From NCBI GenBank assembly GCA_031308135.1, contig JAHLJT010009419.1, forward strand, positions 37,131,221 through 37,195,220: 64,000 nt of DNA, in the 5' to 3' direction. The DNA comes from Acheta domesticus (taxonomy: Eukaryota; Arthropoda; Insecta; Orthoptera; Gryllidae). Shown here piece after piece: positions 1-64,000 of the stretch. Under the pieces are notes generated by a model. That model was not told where the DNA came from and made no database searches. It saw nothing but the letters and a program-made list of their open reading frames with translations. The position numbers and the translations under genes are program-made. How positions within the stretch are numbered: the first letter of the stretch is position 1; each line of letters opens with the position of its first letter.

Positions 1-1520
1 TCAGTTTTCTTGTGTGTGATTTAAAATGACTACCAAGTTGTTGAGGCCACAACAGTAATTGTGAATATAACATAGGATTTGACTCATTACCTACCTATAC
101 ATTAGAGATATGTAAACATCTTTCAAAAGTAATCCTTCAAATTAGGCATTTCTTGAAGTGTCCCCTAAAATTCAATAGGTAGTTTGTAGCTGAAATTTCT
201 TAATCAAGAACAATGATAAAATTAAGAGCTAGCATACATTTGTCCTTTTTGTTTTCTCCAAGGGTGCTTGATAAAATTGTTTGTAAACTAAAGAGTAAAT
301 TTGAAGTATTAATAAAGCTTATTAGCAAACAATGTGATAAACTCAAGTTGAAAAGAAGGTAGGTTATCTTCAATGAATGTGGAAAGTTACATTCAGTAGA
401 GTTTTCTTGGTACTTGAACAACAAGAGCAATTTTCTTATTTTAATGCTAATTAAACACTTACATTAAGTCTCTTCAATCTGTTTATTTTGAAATTGGTAA
501 CTGAGGCAAGGATTTTTTCATAGCCACTATCAGTTGTATAATTCCTATTCAATACATGTTTGTGTGTAAAACCTTTTAGTGAAACTTCCTAAAATCCTGC
601 CAGTGAAAAAATGAGACTTTTCCTCTTTTTGCCACACACACACACAAACACATATTTTAAAGTAAAGATGATCCCCAATGAATAGAAAATTGATTGGCTA
701 ATAATTTAACTGTATTTAATACATGTACCACTTCAATAACTAAAGTTTACTCGTTTCTTTCTTTCTGCCCTTCCTTCCTCTGAATATGGTACCACAATCG
801 CTTAACAGAAATGTTTCTCATTTACACTAGTGTATAGTTGAGGATGTATTAAAATGATACTATTTTGGCCTATCAAATGCCTTAGGATGTTGGTATTTGA
901 GGTTGTTCTAACAGGATAGTGCAGCTATTATCTTAACATTTGGAAACTGATGAAATAAATCATTAAATCTTTCAGTGTGTATGAATCTGACACAGAGAGA
1001 ATAACTGAAGAAACAAGTACGTAATTACAGTGCTGTGTGTAACTGCTTTATATCAGTAGCAAACGCGCCCGAATTGATGTTAGAATGTTGTTTTTACTGA
1101 AAAATAACCATTAATACTGTTTAAAATATAAGAGCGTTTGAAATAATTACTGCACCGTATCTGAGGTTTAACATAGTACCTGCACAAACGTGTTAATTAT
1201 ATTGAATGAATTATTCTAATGGTGTTAATGCCAGAGCCCCATCCCCTTAACTATAGCTTAAATCGGCGACGACAGACAAAAATTCGCGTCATCAGATTGA
1301 TCTGATAGTGAAAAGAAAGAAAATATTACGAACTTGGACACTTCACCGTCGTCGCCACGTTCTGTACCTTAAGCTGGCAAATCTAACTCTGCGTTACCCT
1401 CAAAATTTGGATTTGTAATCCGAAATTTTGTAAGCAATGCAGAGATAAGTGGAAATCTACAGAAAAAATGAAAGGAGTGTGACAGGAATAGTAACAGACA
1501 CAAAGTACATTTTTACGTAA

Positions 1521-1932
1521 TTTATTTTCAGTAAAATAGTAAGTACTACATACAATATCAAATCGAATAACTAGAACGCGTAATCAAGAATATTATGTAC
1601 AGATTTACAACGTTTCAATTTACATTTTTCATTGAATAACTATGTACAGATTAAGGAACTTCGCCGCTTCAGCTGTACAAAATTGTACATAAGTAGTATT
1701 TGATTCATAGGACTTATTTACAATAGACGGGGAAGAGCTCACAATAAATAATGCATACATATTTACAAATAACTTAAAAAACTATGTACAAATTACCACG
1801 CTTTGACACGTCAAAACTACATATTAACTATTTAACAATATGTACAAAATTGCCGTGATCCACAGCGATTGCCATTATCTCGACTGAATGGTTCGAGGTG
1901 CTAATGACATAAAGTTTCTTAAAGAATCCAGG
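1521..1932 (-). promoter_or_regulatory. 3' UTR with four Pumilio-type elements and polyA signal (unit 1)
   Basis: Downstream of the F-box stop codon the minus strand carries four exact UGUACAUA octamers, at 1839-1846, 1783-1790, 1641-1648 and 1594-1601. They match the PUF/Pumilio consensus UGUANAUA. Two further UGUACA cores lie near 1675-1691. An AATAAA hexamer (minus strand of 1521-1526) follows, with a GU-rich stretch about 20-30 nt beyond it, as at many animal cleavage sites. The octamers recur in the other full units. Seeing the motifs is direct; binding by Pumilio and post-transcriptional repression are inferred from the known family preference. Confidence 0.7.
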
Positions 1933-3383
1933 TCAGAAACGCACCGTCTTCTTGGGCTTTACTGTATGCTGTGCAGCAGTCCTACGCTTCTTGCAAGGTT
2001 GTCGATCAGCAGTCTCCCGCAGGCGAGAAGGGAAAGCTGCAACCAGACACATAGCGATTAATCACTAATAATGAATTTAAAAAAACAACACACACACACA
2101 CAAACAGAAAAGTCAGAAAAGTAGGAAGGGAGCATACCAGCAAGGCACGCTGTGGGCCGTACAGATACGGAGGGGGCGAACATTCGTTCATTCACCACGG
2201 GCCTCGTCCGGTCAGGAACAGCTGTGGACAGAAAGAAAGAACAACGAGTTAAACAATGTGTGTATTGAGAGAGGGTATCAGCTCGTGACACTCGCACTAG
2301 TGTTCCCTTCTTTACCCTCGATTAGGGCCACTCACCTGCAGTGTCCAGCTGGCGCGCGTGGGCGTTGACGCGGGCGAAGGCGTGGGTGTGGGCCTGGCTG
2401 GCCGTGGCGTATGCGCGGAGGTAGAGATGCGGGAGCATTCTGGGCGGGACGGGCAGGGCGCACAATGGGACGTGCCGCCTCCTGCAGGGCAAGAAATGCC
2501 CCGCGCCCTTCGCGGAACAACTGACGGCGGATCCGGCGTCGAAGCTCGGGATCTGCGCGGCAGCGCGCCAGCCAGCGCTGGCTAACCCCCGCCGCTGCCA
2601 CTAGCGAGGGCCCATCCAGCAGCCTGCGAACAGAAGCATAATTGTACAGTCATGCTAATCTAATATCAACAACACGTCACGTCAGATCAATAGGGAAAGA
2701 GACAATACTCGAATGAAGATGAGAAAACATTCTAGAGAAAAGTTAGGGAATGTAAGAACCGAACACATTTGTCACGTAATTCTGCTAGTACACTAATTGT
2801 TTAACCAAAGAAATGTTCACACTGAGCTACGTGGCTCAACCTGTTATTCGTGTTATGTGCCATTATAACATTGGAAAGATTCTCATCAAAATCTCAAACC
2901 CAACATATCGAACTTTTTGTTGTTGTTCTTTAAACACATCGTTATATCCGAACGTAACTAGGGAGAAACTATTTTCTGTGAAACCCATTTCATTACTATT
3001 CACGTAATACTCGAATAGTGGACATGAAACGTTCCCCTTAAGTTCAATTTTCCAAATTATTGCAGGCAAAATTTAAACTAATAAAATTAAAAGAACGGAA
3101 ATCCTATCGCAATATTACTTTGCTACGAGACCAAAAGCACCCAAATGTTCGGTTCACATTCAAGAAGTACATTAAACACTTTGATGGGCAAGTAAAGCTT
3201 TGTAACTTGTAATGAAATACACCACATAAAATTGTAACAAACATGTAAACGAGAAACTTACCTCAAAATACGGGATGCAATCTCCGCTGGTAAATATCCC
3301 ACTATATCCACTTGCGATGCTTCTTCCTCAAGTTCAGAGGAGTGCAAGTTCATGACGAACATAAAAGAGGAGAAAAATTCCAT
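1933..3383 (-). pseudogene. F-box protein gene, unit 1 (4-bp frameshift in exon 2)
   Basis: Minus-strand gene with exons 3262-3383, 2336-2623, 2138-2221 and 1933-2036. Splice signals are canonical: GTAAGT after exon 1, GTGAGT after exon 2, GTATGC after exon 3, each next exon preceded by a pyrimidine-rich AG acceptor. Exon 1 ends two bases into an Arg codon that exon 2 completes, which joins the two halves of an F-box. Exon 2 is 288 nt instead of 284 because CTGG is duplicated around 2393-2402, shifting the frame downstream of the F-box. Exons 1, 3 and 4 are intact. The F-box would survive, but the normal C-terminal tail would be lost. Because this unit is otherwise fairly clean, the change could be real, or it could be a read error. 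Confidence 0.8.
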
Positions 3384-3540
3384 TGCTGCCTCAAACTTCG
3401 AGTACTACACTGCAGGAGCTCAGATGCACACACAACAAGTCGCACAGACGCAGTAGTGACGCCCGTGTCACAAACGCCGCTTATAAGGCAAGCGAATGAT
3501 GACGTCATGGCGTGCCTTAGCGAGTCGCTGATTGGTTGGA
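3384..3540 (-). promoter_or_regulatory. F-box gene promoter (unit 1): CCAAT, CRE and TATA-like boxes
   Basis: Read on the minus strand toward the ATG at 3383, this stretch has a CCAAT box (ATTGG on plus, 3531-3535), a perfect cAMP-response-type palindrome TGACGTCA (3500-3507) and a TTATAAG TATA-like element (3480-3486), in that order and about 100-150 bp upstream of the start codon. The TGACGTCA palindrome recurs in the other full units at 8901, 14320, 19740, 25139, 30553 and 35956. Motif presence is seen; function is inferred from order, spacing and conservation. TGACGTCA binds CREB/ATF-type bZIP factors in animals. Confidence 0.55.
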
Positions 3541-6500
3541 AATCCAATGTGGCGGCCTGGTTTCATGGCGCCGTTTTGAGTTGACGCTGCCTAATACGCA
3601 TGCAGTCAACTTTCTGTCAATGTTCTCTTAACTTCAACAATGTACAACTGCAATAATTCTAGATATTGAAATCATTCATTTTTCTCGCCCACAAAACGAA
3701 GGGTTGGCTTCCGTTTTGCAAATCAGTTCAATCATCCCATAACTCTATTGTTATGGTTCGAAAACACACAATGTTTAGTATTTTCTGTACATTCTGTTAT
3801 TAGAAACATGGTTGGGTTTCCTGTTGTTCGTTCAGGTTACCGAGTTACGACAACTTTGTGCATCAAAATCTTCAACTTATACTTGGCTTTAAATTTGACA
3901 AGAAAAAGCACACGTGGGCCATTTCACATGCAGCAGCTACATTGCTTTACGTTTCGGGGGACGGGCATTTTACTTCTCGCCTTCCATATAACTTTTTACA
4001 CGCTATCAACAAAGCAGCTAATTTATTTACAACATTTCAATAAAATGAGACGCGTTGTATCCAGCGAGACATTATCTCCCATATCTCGAAACACTCGCGG
4101 AATGCACCTCCCAGGTCTCTATACAATTTACTTCCGTCTTTGCGGACGAATTGAATTTAAAATTACCGCTTCAATATTTACGTAGCGCCAACACTACATT
4201 ATGGCCATACACAAAATGTAAGTGCTGTGTGATTATGTCAAACAGATCACAACTACGCTGCAATAAATAACTTTCTTTGGAAGATGTACAAGTTCTGTGC
4301 ATTTCTTCATCTTAAAACGTTTTGCACGATTGTTTACAAACATGGATAAAATACTGATGGTTGCTGGTTCATGAGGAATTTACAAATCAATAGCTAGACT
4401 TTACAAGGAATTTGTGTGACGTAGCATTGTGATTTTGCAGATAAAATTATGTCAATAGTATGCTTCCTACCAGCCAGATTGTGAGTAGTAAGGTTACAGC
4501 AAATTAAACATCAATGTGTTTCAGTGGACGTGTCATTTGTGTTTAATGTTGTGAGGTTTGTTTTACCAAGATTCAACTTTGACGACGCAAACCGAGAAGT
4601 GTAGCCTATATCAAGGTAAGCAGGAAGCAGTGTTAAACCCTGATAAGACTAATAACTTAAAATTTAGTTACATCCTTTATCGCCCCCCCCCCATTGTTTT
4701 ATAGATGTGTGCAAGTTACTAAGTTTCTATGGCACCCTCTTTTCTTTCAGAATATGAGTATAGAAACTCAAGTTCAACAATTCTATTTTTGTAGTTCAAT
4801 AGTGATTTTCATAGAACTGTAATTTTAAGTTCATACGATCAACTTGACAAGACTCGAATTGGGAATGAGTGTTACACAGACATGTTCCCTCAACAATTCT
4901 GTAGTACTTCCATTCAGTTGACTCAGTGGAAATAGAACTACAGCCTTTACATTAGTGTCCTTATTTTAATACAATTTTCTTAAACTTCATAATAGATTGA
5001 AAGAAACAAAACATAGTTGTGAATAAAATGTAATTTTTACTACAAATGATTGCACTTTGAGATTGGTGTAAAAATTCATATTGAAGGGCTTATTTCCATG
5101 TGAACTCTGCTCAAGCAAGGAAATAATTAGTACTTTCACTTTGCCTGCTACAGCCCAGAAATCTTTAAAGTAAACAGAACCTCAATCAAACACTTTGCTT
5201 TGGACCTTCTCCAATGCTTTACTCACCTGTAATGTCATACTCTTCACTGACTTCAGAAAGCTATTAGATAGTAGACTAAATGATATTTTGAAAACTAAAC
5301 AAAATAACTTATAAGGACAAAGCTCTAAAAAAACTAGTACTTCCAGATGTTGGATTCATACTCTTCGTCATTTACATTGGTTTGTGAGAAATTAGAATTT
5401 AATTCAGTTTTCTTGTGTGTGATTTAAAATGACTACCAAGTTGTTGAGGCCACAACAGTAATTGTGAATATAACATAGGATTTGACTCATTACCTACCTA
5501 TACATTAGAGATATGTAAACATCTTTCAAAAGTAATCCTTCAAATTAGGCATTTCTTGAAGTGTCCCCTAAAATTCAATAGGTAGTTTGTAGCTGAAATT
5601 TCTTAATCAAGAACAATGATAAAATTAAGAGCTAGCATACATTTGTCCTTTTTGTTTTCTCCAAGGGTGCTTGATAAAATTGTTTGTAAACTAAAGAGTA
5701 AATTTGAAGTATTAATAAAGCTTATTAGCAAACAATGTGATAAACTCAAGTTGAAAAGAAGGTAGGTTATCTTCAATGAATGTGGAAAGTTACATTCAGT
5801 AGAGTTTTCTTGGTACTTGAACAACAAGAGCAATTTTCTTATTTTAATGCTAATTAAACACTTACATTAAGTCTCTTCAATCTGTTTATTTTGAAATTGG
5901 TAACTGAGGCAAGGATTTTTTCATAGCCACTATCAGTTGTATAATTCCTATTCAATACATGTTTGTGTGTAAAACCTTTTAGTGAAACTTCCTAAAATCC
6001 TGCCAGTGAAAAAATGAGACTTTTCCTCTTTTTGCCACACACACACACAAACACATATTTTAAAGTAAAGATGATCCCAATGAATAGAAAATTGATTGGC
6101 TATATAATTTAACTGTATTTAATACATGTACCACTTCAATAACTAAGTTTACTCGTTTCTTTCTTTCTGCCCTTCCTTCCTCTGAATATGGTACCACAAT
6201 CGCTTAACAGAAATGTTTCTCATTTACACTAGTGTATAGTTGAGGATGTATTAAAATGATACTATTTGGGCCTATCAAATGCCTTAGGATGTTGGTATTT
6301 GAGGTTGTTCTAACAGGATAGTGCAGCTATTATCTTAACATTTGGAAACTGATGAAATAAATCATTAAATCTTTCAGTGTGTATGAATCTGACACAGAGA
6401 GAATAACTGAAGAAAACAAGTACGTAATTACAGTGCTGTGTGTAACTGCTTTATATCAGTAGCAAACGCGCCCGAATTGATGTTAGAATGTTGTTTTTAC

Positions 6501-7337
6501 TGAAAATAACCATTAATACTGTTTAAAAATATAAGAGCGTTTGAAATAATTACTGCACCGTATCTGAGGTTTAACATAGTACCTGCACAAACGTGTTAAT
6601 TATATTGAATGAATTATTCTAATGGTGTTAATGCCAGAGCCCCATCCCCTTAACTATAGCTTAAATCGGCGACGACAGACAAAAATTCGCGTCATCAGAT
6701 TGATCTGATAGTGAAAAGAAAGAAAATATTACGAACTTGGACACTTCACCGTCGTCGCCACGTTCTGTACCTTAAGCTGGCAAATCTAACTCTGCGTTAC
6801 CCTCAAAATTTGGGATTTGTAATCCGAAATTTTGTAAGCAATGCAGAGATAAGTGGAAATCTACAGAAAAAATGAAAGGAGTGTGACAGGAATAGTAACA
6901 GACACAAAGTACATTTTTACGTAATTTATTTTCAGTAAAATAGTAAGTACTACATACAATATCAAATCGAATAACTAGAACGCGTAATCAAGAATATTAT
7001 GTACAGATTTACAACGTTTCAATTTACATTTTTCATTGAATAACTATGTACAGATTAAGGAACTTCGCCGCTTCAGCTGTACAAAATTGTACATAAGTAG
7101 TATTTGATTCATAGGACTTATTTACAATAGACGGGGAAGAGCTCACAATAAATAATGCATACATATTTACAAATAACTTAAAAAAACTATGTACAAATTA
7201 CCACGCTTTGACACGTCAAAACTACATATTAACTATTTAACAATATGTACAAAATTGCCGTGATCCACAGCGATTGCCATTATCTCGACTGAATGGTTCG
7301 AGGTGCTAATGACATAAAGTTTCTTAAAGAATCCAGG

Positions 7338-8784
7338 TCAGAAACGCACCGTCTTCCTTGGGCTTTACTGTATGCTGTGCAGCAGTCCTACGCTTCTTGC
7401 AAGGTTGTCGATCAGCAGTCTCCCGCAGGCGAGAAGGGAAAGCTGCAACCAGACACATAGCGATTAATCACTATAATGAATTAAAAAAACAACACACACA
7501 CACACAAACAGAAAGTCAGAAAAGTAGGAAGGGAGCATACCAGCAAGGCACGCTGTGGGCCGTACAGATACGGAGGGGGCGAACATTCGTTCATTCACCA
7601 CGGGCCTCGTCCGGTCAGGAACAGCTGTGGGACAGAAAGAAAGAACAACGAGTTAAACAATGTGTGTATTGAGAGAGGGTATCAGCTCGTGACACTCGCA
7701 CTAGTGTTCCCTTCTTTACCCTCGATTAGGGCCACTCACCTGCAGTGTCCAGCTGGCGCGCGTGGGCGTTGACGCGGGCGAAGGCGTGGGTGTGGGCCTG
7801 GCCGTGGCGTATGCGCGGAGGTAGAGATGCGGGAGCATTCTGGGCGGGACGGGCAGGGCGCACAATGGGACGTGCCGCCTCCTGCAGGGCAAGAAATGCC
7901 CCGCGCCCTTCGCGGAACAACTGACGGCGGATCCGGCGTCGAAGCTCGGGATCTGCGCGGCAGCGCGCCAGCCAGCGCTGGCTAACCCCCGCCGCTGCCA
8001 CTAGCGAGGGCCCATCCAGCAGCCTGCGAACAGAAGCATAATTGTACAGTCATGCTAATCTAATATCAACAACACGTCACGTCAGATCAATAGGGAAAGA
8101 GACAATACTCGAATGAAGATGAGAAAACATTCTAGAGAAAAGTTAGGGAATGTAAGAACCGAACACATTTGTCACGTAATTCTGCTAGTACACTAATTGT
8201 TTAACCAAAGAAATGTTCACACTGAGCTACGTGGCTCAACCTGTTATTCGTGTTATGTGCCATTATAACATTGGAAAGATTCTCATCAAAATCTCAAACC
8301 CAACATATCGAACTTTTTGTTGTTGTTCTTTAAACACATCGTTATATCCGAACGTAACTAGGGAGAAACTATTTTCTGTGAAACCCATTTCATTACTATT
8401 CACGTAATACTCGAATAGTGGACATGAAACGTTCCCCTTAAGTTCAATTTTCCAAATTATTGCAGGCAAAATTTAAACTAATAAAATTAAAAGAACGGAA
8501 ATCCTATCGCAATATTACTTTGCTACGAGACCAAAAGCACCCAAATGTTCGGTTCACATTCAAGAAGTACATTAAACACTTTGATGGGCAAGTAAAGCTT
8601 TGTAACTTGTAATGAAATACACCACATAAAATTGTAACAAACATGTAAACGAGAAACTTACCTCAAAATACGGGATGCAATCTCCGCTGGTAAATATCCC
8701 ACTATATCCACTTGCGATGCTTCTTCCTCAAGTTCAGAGGAGTGCAAGTTCATGACGAACATAAAAGAGGAGAAATAATTCCAT
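7338..8784 (-). pseudogene. F-box protein gene, unit 2 (late frameshift in exon 4)
   Basis: Exons 8662-8784, 7740-8023, 7541-7624 and 7338-7442. Exons 2 (284 nt) and 3 (84 nt) have consensus length and phase, so the F-box and central region are open. Exon 1 has one extra base between the first ATG and the second in-frame ATG. Initiation at the internal ATG (8762) would restore the 33 codons before the splice. Exon 4 has one extra C in the run near 7355 that shifts the last few codons, so the KTVRF end and stop are lost as written. Both indels sit in short runs in a unit with many non-coding indels, so the gene may be functional and mis-called. Confidence 0.75.
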
Positions 8785-11700
8785 TGCTGCCTCAAACTTC
8801 GAGTACTACACTGCAGGAGCTCAGATGCACACACAACAAGTCGCACAGACGCAGTAGTGACGCCCGTGTCACAAACGCCGCTTATAAGGCAAGCGAATGA
8901 TGACGTCATGGCGTGCCTTAGCGAGTCGCTGATTGGTTGGAAATCCAATGTGGCGGCCTGGTTTCATGGCGCCGTTTTGAGTTGACGCTGCCTAATACGC
9001 ATGCAGTCAACTTTCTGTCAATGTTCTCTTAACTTCAACAATGTACAACTGCAATAATTCTAGATATTGAAATCATTCATTTTTCTCGCCCACAAAACGA
9101 AGGGTTGGCTTCCGTTTTGCAAATCAGTTCAATCATCCCATAACTCTATTGTTATGGTTCGAAAACACACAATGTTTAGTATTTTCTGTACATTCTGTTA
9201 TTAGAAACATGGTTGGGTTTCCTGTTGTTCGTTCAGGTTACCGAGTTACGACAACTTTGTGCATCAAAATCTTCAACTTATACTTGGCTTTAAATTTGAC
9301 AAGAAAAAGCACACGTGGGCCATTTCACATGCAGCAGCTACATTGCTTTACGTTTCGGGGGACGGGCATTTTACTTCTCGCCTTCCATATAACCTTTTTA
9401 CACGCTATCAACAAAGCAGCTAATTTTATTTACAACATTTCAATAAAATGAGACGCGTTGTATCCAGCGAGACATTATCTCCCATATCTCGAAACACTCG
9501 CGGAATGCACCTCCCAGGTCTCTATACAATTTACTTCCGTCTTTGCGGACGAATTGAATTTAAAATTACCGCTTCAATATTTACGTAGCGCCAACACTAC
9601 ATTATGGCCATACACAAAATGTAAGTGCTGTGTGATTATGTCAAACAGATCACAACTACGCTGCAATAAATAACTTTCCTTTGGAAGATGTACAAGTTCT
9701 GTGCATTTCTTCATCTTAAAACGTTTTGCACGATTGTTTACAAACATGGATAAAATACTGATGGTTGCTGTTCATGAGGAATTTACAAATCAATAGCTAG
9801 ACTTTACAAGGAATTTGTGGTGACGTAGCATTGTGATTTTGCAGATAAAATTATGTCAATAGTATGCTTCCTACCAGCCAGATTGTGAGTAGTAAGGTTA
9901 CAGCAAATTAAACATCAATGTGTTTCAGTGGACGTGTCATTTGTGTTTAATGTTGTGAGGTTTGTTTTACCAAGATTCAACTTTGACGACGCAAACCGAG
10001 AAGTGTAGCCTATATCAAGGTAAGCAGGAAGCAGTGTTTAAACCCTGATAAGACTAATAACTTAAAATTTAGTTACATCCTTTATCGCCCCCCCCCCCAT
10101 TGTTTTATAGATGTGTGCAAGTTACTAAGTTTCTATGGCACCCTCTTTTCTTTCAGAATATGAGTATAGAAACTCAAGTTCAACAATTCTATTTTTGTAG
10201 TTCAATAGTGATTTTCATAGAACTGTAATTTTAAGTTCATACGATCAACTTGACAAGACTCGAATTGGGAATGAGTGTTACACAGACATGTTCCCTCAAC
10301 AATTCTGTAGTACTTCCATTCAGTTGACTCAGTGGAAATAGAACTACAGCCTTTACATTAGTGTCCTTATTTTAATACAATTTTCTTAAACTTCATAATA
10401 GATTGAAAGAAACAAAACATAGTTGTGAATAAAATGTAATTTTTACTACAAATGATTGCACTTTGAGATTGGGTGTAAAAATTCATATTGAAGGGCTTAT
10501 TTCCAATGGAACTCTGCTCAAGCAAGGAAATAATTAGTACTTTCACTTTTGCCTGCTACAGCCCAGAAATCTTTAAAGTAAACAGAACCTCAATCAAACA
10601 CTTTGCTTTGGACCTTCTCCAATGCTTTACTCACACTGTAATGTCATACTCTTCACTGACTTCAGAAAGCTATTAGATAGTAGACTAAATGATATTTTGA
10701 AAACTAAACAAAATAACTTATAAGGACAAAGCTCTAAAAAAACTAGTACTTCCAGATGTTGGATTCATACTCTTCGTCATTTACATTGGTTTGTGAGAAA
10801 TTAGAATTTAATTCAGTTTTCTGTGTGTGATTTAAAATGACTACCAAGTTGTTGAGGCCACAACAGTAATTGTGAATATAACATAGGATTTGACTCATTA
10901 CCTACCTATACATTAGAGATATGTAAACATCTTTCAAAGTAATCCTTCAAATTAGGCATTTCTTGAAGTGTCCCCTAAAATTCAATAGGTAGTTTGTAGC
11001 TGAAATTTCTTAATCAAGAACAATGTATAAAATTAAGAGGCTAGCATACATTTGTCCTTTTGTTTTCTCCAAGGGTGCTTGATAAAATTGTTTGTAAACT
11101 AAAGAGTAAATTTGAAGTATTAATAAAGCTTATTAGCAAACAATGTGATAAACTCAAGTTGAAAAGAAGGTAGGTTATCTTCAATGAATGTGGAAAGTTA
11201 CATTCAGTAGAGTTTTCTTGGTACTTTGAACAACAAGAGCAATTTTCTTATTTTAATGCTAATTAAACACTTACATTAAGTCTCTTCAATCTGTTTATTT
11301 TGAAATTGGTAACTGAGGCAAGGATTTTTTCATAGCCACTATCAGTTGTATAATTCCTATTCAATACATGTTTGTGTGTAAAACCTTTAGTGAAACTTCC
11401 TAAAATCCTGCCAGTGAAAAAATGAGACTTTCCTCTTTTTGCCACACACACACACAAACACATATTTTAAAGTAAAGATGATCCCCAATGAATAGAAAAT
11501 TGATTGGCTAATAATTTAACTGTATTTAATACATGTACCACTTCAATAACTAAAGTTTACTCGTTTCTTTCTTTCTGCCCTTCCTTCCTCTGAATATGGT
11601 ACCACAATCGCTTAACAGAAATGTTTCTCATTTACACTAGTGTATAGTTGAGGATGTATTAAAATGATACTATTTGGGCCTATCAAATGCCTTAGGATGT

Positions 11701-12747
11701 TGGTATTTGAGGTTGTTCTAACAGGATAGTGCAGCTATTATCTTAACATTTGGAAACTGATGAAATAAATCATTAAATCTTTCAGTGTGTATGAATCTGA
11801 CACAGAGAGAATAACTGAAGAAAACAAGTACGTAATTACAGTGCTGTGTGTAACTGCTTTATATCAGTAGCAAAACGCGCCCGAATTGATGTTAGAATGT
11901 TTGTTTTTACTGAAAAAATAACCATTAATACTGTTTAAAATATAAGAGCGTTTGAAATAATTACTGCACCGTATCTGAGGTTTAACATAGTACCTGCACA
12001 AACGTGTTAATTATATTGAATGAATTATTCTAATGGTGTTAATGCCAGAGCCCCATCCCCTTAAACTATAGCTTAAATCGGCGACGACAGACAAAAATTC
12101 GCGTCATCAGATTGATCTGATAGTGAAAAGAAAGAAAATATTACGAACTTGGACACTTCACCGTCGTCGCCACGTTCTGTACCTTAAGCTGGCAAATCTA
12201 ACTCTGCGTTACCCTCAAAATTTGGGATTTGTAATCCGAAATTTGTAAGCAATGCAGAGATAAGTGGAAATCTACAGAAAAAATGAAAGGAGTGTGACAG
12301 GAAATAGTAACAGACACAAAGTACATTTTTACGTAATTTATTTTCAGTAAAATAGTAAGTACTAATACAATATCAAATCGAATAACTAGAACGCGTAATC
12401 AAGAATATTATGTACAGATTTACAACGTTTCAATTTACATTTTTTCATTGAATAACTATGTACAGATTAAGGAACTTCGCCGCTTCAGCTGTACAAAATT
12501 GTACATAAGTAGTATTTGATTCATAGGACTTATTTACAATAGACGGGGAAGAGCTCACAATAATAATGCATACATATTTACAAATAACTTAAAAAACTAT
12601 GTACAAATTACCACGCTTTGACACGTCAAAACTACATATTAACTATTTAACAATATGTACAAAATTGCCGTGATCCACAGCGATTGCCATTATCTCGACT
12701 GAATGGTTCGAGGTGCTAATGACATAAAGTTTCTTAAAGAATCCAGG

Positions 12748-14202
12748 TCAGAAACGCACCGTCTTCTTGGGCTTTACTGTATGCTGTGCAGCAGTCCTAC
12801 GCTTCTTGCAAGGTTGTCGATCAGCAGTCTCCGCAGGCGAGAAGGGAAAGCTGCAACCAGACACATAGCGATTAATCACTAATAATGAATTTAAAAAAAC
12901 AACACACACACACACAAACAGAAAAGTCAGAAAAAGTAAGGAAGGGAGCATACCAGCAAGGCACGCTGTGGGCCGTACAGATACGGAGGGGGCGAACATT
13001 CGTTTCATTCACCACGGGCCTCGTCCGGTCAGGAACAGCTGTGGACAGAAAGAAAGAACAACGAGTTAAACAATGTGTGTATTGAGAGAGGGTATCAGCT
13101 CGTGACACTCGCACTAGTGTTCCCTTCTTTACCCTCGATTAGGGCCACTCACCTGCAGTGTCCAGCTGGCGCGCGGTGGGCGTTGACGCGGGCGAGGCGT
13201 GGGTGTGGGCCTGGCCGTGGCGTATGCGCGGAGGTAGAGATGCGGGAGCATTCTGGGCGGGACGGGCAGGGCGCACAATGGGACGTGCCCGCCTCCTGCA
13301 GGGCAAGAAATGCCCCGCGCCCCTTCGCGGAACAACTGACGGCGGATCCGGCGTCGAAGCTCGGGATCTGCGCGGCAGCGCGCCAGCCAGCGCTGGCTAA
13401 CCCCCGCCGCTGCCACTAGCGAGGGCCCATCCAGCAGCCTGCGAACAGAAGCATAATTGTACAGTCATGCTAATCTAATATCAACAACACGTCACGTCAG
13501 ATCAATAGGAAAGAGACAATACTCGAATGAAGATGAGAAAACATTCTAGAGAAAAGTTAGGGAATGTAAGAACCGAACACATTTGTCACGTAATTCTGCT
13601 AGTACACTAATTGTTTAACCAAAGAAATGTTCACACTGAGCTACGTGGCTCAACCTGTTATTCGTGTTATGTGCCATTATAACATTGGAAAGATTCTCAT
13701 CAAATCTCAAACCCAACATATCGAACTTTTTTGTTGTTGTTCTTTAAACACATCGTTATATCCGAACGTAACTAGGGAGAAACTATTTTTCTGTGAAACC
13801 CATTTCATTACTATTCACGTAATACTCGAATAGTGGACATGAAACGTTCCCCTTAAGTTCAATTTTCCAAATTATTGCAGGCAAAATTTAAACTAATAAA
13901 TTTAAAAGAACGGAAATCCTATCGCAATATTACTTTTGCTACGAGGACCAAAAGCACCCAAATGTTCGGTTCACATTCAAGAAGTACATTAAACACTTTG
14001 ATGGGCAAGTAAAGCTTTGTAACTTGTAATGAAATACACCACATAAAATTGTAACAAAACATGTAAACGAGAAACTTACCTCAAAATACGGGATGCAATC
14101 TCCGCTGGTAAATAATCCCACTATATCCACTTGCGATGCTTCTTCCTCAAGTTCAGAGGAGTGCAAGTTCATGACGAACATAAAAGAGGAGAAAAATTCC
14201 AT
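12748..14202 (-). pseudogene. F-box protein gene, unit 3 (several one-base indels)
   Basis: Exons 14080-14202 (123 nt, one extra), 13153-13438 (286, net +2), 12954-13038 (85, one extra) and 12748-12850 (103, one missing), against consensus 122/284/84/104. Splice sites are preserved. The residues on either side of each indel still match the intact units, so this is the same gene with frameshifts in all four exons. The indels mostly lengthen or shorten base runs and continue at similar density into introns and spacer, which points to consensus error rather than relaxed selection, though a pseudogene cannot be excluded. Confidence 0.75.
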
Positions 14203-17200
14203 TGCTGCCTCAAACTTCGAGTACTACACTGCAGGAGCTCAGATGCACACACAACAAGTCGCACAGACGCAGTAGTGACGCCCGTGTCACAAACGCCCGC
14301 TTATAAGGCAAGCGAATGATGACGTCATGGCGTGCCTTAGCGAGTCGCTGATTGGTTGGAAATCCAATGTGGCGGCCTGGTTTCATGGCGCCGTTTTGAG
14401 TTGACGCTGCCTAATACGCATGCAGTCAACTTTCTGTCAATGTTCTCTTAACTTCAACAATGTACAACTGCAATAATTCTAGATATTGAAATCATTCATT
14501 TTTCTCGCCCACCAAAACGAAGGGTTGGCTTCCGTTTGCAAATCAGTTCAATCATCCCATAACTCTATTGTTATGGTTCGAAAACACACAATGTTTAGTA
14601 TTTTCTGTACATTCTGTTATTAGAAACATGGTTGGGTTTCCTGTTGTTCGTTCAGGTTACCGAGTTACGACACTTTGTGCATCAAAATCTTCAACTTATA
14701 CTTGGCTTTAAATTTGACAAGAAAAAAGCACACGTGGGCCATTTCACATGCAGCAGCTACATTGCTTTACGTTTCGGGGGACGGGCATTTTACTTCTCGC
14801 CTTCCATATAACTTTTTACACGCTATCAACAAAGCAGCTAATTTATTTACAACATTTCAATAAAATGAGACGCGTTGTATCCAGCGAGACATTATCTCCC
14901 ATATCTCGAAACACTCGCGGAATGCACCTCCCAGGTCTCTATACAATTTACTTCCGTCTTTGCGGACGAATTGAATTTAAAATTACCGCTTCAATATTTA
15001 CGTAGCGCCAACACTACATTATGGCCATACACAAAATGTAAGTGCTGTGTGATTATGTCAAACAGATCACAACTACGCTGCAATAAATAACTTTCTTTGG
15101 AAGATGTACAAGTTCTGTGCATTTCTTCATCTTAAAACGTTTTGCACGATTGTTTACAAACATGGATAAAATACTGATGGTTGCTGGTTCATGAGGAATT
15201 TACAAATCAATAGCTAGACTTTACAAGGAATTTGTGTGAACGTAGCATTGTGATTTTGCAGATAAAATTATGTCAATAGTATGCTTCCTACCAGCCAGAT
15301 TGTGAGTAGTAAGGTTACAGCAAATTAAACATCAATGTGTTTCAGTGGACGTGTCATTTGTGTTTAATGTTGTGAGGTTTGTTTTACCAAGATTCAACTT
15401 TGACGACGCAAACCGAGAAGTGTAGCCTATATCAAGGTAAGCAGGAAGCAGTGTTAAACCCTGATAAGACTAATTAACTTAAAATTTAGTTACATCCTTT
15501 ATCGCCCCCCCCCCCATTGTTTATAGATGTGTGCAAGTTACTAAGTTTCTATGGCACCCTCTTTTCTTTCAGAATATGAGTATAGAAACTCAAGTTCAAC
15601 AATTCTATTTTTGTAGTTCACTAGTGATTTTCATAGAACTGTAATTTTAAGTTCATACGATCAACTTGACAAGACTCGAATTGGGAATGAGTGTTACACA
15701 GACATGTTCCCTCAACAATTCTGTAGTACTTCCATTCAGTTTGACTCAGTGGAAATAGAACTACAGCCTTTACATTAGTGTCCTTATTTTAATACAATTT
15801 TCTTAAACTTCATAATAGATTGAAAGAAACAAAACATAGTTGTGAATAAAATGTAATTTTTACTACAAATGATTGCACTTTGAGATTGGTGTAAAAATTC
15901 ATATTGAAGGGCTTATTTCCATGTGAACTCTGCTCAAGCAAGGAAATAATTAGTACTTTCACTTTGCCTGCTACAGCCCAGAAATCTTTAAAGTAAACAG
16001 AACCTCAATCAAACACTTTGCTTTGGACCTTCTCCAATGCTTTACTCACCTGTAATGTCATACTCTTCACTGACTTCAGAAAGCTATTAGATAGTAGACT
16101 AAATGATATTTTGAAAACTAAACAAAATAACTTATAAGGACAAAGCTCTAAAAAAACTAGTACTTCAGATGTTGGATTCATACTCTTCGTCATTTACATT
16201 GGTTTGTGAGAAATTAGAATTTAATTCAGTTTTCTTGTGTGTGATTAAAATGACTACCAAGTTGTTGAGGCCACAACAGTAATTGTGAATATAACATAGG
16301 ATTTGACTCATTACCTACCTATACATTAGAGATATGTAAACATCTTTCAAAAGTAATCCTTCAAATTAGGCATTTCTTGAAGTGGTCCCCTAAAATTCAA
16401 TAGGTAGTTTGTAGCTGAAATTTTCTTAATCAAGAACAATGATAAAATTAAGAGCTAGCATACATTTGTCCTTTTTGTTTTCTCCAAGGGTGCTTGATAA
16501 AATTGTTTGTAAACTAAAGAGTAAATTTGAAGTATTAATAAAGCTTATTAGCAAACAATGTGATAAACTCAAGTGAAAAGAAGGTAGGGTTATCTTCAAT
16601 GAACTGTGGAAAGTTACATTCAGTAGAGTTTTCTTGGTACTTGAACAACAAGAGCAATTTTCTTATTTTAATGCTAATTAAACACTTACATTAAGTCTCT
16701 TCAATCTGTTTATTTTGAAATTGGTAACTGAGGGCCAAGGATTTTTTCATAGCCACTATCAGTTGTATAATTCCTATTCAATACAGTGTTTGTGTGTAAA
16801 ACCTTTTAGTGAAACTTCCTAAAATCCTGCCAGTGAAAAAATGAGACTTTTCCTCTTTTTGCCACACACACACACAAACACATATTTTAAAGTAAAGATG
16901 ATCCCCAATGAATAGAAAATTGATTGGCTAATAATTTAACTGTATTTAATACATGTACCACTTCAATAACTAAAGTTTACTCGTTTCTTTCTTTCTGCCC
17001 TTCCTTCCTCTGAATATGGTACCACAATCGCTTAACAGAAATGTTTCTCATTTACACTAGTGTATAGTTGAGGATGTATTAAAATGATACTATTTGGGGC
17101 CTATCAAATGCCTTAGGATGTTGGTATTTGAGGTTGTTCTAACAGGATAGTGCAGCTATTATCTTAACATTTGGAAACTGATGAAATAAATCATTAAATC

Positions 17201-18168
17201 TTTCAGTGTGTATGAATCTGACACAGAGAGAATAACTGAAGAAACAAGTACGTAATTACAGTGCTGTGTGTAACTGCTTTATATCAGTAGCAAACGCGCC
17301 CGAATTGATGTTAGAATGTTTGTTTTTACTGAAAAATAACCATTAATACTGTTTAAAATATAAGAGCGTTTGAAATAATTACTGCACCGTATCTGAGGTT
17401 TAACATAGTACCTGCACAAACGTGTTAATTATATTGAATGAATTATTCTAATGGTGTTTAATGCCAGAGCCCCATCCCCTTAACTATAGCTTAAATCGGC
17501 GACGACAGACAAAAATTCGCGTCATCAGATTGATCTGATAGTGAAAAGAAAGAAAATATTACGAACTTGGACACTTCACCGTCGTCGCCACGTTCTGTAC
17601 CTTAAGCTGGCAAATCTAACTCTGCGTTACCCTCAAAAATTTGGGATTTGTAATCCGAAATTTTGTAAGCAATGCAGAGATAAGTGGAAATCTACAGAAA
17701 AAATGAAAGGAGTGGTGACAGGAATAGTAACAGACACAAAGTACATTTTTACGTAATTTATTTTCAGTAAAATAGTAAGTACTACATACAATATCAAATC
17801 GAATAACTAGAACGCGTAATCAAGAATATTATGTACAGATTTACAACGTTTCAATTTACATTTTTCATTGAATAACTATGTACAGATTAAGGAACTTCGC
17901 CGCTTCAGCTGTACAAAATTGTACATAAGTAGTATTTGATTCATAGGACTTATTTACAATAGACGGGGAAGAGCTCACAATAAATAATGCATACATATTT
18001 ACAAATAACTTAAAAAACTATGTACAAATTACCACGCTTTGACACGTCAAAACTACATATTAACTATTTAACAATATGTACAAAATTGCCGTGATCCACA
18101 GCGATTGCCATTATCTCGACTGAATGGTTCGAGGTGCTAATGACATAAAGTTTCTTAAAGAATCCAGG

Positions 18169-19623
18169 TCAGAAACGCACCGTCTTCTTGGGCTTTACTG
18201 TATGCTGTGCAGCAGTCCTACGCTTCTTGCAAGGTTGTCGATCAGCAGTCTCCCGCAGGCGAGAAGGGAAAGCTGCAACCAGACACATAGCGATTAATCA
18301 CTAATAATGAATTTAAAAAAACAACACACACACACACAAACAGAAAAGTCAGAAAAGTAGGAAGGGAGCATACCAGCAAGGCACGCTGTGGGCCGTACAG
18401 ATACGGAGGGGGCGAACATTCGTTCATTCACCACGGGGCCTCGTCCGGTCAGGAACAGCTGTGGACAGAAAGAAAGAACAACGAGTTAAACAATGTGTGT
18501 ATTGAGAGAGGGTATCAGCTCGTGACACTCGCACTAGTGTTCCCTTCTTTACCCTCGATAGGGCCACTCACCTGCAGTGTCCAGCTGGCGCGCGTGGGCG
18601 TTGACGCGGGCGAAGGCGTGGGTGTGGGCCTGGCCGTGGCGTATGCGCGGAGGTAGAGATGCGGGAGCATTCTGGGCGGGACGGGCAGGGCGCACAATGG
18701 GACGTGCCGCCTCCTGCAGGGCAAGAAATGCCCCGCGCCCTTCGCGGAACAACTGACGGCGGATCCGGCGTCGAAGCTCGGGATCTGCGCGGCAGCGCGC
18801 CAGCCAAGCGCCTGGCTAACCCCCGCCGCTGCCACTAGCGAGGGCCCATCCAGCAGCCTGCGAACAGAAGCATAATTGTACAGTCATGCTAATCTAATAT
18901 CAACAACACGTCACGTCAGATCAATAGGGAAAGAGACAATACTCGAATGAAGATGAAGAAAAACATTCTAGAGAAAAAGTTAGGGAATGATAAGAACCGA
19001 ACACATTTGTCACGTAATTCTGCTAGTACACTAATTGTTTAACCAAAGAAATGTTCACACTGAGCTACGTGGCTCAACCTGTTATTCGTGTTATGTGCCA
19101 TTATAACATTGGAAAGATTCTCATCAAAATCTCAAACCCAACATATCGAACTTTTTGTTGTTGTTCTTTAAACACATCGTTATATCCGAACGTAACTAGG
19201 GAGAAACTATTTTCTGTGAAACCCATTTCATTACTATTCACGTAATACTCGAATAGTGGACATGAAACGTTCCCCTTAAGTTCAATTTTCCAAATTATTG
19301 CAGGCAAAATTTAAACTAATAAAATTAAAAGAACGGAAATCCTATCGCAATATTACTTTGCTACGAGACCAAAAGCACCCAAATGTTCGGTTCACATTCA
19401 AGAAGTACATTAAACACTTTGATGGGCAAGTAAAGCTTTGTAACTTGTAATGAAATACACCACATAAAATTGTAACAAACATGTAAAACGAGAAACTTAC
19501 CTCAAAATACGGGAGTGCAATCTCCGCTGGTAAATATCCCACTATATCCACTTGCGATGCTTCTTCCTCAAGTTCAGAGGAGTGCAAGTTCATGACGAAC
19601 ATAAAAGAGGAGAAAAATTCCAT
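18169..19623 (-). pseudogene. F-box protein gene, unit 4 (one-base indels in exons 1-3)
   Basis: Exons 19501-19623 (one extra base near the GGGATGC run), 18572-18857 (net +2 near the conserved Trp codon at about 18805), 18374-18458 (one extra G in a GGGG run) and 18169-18272 (consensus 104 nt, open to the stop). Splice signals are intact. It shares the Gln form of the F-box VS(Q/R)RW motif with units 1-3. As in units 2, 3 and 5, the frame breaks look like run-length errors. Confidence 0.75.
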
Positions 19624-22600
19624 TGCTGCCTCAAACTTCGAGTACTACACTGCAGGAGCTCAGATGCACACACAACAAGTCGCACAGACGCAGTAGTGAC
19701 GCCCGTGTCACAAACGCCGCTTATAAGGCAAGCGAATGATGACGTCATGGCGTGCCTTAGCGAGTCGCTGATTGGTTGGAAATCCAATGTGGCGGCCTGG
19801 TTTCATGGCGCCGTTTGAGTTGACGCTGCCTAATACGCATGCAGTCAACTTTCTGTCAATGTTCTCTTAACTTCAACAATGTACAACTGCAATAATTCTA
19901 GATATTGAAATCATTCATTTTTCTCGCCCACCAAAACGAAGGTTGGCTTCCGTTTTGCAAATCAGTTCAATCATCCCATAACTCTATTGTTATGGTTCGA
20001 AAACACACAATGTTTTAGTATTTTCTGTACATTCTGTTATTAGAAACATGGTTGGGTTTCCTGTTGTTCGTTCAGGTTACCGAGTTACGAACAACTTGTG
20101 CATCAAAATCTTCAACTTATACTTGGCTTTAAATTTGACAAGAAAAAGCACACGTGGGCCATTTCACATGCAGCAGCTACATTGCTTTACGTTTCGGGGG
20201 ACGGGCATTTTACTTCTCGCCTTCCATATAACTTTTTACACGCTATCAACAAAGCAGCTAATTTATTTACAACATTTCAATAAAATGAGACGCGTTGTAT
20301 CCAGCGAGACATATCTCCCATATCTCGAAACACTCGCGGAATGCACCTCCCAGGTCTCTATACAATTTACTTCCGTCTTTGCGGACGAATTGAATTTAAA
20401 ATTACCGCTTCAATATTTACGTAGCGCCAACACTACATTATGGCCATACACAAAATGTAAGTGCTGTGTGATTATGTCAAACAGATCACAACTACGCTGC
20501 AATAAATAACTTTCTTTGGAAGATGTACAAGTTCTGTGCATTTCTTCATCTTAAAACGTTTTGCACGATTGTTTACAAACATGGATAAAATACTGATGGT
20601 GCTGGTTCATGAGGAATTTACAAATCAATAGCTAGACTTTACAAGGAATTTGTGTGACCGTAGCATTGTGATTTTGCAGATAAAATTATGTCAATAGTAT
20701 GCTTCCTACCAGCCAGATTGTGAGTAGTAAGGTTACAGCAAATTAAACATCAATGTGTTTCAGTGGACGTGTCATTTGTGTTTAATGTTGTGAGGTTTGT
20801 TTTACCAAGATTCAACTTTGACGACGCAAACCGAGAAGTGTAGCCTATATCAAGGTAAGCAGGAAGCAGTGTTAAACCCTGATAAGACTAATAACTTAAA
20901 ATTTACGTTACATCCTTTATCGCCCCCCCCCCATTGTTTTATAGATGTGTGCAAGTTACTAAGTTTCTATGGCACCCTCTTTTCTTTCAGAATATGAGTA
21001 TAGAAACTCAAGTTCAACAATTCTATTTTTGTAGTTCAATAGTGATTTTCATAGAACTGTAATTTAAGTTCATACGATCAACTTGACAAGACTCGAATTG
21101 GGAATGAGTGTTACACAGACATGTTCCCTCAACAATTCTGTAGTACTTCCATTCAGTTGACTCAGTGGAAATAGAACTACAGCCTTTACATTAGTGTCCT
21201 TATTTTAATACAATTTTCTTAAACTTCATATAGATTGAAAGAAACAAAACATAGTTGTGAATAAAATGTAATTTTTTACTACAAATGATTGCACTTTGAG
21301 ATTGGTGTAAAAATTCATATTGAAGGGGCTTATTTCCATGTGAACTCTGCTCAAGCAAGGAAATAATTAGTACTTTCACTTTGCCTGCTACAGCCCAGAA
21401 ATCCTTTAAAGTAAACAGAACCTCAATCAAACACTTTGCTTTGGACCTTCTCCAATGCTTTACTCACCTGTAATGTCATACTCTTCACTGACTTCAGAAA
21501 GCTATTAGATAGTAGACTAAATGATATTTTGAAACTAAACAAAATAACTTATAAGGACAAAGCTCTAAAAAAACTAGTACTTCAGATGTTGGATTCATAC
21601 TCTTCGTCATTTACATTGGTTTGTGAGAAATTAGAATTTAATTCAGTTTTCTTGTGTGTGATTTAAAATGACTACCAAGTTGTTGAGGCCACAACAGTAA
21701 TTGTGAATATAACATAGGATTTGACTCATTACCTACCTATACATTAGAGATATGTAAACATCTTTCAAAAGTAATCCTTCAAATTAGGCATTTCTTTGAA
21801 GTGTCCCCTAAAATTCAATAGGTAGTTTGTAGCTGAAATTTCTTAATCAGAACAATGATAAAATTAAGAGCTAGCATACATTTGTCCTTTTTGTTTTCTC
21901 CAAGGGTGCTTGATAAAATTGTTTGTAAACTAAGAGTAAATTTGAAGTATTAATAAAGCTTATTAGCAAACAATGTGATAAACTCAAGTTGAAAAGAAGG
22001 TAGGTTATCTTCAATGAATGTGGAAAGTTACATTCAGTAGAGTTTTCTTGGTACTTGAACAACAAGAGCAATTTTCTTATTTTAATGCTAATTAAACACT
22101 TACATTAAGTCTCTTCAATCTGTTTATTTTGAAATTGGTAACTGAGGCAAGGATTTTTTCATAGCCACTATCAGTTGTATAATTCCTATTCAATACATGT
22201 TTGTGTGTAAAACCTTTTTAGTGAAACTTCCTAAAATCCTGCCAGTGAAAAAATGAGACTTTTCTCTTTTTGCCACACACACACACAAACACATATTTTA
22301 AAGTAAAGATGATCCCCAATGAATAGAAAATTGATTGGCTAATAATTTAAACTGTATTTAATACATGTACCACTTCAATAACTAAAGTTTACTCGTTTCT
22401 TTCTTTTCTGCCCTTCCTTCCTCTGAATATGGTACCACAATCGCTTAACAGAAATGTTTCTCATTTACACTAGTGTATAGTTGAGGATGTATTAAAATGA
22501 TACTATTTTGGGCCTATCAAATGCCTTAGGATGTGGTATTTGAGGTTGTTCTAACAGGATAGTGCAGCTATTATCTTAACATTTGGAAACTGATGAAATA

Positions 22601-23573
22601 AATCATTAAATCTTTCAGTGTGTATGAATCTGACACAGAGAGAATAACTGAAGAAACAAGTACGTAATTACAGTGCTGTGTGTAACTGCTTTATATCAGT
22701 AGCAAACGCGCCCGAATTGATGTTAGAATGTTGTTTTTACTGAAAAATAACCATTAATACTGTTTAAAATATAAGAGCGTTTGAAATAATTACTGCACCG
22801 TATCTGAGGTTTAACATAGTACCTGCACAAACGTGTAATTTATTGAATGAATTATTCTAATGGTGTTAATGCCAGAGCCCCATCCCCTTAACTATAGCTT
22901 AAATCGGCGACGACAGACAAAAATTCGCGTCATCAGATTGATCTGATAGTGAAAAGAAGAAAATATTACGAACTTGGACACTTCACCGTCGTCGCCACGT
23001 TCTGTACCTTAAGCTGGCAAATCTAACTCTGCGTTACCCTCAAATTTGGGATTTTGTAATCCGAAATTTGTAAGCAATGCAGATATAAGTGGAAATCTAC
23101 AGAAAAAATGAAAGGAGTGTGACAGGAATAGTAACAGACACAAAGTACATTTTTACGTAATTTATTTTCAGTAAAATAGTAAGTACTACATACAATATCA
23201 AATCGAATAACTAGAACGCGTAATCAAGAATATTATGTACAGATTTACAACGTTTCAATTTACATTTTTCATTGAATAACTATGTACAGATTAAGGAACT
23301 TCGCCGCTTCAGCTGTACAAAATTGTACATAAGTAGTATTTGATTCATAGGACTTATTTACAATAGACGGGGAAGAGCTCACAATAAATAATGCATACAT
23401 ATTTACAAATAACTTAAAAAACTATGTACAAATTACCACGCTTTGACACGTCAAAAACTACATATTAACTATTTAACAATATGTACAAAATTGCCGTGAT
23501 CCACAGCGATTGCCATTATCTCGACTGAATGGTTCGAGGTGCTAATGACATAAAGTTTCTTAAAGAATCCAGG

Positions 23574-25022
23574 TCAGAAACGCACCGTCTTCTTGGGCTT
23601 TACTGTATGCTGTGCAGCAGTCCTACGCTTCTTGCAAGGTTGTCGATCAGCAGTCTCCCGCAGGCGAGAAGGGAAAGCTGCAACCAGACACATAGCGATT
23701 AATCACTAATAATGAATTTAAAAAAACAACACACACACACACACAAACAGAAAAAGTCAGAAAAGTAGGAAGGGAGCATTACCAGCAAGGCACGCTGTGG
23801 GCCGTACAGATACGGAGGGGGCGAACCTTCGTTCATTCACCACGGGCCTCGTCCGGTCAGGAACAGCTGTGGACAGAAAGAAAGAACAACGAGTTAAACA
23901 ATGTGTGTATTGAGAGAGGGTATCAGCTCGTGACACTCGCACTAGTGTTCCCTTCTTTACCCTCGATTAGGGCCACTCACCTGCAGTGTCCAGCTGGCGC
24001 GCGTGGGCGTTGACGCGGGCGAAGGCGTGGGTGTGGGCCTGGCCGTGGCGTATGCGCGGAGGTAGAGATGCGGGAGCATTCTGGGCGGGACGGGCAGGGC
24101 GCACAATGGGACGTGCCGCCTCCTGCAGGGCAAGAAATGCCCCGCGCCCTTCGCGGAACAACTGACGGCGGATCCGGCGTCGAAGCTCGGATCTGCGCGG
24201 CAGCGCGCCAGCCAGCGCCGGCTAACCCCCGCCGCTGCCACTAGCGAGGGCCCATCCAGCAGCCTTGCGAACAGAAGCATAATTGTACAGTCATGCTAAT
24301 CTAATATCAACAACACGTCACGTCAGATCAATAGGGAAAGAGACAATACTCGAATGAAGATGAGAAAACATTCTAGAGAAAAGTTAGGGAATGTAAGAAC
24401 CGAAACACATTTGTCACGTAATTCTGCTAGTACACTAATTGTTTAACCAAAGAAATGTTCACACTGAGCTACGTGGCTCAACCTGTTATTCGTGTTATGT
24501 GCATTATAACATTGGAAAGATTCTCATCAAAATCTCAAACCCAACATATCGAACTTTTTGTTGTTGTTCTTTAAACACATCGTTATATCCGAACGTAACT
24601 AGGGAGAAACTATTTTCTGTGAAACCCATTTCATTACTATTCACGTAATACTCGAATAGTGGACATGAAACGTTCCCCTTAAGTTCAATTTTCCAAATTA
24701 TTGCAGGCAAAATTTAACTAATAAAATTAAAAGAACGGAAATCCTATCGCAATATTACTTTGCTACGAGACCAAAAGCACCCAAATGTTCGGTTCACATT
24801 CAAGAAGTACATTAAACACTTTGATGGGCAAGTAAAGCTTTGTAACTTGTAATGAAATACACCACATAAAATTGTAACAAACATGTAAACGAGAAACTTA
24901 CCTCAAAATACGGGATGCAATCTCCGCTGGTAAATATCCCACTATATCCACTTGCGATGCTTCTTCCTCAAGTGCAGAGGAGTGCAAGTTCATGACGAAC
25001 ATAAAGAGGAGAAAAATTCCAT
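23574..25022 (-). pseudogene. F-box protein gene, unit 5 (one-base deletion in exon 2)
   Basis: Exons 24902-25022, 23981-24263 (283 nt, one G missing in a GGG run near 24190), 23783-23866 (84 nt) and 23574-23677 (104 nt). Exons 3 and 4 are open. Exon 1 lacks one base upstream of the second ATG, which an internal start at 25002 would bypass. This is the first unit, reading left to right, with Arg instead of Gln in VS(Q/R)RW, a change shared with units 6 and 7. The exon 3 donor reads GTAATG and the exon 2 acceptor has an inserted base giving AAG. It also has a Met-to-Arg change in exon 3 and a Glu-to-Ala change in exon 1. Confidence 0.75.
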
Positions 25023-28000
25023 TGCTGCCTCAAACTTCGAGTACTACACTGCAGGAGCTCAGATGCACACACAACAAGTCGCACAGACGCAGTAGTGACG
25101 CCCGTGTCACAAACGCCGCTTATAAGGCAAGCGAATGATGACGTCATGGCGTGCCTTAAGCGAGTCGCTGATTGGTTGGAAATCCAATGTGGCGGCCTGG
25201 TTTCATGGCGCCGTTTTGAGTTGACGCTGCCTAATACGCATGCAGTCAACTTTCTGTCAATGTTCTCTTAACTTCAACAATGTACAACTGCAATAATTCT
25301 AGATATTGAAATCATTCATTTTTCTCGCCCACAAAACGAAGGGTTGGCTTCCGTTTTGCAAATCAGTTCAATCATCCCATAACTCTATTGTTATGGTTCG
25401 AAAACACACAATGTTTAGTATTTTCTGTACATTCTGTTATTAGAAACATGGTTGGGTTTCCTGTTGTTCGTTCAGGTTACCGAGTTACGACAACTTTGTG
25501 CATCAAAATCTTCAACTTATACTTGGCTTTAAATTTGACAAGAAAAAGCACACGTGGGCCATTTCACATGCAGCAGCTACATTGCTTTACGTTTCGGGGG
25601 ACGGGCATTTTACTTCTCGCCTTCCATATAACTTTTTACACGCTATCAACAAAGCAGCTAATTTATTTACAACATTTCAATAAAATGAGACGCGTTGTAT
25701 CCAGCGAGACATTATCTCCCATATCTCGAAACACTCGCGGAATGCACCTCCCAGGTCTCTATATACAATTTACTTCCGTCTTTGCGGACGAATTGAATTT
25801 AAAATTACCGCTTCAATATTTACGTAGCGCCAACACTACATTATGGCCATACACAAAATGTAAGTGCTGTGTGATTATGTCAAACAGATCACAACTACGC
25901 TGCAATAAATAACTTTCTTTGGAAGATGTACAAGTTCTGTGCATTTCTTCATCTTAAAACGTTTTGCACGATTGTTTACAAACATGGATAAAATACTGAT
26001 GGTTGCTGGTTCATGAGGAATTTACAAATCAATAGCTAGACTTTACAAGGAATTTTGTGTGACGTAGCATTGTGATTTTGCAGATAAAATTATGTCAATA
26101 GTATGCTTCCTACCAGCCAGATTGTGAGTAGTAAGGTTACAGCAAATTAAACATCAATGTGTTTCAGTGGACGTTGTCATTTGTGTTAATGTTGTGAGGT
26201 TTGTTTTACCAAGATTCAACTTGACGACGCAAACCGAGAAGTGTAGCCTATATCAAGGTAAGCAGGAAGCAGTGTTAAACCCTGATAAGACTAATAACTT
26301 AAAAATTTAGTTACATCCTTTATCGCCCCCCCCCCATTGTTTTATAGATGTGTGCAGTTACTAAGTTTCTATGGCACCCTCTTTTCTTTCAGAATATGAG
26401 TATAGAAACTCAAGTTCAACAATTCTATTTTTGTAGTTCAATAGTGATTTTCATAGAACTGTAATTTTAAGTTCATACGATCAACTTGACAAGACTCGAA
26501 TTGGGAATGAGTGTTACACAGACATGTTCCCTCAACAATTCTGTAGTACTTCCATTCAGTTGACTCAGTGGAAATAGAACTACAGCCTTTACATTAGTGT
26601 CCTTATTTTAATACAATTTTCTTAAACTTCATAATAGATTGAAAGAAACAAAACATAGTTGTGAATAAAATGTAATTTTTACTACAAATGATTGCACTTT
26701 GAGATTGGTGTAAAAATTCATATTGAAGGGCTTATTTCCATGTGAACTCTGCTCAAGCAAGGAAATAATTAGTACTTTTCACTTTGCCTGCTACAGCAGC
26801 CCAGAAATCTTTAAAGTAAACAGAACCTCAATCAAACACTTTGCTTTGGACCTTCTCCAATGCTTTACTCACCTGTAATGTCATACTCTTCACTGACTTC
26901 AGAAAGCTATTAGATAGTAGACTAAATGATATTTTGAAAACTAAACAAAATAACTTATAAGGACAAAGCTCTAAAAAAACTAGTACTTCCAGATGTTGGA
27001 TTCATACTCTTCGTCATTTACATTGGTTTGTGAGAAATTAGAATTTAATTCAGTTTTCTTGTGTGTGATTTAAAATGACTACCAAGTTGTTGAGGCCACA
27101 ACAGTAATTGTGAATATAACATAGGATTTGACTCATTACCTACCTATACATTAGAGATATGTAAACATCTTTCAAAAGTAATCCTTCAAATTAGGCATTT
27201 CTTGAAGTGTCCCCTAAAATTCAATAGGTAGTTTGTAGCTGAAATTTCTTAATCAAGAACAATGATAAAATTAAGAGCTAGCATACATTTGTCCTTTTTG
27301 TTTTCTCCAAGGGTGCTTGATAAAATTGTTTGTAAACTAAAGAGTAAATTTGAAGTATTAATAAAGCTTATTAGCAAACAATGTGATAAACTCAAGTTGA
27401 AAAGAAGGTAGGTTATCTTCAATGAATGTGGAAAGTTACATTCAGTAGAGTTTTCTTGGTACTTGAACAACAAGAGCAATTTTCTTATTTTAATGCTAAT
27501 TAAACACTTACATTAAGTCTCTTCAATCTGTTTATTTTGAAATTGGTAACTGAGGCAAGGATTTTTTCATAGCCACTATCAGTTGTATAATTCCTATTCA
27601 ATACATGTTTGTGTGTAAAACCTTTTAGTGAAACTTCCTAAAATCCTGCCAGTGAAAAAATGAGACTTTTCCTCTTTTTGCCACACACACACACAAACAC
27701 ATATTTTAAAGTAAAGATGATCCCCAATGAATAGAAAATTGATTGGCTAATAATTTAACTGTATTTAATACATGTACCACTTCAATAACTAAAGTTTACT
27801 CGTTTCTTTCTTTCTGCCCTTCCTTCCTCTGAATATGGTACCACAATCGCTTAACAGAAATGTTTCTCATTTACACTAGTGTATAGTTGAGGATGTATTA
27901 AAATGATACTATTTGGGCCTATCAAATGCCTTAGGATGTTGGTATTTGAGGTTGTTCTAACAGGATAGTGCAGCTATTATCTTAACATTTGGAAACTGAT

Positions 28001-28981
28001 GAAATAAATCATTAAATCTTTCAGTGTGTATGAATCTGACACAGAGAGAATAACTGAAGAAACAAGTACGTAATTACAGTGCTGTGTGTAACTGCTTTAT
28101 ATCAGTAGCAAACGCGCCCGAATTGATGTTAGAATGTTGTTTTTACTGAAAAATAACCATTAATACTGTTTAAAATATAAGAGCGTTTGAAATAATTACT
28201 GCACCGTATCTGAGGTTTAACATAGCACCTGCACAAACGTGTTAATTATATTGAATGAATTATTCTAATGGTGTTAATGCCAGAGCCCCATCCCCTTAAC
28301 TATAGCTTAAATCGGCGACGACAGACAAAAATTCGCGTCATCAGATGATCTGATAGTGAAAAGAAAGAAAATATTACGAACTTGGACACTTCACCGTCGT
28401 CGCCACGTTCTGTACCTTAAGCTGGCAAATCTAACTCTGCGTTACCCTCAAAATTTGGGATTTGTAATCCGAAATTTTGTAAGCAATGCAGAGATAATTG
28501 GAAATCTACAGAAAAAATGAAAGGAGTGTGACAGGAATAGTAACAGACACAAAGTACATTTTTACGTAATTTATTTTCAGTAAAATAGTAAGTACTACAT
28601 ACAATATCAAATCGAATAACTAGAACGCGTAATCAAGAATATTATGTACAGATTTACAACGTTTCAATTTACATTTTTCATTGAATAACTATGTACAGAT
28701 TAAGGAACTTCGCCGCTTCAGCTGTACAAAATTGTACATAAGTAGTATTTGATTCATAGGACTTATTTACAATAGACGGGGAAGAGCTCACAATAAATAA
28801 TGCATACATATTTACAAATAACTTAAAAAACTATGTACAAATTACCACGCTTTGACACGTCAAAACTACATATTAACTATTTAACAATATGTACAAAATT
28901 GCCGTGATCCACAGCGATTGCCATTATCTCGACTGAATGGTTCGAGGTGCTAATGACATAAAGTTTCTTAAAGAATCCAGG

Positions 28982-30436
28982 TCAGAAACGCACCGTCTTC
29001 TTGGGCTTTACTGTATGCTGTGCAGCAGTCCTACGCTTCTTGCAAGGTTGACGATCAGCAGTCTCCCGCAGGCGAGAAGGGAAAGCTGCAACCAGACACA
29101 TAGCGATTAATCACTAATAATGAATTTAAAAAAACAACACACACACACACACAAACAGAAAAGTCAGAAAAGTAGGAAGGGAGCTTACCAGCAAGGCACG
29201 CTGTGGGCCGTACAGATACGGAGGGGGCGAACATTCGTTCATTCACCACGGGCCTCGTCCGGTCAGGAACAGCTGTGGACAGAAAGAAAGAACAACGAGT
29301 TAAACAATGTGTGTATTGAGAGAGGGTATCAGCTCGTGACACTCGCACTAGTGTTCCCTTCTTTACCCTCGATTAGGGCCACTCACCTGCAGTGTCCAGC
29401 TGGCGCGCGTGGGCGTTGACGCGGGCGAAGGCGTGGGTGTGGGTGTGGGCCTGGCCGTGGCGTATGCGCGGAGGTAGAGATGCGGGAGCATTCTGGGCGG
29501 GACGGGCAGGGCGCACAATGGGACGTGCCGCCTCCTGCAGGGCAAGAAATGCCCCGCGCCCTTCGCGGAACAACTGACGGCGGATCCGGCGTCGAAGCTC
29601 GGGATCTGCGCGGCAGCGCGCCAGCCAGCGCCGGCTAACCCCCGCCGCTGCCACTAGCGAGGGCCCATCCAGCAGCCTGCGAACAGAAGCAGAATTGTAC
29701 AGTCATGCTAATCTAATATCAACAACACGTCACGTCAGATCAATAGGGAAAGAGACAATACTCGAATGAAGATGAGAAAACATTCTAGAGAAAAGTTAGG
29801 GAATGTAAGAACCGAACACATTTGTCACGTAATTCTGCTAGTACACTAATGGTTTAACCAAAGAAATGTTCACACTGAGCTACGTGGCTCAACCTGTTAT
29901 TCGTGTTATGTGCCATTATAACATTGGAAAGATTCTCATCAAAATCTCAAACCCAACATATCGAACTTTTTGTTGTTGTTCTTTAAACACATCGTTATAT
30001 CCGAACGTAACTAGGGAGAAACTATTTTCTGTGAAACCCATTTCATTACTATTCACGTAATACTCGAATAGTGGACATGAAACGTTCCCCTTAAGTTCAA
30101 TTTTCCAAATTATTGCAGGCAAAATTTAAACTAATAAAATTAAAAGAACGGAAATCCTATCGCAATATTACTTTGCTACGAGACCAAAAGCACCCAAATG
30201 TTCGGTTCACATTCAAGAAGTACATTAAACACTTTGATGGGCAAGTAAAGCTTTGTAACTTGTAATGAAATACACCACATAAAATTGTAACAAACATGTA
30301 AACGAGAAACTTACCTCAAAATACGGGATGCAATCTCCGCTGGTAAATATCCCACTATATCCACTTGCGATGCTTCTTCCTCAAGTTCAGAGGAGTGCAA
30401 GTTCATGACGAACATAAAAGAGGAGAAAAATTCCAT
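28982..30436 (-). CDS. F-box protein gene, unit 6 (intact, 199 residues)
   Basis: Four exons, 30315-30436, 29387-29676, 29189-29272 and 28982-29085, splice in frame to 600 nt. The first ATG (30436) has a favourable context (G at -3, G at +4); further in-frame ATGs follow at codons 8 and 11. Residues about 28-72 form an F-box: IVGYLPAEI at the start, LLDGPSLVAAAGVS in the middle, RRWLARC with its conserved Trp, then PELRRRI. F-box domains bind Skp1 and make the protein the substrate adaptor of an SCF ubiquitin ligase. The remainder is Arg/Ala/Pro-rich, with a His-Thr stretch lengthened here by one in-frame HT (6-bp GT-rich expansion). The tail has KKRR and KPKK clusters and ends in KTVRF. The substrate is unknown. 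I do not recognise an orthologue. Confidence 0.85.
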
Positions 30437-33400
30437 TGCTGCCTCAAACTTCGAGTACTACACTGCAGGAGCTCAGATGCACACACAACAAGTCGCACAG
30501 ACGCAGTAGTGACGCCCGTGTCACAAACGCCGCTTATAAGGCAAGCGAATGATGACGTCATGGCGTGCCTTAGCGCGTCGCTGATTGGTTGGAAATCCAA
30601 TGTGGCGGCCTGGTTTCATGGCGCCGTTTTGAGTTGACGCTGCCTAATACGCATGCAGTCAACTTTCTGTCAATGTTCTCTTAACTTCAACAATGTACAA
30701 CTGCAATAATTCTAGATATTGAAATCATTCATTTTTCTCGCCCACAAAACGAAGGGTTGGCTTCCGTTTTGCAAATCAGTTCAATCATCCCATTACTCTA
30801 TTGTTATGGTTCGAAAACACACAATGTTTAGTATTTTCTGTACATTCTGTTATTAGAAACATGGTTGGTTTTCCTGCTGTTCGTTCATGTTACCGAGTTA
30901 CGACAACTTTGTGCATCAAAATCTTCAACTTATACTTGGCTTTAAATTTGACAAGAAAAAGCACACGTGGGCCATTTCACATGCAGCAGCTACATTGCTT
31001 TACGTTTCGGGGGACGGGCATTTTACTTCTCGCCTTCCATATAACTTTTTACACGCTATCAACAAAGCAGCTAATTTATTTACAACATTTCAATAAAATG
31101 AGACGCGTTGTATCCAGCGAGACATTATCTCCCATATCTCGAAACACTCGCGGAATGCACCTCCCAGGTCTCTATACAATTTACTTCCGTCTTTGCGGAC
31201 GAATTGAATTTAAAATTACCGCTTCAATATTTACGTAGCGCCAACACTACATTATGGCCATACACAAAATGTAAGTGCTGTGTGATTATGTCAAACAGAT
31301 CACAACTACGCTGCAATAAATAACTTTCTTTGGAAGATGTACAAGTTCTGTGCATTTCTTCATCTTAAAACGTTTTGCACGATTGTTTACAAACATGGAT
31401 AAAATACTGATGGTTGCTGGTTCATGAGGAATTTACAAATCAATAGCTAGACTTTACAAGGAATTTGTGTGACGTAGCATTGTGATTTTGCAGATAAAAT
31501 TATGTCAATAGTATGCTTCCTACCAGCCAGATTGTGAGTAGTAAGGTTACAGCAAATTAAACATCAATGTGTTTCAGTGGACGTGTCATTTGTGTTTAAT
31601 GTTGTGAGGTTTGTTTTACCAAGATTCAACTTTGACGACGCAAACCGAGAAGTGTAGCCTATATCAAGGTAAGCAGGAAGCAGTGTTAAACCCTGATAAG
31701 ACTAATAACTTAAAATTTAGTTACATCGTTTATCGCCCCCCTCCCATTGTTTTATAGATGTGTGCAAGTTACTAAGTTTCTATGGCACCCTCTTTTCTTT
31801 CAGAATATGAGTACAGAAACGCAAGTTTAACAATTCTATTTTTGTAGTTCAACAGTGATTTTCATAGAACTGTAATTTTAAGTTCATACGATCAACTTGA
31901 CAAGACTCGAATTGGGAATGAGTGTTACACAGACATGTTCCCTCAACAATTCTCTAGTACTTCCATTCAGTTGACTCAGTGGAAATAGAACTACAGCCTT
32001 TACATTAGTGTCCTTATTTTAATACAATTTTCTTAAACTTCATAATAGATTGAAAGAAACAAAACATAGTTGTGAATAAAATGTAATTTTTACTACAAAT
32101 GATTGCACTTTGAGATTGGTGTAAAAATTCATATTGAAGGGCTTATTTCCATGTGAACTCTGCTCAAGCAAGGAAATAATTAGTACTTTCACTTTGCCTG
32201 CTACAGCCCAGAAATCTTTAAAGTAAACAGAACCTCAATCAAACACTTTGCTTTGGACCTTCTCCAATGCTTTACTCACCTGTAATGTCATACTCTTCAC
32301 TGACTTCAGAAAGCTATTAGATAGTAGACTAAATGATATTTTGAAAACTAAACAAAATAACTTATAAGGACAAAGCTCTAAAAAAACTAGTACTTCCAGA
32401 TGTTGGATTCATACTCTTCGTCATTTACATTGGTTTGTGAGAAATTAGAATTTAATTCAGTTTTCTTGTGTGTGATTTAAAATGACTACCAAGTTGTTGA
32501 GGCCACAACAGTAATTGTGAATATAACATAGGATTTTACTCATTACCTACCTATACATTAGAGATATGTAAACATCTTTCAAAAGTAATCCTTCAAATTA
32601 GGCATTTCTTGAAGTGTCCCCTAAAATTCAATAGGTAGTTTGTAGCTGAAATTTCTTAATCAAGAACAATGATAAAATTAAGAGCTAGCATACATTTGTC
32701 CTTTTTGTTTTCTCCAAGGGTGCTTGATAAAATTGTTTGTAAACTAAAGAGTAAATTTGAAGTATTAATAAAGCTTATTAGCAAACAATGTGATAAACTC
32801 AAGTTGAAAAGAAGGTAGGTTATCTTCAATGAATGTGGAAAGTTACATTCAGTAGAGTTTTCTTGGTACTTGAACAACAAGAGCAATTTTCTTATTTTAA
32901 TGCTAATTAAACACTTACATTAAGTCTCTTCAATCTGTTTATTTTGAAATTGGTAACTGAGGCAAGGATTTTTTCATAGCCACTATCAGTTGTATAATTC
33001 CTATTCAATACATGTTTGTGTGTAAAACCTTTTAGTGAAACTTCCTAAAATCCTGCCAGTGAAAAAATGAGACTTTTCCTCTTTTTGCCACACACACACA
33101 CAAACACATATTTTAAAGTAAAGATGATCCCCAATGAATAGAAAATTGATTGGCTAATAATTTAACTGTATTTAATACATGTACCACTTCAATAACTAAA
33201 GTTTACTCGTTTCTTTCTTTCTGCCCTTCCTTCCTCTGAATATGGTACCACAATCGCTTAACAGAAATGTTTCTCATTTACACTAGTGTATAGTTGAGGA
33301 TGTATTAAAATGATACTATTTGGGCCTATCAAATGCCTTAGGATGTTGGTATTTGAGGTTGTTCTAACAGGATAGTGCAGCTATTATCATAACATTTGGA

Positions 33401-33978
33401 AACTGATGAAATAAATCATTAAATCTTTCAGTGTGTATGAATCTGACACAGAGAGAATAACTGAAGAAACAAGTACGTAATTACAGTGCTGTGTGTAACT
33501 GCTTTATATCAGTAGCAAACGCGCCCGAATTGATGTTAGAATGTTGTTTTTACTGAAAAATAACCATTAATACTGTTTAAAATATAAGAGCGTTTGAAAT
33601 AATTACTGCACCGTATCTGAGGTTTAACATAGTACCTGCACAAACGTGTTAATTATATTGAATGAATTATTCTAATGGTGTTAATGCCAGAGCCCCATCC
33701 CCTTAACTATAGCTTAAATCGGCGACGACAGACAAAAATTCGCGTCATCAGATTGATCTGATAGTGAAAAGAAAGAAAATATTACGAACTTGGACACTTC
33801 ACCGTCGTCGCCACGTTCTGTACCTTAAGCTGGCAAATCTAACTCTTGCGTTACCCTCAAAATTTGGGATTTGTAATCCGAAATTTTGTAAGCAATGCAG
33901 AGATAAGTGGAAATCTACAGAAAAAATGAAAGGAGTGTGACAGGAATAGTAACAGACACAAAGTACATTTTTACGTAA

Positions 33979-34390
33979 TTTATTTTCAGTAAAATAGTAA
34001 GTACTACATACAATATCAAATCGAATAACTAGAACGCGTAATCAAGAATATTATGTACAGATTTACAACGTTTCAATTTACATTTTTCATTGAATAACTA
34101 TGTACAGATTAAGGAACTTCGCCGCTTCAGCTGTACAAAATTGTACATAAGTAGTATTTGATTCATAGGACTTATTTACAATAGACGGGGAAGAGCTCAC
34201 AATAAATAATGCATACATATTTACAAATAACTTAAAAAACTATGTACAAATTACCACGCTTTGACACGTCAAAACTACATATTAACTATTTAACAATATG
34301 TACAAAATTGCCGTGATCCACAGCGATTGCCATTATCTCGACTGAATGGTTCGAGGTGCTAATGACATAAAGTTTCTTAAAGAATCCAGG
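33979..34390 (-). promoter_or_regulatory. 3' UTR with four UGUACAUA elements and polyA signal (unit 7)
   Basis: Same arrangement as in unit 1 behind an intact gene. UGUACAUA octamers read on the minus strand at 34297-34304, 34241-34248, 34099-34106 and 34052-34059, and AATAAA at 33979-33984. About 70-75 nt separate the first and last pairs nearest the ends, and one 135-nt gap lies between them. Confidence 0.7.
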
Positions 34391-35839
34391 TCAGAAACGC
34401 ACCGTCTTCTTGGGCTTTACTGTATGCTGTGCAGCAGTCCTACGCTTCTTGCAAGGTTGACGATCAGCAGTCTCCCGCAGGCGAGAAGGGAAAGCTGCAA
34501 CCAGACACATAGCGATTAATCACTAATAATGAATTTAAAAAAACAACACACACACACACACAAACAGAAAAGTCAGAAAAGTAGGAAGGGAGCTTACCAG
34601 CAAGGCACGCTGTGGGCCGTACAGATACGGAGGGGGCGAACATTCGTTCATTCACCACGGGCCTCGTCCGGTCAGGAACAGCTGTGGACAGAAAGAAAGA
34701 ACAACGAGTTAAACAATGTGTGTATTGAGAGAGGGTATCAGCTCGTGACACTCGCACTAGTGTTCCCTTCTTTACCCTCGATTAGGGCCACTCACCTGCA
34801 GTGTCCAGCTGGCGCGCGTGGGCGTTGACGCGGGCGAAGGCGTGGGTGTGGGCCTGGCCGTGGCGTATGCGCGGAGGTAGAGATGCGGGAGCATTCTGGG
34901 CGGGACGGGCAGGGCGCACAATGGGACGTGCCGCCTCCTGCAGGGCAAGAAATGCCCCGCGCCCTTCGCGGAACAACTGACGGCGGATCCGGCGTCGAAG
35001 CTCGGGATCTGCGCGGCAGCGCGCCAGCCAGCGCCGGCTAACCCCCGCCGCTGCCACTAGCGAGGGCCCATCCAGCAGCCTGCGAACAGAAGCAGAATTG
35101 TACAGTCATGCTAATCTAATATCAACAACACGTCACGTCAGATCAATAGGGAAAGAGACAATACTCGAATGAAGATGAGAAAACATTCTAGAGAAAAGTT
35201 AGGGAATGTAAGAACCGAACACATTTGTCACGTAATTCTGCTAGTACACTAATTGTTTAACCAAAGAAATGTTCACACTGAGCTACGTGGCTCAACCTGT
35301 TATTCGTGTTATGTGCCATTATAACATTGGAAAGATTCTCATCAAAATCTCAAACCCAACATATCGAACTTTTTGTTGTTGTTCTTTAAACACATCGTTA
35401 TATCCGAACGTAACTAGGGAGAAACTATTTTCTGTGAAACCCATTTCATTACTATTCACGTAATACTCGAATAGTGGACATGAAACGTTCCCCTTAAGTT
35501 CAATTTTCCAAATTATTGCAGGCAAAATTTAAACTAATAAAATTAAAAGAACGGAAATCCTATCGCAATATTACTTTGCTACGAGACCAAAAGCACCCAA
35601 ATGTTCGGTTCACATTCAAGAAGTACATTAAACACTTTGATGGGCAAGTAAAGCTTTGTAACTTGTAATGAAATACACCACATAAAATTGTAACAAACAT
35701 GTAAACGAGAAACTTACCTCAAAATACGGGATGCAATCTCCGCTGGTAAATATCCCACTATATCCACTTGCGATGCTTCTTCCTCAAGTTCAGAGGAGTG
35801 CAAGTTCATGACGAACATAAAAGAGGAGAAAAATTCCAT
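34391..35839 (-). CDS. F-box protein gene, unit 7 (intact, 197 residues)
   Basis: Exons 35718-35839 (122 nt), 34796-35079 (284), 34598-34681 (84) and 34391-34494 (104) total 594 nt with no frame break; this is the reference copy. Introns are 638, 114 and 103 nt. The F-box spans residues about 28-72 and is built across intron 1 (Arg41 split 2+1), so no single open reading frame shows it. Exon 2 is very GC-rich beside AT-rich introns. Residues 179-193 hold two basic clusters (KKRR, KPKK), a plausible bipartite nuclear signal. The last five residues, KTVRF, fit the RVxF docking motif for protein phosphatase 1. The donor after exon 3 is GTAAGC in units 6 and 7, closer to consensus than GTATGC in most other units. 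Role inferred: SCF E3 ligase adaptor. Confidence 0.87.
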
Positions 35840-35995
35840 TGCTGCCTCAAACTTCGAGTACTACACTGCAGGAGCTCAGATGCACACACAACAAGTCGCA
35901 CAGACGCAGTAGTGACGCCCGTGTCACAAACGCCGCTTATAAGGCAAGCGAATGATGACGTCATGGCGTGCCTTAGCGAGTCGCTGATTGGTTGG
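35840..35995 (-). promoter_or_regulatory. F-box gene promoter (unit 7)
   Basis: CCAAT (ATTGG on plus, 35987-35991), the TGACGTCA palindrome (35956-35963) and a TTATAAG element (35936-35942) precede the intact gene on the minus strand. Unit 6 has the same set at 30584, 30553 and just below it, with one substitution nearby. Confidence 0.55.
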
Positions 35996-35999
35996 AAAT

Positions 36000-37861
36000 C
36001 CAATGTGGCGGCCTGGTTTCATGGCGCCGTTTTGAGTTGACGCTGCCTAATACGCATGCAGTCAACTTTCTGTCAATGTTCTCTTAACTTCAACAATGTA
36101 CAACTGCAATAATTCTAGATATTGAAATCATTCATTTTTCTCGCCCACAAAACGAAGGGTTGGCTTCCGTTTTGCAAATCAGTTCAATCATCCCATAACT
36201 CTATTGTTATGGTTCGAAAACACACAATGTTTAGTATTTTCTGTACATTCTGTTATTAGAAACATGGTTGGGTTTCCTGTTGTTCGTTCAGGTTACCGAG
36301 TTACGACAACTTTGTGCATCAAAATCTTCAACTTATACTTGGCTTTAAATTTGACAAGAAAAAGCACACGTGGGCCATTTCACATGCAGCAGCTACATTG
36401 CTTTACGTTTCGGGGGACGGGCATTTTACTTCTCGCCTTCCATATAACTTTTTACACGCTATCAACAAAGCAGCTAATTTATTTACAACATTTCAATAAA
36501 ATGAGACGCGTTGTATCCAGCGAGACATTATCTCCCATATCTCGAAACACTCGCGGAATGCACCTCCCAGGTCTCTATACAATTTACTTCCGTCTTTGCG
36601 GACGAATTGAATTTAAAATTACCGCTTCAATATTTACGTAGCGCCAACACTACATTATGGCCATACACAAAATGTAAGTGCTGTGTGATTATGTCAAACA
36701 GATCACAACTACGCTGCAATAAATAACTTTCTTTGGAAGATGTACAAGTTCTGTGCATTTCTTCATCTTAAAACGTTTTGCACGATTGTTTACAAACATG
36801 GATAAAATACTGATGGTTGCTGGTTCATGAGGAATTTACAAATCAATAGCTAGACTTTACAAGGAATTTGTGTGACGTAGCATTGTGATTTTGCAGATAA
36901 AATTATGTCAATAGTATGCTTCCTACCAGCCAGATTGTGAGTAGTAAGGTTACAGCAAATTAAACATCAATGTGTTTCAGTGGACGTGTCATTTGTGTTT
37001 AATGTTGTGAGGTTTGTTTTACCAAGATTCAACTTTGACGACGCAAACCGAGAAGTGTAGCCTATATCAAGGTAAGCAGGAAGCAGTGTTAAACCCTGAT
37101 AAGACTAATAACTTAAAATTTAGTTACATCGTTTATCGCCCCCCCCCCCCATTGTTTTATAGATGTGTGCAAGTTACTAAGTTTCTATGGCACCCTCTTT
37201 TCTTTCAGAATATGAGTACAGAAACGCAAGTTTAACAATTCTATTTTTGTAGTTCAACAGTGATTTTCATAGAACTGTAATTTTAAGTTCATACGATCAA
37301 CTTGACAAGACTCGAATTGGGAATGAGTGTTACACAGACATGTTCCCTCAACAATTCTGTATTACTTCCATTCAGTTGACTCAGTGGAAATAGAACTACA
37401 GCCTTTACATTAGTGTCCTTATTTTAATACAATTTTCTTAAACTTCATAATAGATTGAAAGAAACAAAACATAGTTGTGAATAAAATGTAATTTTTACTA
37501 CAAATGATTGCACTTTGAGATTGGTGTAAAAATTCATATTGAAGGGCTTATTTCCATGTGAACTCTGCTCAAGCAAGGAAATAATTAGTACTTTCACTTT
37601 GCCTGCTACAGCCCAGAAATCTTTAAAGTAAACAGAACCTCAATCAAACACTTTGCTTTGGACCTTCTCCAATGCTTTACTCACCTGTAATGTCATACTC
37701 TTCACTGACTTCAGAAAGCTATTAGATAGTAGACTAAATGATATTTTGAAAACTAAACAAAATAACTTATAAGGACAAAGCTCTAAAAAAACTAGTACTT
37801 CCAGATGTTGGATTCATACTCTTCGTCATTTACATTGGTTTGTGAGAAATTAGAATTTAAT
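36000..37861. other. Spacer of unit 7 (representative): no gene recognised
   Basis: The spacer beyond the promoter carries open frames of 60-145 codons on both strands that recur in the clean units, but none shows codon bias, a recognisable domain or splice-linked extension, and indels in sister units break them freely. It does contain plus-strand splice-like signals (AAG|GTAAGC near 37070 and a TTTCTTTCAG acceptor near 37208) and a C-run at about 37139-37150 whose length varies between units. Confidence 0.5.
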
Positions 37862-38437
37862 TCAGTTTTCTTGTGTGTGATTTAAAATGACTACCAAGTT
37901 GTTGAGGCCACAACAGTAATTGTGAATATAACATAGGATTTGACTCATTACCTACCTATACATTAGAGATATGTAAACATCTTTCAAAAGTAATCCTTCA
38001 AATTAGGCATTTCTTGAAGTGTCCCCTAAAATTCAATAGGTAGTTTGTAGCTGAAATTTCTTAATCAAGAACAATGATAAAATTAAGAGCTAGCATACAT
38101 TTGTCCTTTTTGTTTTCTCCAAGGGTGCTTGATAAAATTGTTTGTAAACTAAAGAGTAAATTTGAAGTATTAATAAAGCTTATTAGCAAACAATGTGATA
38201 AACTCAAGTTGAAAAGAAGGTAGGTTATCTTCAATGAATGTGGAAAGTTACATTCAGTAGAGTTTTCTTGGTACTTGAACAACAAGAGCAATTTTCTTAT
38301 TTTACTGCTAATTAAACACTTACATTAAGTCTCTTCAATCTGTTTATTTTGAAATTGGTAACCGAGGCAAGGATTTTTTCACAGCCACTATCAGTTGTAT
38401 AATTCCTTTTCAATACATGTTTTTTGTAGTACCTTTT
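37862..38437 (-). repeat. Partial eighth unit at the array edge
   Basis: Matches the first ~570 bp of the other units almost exactly up to about 38300, then accumulates substitutions (for example near 38305, 38362 and 38408) and stops matching at about 38437. It contains only spacer sequence downstream of the F-box gene, so no gene. Confidence 0.9.
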
Positions 38438-38439
38438 AG

Positions 38440-38935
38440 ATTTAGTAACATAGGATGTAACATAGGATTTGTCTCATTACCTACTTATACATTAGGGATG
38501 TGTAAAGATCTTTCAAAAGCATTGCTTCAAATTCGGCATTTCTTAAAGTGTCCCCTAAAATTCAATAGGTAGTTGGTTGCAGAAATTTCTTTAGCAAGAA
38601 CAATGATAAAATTAAAAGCTAGCATACATTTGTTAATTTTGTTTTCTTCAAGGCTACTAAAAATAATTGTTTTAGACTATAGAGTAAATTTATTATTTGG
38701 ACACTTCCTCTTTGTCGTTGTCGTCGTCTTCGTCATATTTTGCACCTTTAATTGGCCAATTTGTCTACGTTATGTGATAACTTAGGAATTTCTAATCCAA
38801 AATTTTGTATGGAACGAAAAATAAGTATAAATCTTCAGAAAAAAATTAATGTGTAGTTACAGGATTAGTAATCGAGACAATGTACATTTGTACGTAATTT
38901 CACTTTTGTAAAATAGTATTTACTGCCTACTGTAT
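38440..38935 (-). repeat. Old, internally deleted remnant of the 5.4-kb unit
   Basis: 38440-38692 aligns with unit positions about 60-300, and 38695-38935 aligns with unit positions about 1336-1555. The 1 kb between them is absent and many substitutions and indels are present. The second block covers the region of the F-box 3' UTR end and polyA site, but the AATAAA is altered. This is an older duplicate outside the homogenised part of the array. Confidence 0.8.
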
Positions 38936-41196
38936 TTTGTATGTATGTGGAGAAAATATATATTGTACCTTGCCCTAAACAGCATTATTTAATGATTATT
39001 ATGGTGCAATTTTTATGAAAATGTCGTTAAAGCGTTACTGTAAATGTGTAATATGAAGATTTGGATTGGAGGGGGGGGGGGTCGAGTACAGTGGACTTTG
39101 GTGATTGTTTTGAACCCAACCCATACATTCCTCTTGGAGCTCGGCCTAAAACTAAATTTACTTATTACTAATTCTTAATTCTAATTTCGGAGGACCTCCT
39201 GGGTATTTGGTGCAGGCCTAGGGCTGAATGGATTGGCAAATTTTGATGTAATTGTCAGAATGAAAGGCTGAATAATTTGATAATTATATAAATTGAAAAA
39301 GAAAGGAATACAACTGACACGTGATAATTGTTGTGGGTTGACCCAATTAAATTGGTTGCAATGTCCCTGATGCGGACAGTCAAATACATTTGTAAATTGG
39401 TCAAAATGTCACGTGCTGGTGAAATACATAGCCTTCTGTTTGATACTGGTTAAGCACGGGCGGGTTGCGAACCCAGGCCCTTTGAGGCTGATTATTGCAG
39501 AGATCTCGCTAGATACCACGTGCAATACTGGTGATGTGACCTCCTGGAAGTCGCAGCAGGCAGACCACGTGCCACTGCGACGCACAGTGTGAAGGCGGCG
39601 CGTGCCGATGCAGGAAGGTCCTGGAGGGCAATCACAGCGTGGAAGTGATAAACTGATACTCATTAATTGAGATATAGTTCTTCCTGTTCGCCACCATGAA
39701 TTGTGATGCGAGTTGGAGAATTGATGGCTACGAGACCACGTATAGCGGTTCGCAAGGAACTTCACAGTAATTGCGAAGCGCAACGTCACTTGCATGCGAC
39801 AGTTTATATGCCAATTGATTGTTAATTGAAATATAGTTTTCCACTCGGTACTTTGGATTGTGATACGAGGCCGAGAACTAATAGCTGCGAAGCAACGCGT
39901 AGCGGTTCGCAGGAGTTATCTGTTCGACTTAACAAACCCAACGCTTTCAAGATGGCGTTGAACAAACCTTCCTTTCAAACATAGTACCAACATTAGCAAC
40001 TGTGACAGTACCAGTTCATTACAATAATTAAATGAGAAAGTTCTCTTAACCGTGTCCATATTGTAATATTTTTCCTTTTCTCTATAAAATTAAAGTTTAT
40101 AAATAAAATATAATTGTAAAATATATAGTTATAAAAATTAGGGCTGATAATAATACATTATACACTGTATATACTAAAATATAATAATCTTACTAGCAAT
40201 GACGATAAAAACTATTCCAAGGTTCAACGAAATGACAATTTATTAACAAAAAATATTTAAAATTGATAATAAACACACTACTACTTAGCAATGTCTACTA
40301 TCTTCTTGCCTTCTTCTGATAAACTGAAATGAAATATATAAAAAACAATAAAATTCAATATTATAGTAACCAGAACGAAACAAAGAAATAAATTCACTGA
40401 ACAAACAAAAAACACACTAAAACTATAGTCTGTTCTACCACGCCAAGTTTTCCGAAAACAAAACTCAAACAGTTCATATAAGCTTCTCTTCCTCCCTTTT
40501 ATCACAACACCCGCTCATAGTTCATATCACGCTTTCCGTCAATTTTGTGTCGTCTCTCTCCTTTTATAAATTCCAATACTTTCAACTTCCTGACACTTTC
40601 AACTTCCTTTAATGATATTACAATCCAGTCACCATACCTTTATAGTGTATTTAAGTACCATTTCTCCATAAGTATAGACATTATTGATATAGTCCAACAT
40701 AATCCACAATACTTTCAAAATACGCTCATAATCTCCCTCGTTTGTGTCCAATCAACAAAAAAAAATCTTTTTACGTTTGCTCACGACAACGACCTGACCA
40801 TTTTCCGTCTCGTTGATCCCTCCCGTCGTGATGACATCCATGGCCCATGGCTTACAACATAAATTTTAATCTTTTCCTTTTAGTAAGCTTTGCCATTAAT
40901 CATGGATTCATTACAATATAGAGACGCTGGGCACTAATGGATTTTGGGCGGAAAGATTTTGAAGGTTTCGAAAATGTTACCAAACATTTTTTAGTCATAT
41001 TTATGGTCATATTTTTATAATTTTAGGTCATAAATGCTTGCATATTTCCAACAGTTTTAGGTCATAAACATCTGGGCCCTACTTATTTGTAGTCTCATTA
41101 TGCAAATTATATAGGCTTTTCAGTGTTAATTTATTGGTGTAGCTCAAAAGAACCAAGTTCTAAGTTACTTTGGTTTTAGCATGTCACGTCTTCTGG
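38936..41196. other. Non-coding region between array and P450 locus
   Basis: No gene recognised. It holds a G-run at 39071-39081, a moderately GC-rich block at 39400-39950 that looks like transposon debris, and very AT-rich DNA at 40000-40900. Open frames here have no family features. A minus-strand frame ending near 40285 finishes with a short charged peptide after an AG, but nothing connects it to a gene. Confidence 0.5.
39661..39916. repeat. Diverged duplicated ~100-bp segment
   Basis: 39661-39760 and 39818-39916 share an ordered series of blocks (TTAATTGA, ATATAGTT, ATTGTGAT, AGCGGTTCGCA), giving a diverged direct repeat with a period near 157 bp. It probably belongs to a transposon LTR or terminal region, family not identified. 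Confidence 0.5.
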
Positions 41197-41521
41197 GGAA
41201 AGAAATTTATCTGCGCACATTTTCTTGAGGGCCAGAATTTTATTTAAAAAAAAAACGAAAACGAAAAAATTAATTTAGAAAATAATTATTTTAGAAAAAT
41301 AAAGATATTTGAAAAATGTTTTTTCCCGAGTTATAGAAAATCAATTTCAACTGTAAATGAACTACAAGCAAAAGGAGTGCTCAACAAAACGTGCGCACAG
41401 TGAAGCTACATTTACGTCCAGAAGCAAAACAAGGGGCCATCTCAGCATTTGCTCTATGGATCAGGGAAACTGGACAAAAACCTGATCGAGATGGGGGTCA
41501 TTGACCCGGAAGCTGAAGTAC
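41197..41521. repeat. Dispersed ~320-bp repeat, copy A
   Basis: Closely matches 44690-45001 in the same orientation, from GGGGAAAG through GAAGCTGAAGTAC, with scattered substitutions and small indels. The two copies flank P450 exons 3-5. Copy B runs into copia-derived sequence, so this is probably a copia-associated fragment. Confidence 0.8.
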
Positions 41522-41606
41522 ATTACTTGTTACAGGCGTATTAAATATTTTTTTAAATGTATACAATGCAAACATAAACTAATTCATTATATATCTTTGT
41601 TTTGTT

Positions 41607-42100
41607 ACATTATTTTTCTTTTTCACGATCAGTATAGTCTCTAATTGTATAGAAACAGTTTTGCAGCAGAAAAGATTTTACTTTTAACTTAAATTTGTAT
41701 ACCGACTTTAATTGTTTTATGTCATCTGGCAATGCGTTGTAAAGTAACGTACATGTATTGTATGTTGATTTCTTGTACTGAGCTGTTGATACTGACACTT
41801 GATGCACGTGATTTCTACGGCGTGTGTTGTAATTATAAATATCAATATTGCATGAAAATATGTTCCCTCAGTTAAGTAGGTCATTTTTGACAAATATTAC
41901 AGATTCGTAAATAAATAGACAAGGCAATGGTAGGATTCCCAGCTCAATGAAAAGAGGCTTGCAGGAATCACGTGGAAGGCATTTTTTCATTATTCGAATA
42001 ATTTTCTTTTGCAATCTGAAGGTCTGAATACTACAGGATGAGCTTCCCCAGAATATTATGCCGTATCTCAGGCGGGAATGCACATTTGCAAAATAAACGC
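41607..42100 (-). pseudogene. LINE reverse transcriptase C-terminal fragment
   Basis: Minus-strand frames at 41868-42083 and 41610-41807 resemble the C-terminal part of insect LINE (jockey/CR1-like) ORF2: HSRLRYGIIFWG, then RDSCKPLF and LPLPCLFIYES, then, after one stop codon, a YNTRRR block and LYNALPDDIKQL. Those are the typical post-RT thumb and C-terminal blocks. The catalytic RT motifs lie upstream and are absent, so this is a 5'-truncated dead copy. It sits in P450 intron 5 in the same orientation as the gene. Confidence 0.75.
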
Positions 42101-42448
42101 AACGAGCTGCATGAAGGCTGACAGAATTTGAAAGAATTCTGAATGCATAGCATAATGAACTTAATTTAGTGTTTAATTCTGTTATATGTACATTCCATTT
42201 GAGGTTTGATTGAATTGAAAGACCTCAAATGTTCTCAATGAAGTAAGTATAATTAGAAGCCCACTGTACTGCTAATTCTTTAGATGAAAAAGTAAGACAT
42301 TTATAAGATTATTGAAAGTGAACTGCATATTTAATTATTGTTTATAATGATGTTCTGCTTCTTTAAGCCCCAAGAACAAAAAAGGGAGAATAATAAGCAA
42401 CACAGGCTTGCGGCAGTAGTTAACGTTAGAGAAAGTTCAGAAACTTAC

Positions 42449-45400
42449 TATGGAATGAAGACGCTGATCCAACTTGCGATCTCATTTCAGTAATATAAAC
42501 ATCAATGAAATCTCTTGGATGATTTTCATCAATGGTTTTTTCATGTTCTTTTACAACCTCCTAAAAATTAAAGAAATTAATAAGATATCAGTATAATTCT
42601 TTGAAATAAAAAATAAAAGAGAAACATGAACAAAAATTGAATACTGAATTGAAAATGTGGAACTATTAATATTTGAATTAATATGTACAATTAATATATA
42701 CTCATGTTCCTTTAATATGAAATGTTAAATGCAAATGAGTTACCATGAAAATGCAAAGCTAAAACACAAATACTTACAGCAAAATATGAATTTAATTGTT
42801 TTGATGCAACTTTTATTTCGCTGTTCCAATTTGGCACGATATACTTAAGGAAAGGAAAGAGCATTCCTAAATTTCCCCCAGTTGGATTTCCGGAGCGAAA
42901 GAATGCCGCCAGAAGCGAAATTAACTTCTTGAGTTGAAGATCTGAGTGATTAAATCGACTTCCAGCCACCAAACACCAAAGTACGTTAATAGTTGATACG
43001 TTAAAAAGTCCACTAACCTGTAAAACAAAGCTGAAGTTCATATTTTCAATAAAAATATACAAAGATATTAGCAAATGAGCTGATGTTATTAAGTTATAAA
43101 AGTTAATATAAATATTAAATGAAACATAGGTTACTTGTAAAAAAATTAGATATTACATTTTACACTTTCGTGTCATTAAATTAATGCCACGAATGAAATT
43201 AAGATTAAAATACCATTGGCCTGTTTTTTTATGATAAAGCATTTTTCATTTCATTTTGTATGAGAATTATGACTAATTTTTTTCTTTACAGTAGTTGTCA
43301 GTAATGTCATGAAAAGATTTCGTGATTAAATATCATGCAATGAAATAGATTGAAAATATTCAGAGCCTAAAATTGAAGGTAAAAAGCTCCTTCCGTAGGC
43401 GTGCGCTAGAAGGAGGATGAGAGCCGTGGTTCTCTGAAAATTTCGAGAAGGGCGCCGTAGTTCCACGTAATAGATTTTTTTTCGTAAAAATGATCAGTTC
43501 CCTTTTATGCCGACAATTTGGGGAAATTATACATGATATTTGGTGAAGATGCTCCTGAAACCACCTGGCAACCCTGTAAATGGTATAATATGAAGCTAGT
43601 TGCAATTCTATCATTACACTTATTCCCATCTCCTTGAATTGTATTATTTTAATTACATGTGAAATAAGTAATTTGTAATAAAAACGTTTAATGTATAAGT
43701 GTCCAGTGTAGGATAATGAGACCCAGAAACATAGTCCCCTCTGTAGGCAGCACACGTCTGTGTACCTTCGGAAATACAAATTGTTACAGGAACAGTCTTT
43801 AAACATTTTGTATGGTACACAATAATGATTTGATATATGATTTTTTGTGCATATTCTTCATACAATTTACAATAATTAAAACTGCAAATAGAATTATAAA
43901 ATAAGATACACAGAATTGTTTTCAAGTAACGATACTTCTAAAGTTACAAGTCTTTAGATGTAGATAATTGACATTTTAAACTGGCCTGCATTTTCTTGTC
44001 TTTTAGATCTTGAAGAAGCTCTTCAGTTTCTTCTAGTATAACGTTCTCCATACTAGCTTTTCCGAAGCCCAAATCTTTCAAATGTCGAAATGCAAATCGA
44101 CGTTGTTCTTGCCATCCGGGTCCATCAGCGAATATGATACCTTCAAAATTACAATTCCAGCAATAATTTTAATTTCAAAGTAATTTTCAAAAATATCAAG
44201 CTATTACACTTACCCAAATTTGTAATTAATTTTCGTATTTTTTTCTTATCTTAACAGTCTTAGATTAGTAATTAAAATGAATACATCACATTCATTTACA
44301 ATTATAAATTTACACATTGTATTAGAATAAAATAAGAAAAAAATATCATAACAGTTATCAACAAACAAAATGAATTGTAACGGTACGGATATTAAAATAA
44401 TTTCGTGAAGACCTAAAATGCAAGGGACAAACGTACTGCTTGGGTTGTAGGGTATACTTTCCGAAGGCCATGGAAATGGGGACCGGCGTGAGGGGGCGAG
44501 TTCAGAACAATACGACTCCTCTCGTCGCTGTCATCTCGGTCGCACGCCACCCACTCGCCGAGCGGACAAAGAGTTTCCAAATTTCACGGCGCTGCAATAC
44601 AAGCAACGGACGGAAGTAATTCGGACGGGGAAATACAGTTTTTATTTATTTATTTGTCAAAAACAGTAAAAACTATATATGACGTGTGGGGAAAGAGATT
44701 TATCTGCGCACATTTTCTTGAGGGCCAGAATAAAAATATAAACACGAAAAAATGAATTTAGAAAATAATTATTTTAGAAAAATAAAAATTTGAAAAATGT
44801 TTGTTCCCGAGTTATAGAAAATCAATTTCAACGGTAAATGAACTACAAGCAACAGGAGTGCTCAACAAAACGTGCGCACAGTGAAGCTACATTTACGTCC
44901 AGAAGCAAAACAAGGGGCCATCTCAGCATTTGCTCAATGGAACAGGGAAACTGAACAAAAACCTGATCGAGATGGGGGTCGTTGACCCGGAAGCTGAAGT
45001 ACAAAATCAGTTAGCGATGCTCTTGAATTCACAGGGATTAAACGCAATACATGGGTGGAGATAATGAATCTGGATGCCAGAGGATCTACAGGTTGTGGAA
45101 TCACGAGACTGCACATTTAAGGAAGGAGAGAGAAGCAAAATGGAAAGATGAGCTCGGGTGCCGTGTACTATACCTGGAAGAAATGAATAAAAAGTGGTCA
45201 TCGACGGCTACAGTGAATCAAGCTCACCGAGTACAACTGAAGAAACCAGAGTAGTTTCTGACAACTCATCAAATAGGTCTAAGCAGGAATTTGGAGACTT
45301 TCCCGATGGTGAGCATGATAATTTATCAGACTCAAGTGCACAGGAATTTGGAGGATTTCCAGAGAATGTGAATAAAAACCCATATGTGAATGACCGGAAG

Positions 45401-48400
45401 ATGTACAGCCAGAGAGCAATTTGGAAAACATGTCAAGACACATTGACAGAGGCATTCTAGATGCCCAGGGATCGCAGGTGATGCTGAGGTGCATGGTAAC
45501 AAAGAAGACCCAACTTCTTATGCAAATATATTAGAATCTCCTGAGTGGGTTCAGTGATTGGAAAGCATGAACGAAGAGATTGAATCGATCAGGAGACACA
45601 ATGCCAAGACCTTAATAGAACCACCTTCGGATGCCACAATCATTAAGTGCAGATGGGTATTCAAACAGAAGATAGTGGGTGAGGTTCAACGCTTCTAAGC
45701 ACAACTGGTTGCAAATGGGCTATCTTAGAAGAAAGGAGTTCACTGTGATAAAATATAAGCTCCAGTATACAGCTTAGCAACCATGAAACAACTGATTGCA
45801 GTTGGTGTTGAAAAGAAATGGCTCATGGACCAATACGATGTGAAGTCAGCCTATCTCCTCAGCGTACTAAAAGAAACTATATAAAGGAGCAGCCAGAGAG
45901 TTTCATACGAAAAGATGAAGAAAGGTTAGTTTGTAATCTGCAGAAATCAATATTTAGTTTACAACAAAGTGGAAGGTTCTGGAATGATCACTTCAATTCC
46001 AAATTAGAAGAAACTGGTTTTAGACGGAACAAAATTTACCCTTGTGTGTATGAAATTAACACAGATCATGGGAAGTCAATACTGGCAGTATATGTGGATG
46101 ATGTGGTGGTCGCCCGCGTCCCTTTGAAAGAACCTCTGCGGGAACGCGGATGGGAAGTGTGACGTACTGGACATGAAAAGCACAGACGACAGATTCTGAA
46201 TAGTATGTACAGTATATTTACAATAATAAATTACAAGATAATGTTACAAAATTGAAAACCTTAGGCAACCTTTCTATTCTCTAAGCCGCGAAACCCCGCG
46301 ACCGTCCCTAGGCTTAGCCCAGTGCCTCTGCTCGAGAGCATGAGAAGCTGCGCGAAGTGCGAGCTGTCGGACATAAAGTCCCCGTAACTAGAATGTTACA
46401 TGGCCGGATGCCAAAACGTGCAAGGTTGCACGGAGATACCTCACGTCTTTCGACTCACTAGCGTATCCCGCGAGCGCATGTCGGCGCCGCAATAAATACC
46501 CCACGGCTCGTCCCCCACTCTACCAGCGGCGGGCGTCATTCGGCTCGCAAGCCAGCCCTCAGCAGAGAGCAACCGTCATGAATGGACTCGCGCTCAGGCA
46601 CGCCCTGTTGTCCAGGTTATTTTGAGGCTGGGATTTTCCTGCCCGGCGCGCGCCGGCGAGGCGCCGCCGCATTCCAACCCCCATCCCCCATCCGGCTTAA
46701 GACCGGGCTTTCCAGCGAAACGGCACGTGCGCCACCTCGCGACGCTACAGAAGCAACGACACCGCCCAAGGGTACCTCCGCCGTCCGAGAGAGCGCGCCG
46801 GCCCCGATCCCGGGCCGGCTGTGACGCTCCGGTATCCACATGGCTGGTACGGCTGGTACCCACATATACTGGCAGTATATGTGGATGATGTGGTGGTCGC
46901 CCGCGTCCCTTCGAAAGAATCGCCGCGGGAACGCGGATGGGAAGCAACGACACCGCCCAAGGGTACCTCCGCCGTCCGAGAGAGCGCGCCGGCCCCGAAC
47001 CCGGGCCGGCTGTTACGCTCCGGTGGGCGCGCCAGAACTCGCCCCAGCCCTTACAAGCCGGCTGGCCGGTGGACCTTTAGCCCCAGCGGGGTATAAAGGA
47101 GGCCCCGGCTGGAGAAGCCGGCAGAGTGTGTAATCAGTGGAGCTGTGTGTACGACTGCGTCAACCAGCGAAGTGTAGTGTGCGGCTGACAACGGTGCTAC
47201 GGACAACGGACTTATGAATACTGGAAGACGGTGATTTGTGCTGCTTTATTTTGGACATCTTCAGGTTCTACGGTGAAATTGCTATATTTATGGTACACTC
47301 TCTTGGCTACTGAAAATTGTGTATGACTCCGGTATTTACTTAGCCGGACTAACGTTAAATAAAAAAGCATTTTATCTATGTTGTATTTTTTGTCACAATA
47401 GATGATATCCTTGCACTGGCAGAAAATCAGTCAGACTGAAGATCAAGACTCTTTTGGAGAGCAGCTTTGAAATAAAACATCTGAGGGAAATGTCACATGT
47501 GTTGGGGGTGAAAGTCACTGAACATGAGGATGGCAGAGTCACCCTTTCGCAGGAAGAGTATGTGGAACGACTGCTGAAAATCTTTGGCATGGAGAATGCA
47601 AGGTGCGCAAAAAATCCAATTAAAACAAAACTTACATTTCTCGATGAGGATGGTGAGAGTATCTCCGCTGACTTTCCTTACAGAGAATTCTTTGGAGGAC
47701 TCCTATACCTAGCACAGAAGACCCGACCAGACATCTTTGCAGTATGGAAACCGGCCCAGTATTTCTCAAAACCTAGCTAACGCCATTGGAATTCGGCCAA
47801 CGCTTAAAAAAAAAGAAAAAAAAGAATCCTCTGTTATCTGAAGAACACCAAAAGTAATGGTGTCTCCCATAGCCCCACCGACCAGAAACTTGCGGCATAC
47901 AGTGGTGTAGACTAGATGAGCTGTACAGCTCTGTTAATGGGTATGTGCTGATGCTCGCACGTGGTCCCATTGTCTGGAGGAGCACGAAGCAGGGAGTGGT
48001 GGTAGTCAGCACCATGGAGGCAGAGTACGTCGCACTGGCACACTGTACAAAGGAGGTGCGTGGGTGAGAGATTTACTGGTGCCTAATCCACCAGGACCTG
48101 TGTGATGAACCAACTGTGCTCATATGTGACAGTCAAGCAGCCATTGCACATGCCAAAAACTATGTTGACACATCTAGGACAAAGCATGTTGCAATTAAGC
48201 ATCACTTTTTGAGAGAAAAGGTCATGGATGGTACGGCAAAACTAAAGTACGTCAGCAGCGATCAGAACATCGCAGACATCATTGAAATCTTTTCATCGCA
48301 TGAAATTCAAAGCAGTCAACTCGTCCATCAGGTCGCGGAATGATTGTCTGGGGTACCAAGATCCTTCCGAGGGGGAGGGATTGTTGGGGTTGTTATCCCA

Positions 48401-50114
48401 GCGTTTAGTATAATAGATAAAGTTTTATTTGCTAGAAGTTGGTAGCACTGTGGCGTCCCCTGGGTTTGTATGTCTGCAAAGAGGACAGTTGGTCAGTCCC
48501 ATGCTGTCGGTTGCTGTTTATTGAGGTAGCCGGGTTACTAGCCATGTAATAGTGTTAAACAATGTTCTTCAATTTTTTTCTCAACTGTTTCCCATATGTA
48601 GCAAATATTTCGAGCCATCAAATCTAACAACGATTATTGCCACTTACAATTAGATTTATTCAATTACACCACCTGAATTTTTCTATGTATGTCCATTTTT
48701 ATTGGTGTTTTCTTATAAAGAATTTTTCTTTTGTGCTGAATCCACAATTATTTTTAACATTCAATTGTGATATTGAATAATTTTAGTTACTACGGGAAAT
48801 TAGTCAAAATTACATGAATATTGAACATCGCCTTCTGGTGGGGGGGGGGAAGAGCTGAAGCCCCATGAACTACCTCCTTCAGGCCGCCACAGCTTTATTT
48901 TTGGTGTTATTAATGCACGCCCTCTTACAACTGAACTTATTTACTATGTATTTTATAGATTATTCAACTTACCGATACGTTTGTTGAAGGATCTTTCTGT
49001 TAAAAAGGAACTAATAGGTCTTCCTAGGAAGTCATCACGTTTTAACACTTCCCGAACTAATTTAGGGTCGCAAACAGCAACACTCAATCCTAAGTGTCCA
49101 AATACTATACCAACAAGACCCCCATACTGTTTACGCCATTTTTCCATTTGGAAATGTCCATTTGTCTTTGGCATGAAGAGAATGGATCCAAAGACAGGAA
49201 TGTAAGGGAGACCTAAAGAAATAAACATTAATTATCCCACAAAACTTCAAATAAATTATGTTTCTGATACAGTTTATATTAGAACCTCTCTATAGTTAAG
49301 AAAAAATATGTTCTCCAGTCTAAAATGGATAACAGAGTAAAACTGTAGGATTCTATTATAATATTAATTTGTGTAAAAGTTTAGATGAAATAATTTTTAT
49401 TTTTTTGTTTATTTTGAATTCTTAATGAATATTAGTGTATTCAGTATCGGCATATATTTAATTCCAGAAAGAGCAAATTGGCAAATTTTAACAGAACGTT
49501 AAATTTGAGTAAATAATGGCCATCGATTAGGTTATAAAATAAAGAATGTGGGAAACTTATTCGTAATTTTTGTTTAGAGACGTCATTTATAAGTTGTATG
49601 TATTAGAGAGGCAACCAAAATGTCCCCCATGAAATTTATTTTATGCACAATAATCTTTAATGTACTTCGCGTAAATTCAAATAAAACAAACTTTTTTTAC
49701 CAGTGAAACCACATTCTATTTGGGTTTCATTTTATATCTAAATTTTAAAAAGATATTAAGATTAATTATCTTGAAATAAAAAAGAAAACAAAAAACTCTT
49801 GGAAATAGTAAATATGCTATTCATCACTTATGTAACAATTTTTTTGACTCACTTTATGAGAAACATTTTCTTAAATCTGGTTTTAATTATATAAACGTGA
49901 AAATCGGTAGTTATTGCTGTAAATGAAGTATTGTCTCCCAAAATAATTTATATCACTGGTTTACTACAATATTTTAATTCACAGTAAAAACATTGCTTGG
50001 GTGCAGCTTTAAATTATGAAATTATTACGTACCTGGTGGAAAGTTGGGCGGTTTCATTCTGATCCAGGAGTATATAATAAATAACATAAGAACTGTGAAG
50101 ATCAACAGAATCAT
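42449..50114 (-). CDS. Cytochrome P450, clan 2, 5' part only (exons 1-5)
   Basis: Coding exons 50033-50114, 48973-49212, 43986-44140, 42778-43017 and 42449-42560 join in frame to 829 nt (276 codons). Residues 1-18 form the ER membrane anchor, followed by a Pro-rich hinge (PPNFPPG), then PYIPVFGS, MEKWRKQYGG, a B-B' region with FLGRP and SFNKR, and the C-helix GWQEQRR, whose Trp and Arg contact heme propionates in P450s. Exon 4 carries LFNVSTINVLW and LVAGSRF, typical of insect CYP2-clan enzymes such as the CYP15/CYP305 group; the exact family is not resolved. The I-helix, ExxR and heme Cys exons are not found, so the gene is truncated or its 3' half lies beyond the array. The join between exons 3 and 4 needs a GC donor. 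Confidence 0.85.
42561..42777 (-). other. P450 intron 4
   Basis: GTAAGT donor after exon 4 and a TTTTTAG acceptor before exon 5. AT-rich, with no inserted element visible. Confidence 0.7.
43018..43985 (-). other. P450 intron 3 (apparent GC donor)
   Basis: Nearly 1 kb of AT-rich DNA. Open frames of up to 148 codons on the minus strand show no domain. The acceptor is GTTTTACAG. The donor in the only frame-compatible position reads CAG|GCCAGT rather than GT. Confidence 0.55.
44141..44689. other. P450 intron 2, 3'-most part
   Basis: AT-rich DNA with a GC-rich island at about 44440-44640 that resembles nothing I recognise, then TTTA repeats near 44640-44656. No gene. Confidence 0.5.
44690..45001. 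repeat. Dispersed ~320-bp repeat, copy B
   Basis: Direct-orientation match to 41197-41521. Beyond 45001 it continues directly into decayed copia-type sequence, while copy A diverges at the same point. Confidence 0.8.
46158..46749. mobile_element. 592-bp solo LTR nested inside the first LTR
   Basis: Starts TGTGAC and ends GCTACA (TG...CA ends), flanked by the 4-bp duplication GAAG at 46154-46157 and 46750-46753. The undisturbed host sequence survives at about 46935-46950 (GGAAG then CAACGACACC), which shows exactly what was inserted. A 4-bp duplication is typical of Gypsy-type LTR elements. It contains AATAAA at about 46490. No internal coding region remains. Confidence 0.8.
46860..46884. repeat. 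Perfect inverted repeat at a duplication junction
   Basis: CCACATATAC, a 5-nt loop TGGCA, then GTATATGTGG: ten perfectly paired positions. It lies exactly where the duplicated copia-plus-LTR segment begins. Confidence 0.85.
48382..48630 (+). mobile_element. Probable copia 3' LTR
   Basis: Begins TGTTGGGGTTG directly after a purine-rich tract that follows the RNase H stop codon, and probably ends at ATCTAACA near 48630 (about 249 bp). The start is well supported. The end is a guess from TG...CA and inverted TGTT/AACA termini, because no second LTR is in the window for comparison. Confidence 0.6.
48631..48972. other. P450 intron 2, 5'-most part
   Basis: AT-rich with a G-run at about 48840-48850. 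It ends at the GTAAGT donor of exon 2 on the minus strand. No gene. Confidence 0.5.
49213..50032 (-). other. P450 intron 1
   Basis: 820 bp, AT-rich, GTACGT donor after exon 1 and TTTCTTTAG acceptor before exon 2. No inserted element recognised. Confidence 0.7.
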
Positions 50115-50126
50115 GGTTGATTATAT
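50115..50126 (-). other. P450 5' UTR segment with upstream acceptor
   Basis: Just upstream of the ATG the minus strand reads a pyrimidine-rich stretch ending TTATTATAG, then 12 nt to the start codon. This suggests the start codon exon is itself preceded by an intron and a non-coding first exon. Confidence 0.45.
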
Positions 50127-52095
50127 CTATAATAACAAAAGAAACAATAAATTTCGTTGTAACCTAATAAGATATATTAAATAAAATACACGTGAAACAA
50201 AAAAAGGAAACTGTGATGCTTCAACAGCACATACCTTGTCGTATTATTTGTAACGGTTTTGTAATAAACTATTGCTTATAACAAAACTATTCACCCACTA
50301 ACTATTCAAACATCTCCAAAAACTTTCATAAGCAAATCAAATGAGGAAAATTGAGGCATTTAATGGGGAGGGAAGGGAGCTACCCCACTAAATTCAAAAT
50401 ATCGTGTTATGAACATATTCGATTATGAACACATGGGATATATCAATATCAATAAATCGATATTTTGAATTTTGTGGGTTGGCTCCCTCTCTCACTGGAA
50501 GCTTCAAATTGAATTTAAAATTATTGAAATTTCAGTATTTAGGGTACATAATAGTCCCAAAATAACGCAAAATCATTAAGAAAATCAGTTTTACTTTCTT
50601 GTGTATATAGTATAAAGGAATTTACGTAATACTAAGCGAAAGTCATTGAGATTTTGGCGAAAATAGACTTGGGTGTCCCTGACAACGGAAATGTTTTTTA
50701 AACGGAAATGGTTTTTAAACGTCGATTATTTATCAACTACACACAATAAAACGTCCATCGGATGTTCGCTGTTTTGGGGCAACGCTACTGCCATGATCAA
50801 GAATCCCATTAATTGAAGTAAATGTTTTATCTCAGGATGTATTCGTAATCATCTTCCACAGGATGATGAGATTCGGTGCTGATCTAGAATAAGAGAAGGT
50901 TCGAGAAATATACGCCAATAAAAACGGCAGAGATCCGACTTTCATTAAAATATTTGATTTTTCGAAAATTGCAAAAGTAGACTGTGTTTTGGACCCTTCC
51001 TACAACCACATCATTTGAGATATTTTTCGTCAATAAAATGTATTCTTCAAAATTAAATTAAAATTTTTAAAAATTAAAAAAAAATCGGCGTCTTTCTACA
51101 ACTACAATTGTGAAGATACGATTGTTTTTCTAAATGAAATATGCTCATCAAAAACAGATCTTCAAATAAGGTCCTGTTGAATTTTTTGAAAATAGTAGTT
51201 TTTCTATTATTTCCTGACAAACAATAGCCCGCTCAGAATTGACTGCGCTTCGTTTTCCTTGTTTTCTTACAACTACCATTTTAAAAATATAATTTTGTCT
51301 CAATTAAATATATATATCAAAACTACATCTTCAAATAAGGTCATACTTAATTTTTTCAAAATACGATCGATTTCAAATTCAAAAGGCCGCAAGATCATTC
51401 AGATCAATCGGGGAGCATCAATTTGGGAGAAAATCGGCTGAACGGTTTTGTCGCTAGCGTTGTTCACAGACAGACGGACGGACGGACGGACGGACAGACA
51501 GACGTTTTGCTTTCAATTGGTTTTTCAGCATCAAGGACCCACAAAATAGAAATTCTGGCTGCACCACGTGTTAGATTTTTTTCTTAATTTAGCAACTGGA
51601 TTTATCCACTTTTTCGTCACCAGGGCCCTGTAATAAGTTTTTTGCCGAAAATCCGCTATTTTTTCGCGCAGCATATATTATACTTACGTATAATATACGG
51701 GAAAGTAAAAATATTACGCTAGTTCCATTTTCTGGTTTTGGTCTTCTTTTCGAAAATTGACAAAAACAATTTCAAAACTACAAATTGAAGATAAATATTT
51801 TTGCCTCAGAAAAAATCTGTTGTACATAATTTGCCCTTTAAAAAAAGGTTAGGTTAGGTTTAGTTTAAAGTTAGTATTTTTCACGTAATTTTGTGTTTGA
51901 AATTAATAATACATATACGGACGTTCCGTAGTACATAACGATAACATTGTAATATTGCGAGAAAGTGTGTGATGTTGTAGTACCACTAGTTTTTTTCAAA
52001 TATTTGTAATTTTCGCGTAAGTTTCAGTTATATCGTTTGAATTTTTGAGTGATGAAGTATTATTATGATAGAAGGTGCTATATAATATTATTATA
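50127..52095. other. Region upstream of P450 coding start; transposon debris
   Basis: No gene. 50690-51600 looks like a decayed transposon with many AT-rich short motifs. It ends in a conserved-looking block (AAATCGGCTGAACGG) followed by a GACG microsatellite. A short GGTTAGGTTAGG occurs near 51848. Confidence 0.5.
51470..51505. repeat. GACG/ACAG microsatellite
   Basis: Tandem GACG units flanked by ACAGACAG, immediately after a transposon 3'-end-like block. A matching reverse-oriented tract (CCGTC/TGTCTG) occurs at about 54476-54515. Confidence 0.8.
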
Positions 52096-52331
52096 TATAC
52101 TTGGGTTTTTATTTCTTGGTGCGTAGAGTCTTGTCCTCAGGATGCAATATCTAACGGTATTTCGGGGTCGTTTTCGGCCGTGGCTCTAGGAGTCGCATGA
52201 TCGCGACTGTATCGAGCAGTGCTGGCGATCATACGACTCCTAGCGGTGCAACCGAAAACGACGCGAAATACCGTGAGATATTCCATCCTGAAGACAAGAC
52301 CCACGGGCCAAGAAATAAAAACCCAAGTATA
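52096..52331. mobile_element. 236-bp fold-back (hairpin) element, copy 1
   Basis: Arms 52096-52204 and 52225-52331 are near-perfect reverse complements around a 20-nt loop, with TATACTTGGG/CCCAAGTATA ends. The same sequence recurs at 56775-57010. There is no coding capacity, so it is a fold-back MITE or an inverted SINE-like unit. Few mismatches between arms suggest young age or ongoing conversion. Confidence 0.85.
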
Positions 52332-52568
52332 ACTGTTACCAATAATTCGAGAAATGAAATAGATCTTGTTGCACTGGTTTTAAATTCCTTTCCCAATGTT
52401 CGTAACCCACCATTGTTTTCTATATCAGCTATTATCAAATGCTTTTGCTCACGGAAATGGCATGCTTTACATGAAATTCTTATTACAGTCGTGACGTAAT
52501 AAGGAAGTCAAACCTTGACTTCGCGCACCGAATTACAAAGCGACCTCAGTATTCCACAAGTAACTTAC
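52332..52568. other. Stretch with no recognised feature
   Basis: Unique-looking sequence between the hairpin element and the putative first exon. A plus-strand open frame crossing it begins inside the hairpin and shows no domain. Confidence 0.4.
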
Positions 52569-52860
52569 CTTAGGACACTAGCGACTGCGACTCGTGCTGC
52601 CCGGAAGGTAAACGAAAGACGAGCGACTCAGCGGGATCTCTCGCGTTCTTGGCCCTGACCAGCACCGCCGCGTCCTGCGAGTAGACTGTTGACGGCGTTC
52701 ATTAACGACTGACGCGTTGAAAGGCCAGCGGCCAATAGGAAGTTCTTAGAGGTTGGTGACCGCACCCACAACCGTGACCTTGCGTCTCCTAGCTACGCGG
52801 TTTTTTCTCATCAGTTTAAAGCCGGCAGAAGCCACGTGATGAATATGTGACACTCCATAC
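52569..52860 (-). promoter_or_regulatory. Possible P450 non-coding first exon and promoter
   Basis: A GC-rich, CpG-rich island with a strong minus-strand donor (CTAAG|GTAAGT, boundary at 52568/52569). This would pair with the acceptor just upstream of the P450 start codon (50126/50127), giving a 2.4-kb 5' intron. A plus-strand CCAAT lies at about 52732. No coding potential. It could instead belong to an unrelated transcript. Confidence 0.35.
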
Positions 52861-53340
52861 TTTATATTTTTTAGTACCGAGTTTCATGCCTTATGATTTC
52901 GTTCTTTGAGCGACGTGGTTTTATTTTCATACATGCCTACACCCTGTCCTCTTTCAATTGAAAAATCAATTTTAGGTTTTATGGTTCGTACGCAAATACG
53001 GTCTAATTACGTACTGCGTATAAGTTGTAGAAAAAAAGGTTCCCACAGATCGGCGCGGAAGATCCGCAGCGGCTGCGACGCGGCGTCGGAATTCATGGGT
53101 CCTTTCACACCGGAAGTCAGTTATGAGCCAGCGTTTGGTGGCTGGTTTCATCCGATAAAGAAGAGGCGCTCGCTTCTATTCATGAATAGAAGACTGCAGG
53201 GGATAGAAATGCCAACTCGTAGTACGTTTTCTGAGCACATAGGTATGGTACTTTTTCCTTCTTTATTTACGATTTTCTTTCATTGTTAATATCTCTTTAG
53301 AAAATAGAAAAAGGGTCCGTGATTTTGACCTTGGAAGGAA
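52861..53340. other. GC-richer block with a 127-codon open frame, unassigned
   Basis: A plus-strand open frame (52906-53289) contains a Lys/Arg-rich segment but matches nothing I recognise. A GTATGG donor-like site lies near its end. It also contains a 20-bp perfect palindrome (53173-53192). I do not call a gene. Confidence 0.3.
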
Positions 53341-55600
53341 AAAGTACGGAGAATTTCATACCTTGATGCCATAGTAGATGGAATTTATATAAAATATTTC
53401 TTAAACAACAAAGGTGGAAATATAGTTGACACAGCGTACTAGAGTCCAGATGATGCTACTTCAACTCGCGTTTTATTGTTTATATTACACAAATTACCCT
53501 CCTCTATTATTTTAGTAGTATAGATGAGTTTTGTTGCTCTCACACGCAATCAATTTAAGAAAGAGAATTTCACGGAGACGTGACAAATTGCACTTTGACT
53601 TTAAAATATAAGGGATTTGTTGGGATGAAACGCATCTACATATTCACGTCAAATGCAATCTGCAACATTTGGGTACCATTGTTAAAATTTTAGTTAAATA
53701 ATTCCTAAACGAAGCGTTCTAGGGCCTTAAAATTTGGAATTTTGAGGCCTGTGGCTTCAAAGACACGTTCCTCGCTCAGTAATCTATAGGACGAGAGCGT
53801 CTTGGACATTCTATTACGGTCCGGCGCCTCTCAAAACCATCCACGTGTTCAGAGAGGAGCAGAATCTGCAACAGTGTGTGAAATTAAAGTAATTAATGAT
53901 ATTCGAGGCGATTCAATTGCACGGGTGTACCTGTCAGTTTGGTAATATCATTAAATAATATTCAAAAAAGTAGTGTTGTACTTGCCTGATCCTGTATTTT
54001 TGCATTGACAACTTAACGTAACTTTCTTAAGAGTAAAAAGCTTTTCTCATATTTTTGTGACCATCAAGGAAAGCGAAAAGCTGTCAAGCAAGGTTTTTCT
54101 ATTTCAAATGTTATAAGTACATTGGAAGTTACCTTGATAATTTTTTAAACAAATAAATAGGTTTCGTTAACAACTTTCCCCTTTTAATAAGGGTGAAGTT
54201 CAACACGCGAGAGTTCTCGTACGGGTTCGCTAGTGTGTATTAGATAAAACGCTGTCAATCTGCTGCCGAGACCGTCGCCTGCCGCGCAGGTCTAAACGTG
54301 CTCGTAAGCCAACATGTGACGCGAAATTTCCGCTGCGGACGTTCCGTCTAGGCTACGGATGTTCCGCACCGATGTGTGGGAGCCTTAATGCTGTGTGAAT
54401 TTGATTTCCAGCCTTTAACGAAAAAACACGTTTTGGGTCCCCTGATATCGGGTTATAATTTTTTTCTCAAAACCCTTCCGTCAGTCCGTCTCTCCGTCTG
54501 TATCTGTCTGTCCGCTTATCGGGTCTGAAAAACACTAGATTTTTTTTTTCAAAAATGAAAAATCCCCTATTAATCTGGCCGGATTGAAGGCCCTGTGGTT
54601 TTGAAAAGATTTTTTAAAAAATGTTTGATACTAATAATTTAACCACTAAACGTAATAACTATACAACTACAAGGCAAATGAACAATTAATTGACTGTCTA
54701 GGGTGTCAGCAATTCTAGCTATGACACTAGTTATTATGATTCCATCTCTGAGTGGAATTTTCCTGCTTCAACCTCCGAGGGCATGAAGGTTCATTGCCCC
54801 TTCTCTATTTATTTCACTCCATTACTTTTCATTAACACGTACGCGCTAAAGAAGAGTCGTGAGAGGGAAACGTGCTCATCAAACACCAGATTTTACGACA
54901 GTCTGCTGAAACGATGCATTTAGACACTCATTCGCGTGAAGCAAATTTAAATTTCATGGATAATTGGATTTCATATTGAAATGTTAACCTCACTAAGGAA
55001 TCAATGTGTACAAAAAGTCAATTTTTTGAAAATTTATCACTTGCAAATTTTAATTTTACGAGCTTTTTGTAACAAACCAGTTTTGATCTTGACTATGATG
55101 ACTTCGACAAATATTTATGTACCGATCAAACCTCAAGTTCTGCAACTGAAAAACCTCTTAAACAACTAATCTGCAAGCCGTAGAATCTTTCATTTTTCAA
55201 TTTGTACACAATTCAATTTGTACGCATTCTACACATTGTATTAAAAGAGATTTTGAAAACATTATTAGAGAAAAACCTCTTTTCATACAGAAGTTTTCTG
55301 GAGGAAATTTGGAGCGGTTTTTATGGAAATGTCGTTTGAGCGTTTTGGAAAAAGGCGCAATTTTGAGCGATTTCATTTACACACATAAAATTTGAGATTT
55401 TGAGAAATTTTAAAAGCATTTGTGCTCCCAAATGCATTGAATTGTTAAATATAACTGTAATGTAAATATTTACGACGTGCGATGGTTTGAAAAAATTACA
55501 GATCTTGAGTTTTTTGAAAATCAGACGTGTTAATCACAATGACGCATATGTCAAGTGATCAGTGAATTATGCTCTATCCACGTAACACGTTATTATATTG
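53341..55600. other. AT-rich transposon-derived region, no gene
   Basis: Contains a block at about 54412-54545 related, in opposite orientation, to the transposon end at 51430-51550 (GGGTCC..., then CCGTC/TGTC microsatellite). The rest is AT-rich with short frames only. Confidence 0.5.
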
Positions 55601-55899
55601 CACAAGCTATTATTATATTGCTCTTCTCTTCTAAATTTTCAGTAATCTTTCAAAAAATACAAACGTAATTGAAGGGTTAAGTATTATAAGGGTACTATCT
55701 GATATTTTGACAAAATTGAGATAAACATGTTTTCTGATTGTTTTTTGTTCATAGAAAATTGTCTCCCATTTTGTTTTCACCTATCGCACATCTAAAACCG
55801 CCAAGTGTGATATTGATGATGTCATGGTCATTTTTTGATAATTTTAGTAGTTCTCACGCAATATTGTGTGCAATATGTGCAATCTTAAAAAGTTACAAA

Positions 55900-56560
55900 A
55901 ACTAGATTTTCTCAAGAAACGGCTCCAATTTTTTTCTTTAAACTTTTGGTGAGGATAGTTCCTAACGTAGTCTATGAAATTACAGAAATGTCATATTGCT
56001 CTATTGTTTTGTTTTTTTCAAAAATTACAAAAATGATTTTTACTTGTATTTCACGTCGTTAATATGTACATTAGCGGCGATTTGTTCACATTATTATATT
56101 TAAGAGTACATGTGCTTTAAATAATGTCGCACAAAGTTTCACGAGATCTCAACTGTTTTCTGTAAAAACTAGTTCAAAATTCCCCTTTTTCAGAAACGCT
56201 CAAACGCCATTTTCTCATAAATGGCTCCAATTATTTTCTTCAAATGTTTCGAACGGATAGTGTTAATTGCACTATTTAATATGACGTAAAGTTCAATTTC
56301 GGATTTTTTTTTCAAAAATTCCACAAATGTAATTTTTTTAAAGATTTCTCACGTCGTTAATATGTACATTACCAGCAATTTGTAAACACAACTGTATTTG
56401 TGAGTGTAAGTGCTTCAAATGGTTTTAAATGAAGGTTTTCGAAAACTCAAAACTTTTTTGTGAAAAAGAGCTTCAAATTTCCCTTTTTTAGTAGCGCTTG
56501 ATCTCCATTTTCTTAAAATCGGTTCAAAATTTTTCAAACAAAATTGCAATTTAGGACGAG
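55900..56560. repeat. Degenerate ~300-bp tandem repeats
   Basis: Successive units begin near 55910, 56217 and 56518 with the theme GGCTCCAATTTTTTTC. They share ordered motifs such as TTTTTCAAAAATT, CACAAATG and CACGTCGTTAATATGTACATTA. Spacing is about 300 bp and divergence is high. Earlier, weaker units may extend back to about 55300. Confidence 0.6.
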
Positions 56561-56774
56561 GTTTTAGTGTTCTTTAATATGGCTCCTTCCCACGGCGCCT
56601 TTCAGTAGCGCTTCCGAATGACGTCTGCTGGCAAATCATTGGTTTAAATGGGAGTATTCACACGAGCGGCCGAGTCGCGGTATTGGATTCCAGCACCGGC
56701 CGCCGAGGGGGGCGGGCACACCGGAGGAGCGCTCCGCCACCTAGGAATCTTCGACTAGGGGAAAACAGTTCTTC

Positions 56775-57010
56775 TATCCTTCGGTTTTTCTTTCTTGGCG
56801 CGTGGGCGTGTGTCATCAGAATGGAATATCTCACGGTATTTCGCGTCTTTCTCGGTTGTGCAGCTAGGAGTCGCATGATCGCCTGCACTGCTCGATACAG
56901 TCGCGATCATGCGAATCCTAGCGGCACAACCGAGAACGACCAGAAATACCGTGAGATATTCCATTTTGATGACACACGCTCATGCGCCAAGAAAGAAAAA
57001 CCGAAGTATA
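56775..57010. mobile_element. 236-bp fold-back (hairpin) element, copy 2
   Basis: Arms 56775-56882 and 56903-57010 around a 20-nt loop, homologous to 52096-52331. Its loop is the reverse complement of the copy-1 loop with about one mismatch, so the copy is inserted in the opposite orientation. The LINE begins immediately after it. Confidence 0.85.
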
Positions 57011-57264
57011 AGGAATAAAACAGCACACAGCCTTGCGTTGCCCTCCTAGGGCGCTTATTGCAAACAGCCCCTTTTAGGACTAGTACTTAAAAAAGTCCTT
57101 CTAAGGGCTATACAAAGAGCAGAGATGTCGTCGCCGGCGGCATCTCCCGCATTCCCTTTCCTTACCCCCACTGGGGAACGGAACGATGAGCGCGGTGGAT
57201 CCGGGGAACGGACGACGTCGAGAGGAACCGTGAAGCGTCGCGGTTCCCCTTCAATGGAGCGATT

Positions 57265-57831
57265 ATGGCCTCGCCTTCTGCTTGCAGGAGAAAGCAGGAA
57301 AGCGGGCCACGGGACGCCGGACCGTCCACATCGGCCGTCACGCCGTCCACCGCTCCAGCGGCCGTCGTCACTCCGCCGCCCGCCGCCCGCCGCCCGCCGC
57401 CCGCCGCCCGCCGCCCGCCGTCCCTCGCCCGCCGCCCGCCGCCAGCCGCGTCCACGCCAGCCGGTGAGGAGGAAGAAGAGGACGGGTCACCCGCCGTCAC
57501 CCGCCGCCGCCGTCACCACCGCCCACTCCCCATCTTTCTGTACGGGGTAGCGGATATTTTCGGGCTCCTGAAGGGCCTGCAGTGGGCCTGCGGCGACGTC
57601 GAAATCACCGCGGAGGTGGCCGGCGACGCCGTCCGGGTTCGGTGTGTGACCCTCAATGTGCACCGGGATGTTCTCACCGCCCTCGAGGAGATAGCCGCGG
57701 AGTATCACACAAACTCCACGGGAAGTGCGAAGGGTCTGTGCTTTGTCCTTCGGGACATCCCGCTAGAGATTTCGCTCCAGGGGCTACACGATAACCTGGA
57801 ACGTCATGGGGCGTCACTGGCTGCTCCGTGA
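57265..57831 (+). pseudogene. LINE ORF1 (gag-like), N-terminal part with PRE_C2HC-like domain
   Basis: 188-codon open frame. An Ala/Pro/Arg-rich N-terminus, partly built from a CCGCCGCCC repeat (57370-57445), is followed by an acidic GEEEEEDG stretch and then PIFLYGVADI, an AEYHT motif and LCFVLRDIPLEI. That series is typical of the domain preceding zinc knuckles in jockey-type ORF1 proteins, which bind element RNA. The frame ends in a stop at 57829-57831, before the knuckles, because of a frameshift; they follow in another frame at about 57880. Confidence 0.75.
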
Positions 57832-57845
57832 AGTGAGGGCTATTC

Positions 57846-58465
57846 GTGGGCTCCGCATGCGCATGGAGGCGTATCCGCAACCACGCGGGCTCACGCACCC
57901 ACAATTGCCTGCATTTTGGGCACGTGACACGCAACTGCAGGCGCCGCACGCGCTGCAGGGAATGTGGCGAAAGCCTCGAAGCCGAGCAGGGCCTGCTGGG
58001 GTTAACCCCCCCAGTGGGAGAGCTTAGATCAGTGTTGTCAAGGTCGATGCCTCGAACAGGAGTCCGTGGCACGAGTGCCACGACGAAATCACCCCTCCAC
58101 GCAATTCATTACCCTGCGACCAGAGACAACGCCATTCCCACAGTAAAACGGCGGTGTTACTACCACTCGTAATAGTTCCCTTTCCCGACGCTAGTTGCGC
58201 AAAGAAGCTCGTGGCCTGTGCCTGACGTGTGCCACTGCCGCCAGTAGACCTTGACCCCACTGGCTTAGATGCTCTAACAGCATGGGGGGAAAACCATGGC
58301 GCGAAATACAAGGGTTGTCCCGAGAATAAGCGCCGCTGTTTCAGGGGCAATCCAGCCCAGCAGCAGCGGCACGAGCGCCAGCAGCGGGACCGCGGTCGAC
58401 GCGCCCGTGTCCAGGCGAGGCGAGCGACCGACACGCAGTCGGAGGCGTCGCGTTCTCCCTCATAG
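57846..58465 (+). pseudogene. LINE ORF1 zinc-knuckle region (frameshifted)
   Basis: Frame 57846-58172 shows CLHFGHVTRNC followed by RCRECGES, a CCHC-type knuckle pair. A further frame (58229-58465) shows GENHGAKYKGCPENKRR, the usual last knuckle of this family. These knuckles chaperone nucleic acid. At least two frameshifts separate the pieces. Confidence 0.7.
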
Positions 58466-58584
58466 GAGCGGGAATCTTCGAGCCACCGCACCATTACACC
58501 GCCGTGGCCTCAGCGTTCGCAGAGACGCGAACGCCCATGCGCCCAGCGGCAGCAGCCACGCCGCCAGGAGCATACGTAGGTGGA

Positions 58585-58830
58585 TGATCTGGCGCCCCGC
58601 CCGCCCCGCCTACCCCGCCCGGCCCGCCCCGCCCACCCCGCGCCGCGCACCCCGCCCGGCCCGCCCGGCCCGCCCCGCCCACCCCGCGCCGCGCACCCCG
58701 CCCGGCCCGCCTGGCCCGCCCGGCCCGCCCGGCCCGCCCTGTCCCGCCCCTCCCGCCCTGTCCCGCCCCGTCTGCCCCGCCCCGTCTGCCCCGCCCCGCC
58801 TGCCCCGCCCCGCCCCACCCCCCCGGCTGC
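58585..58830 (+). repeat. GC-rich minisatellite (CCCGCC/CCCGGCCCGCC)
   Basis: About 245 bp composed almost wholly of CCCGCC, CCCGGCC and CGCGCCGCG variants, coding Pro/Ala/Arg in one frame and Gly/Arg on the other strand. It lies between LINE ORF1 and ORF2. Confidence 0.9.
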
Positions 58831-58837
58831 CTCCTTT

Positions 58838-59690
58838 TTATAAGAATTGCAGCCCAGTTGCATTTTGCAATTGCAACAGCATCTGCGCACGAGTAAAGCA
58901 CTCAGAACTCCACAGCTTTCTCGCTCGGCATAATATTTCTGTTATGATGCTGGGTGAAACATGGCTGAGCCCGGACATTCTCTTAATATCCCAGGCTTCA
59001 TCTGCTACAGAAACGACAGAGCAGCACAACCAGCTAATTCGACCGCAGGAGATAGCCGGAGCTGAAAAATTCGCCGAAGCGGTGACTGACAGCCTCCACA
59101 CATCAGCTGAGAAGCAACGTTCCTCTACGAAGGAGCAGCCATTAACCCCCTATTTATTAAATTTAATTTGTAAGAAAAAATGAGCGCGGAGTGTCTGGCA
59201 GAGCACGCGACACCCAGCTGACAAACAAGAACTGAATCGATTAAAACGTAAAGTTGAAGTCAAATTTGCAAAATACCGTAACCAGCAATGGGAAATACTG
59301 TTATCAGGCCTCAAACATGAAGAAAACTCACTGTGGAAAATTACACGCATGCTTCCTTGGCCACCATTCTCAATGCCGCCGCTTTAGACCAACACAGGAG
59401 AGCTCGCTGAATCGAACGAGCTGAAAGCGGAACTTTTTGCTAATGTTCTAGAATCTCAGTTTCAGCCGGTCGAGGAGGCGCCGCGAATACCGCACATTGT
59501 TGAAGTGCAACAAACGGTAATGGCGGCACTGCACACCCCCACCGACGAGCCGAATTGCACTACAGAAACAGAAGTTAAAGTGGCCATCGCGGTGCTGAAA
59601 GCTAAAAAAGCTCCCGGCCCAGATGGCATCTCTAACGACGTCATGAGGAAGCTGCCGTCGCAAGCCATAGTGTTTTAGGTCGCTTCGTTT
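58838..59690 (+). pseudogene. LINE ORF2: endonuclease start, spacer, RT start
   Basis: 58838-58990 encodes the endonuclease beginning (CNCNSICARVKHSELHSFL, then LGETWLSP). About 150 residues of the catalytic endonuclease are then missing, and the sequence jumps near 58990 to the EN-RT spacer (LICKKK, then DKQELNRLKRKV). At 59560-59690 the RT starts with KAKKAPGPDGISNDVM. A stop at about 59679 and frame changes interrupt it. Confidence 0.75.
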
Positions 59691-59749
59691 AATGCAATAT
59701 TTATGTTTTTGCACTTTCCGAGTCAGTGGAAGCACGCACATGTGCTCAC

Positions 59750-60237
59750 TTTTCACAAACAGGGGGAAAATCCAAAAATGCCCGAGTCGTACAGGCCCAT
59801 CAGCCTACTAAATACACTCGGAAAATGATGTAAAAAGCTAATTCTAAATAGAATTCTTAGAATTTTTCATAAAATTCACGTATTAGGAGCAGTTCGGCTT
59901 TCGCGCAAATCACAGCAGCACGCATCCGCTTGTGCGACTCACGGACCGCGTAAGACGCAACTTCAACGAGCGCCGATTTACAGGTAGTGTGTTCCTCGAC
60001 GTTGCCAGCGCCTTTGATAAGGCCTGGCACGTCGGTCTCCTTTACAAACTCCACTCCATGAATATTTCTTTGTACCTTGTGCACCTTCTCCTCTCGTACC
60101 TAGCAAACAGAACGTTTGAAGTAACGCTTCTGAATGTTAAATCCACCCTCCGCGCCACACAAGCCAGAGTGCCGCAAGGGAGCGTGATAGCTCCTACGCT
60201 CTTCAGCCTGAATGTACGTGACATTAGGGAGTTTTAG
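59750..60237 (+). pseudogene. LINE ORF2: reverse transcriptase middle part
   Basis: Shows PESYRPISLLNTLGK, then after a short frameshifted stretch FGFRANHSS, VFLDVASAFDKAWH (first catalytic Asp region), and ARVPQGSVIAPTLFSL (primer-grip/box). It ends at the insertion point of the TIR element at 60227. Confidence 0.8.
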
Positions 60238-61179
60238 CGCCAGGCGTTAGGAGACATCATTAAACTCTATTGATCACGTGAGTAAAGACTTTCTACGGTT
60301 GTAATGAATAATGTTCAGAAGAGTTTTAGCAATGGCGTCATTGAGTTATACATGATGATAAAAGAAGCATTTCAAGCGTGGAACTAAGAAGTTGCATAAT
60401 ATATTAAAGAGTGTAGGGTAGTGGTGAGACCACAGTATAACCAGTATGTTCACTTGCTCCAAAATCTAGTTTTGCGCTGGGTAGACCCTCGGCCATGTTC
60501 TTGGTTGTCAGCCAATAGAATTTCAGCAGATACTTCGGATATCATACACCGTGTGATATGAGAACTGAGTCTATGTGTTTAATTTGTGTCAGAGGACGTG
60601 GAACTAGTGAATAAAATAAATGTAAGAAAATCATTATAAATGTAATAATTATGTATTTCGCGCGCTGGGTGTTATACCAAGAACATGGTGGACGTCACGT
60701 GATCGAAAAAACTTTTTCAATGGGATTTGCCGCGAATACTGGTTATACTGAGACCATGGAGCTATGAATGTATTTGGCTTTTCTTGAGAATGTAGTAAGT
60801 ACCTTTAAAACAGCATTTTTTATGAACGTAAGACATAACCTAACCTGAAGATATGATTTCAACTTCTTTTTCGCGAATTTCTTTCCTGTCACCTCTCCAA
60901 TATTTCCTGTTAATTCTGGCCAGCGTTGTGGAGTAGGTAAGAAATAATGCTTCTCACATACGAGAATCTATTTATCAGAGTTGACAAAAATGTAACATTT
61001 CCTATTTGTAGGCGGCCATTTTGCCGCTTGTAAGGTGACCACAGAGACTCCTACAGGTGTACACTATTTATGAAAGTATAAGGTCGTACCTTAAGCCTAA
61101 GGTGAGACATGACTTCAAGATCCGTCACGTGACTGTTAGTGCATAACGCCACTACCTTACGCGTGGCGCTAAAACTCCC
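60227..61179. mobile_element. 953-bp non-autonomous TIR element in the LINE
   Basis: Terminal inverted repeats begin GGGAGTTTTAGCGCCA, identical for 16 bp at both ends and similar for about 27. It is flanked by TA (60225-60226 and 61180-61181). Removing the element and one TA puts the LINE reverse transcriptase halves back in the same frame, confirming both ends. No transposase is encoded. A TA duplication is typical of Tc1/mariner-type mobilisation. Confidence 0.85.
60433..60750. repeat. Inner inverted repeat inside the TIR element
   Basis: CAGTATAACCAGTAT (60433-60447) faces its exact complement at 60736-60750. CCATGTTCTTGG (60493-60504) faces its exact complement at 60677-60688. The nested symmetry suggests a second, smaller MITE or a large hairpin. 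Confidence 0.75.
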
Positions 61180-61181
61180 TA

Positions 61182-61735
61182 TCCCATCACACCCACAAAA
61201 GGAACTCGCCTTATACGCTGAAGTTACGGTTGTAATAGCCACGTCGAAAAGCATCGAGCTGCTTCAGAAGAATTTGGATCAGCATTTATTACAGATCCAG
61301 GAGTGGCTGAAACTGTGGCGGGTCAAAGTCAATGCGGGAAAGAGCGTAGCTGTGCTCTTCACACGGCGAGAGATTCACACAGTTGAGGCCGCTCGCGCTA
61401 TGAGGTGATGCGATTAATTGAACGAAAAACGTAAAATATCAAGGAGTTACATTAGATAGCATACTTGCGTTTCGGCTTCACATAGAAAACGTGCAGAAGA
61501 AAGCGCGGCAGACCGTGGGCAGATTGCGAAGCTTGTTTCACAAGCGGAGCAAACTGGCAATAGCAAACTGTCTCACGCTTTATAAAGCAATTATTAGGGC
61601 GCATATGGACTACGCATTCCCCAGTTGGGCAATTGCCGCAAATTGGCATTTAACCTTCCAGCGGGCGTGAGTAAAATTTTTATATCAGCAGACACGTGTC
61701 GTAAATTTTTTACGTTACACAATACCTCATGAATA
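61182..61735 (+). pseudogene. LINE ORF2: RT active-site box to C-terminus
   Basis: Starts with the ALYA(EV) box, where two Asp are expected, then the ATSKS, LDQHLLQIQEWLKLWRVKVNAGKS block, a frameshift, VTLDSILAF, and the C-terminal region through HMDYAFPSWA. Similarity fades at about 61680-61735. Confidence 0.8.
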
Positions 61736-61737
61736 AA

Positions 61738-61795
61738 ACAAAGTAATTGTAGAACAATGCAATTTTAAACAAAGTAATTGTAGAGCAATGCGCAT
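61738..61795. repeat. Two-copy 31-bp tandem repeat
   Basis: AACAAAGTAATTGTAG followed by A(A/G)CAATGC occurs twice in a row, at the decayed 3' end of the LINE. Confidence 0.75.
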
Positions 61796-62149
61796 TATAA
61801 TATCTAAGAACGCTATTTACTACTAAAAAATATATCCGTTGATAATAATTCGCATTTAGTATGAGAAAGCTCTTGTTCCGATCCAGTATTTTGCTGATGC
61901 TCCGCTACGTTTCCAACATCCAGGCCACTGGCATTATCCAGAGGCGTATCCAGGTATTCAGGCGCCCATGGCAAGTATAGAATTTGCGCCCTTGTCAGAA
62001 TACTTCAAACTAGCGTTGTTGATAATTGTTTTAACGAGTACATACTAGTTTAAATAATATTCTGATTATTTTCAAAAACTTTCATAAACAATTTCTCTCA
62101 AAAAACATGACTATTTTTAATTTTTTTTAAATTTTAGGAGTTGAGAGAA
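61796..62149. other. No feature recognised
   Basis: AT-rich sequence between the LINE remains and the minisatellite, with no open frame of note. Confidence 0.4.
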
Positions 62150-62700
62150 CAGAGAATTAGTTTCGTTTGCTTCTGCGGTGGTAAGCGGACCATATTGATA
62201 TGAAGACAGGGAACACTGTTTTGTGAGGTGAAAATGAACGGTAACAAACAATTAAAATTAATTTGAATATGCGAAAGTGGGAGCGCCCATCACCTGTTTG
62301 TGTGTGTGAAGATGAACGGTAAAAAATTGTTTTTGCGGTAATAAATTAGTAATAAAATAGTTAAAAATTCTGGTTCTAGTTTGGTTTGTTTCTGCCATGG
62401 TGAGCGAGTCAAGCTGATATCGAACTAGTCCGCCACTCATGTTTTTCGGTGAAGATGAGCGGTAAAAAATGGTTTTGCAGTAATAAATTAGCAATAAAAA
62501 TTTTAAAAATTGTGGTACTGATTTGGTTTGATTCTGCTATGGTGGACGGGCTAGCTTGATATGAAGCTAGCTCGCCACCCATTTTTTCGGTGAATATAAG
62601 CGGTAAAAATGGTTTTGCGGTAATATAAGGTAGTAAAAAATTCTGGCACGTAGTAGTTTGGTTTGATTCTGCTGTGGTGGGCGGGCCAGCTTGATGGACC
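62150..62700. repeat. ~143-bp minisatellite with internal hairpins
   Basis: The landmark GAAGATGA(A/G)CGGTAAAAAAT recurs at 62308, 62451 and 62592 (diverged there), with a shortened first unit near 62230. Each unit also has a TTTGGTTTG-TTCTGC block. In the third interval GGCTAGCTT and AAGCTAGC-type arms face each other around a GATATG loop (about 62545-62578), so units can form hairpins. Confidence 0.75.
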
Positions 62701-62850
62701 TATTTTATTCACTTTCAGAATTAGGAGTATAGTATACATTCAATACTTTCTCCAAATTTCTACTGTAAAGCTGTCTTTTATGTGTTAAAATCATTTTGAA
62801 AGCTGAAAATGAACTTTCCACTGACAGATTTATAAGAGCAAACAAATTTA
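62700..62850 (-). pseudogene. Weak hAT/TTF-type transposase C-terminal remnant (uncertain)
   Basis: A minus-strand open stretch contains ESSFSAFKMI within a Leu-rich context, vaguely like the ERSFS-(x)-LK motif near the end of hAT-superfamily or TTF-type transposases. Only about 48 residues are open and other family motifs are absent, so this could be chance. Confidence 0.2.
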
Positions 62851-64000
62851 AGCACTTTTCTCACGCCCACTTCTGAAACGTCTTCACTCCCCTTCTCCCT
62901 CAAACAACAAACGTTGTACTATACGACCCATTAAACCACTGAACTGTGTTTTGTAAGCTCCTCCTTTCCAACAGTAGGTTTTTGCCTGATCTGTGGCATT
63001 CCTCGCCTGGATTAAGAAGACGACGCGCCGCGGCGATAAGCCTCAACCTGTCAACAGCGCAGCTGCCCTAGGAATGGGTGCAATTGCCTAAAAATTACTG
63101 GTCGGAGACGAGCCTGAAACATCCCTTTTATGTTGCCTAGTAGAGCGCATGTTCGGTGTGTTGGATGAGAGATTTCGGTGCGTAGTCAATTCGGGAAAGT
63201 ATTTGCTTTTCCGTTAAACATATTTTAAAAAAATTGGCAATTAAAATGTGAACAACAGAGTTGTATTTTACCAGCATTGGAGGCCCTTGGACCTAGGTTA
63301 ATTTGGGGGGCCCTATTCTTACTTTCACCGATCCTCCCCTCTATTTCGATGCTGAATTATAAAAAAATCCTATCAATTCACATTGTATTTTATATTTGTT
63401 TAATATTCTGAAAGTATATCTTAGTGTCTCAATTTAAGATTATTCAAACAAAAAAATTTAAACATTTATGTAAGAATAACAGTCTTATACATTACAATCT
63501 CTTAATAACTGTCTCTTACATTAAAAAAGTCTACAAACTAAATACCTTAATTTTTTATTGAATTGCACAATATAAAATTAAAAAAGATCAACCAGCAACA
63601 TTTCATATATAATCCAACGATGCGTGACACATCACTACGTTATACCAGTTTTTTTTGTGTATAGTTTAATCATACATCACATTTTATGATATTTTATTTT
63701 TTGAAACCTAAGTATTAAATATTTTTAAGAACTACGGCCCTTGAACATTGGGGCCTTGGGCCCGGATCCTTCGAGCACGTGCGTTAACACGGCACTGGTG
63801 GTCATTCTTGAAAATTACTTGGTGTATATTAAATTGACATCAATTGCCCTTTTAGAACATTTTAGTCACTATAAGATGCTTTCACTAGACCTATTTTTTC
63901 GTGATTCGTAAACATATGCAATAATTTCCACAACATCCTAAAGGAACTAAATAGGCTTTTGTCCTAAAATCCTAGGTCTAATTATCAGTAATGTTTTGGA
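62851..64000. other. No gene recognised; transposon-like fragments
   Basis: Contains two related GC-rich snippets (ATTGGAGGCCCTTGG near 63276 and ATTGGGGCCTTGGGCC near 63747) separated by AT-rich DNA. These look like repeat debris. No coding region. Confidence 0.4.

Follow-up and report, generated by a model that had tools for sequence, protein, structure and literature searches.

Whether a gene-bearing DNA segment that recurs head to tail in a cricket genome represents a genuine array, how long such an array may have existed and whether its copies still code for a protein are the questions raised by a region of the Acheta domesticus genome. The region analysed here, called the window throughout, comprises 64,000 bases with a G+C content of 38.7% and starts within the tandem array. 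Examination of its units, of the F-box gene that they carry, of the spacer between genes and of the array's decayed edge allowed us to weigh four alternative or additional readings against that of an old array of coding units.

Extent and uniformity of the array

The commonest spacing between repeated 20-mers in the window is 5403 bases. A BLASTN search with unit 7 as query recovered six more full-length copies arranged head to tail, which are 98.86-99.58% identical to it when indels are counted. Seven complete units of about 5.4 kb span positions 45-37905 and are flanked by part-units at both ends; since the array extends beyond the left edge of the window, seven units are a minimum. The limits and general condition of the units are as follows.

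1-44: terminal part of one more unit, truncated where the window begins; positions 1-42 match the end of unit 7 (BLASTN)
45-5447: unit 1, low in private differences, exon 2 with a 4-base insertion
5448-10855: unit 2, private indels, frame disrupted close to the end of exon 4
10856-16268: unit 3, many private indels, broken frame as assembled
16269-21686: unit 4, many private differences, broken frame as assembled
21687-27093: unit 5, many private differences, broken frame as assembled
27094-32500: unit 6, intact frame, two additional residues in exon 2
32501-37905: unit 7, intact frame, used as the reference unit
37906-38439: partial unit 8, with which the uniform array ends on the right (BLASTN)

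The 20-mer spacing and the BLASTN matches bear out the first-pass annotation, which had described a tandem array of about 5.4 kb with at least seven copies, and the range of identity over full units agrees with its statement that similarity is very high, introns included. The tandem array is confirmed as real, and chance is no rival to it. When substitutions only are considered, identity between units amounts to 99.15-99.93%, and the 21 possible pairs differ by 4 to 46 substitutions and by 4 to 67 gap events per ~5.4 kb. The clean units 1, 6 and 7 show mutual differences of 13-20 substitutions per ~5.4 kb (0.2-0.4%).

Other features were observed in the remainder of the window. Remnants of a copia-like reverse transcriptase (RVT_2), separated by G+C-rich short repeats, occupy 45812-47780; of two pieces, one exceeds the cut-off. 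Fragments of a LINE-like reverse transcriptase (RVT_1), again with one of two above the cut-off, lie at 59887-61408. A single cytochrome P450 exon (E = 3e-7) is located on the minus strand at 48953-49231. Repeated sequences include a direct duplicate at 41194-41522 and 44687-45003 (92% identical), two palindromic elements, related to each other and each about 240 bases long, at 52088-52331 and 56775-57018, perhaps small DNA transposons, and a tandem repeat with a 142-base period and 2.3 copies at 62306-62625. A search of the window against Rfam gave no match at the gathering score, and no tRNA was found in it.

The F-box gene and its relatives

The minus strand of each unit shows the architecture of a single F-box gene with four exons and GT..AG introns. 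In unit 7, the four spliced exons code for a protein of 197 amino acids; as had been pointed out previously, a gene split in this way is missed by simple scanning for open reading frames. Its parts are listed below in the order of transcription.

35935-35992, minus strand: promoter-like block with CCAAT (35986-35992), CRE TGACGTCA (35956-35963) and TATA-like site (35935-35944)
35718-35839, minus strand: exon 1, whose start codon at 35839 is backed by the Gryllus protein
34796-35079, minus strand: exon 2, most of the F-box and the conserved HAFARVNAHARxL stretch
34598-34681, minus strand: exon 3, weak similarity to Gryllus
34391-34494, minus strand: exon 4, basic tail and stop codon
33979-33984, minus strand: poly-A signal AATAAA downstream of the gene

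In a tblastn search with the Gryllus protein, similarity reaches the ATG at 35839. A 190-amino acid form beginning at an inner ATG was the query for the Pfam, solved-structure and protein searches and for the comparison with Gryllus. Residues 23-67 of this form match the F-box-like family PF12937 (E = 9e-8) with 32.2 bits against a curated cut-off of 24.3, in support of the F-box identity assigned by the first-pass annotation; PF00646, at 18.7 bits, stays under its cut-off of 20.5. No further Pfam family scored above its cut-off with the 190-amino acid form, WD40, LRR and other substrate-binding domains being absent at that level, so the product is described as an 'F-box only' protein. Solved structures yielded three matches up to E = 10, among which the sole F-box protein, FBXW7 (E = 0.3), ranks below an unrelated enzyme (0.17). 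A cyclin-binding RxL-like motif and a nuclear signal in the basic tail were considered as mere candidates.

Upstream of the unit 7 ATG, the CCAAT box, a perfect CRE and the TATA-like site follow each other in the usual order. On the basis of these motifs, we presume the three sites to form a putative promoter and the AATAAA to be part of a putative terminator. The CCAAT, CRE, TATA-like, ATG, stop-codon and poly-A sites are unchanged at the aligned positions in all seven units. Splice sites are also conserved, the exceptions being insertions of a single base in units 2 and 5 and a variant of the third donor, which reads GTATGC in units 1-4 and GTAAGC in units 6-7.

Relatives of this protein are few. 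When 5.8 billion proteins were searched at E <= 1, two of the 1111 candidates proved to be relatives, P0001 and P0002, and a profile search at E <= 10 (7991 candidates) added solely P0003 among the matches listed. The latter matches the window's own exon 2, with 98.9% identity to unit 2 and a different start residue. P0002 is GBIM_12026 of Gryllus bimaculatus, the only named relative found. It is 61% identical to exon 1 of unit 7 over 41 residues, has the same exon 1/2 join and shares the F-box and the HAFARVNAHARxL stretch, similarity in exon 3 being weak. GBIM_12026 can be regarded as a homologous F-box protein which has the exon 1/2 join and the post-F-box stretch in common with the array gene and differs from it in overall identity (57-60%) and in the C-terminus of its gene model. 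A single-sequence structure model of P0002 had a mean pLDDT of 49, too poor for use. A viral origin was also considered and rejected, a scan of viral contigs with P0002 having given ten pattern matches and no relatives.

P0001 matches exon 2 at 82% and, in addition, agrees in 22 of 37 residues with the translation of the intron that precedes it. This sequence sits on three contigs, none of them exceeding 5265 bases or about the length of one unit, a size that would be in keeping with the assembly of a tandem repeat and is no more than suggestive. Short-read assemblies often collapse recent duplicates, according to the excerpted text of PMC6690552, so arrays of this type are easily missed. Two relatives only, apart from P0003, among the matches listed suggest that the gene may be lineage-restricted and offer no known orthologue from which function could be read. 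In the open-access literature, an F-box array in an insect genome was not found among the matches listed. The available passages of PMC7728225, in which 'F-box' and 'tandem duplication' occur together, deal with the duplication of BRO genes and with one lone F-box gene of a poxvirus carried by a wasp, and the main text of PMC8203789, a source on crickets, contains neither 'F-box' nor 'tandem'.

The CpG-starved spacer

The sequence between consecutive genes has a very different composition from the genes themselves, as illustrated by the following spacer.

31908-33207: CpG-starved spacer separating the genes of units 6 and 7, with 2 CpG against 30.7 expected

The seven spacers, of ~1.1-1.3 kb each and with limits picked after the CpG profile had been seen, contain 1-2 CpG against 27-31 expected (observed/expected ratio 0.03-0.07) and, being near-copies of one another, count as one observation rather than seven. 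The corresponding ratio is 1.08 in the gene, 1.07 on the promoter side and 1.0 in the coding sequence, and the lowest value among 481 overlapping 1-kb windows of the flanks is 0.42. In 1000 shuffles of one spacer, the number of CpG never fell below 16. This association of a CpG-starved spacer with a CpG-normal gene was not reported earlier. Its simplest reading, as suggested by the composition, is germline methylation restricted to the spacer. In crickets, as stated in the accessible portion of PMC8203789, CpG depletion is taken as a mark of methylated genes, and species-specific genes are found more often in the high-CpG class.

The same mark could be interpreted in another way, namely that the spacer is the methylated body of a divergent plus-strand transcript and each unit a two-gene cassette, a reading which is compatible with the explanation preferred below and which we rate as rather unlikely. 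Besides the low CpG ratio that marks methylated cricket genes in the passages of PMC8203789 mentioned above, it could draw on a candidate plus-strand donor at 37072, an acceptor at 37208 and an AATAAA at 33410. Against it, AATAAA also occurs earlier, at 37480 and 38172, and ten smaller open reading frames of the unit (eight on the plus strand and two on the minus strand) had no Pfam match at E <= 0.1. A plus-strand frame of 171 amino acids (36126-36638), the candidate tried as a second gene, was rejected on the grounds that it has no Pfam match and that P0005, a unit variant described below, breaks and alters the frame.

Condition, age and kind of the array

The gene architecture is present in all seven units, and the frame is open as assembled only in units 6 and 7. 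The first-pass description of complete transcription units stands for the promoter-like sites, the four exons and the spacer of the whole units, with the qualification that, as assembled, five of the seven reading frames are not intact. In unit 1, the 4-base insertion in exon 2 shifts the frame and truncates the protein after the F-box; this insertion is possibly genuine. Close to the same site, unit 6 carries 6 extra bases that keep the frame, and this spot of exon 2 therefore seems to be length-variable.

The remaining frame breaks, in units 2-5, are of another nature. Private differences are densest at ~6-27 kb (1-15 per kb, against 0-7 per kb elsewhere), and units 2-5 together have 172 private columns, of which 119 are indels, as compared with 17 in unit 6 (10 of them substitutions), six in unit 1 and five in unit 7. 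Judging from this look of an unpolished noisy-long-read consensus, the frame breaks of units 2-5 are probably errors. Consensus of this type arises where short reads cannot be placed. Variants common to at least two units occupy 22 columns, and ten of these are confined to units 2-5, so the differences of those units are not wholly independent; the ten columns could be recurrent errors or real shared indels. Eight substitutions, one of which changes the third donor site, split units 1-5 from units 6-7, and a substitution at 35035 (R to Q, in the F-box) together with a 2-base indel splits units 1-4 from units 5-7. These are paralogue variants ordered along the array. Two further unit variants, absent from the seven units, are found on other contigs: P0004 (two contigs, neither longer than 3264 bases) has a residue at the stop codon position of all aligned window units, and P0005 (one contig of 2692 bases) differs from the window units at several places.

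The condition of the copies bears on the possibility of a mostly non-functional macrosatellite, in which the repeat would be kept as DNA and the gene would be a passenger with few intact copies, such as units 6 and 7. Five of seven frames broken as assembled would agree with it, as would the frameshift of unit 1, a unit in which other private differences are few. We nevertheless consider it unlikely, given that the breaks of units 2-5 fall within the indel-rich block with its unpolished appearance, that the promoter-like, stop and poly-A sites are retained in every unit and that the protein is conserved as far as Gryllus.

The age of the array is informed by a decayed copy located directly to the right of partial unit 8.

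38455-38691: first piece of the decayed copy, agreeing with 32521-32758 in 207 of 238 columns (BLAST E-value 2e-78)
38725-38930: second piece of the decayed copy, agreeing with 33803-34011 in 156 of 213 columns (score 123 against at most 38 in 200 shuffles)

The copy is collinear with the unit, its two pieces having 87% and 73% identity and about 1 kb having been lost between them. As it is far more divergent than units 1, 6 and 7 are among themselves, the duplication appears to predate the present uniformity by far, as would be expected of an old array whose units are homogenised by turnover; a single edge copy carries this argument, and that copy could instead be a separate, earlier duplicate. 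The first-pass annotation had reasoned that such uniformity calls for either concerted evolution or recency, an alternative that we retain, and its preference for a recent origin is not borne out by the edge copy. Nothing that was observed speaks for meiotic drive or dosage selection. A recent burst of amplification, driven by dosage selection or germline conflict, would account for the very high identity of introns as well as exons and for the small distances between the clean units, and a precedent is provided by Drosophila, where co-amplified genes often descend from meiosis genes and are expressed in the testis (PMC6690552, in the part available). The collinear decayed copy points to an older duplication, however, and 'F-box' appears nowhere in the main text of that paper; a burst seems to us distinctly unlikely. 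An assembly artefact, in which one or two real units were multiplied by the assembler, would fit the richness in private differences at 6 to 27 kb relative to the ends (that part was built differently and its copy number is uncertain) and the ten columns confined to units 2-5, but is very improbable, since most differences are private to a single unit, so that the assembler did not simply copy units 2-5 from one another. Neither these mostly private errors nor the order of the paralogue variants would be expected from an assembler loop, and the decayed copy adjoining the array and the unit variants on other contigs also speak against an artefact.

The explanation that we prefer is that of a long-lived coding macrosatellite, each 5.4-kb unit of which would be a full transcription unit for a short F-box-only protein; that the array is jointly real, old, uniform through turnover and coding is in our judgement fairly likely. 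Unequal exchange and gene conversion would hold the units uniform while edge copies decay, the spacer would be methylated in the germline and the gene and its promoter would be unmethylated. Intact copies would yield an adaptor of an SCF ubiquitin ligase, with a Skp1-binding F-box, a basic tail and perhaps a nuclear location, and the output of this adaptor would scale with the number of active copies. Taken alone, the predicted SCF-adaptor role is somewhat favoured, and dosage as the reason for the upkeep of the array is less likely than not. The most complete version, a long-lived macrosatellite of the cricket lineage with a lineage-restricted F-box adaptor in an unmethylated compartment and a germline-methylated spacer in each unit, forming a dosage-tunable ubiquitin-ligase locus that is possibly germline-specific and in conflict with another locus, is highly unlikely to hold in all its parts.

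Protein-coding macrosatellites are, as far as is known, best studied in mammals. The human macrosatellites RS447 (USP17, 4.7 kb) and D4Z4 (DUX4, 3.3 kb) have a protein-coding gene in each kb-scale tandem unit, an organisation matched by the gene architecture of the cricket units, and RS447 also encodes a protein of the ubiquitin pathway, as described in the excerpted text of PMC3599962. The present array differs from both in its insect host, in the three introns of its gene and in coding for an F-box adaptor instead of a deubiquitinase or a homeobox protein. Near-identical kb-scale units in head-to-tail order, one of the features of a coding macrosatellite, were found, and this is the closest known kind, the likeness being structural while the usual description includes copy-number polymorphism. 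Histone and rDNA arrays are likewise composed of uniform kb-scale units under concerted evolution; they contain genes for mass products, in contrast to the single, poorly known, regulatory-type gene of this array. Among insects, Stellate of Drosophila is an example of multicopy protein genes. The co-amplified genes of the Drosophila X and Y are also multicopy protein genes, some of them in tandem like those reported here (PMC6690552, in the part available). As for differences, the cricket sequence gives no sign of sex linkage, testis expression, small RNAs or a suppressor array. It can be assigned to a known general kind, of which the host and the gene are unusual representatives. Crickets are laboratory animals, and an insect array of ubiquitin-pathway genes with a decayed edge and a sharp CpG boundary in each unit would make the relation between turnover, DNA methylation and gene dosage testable in them.
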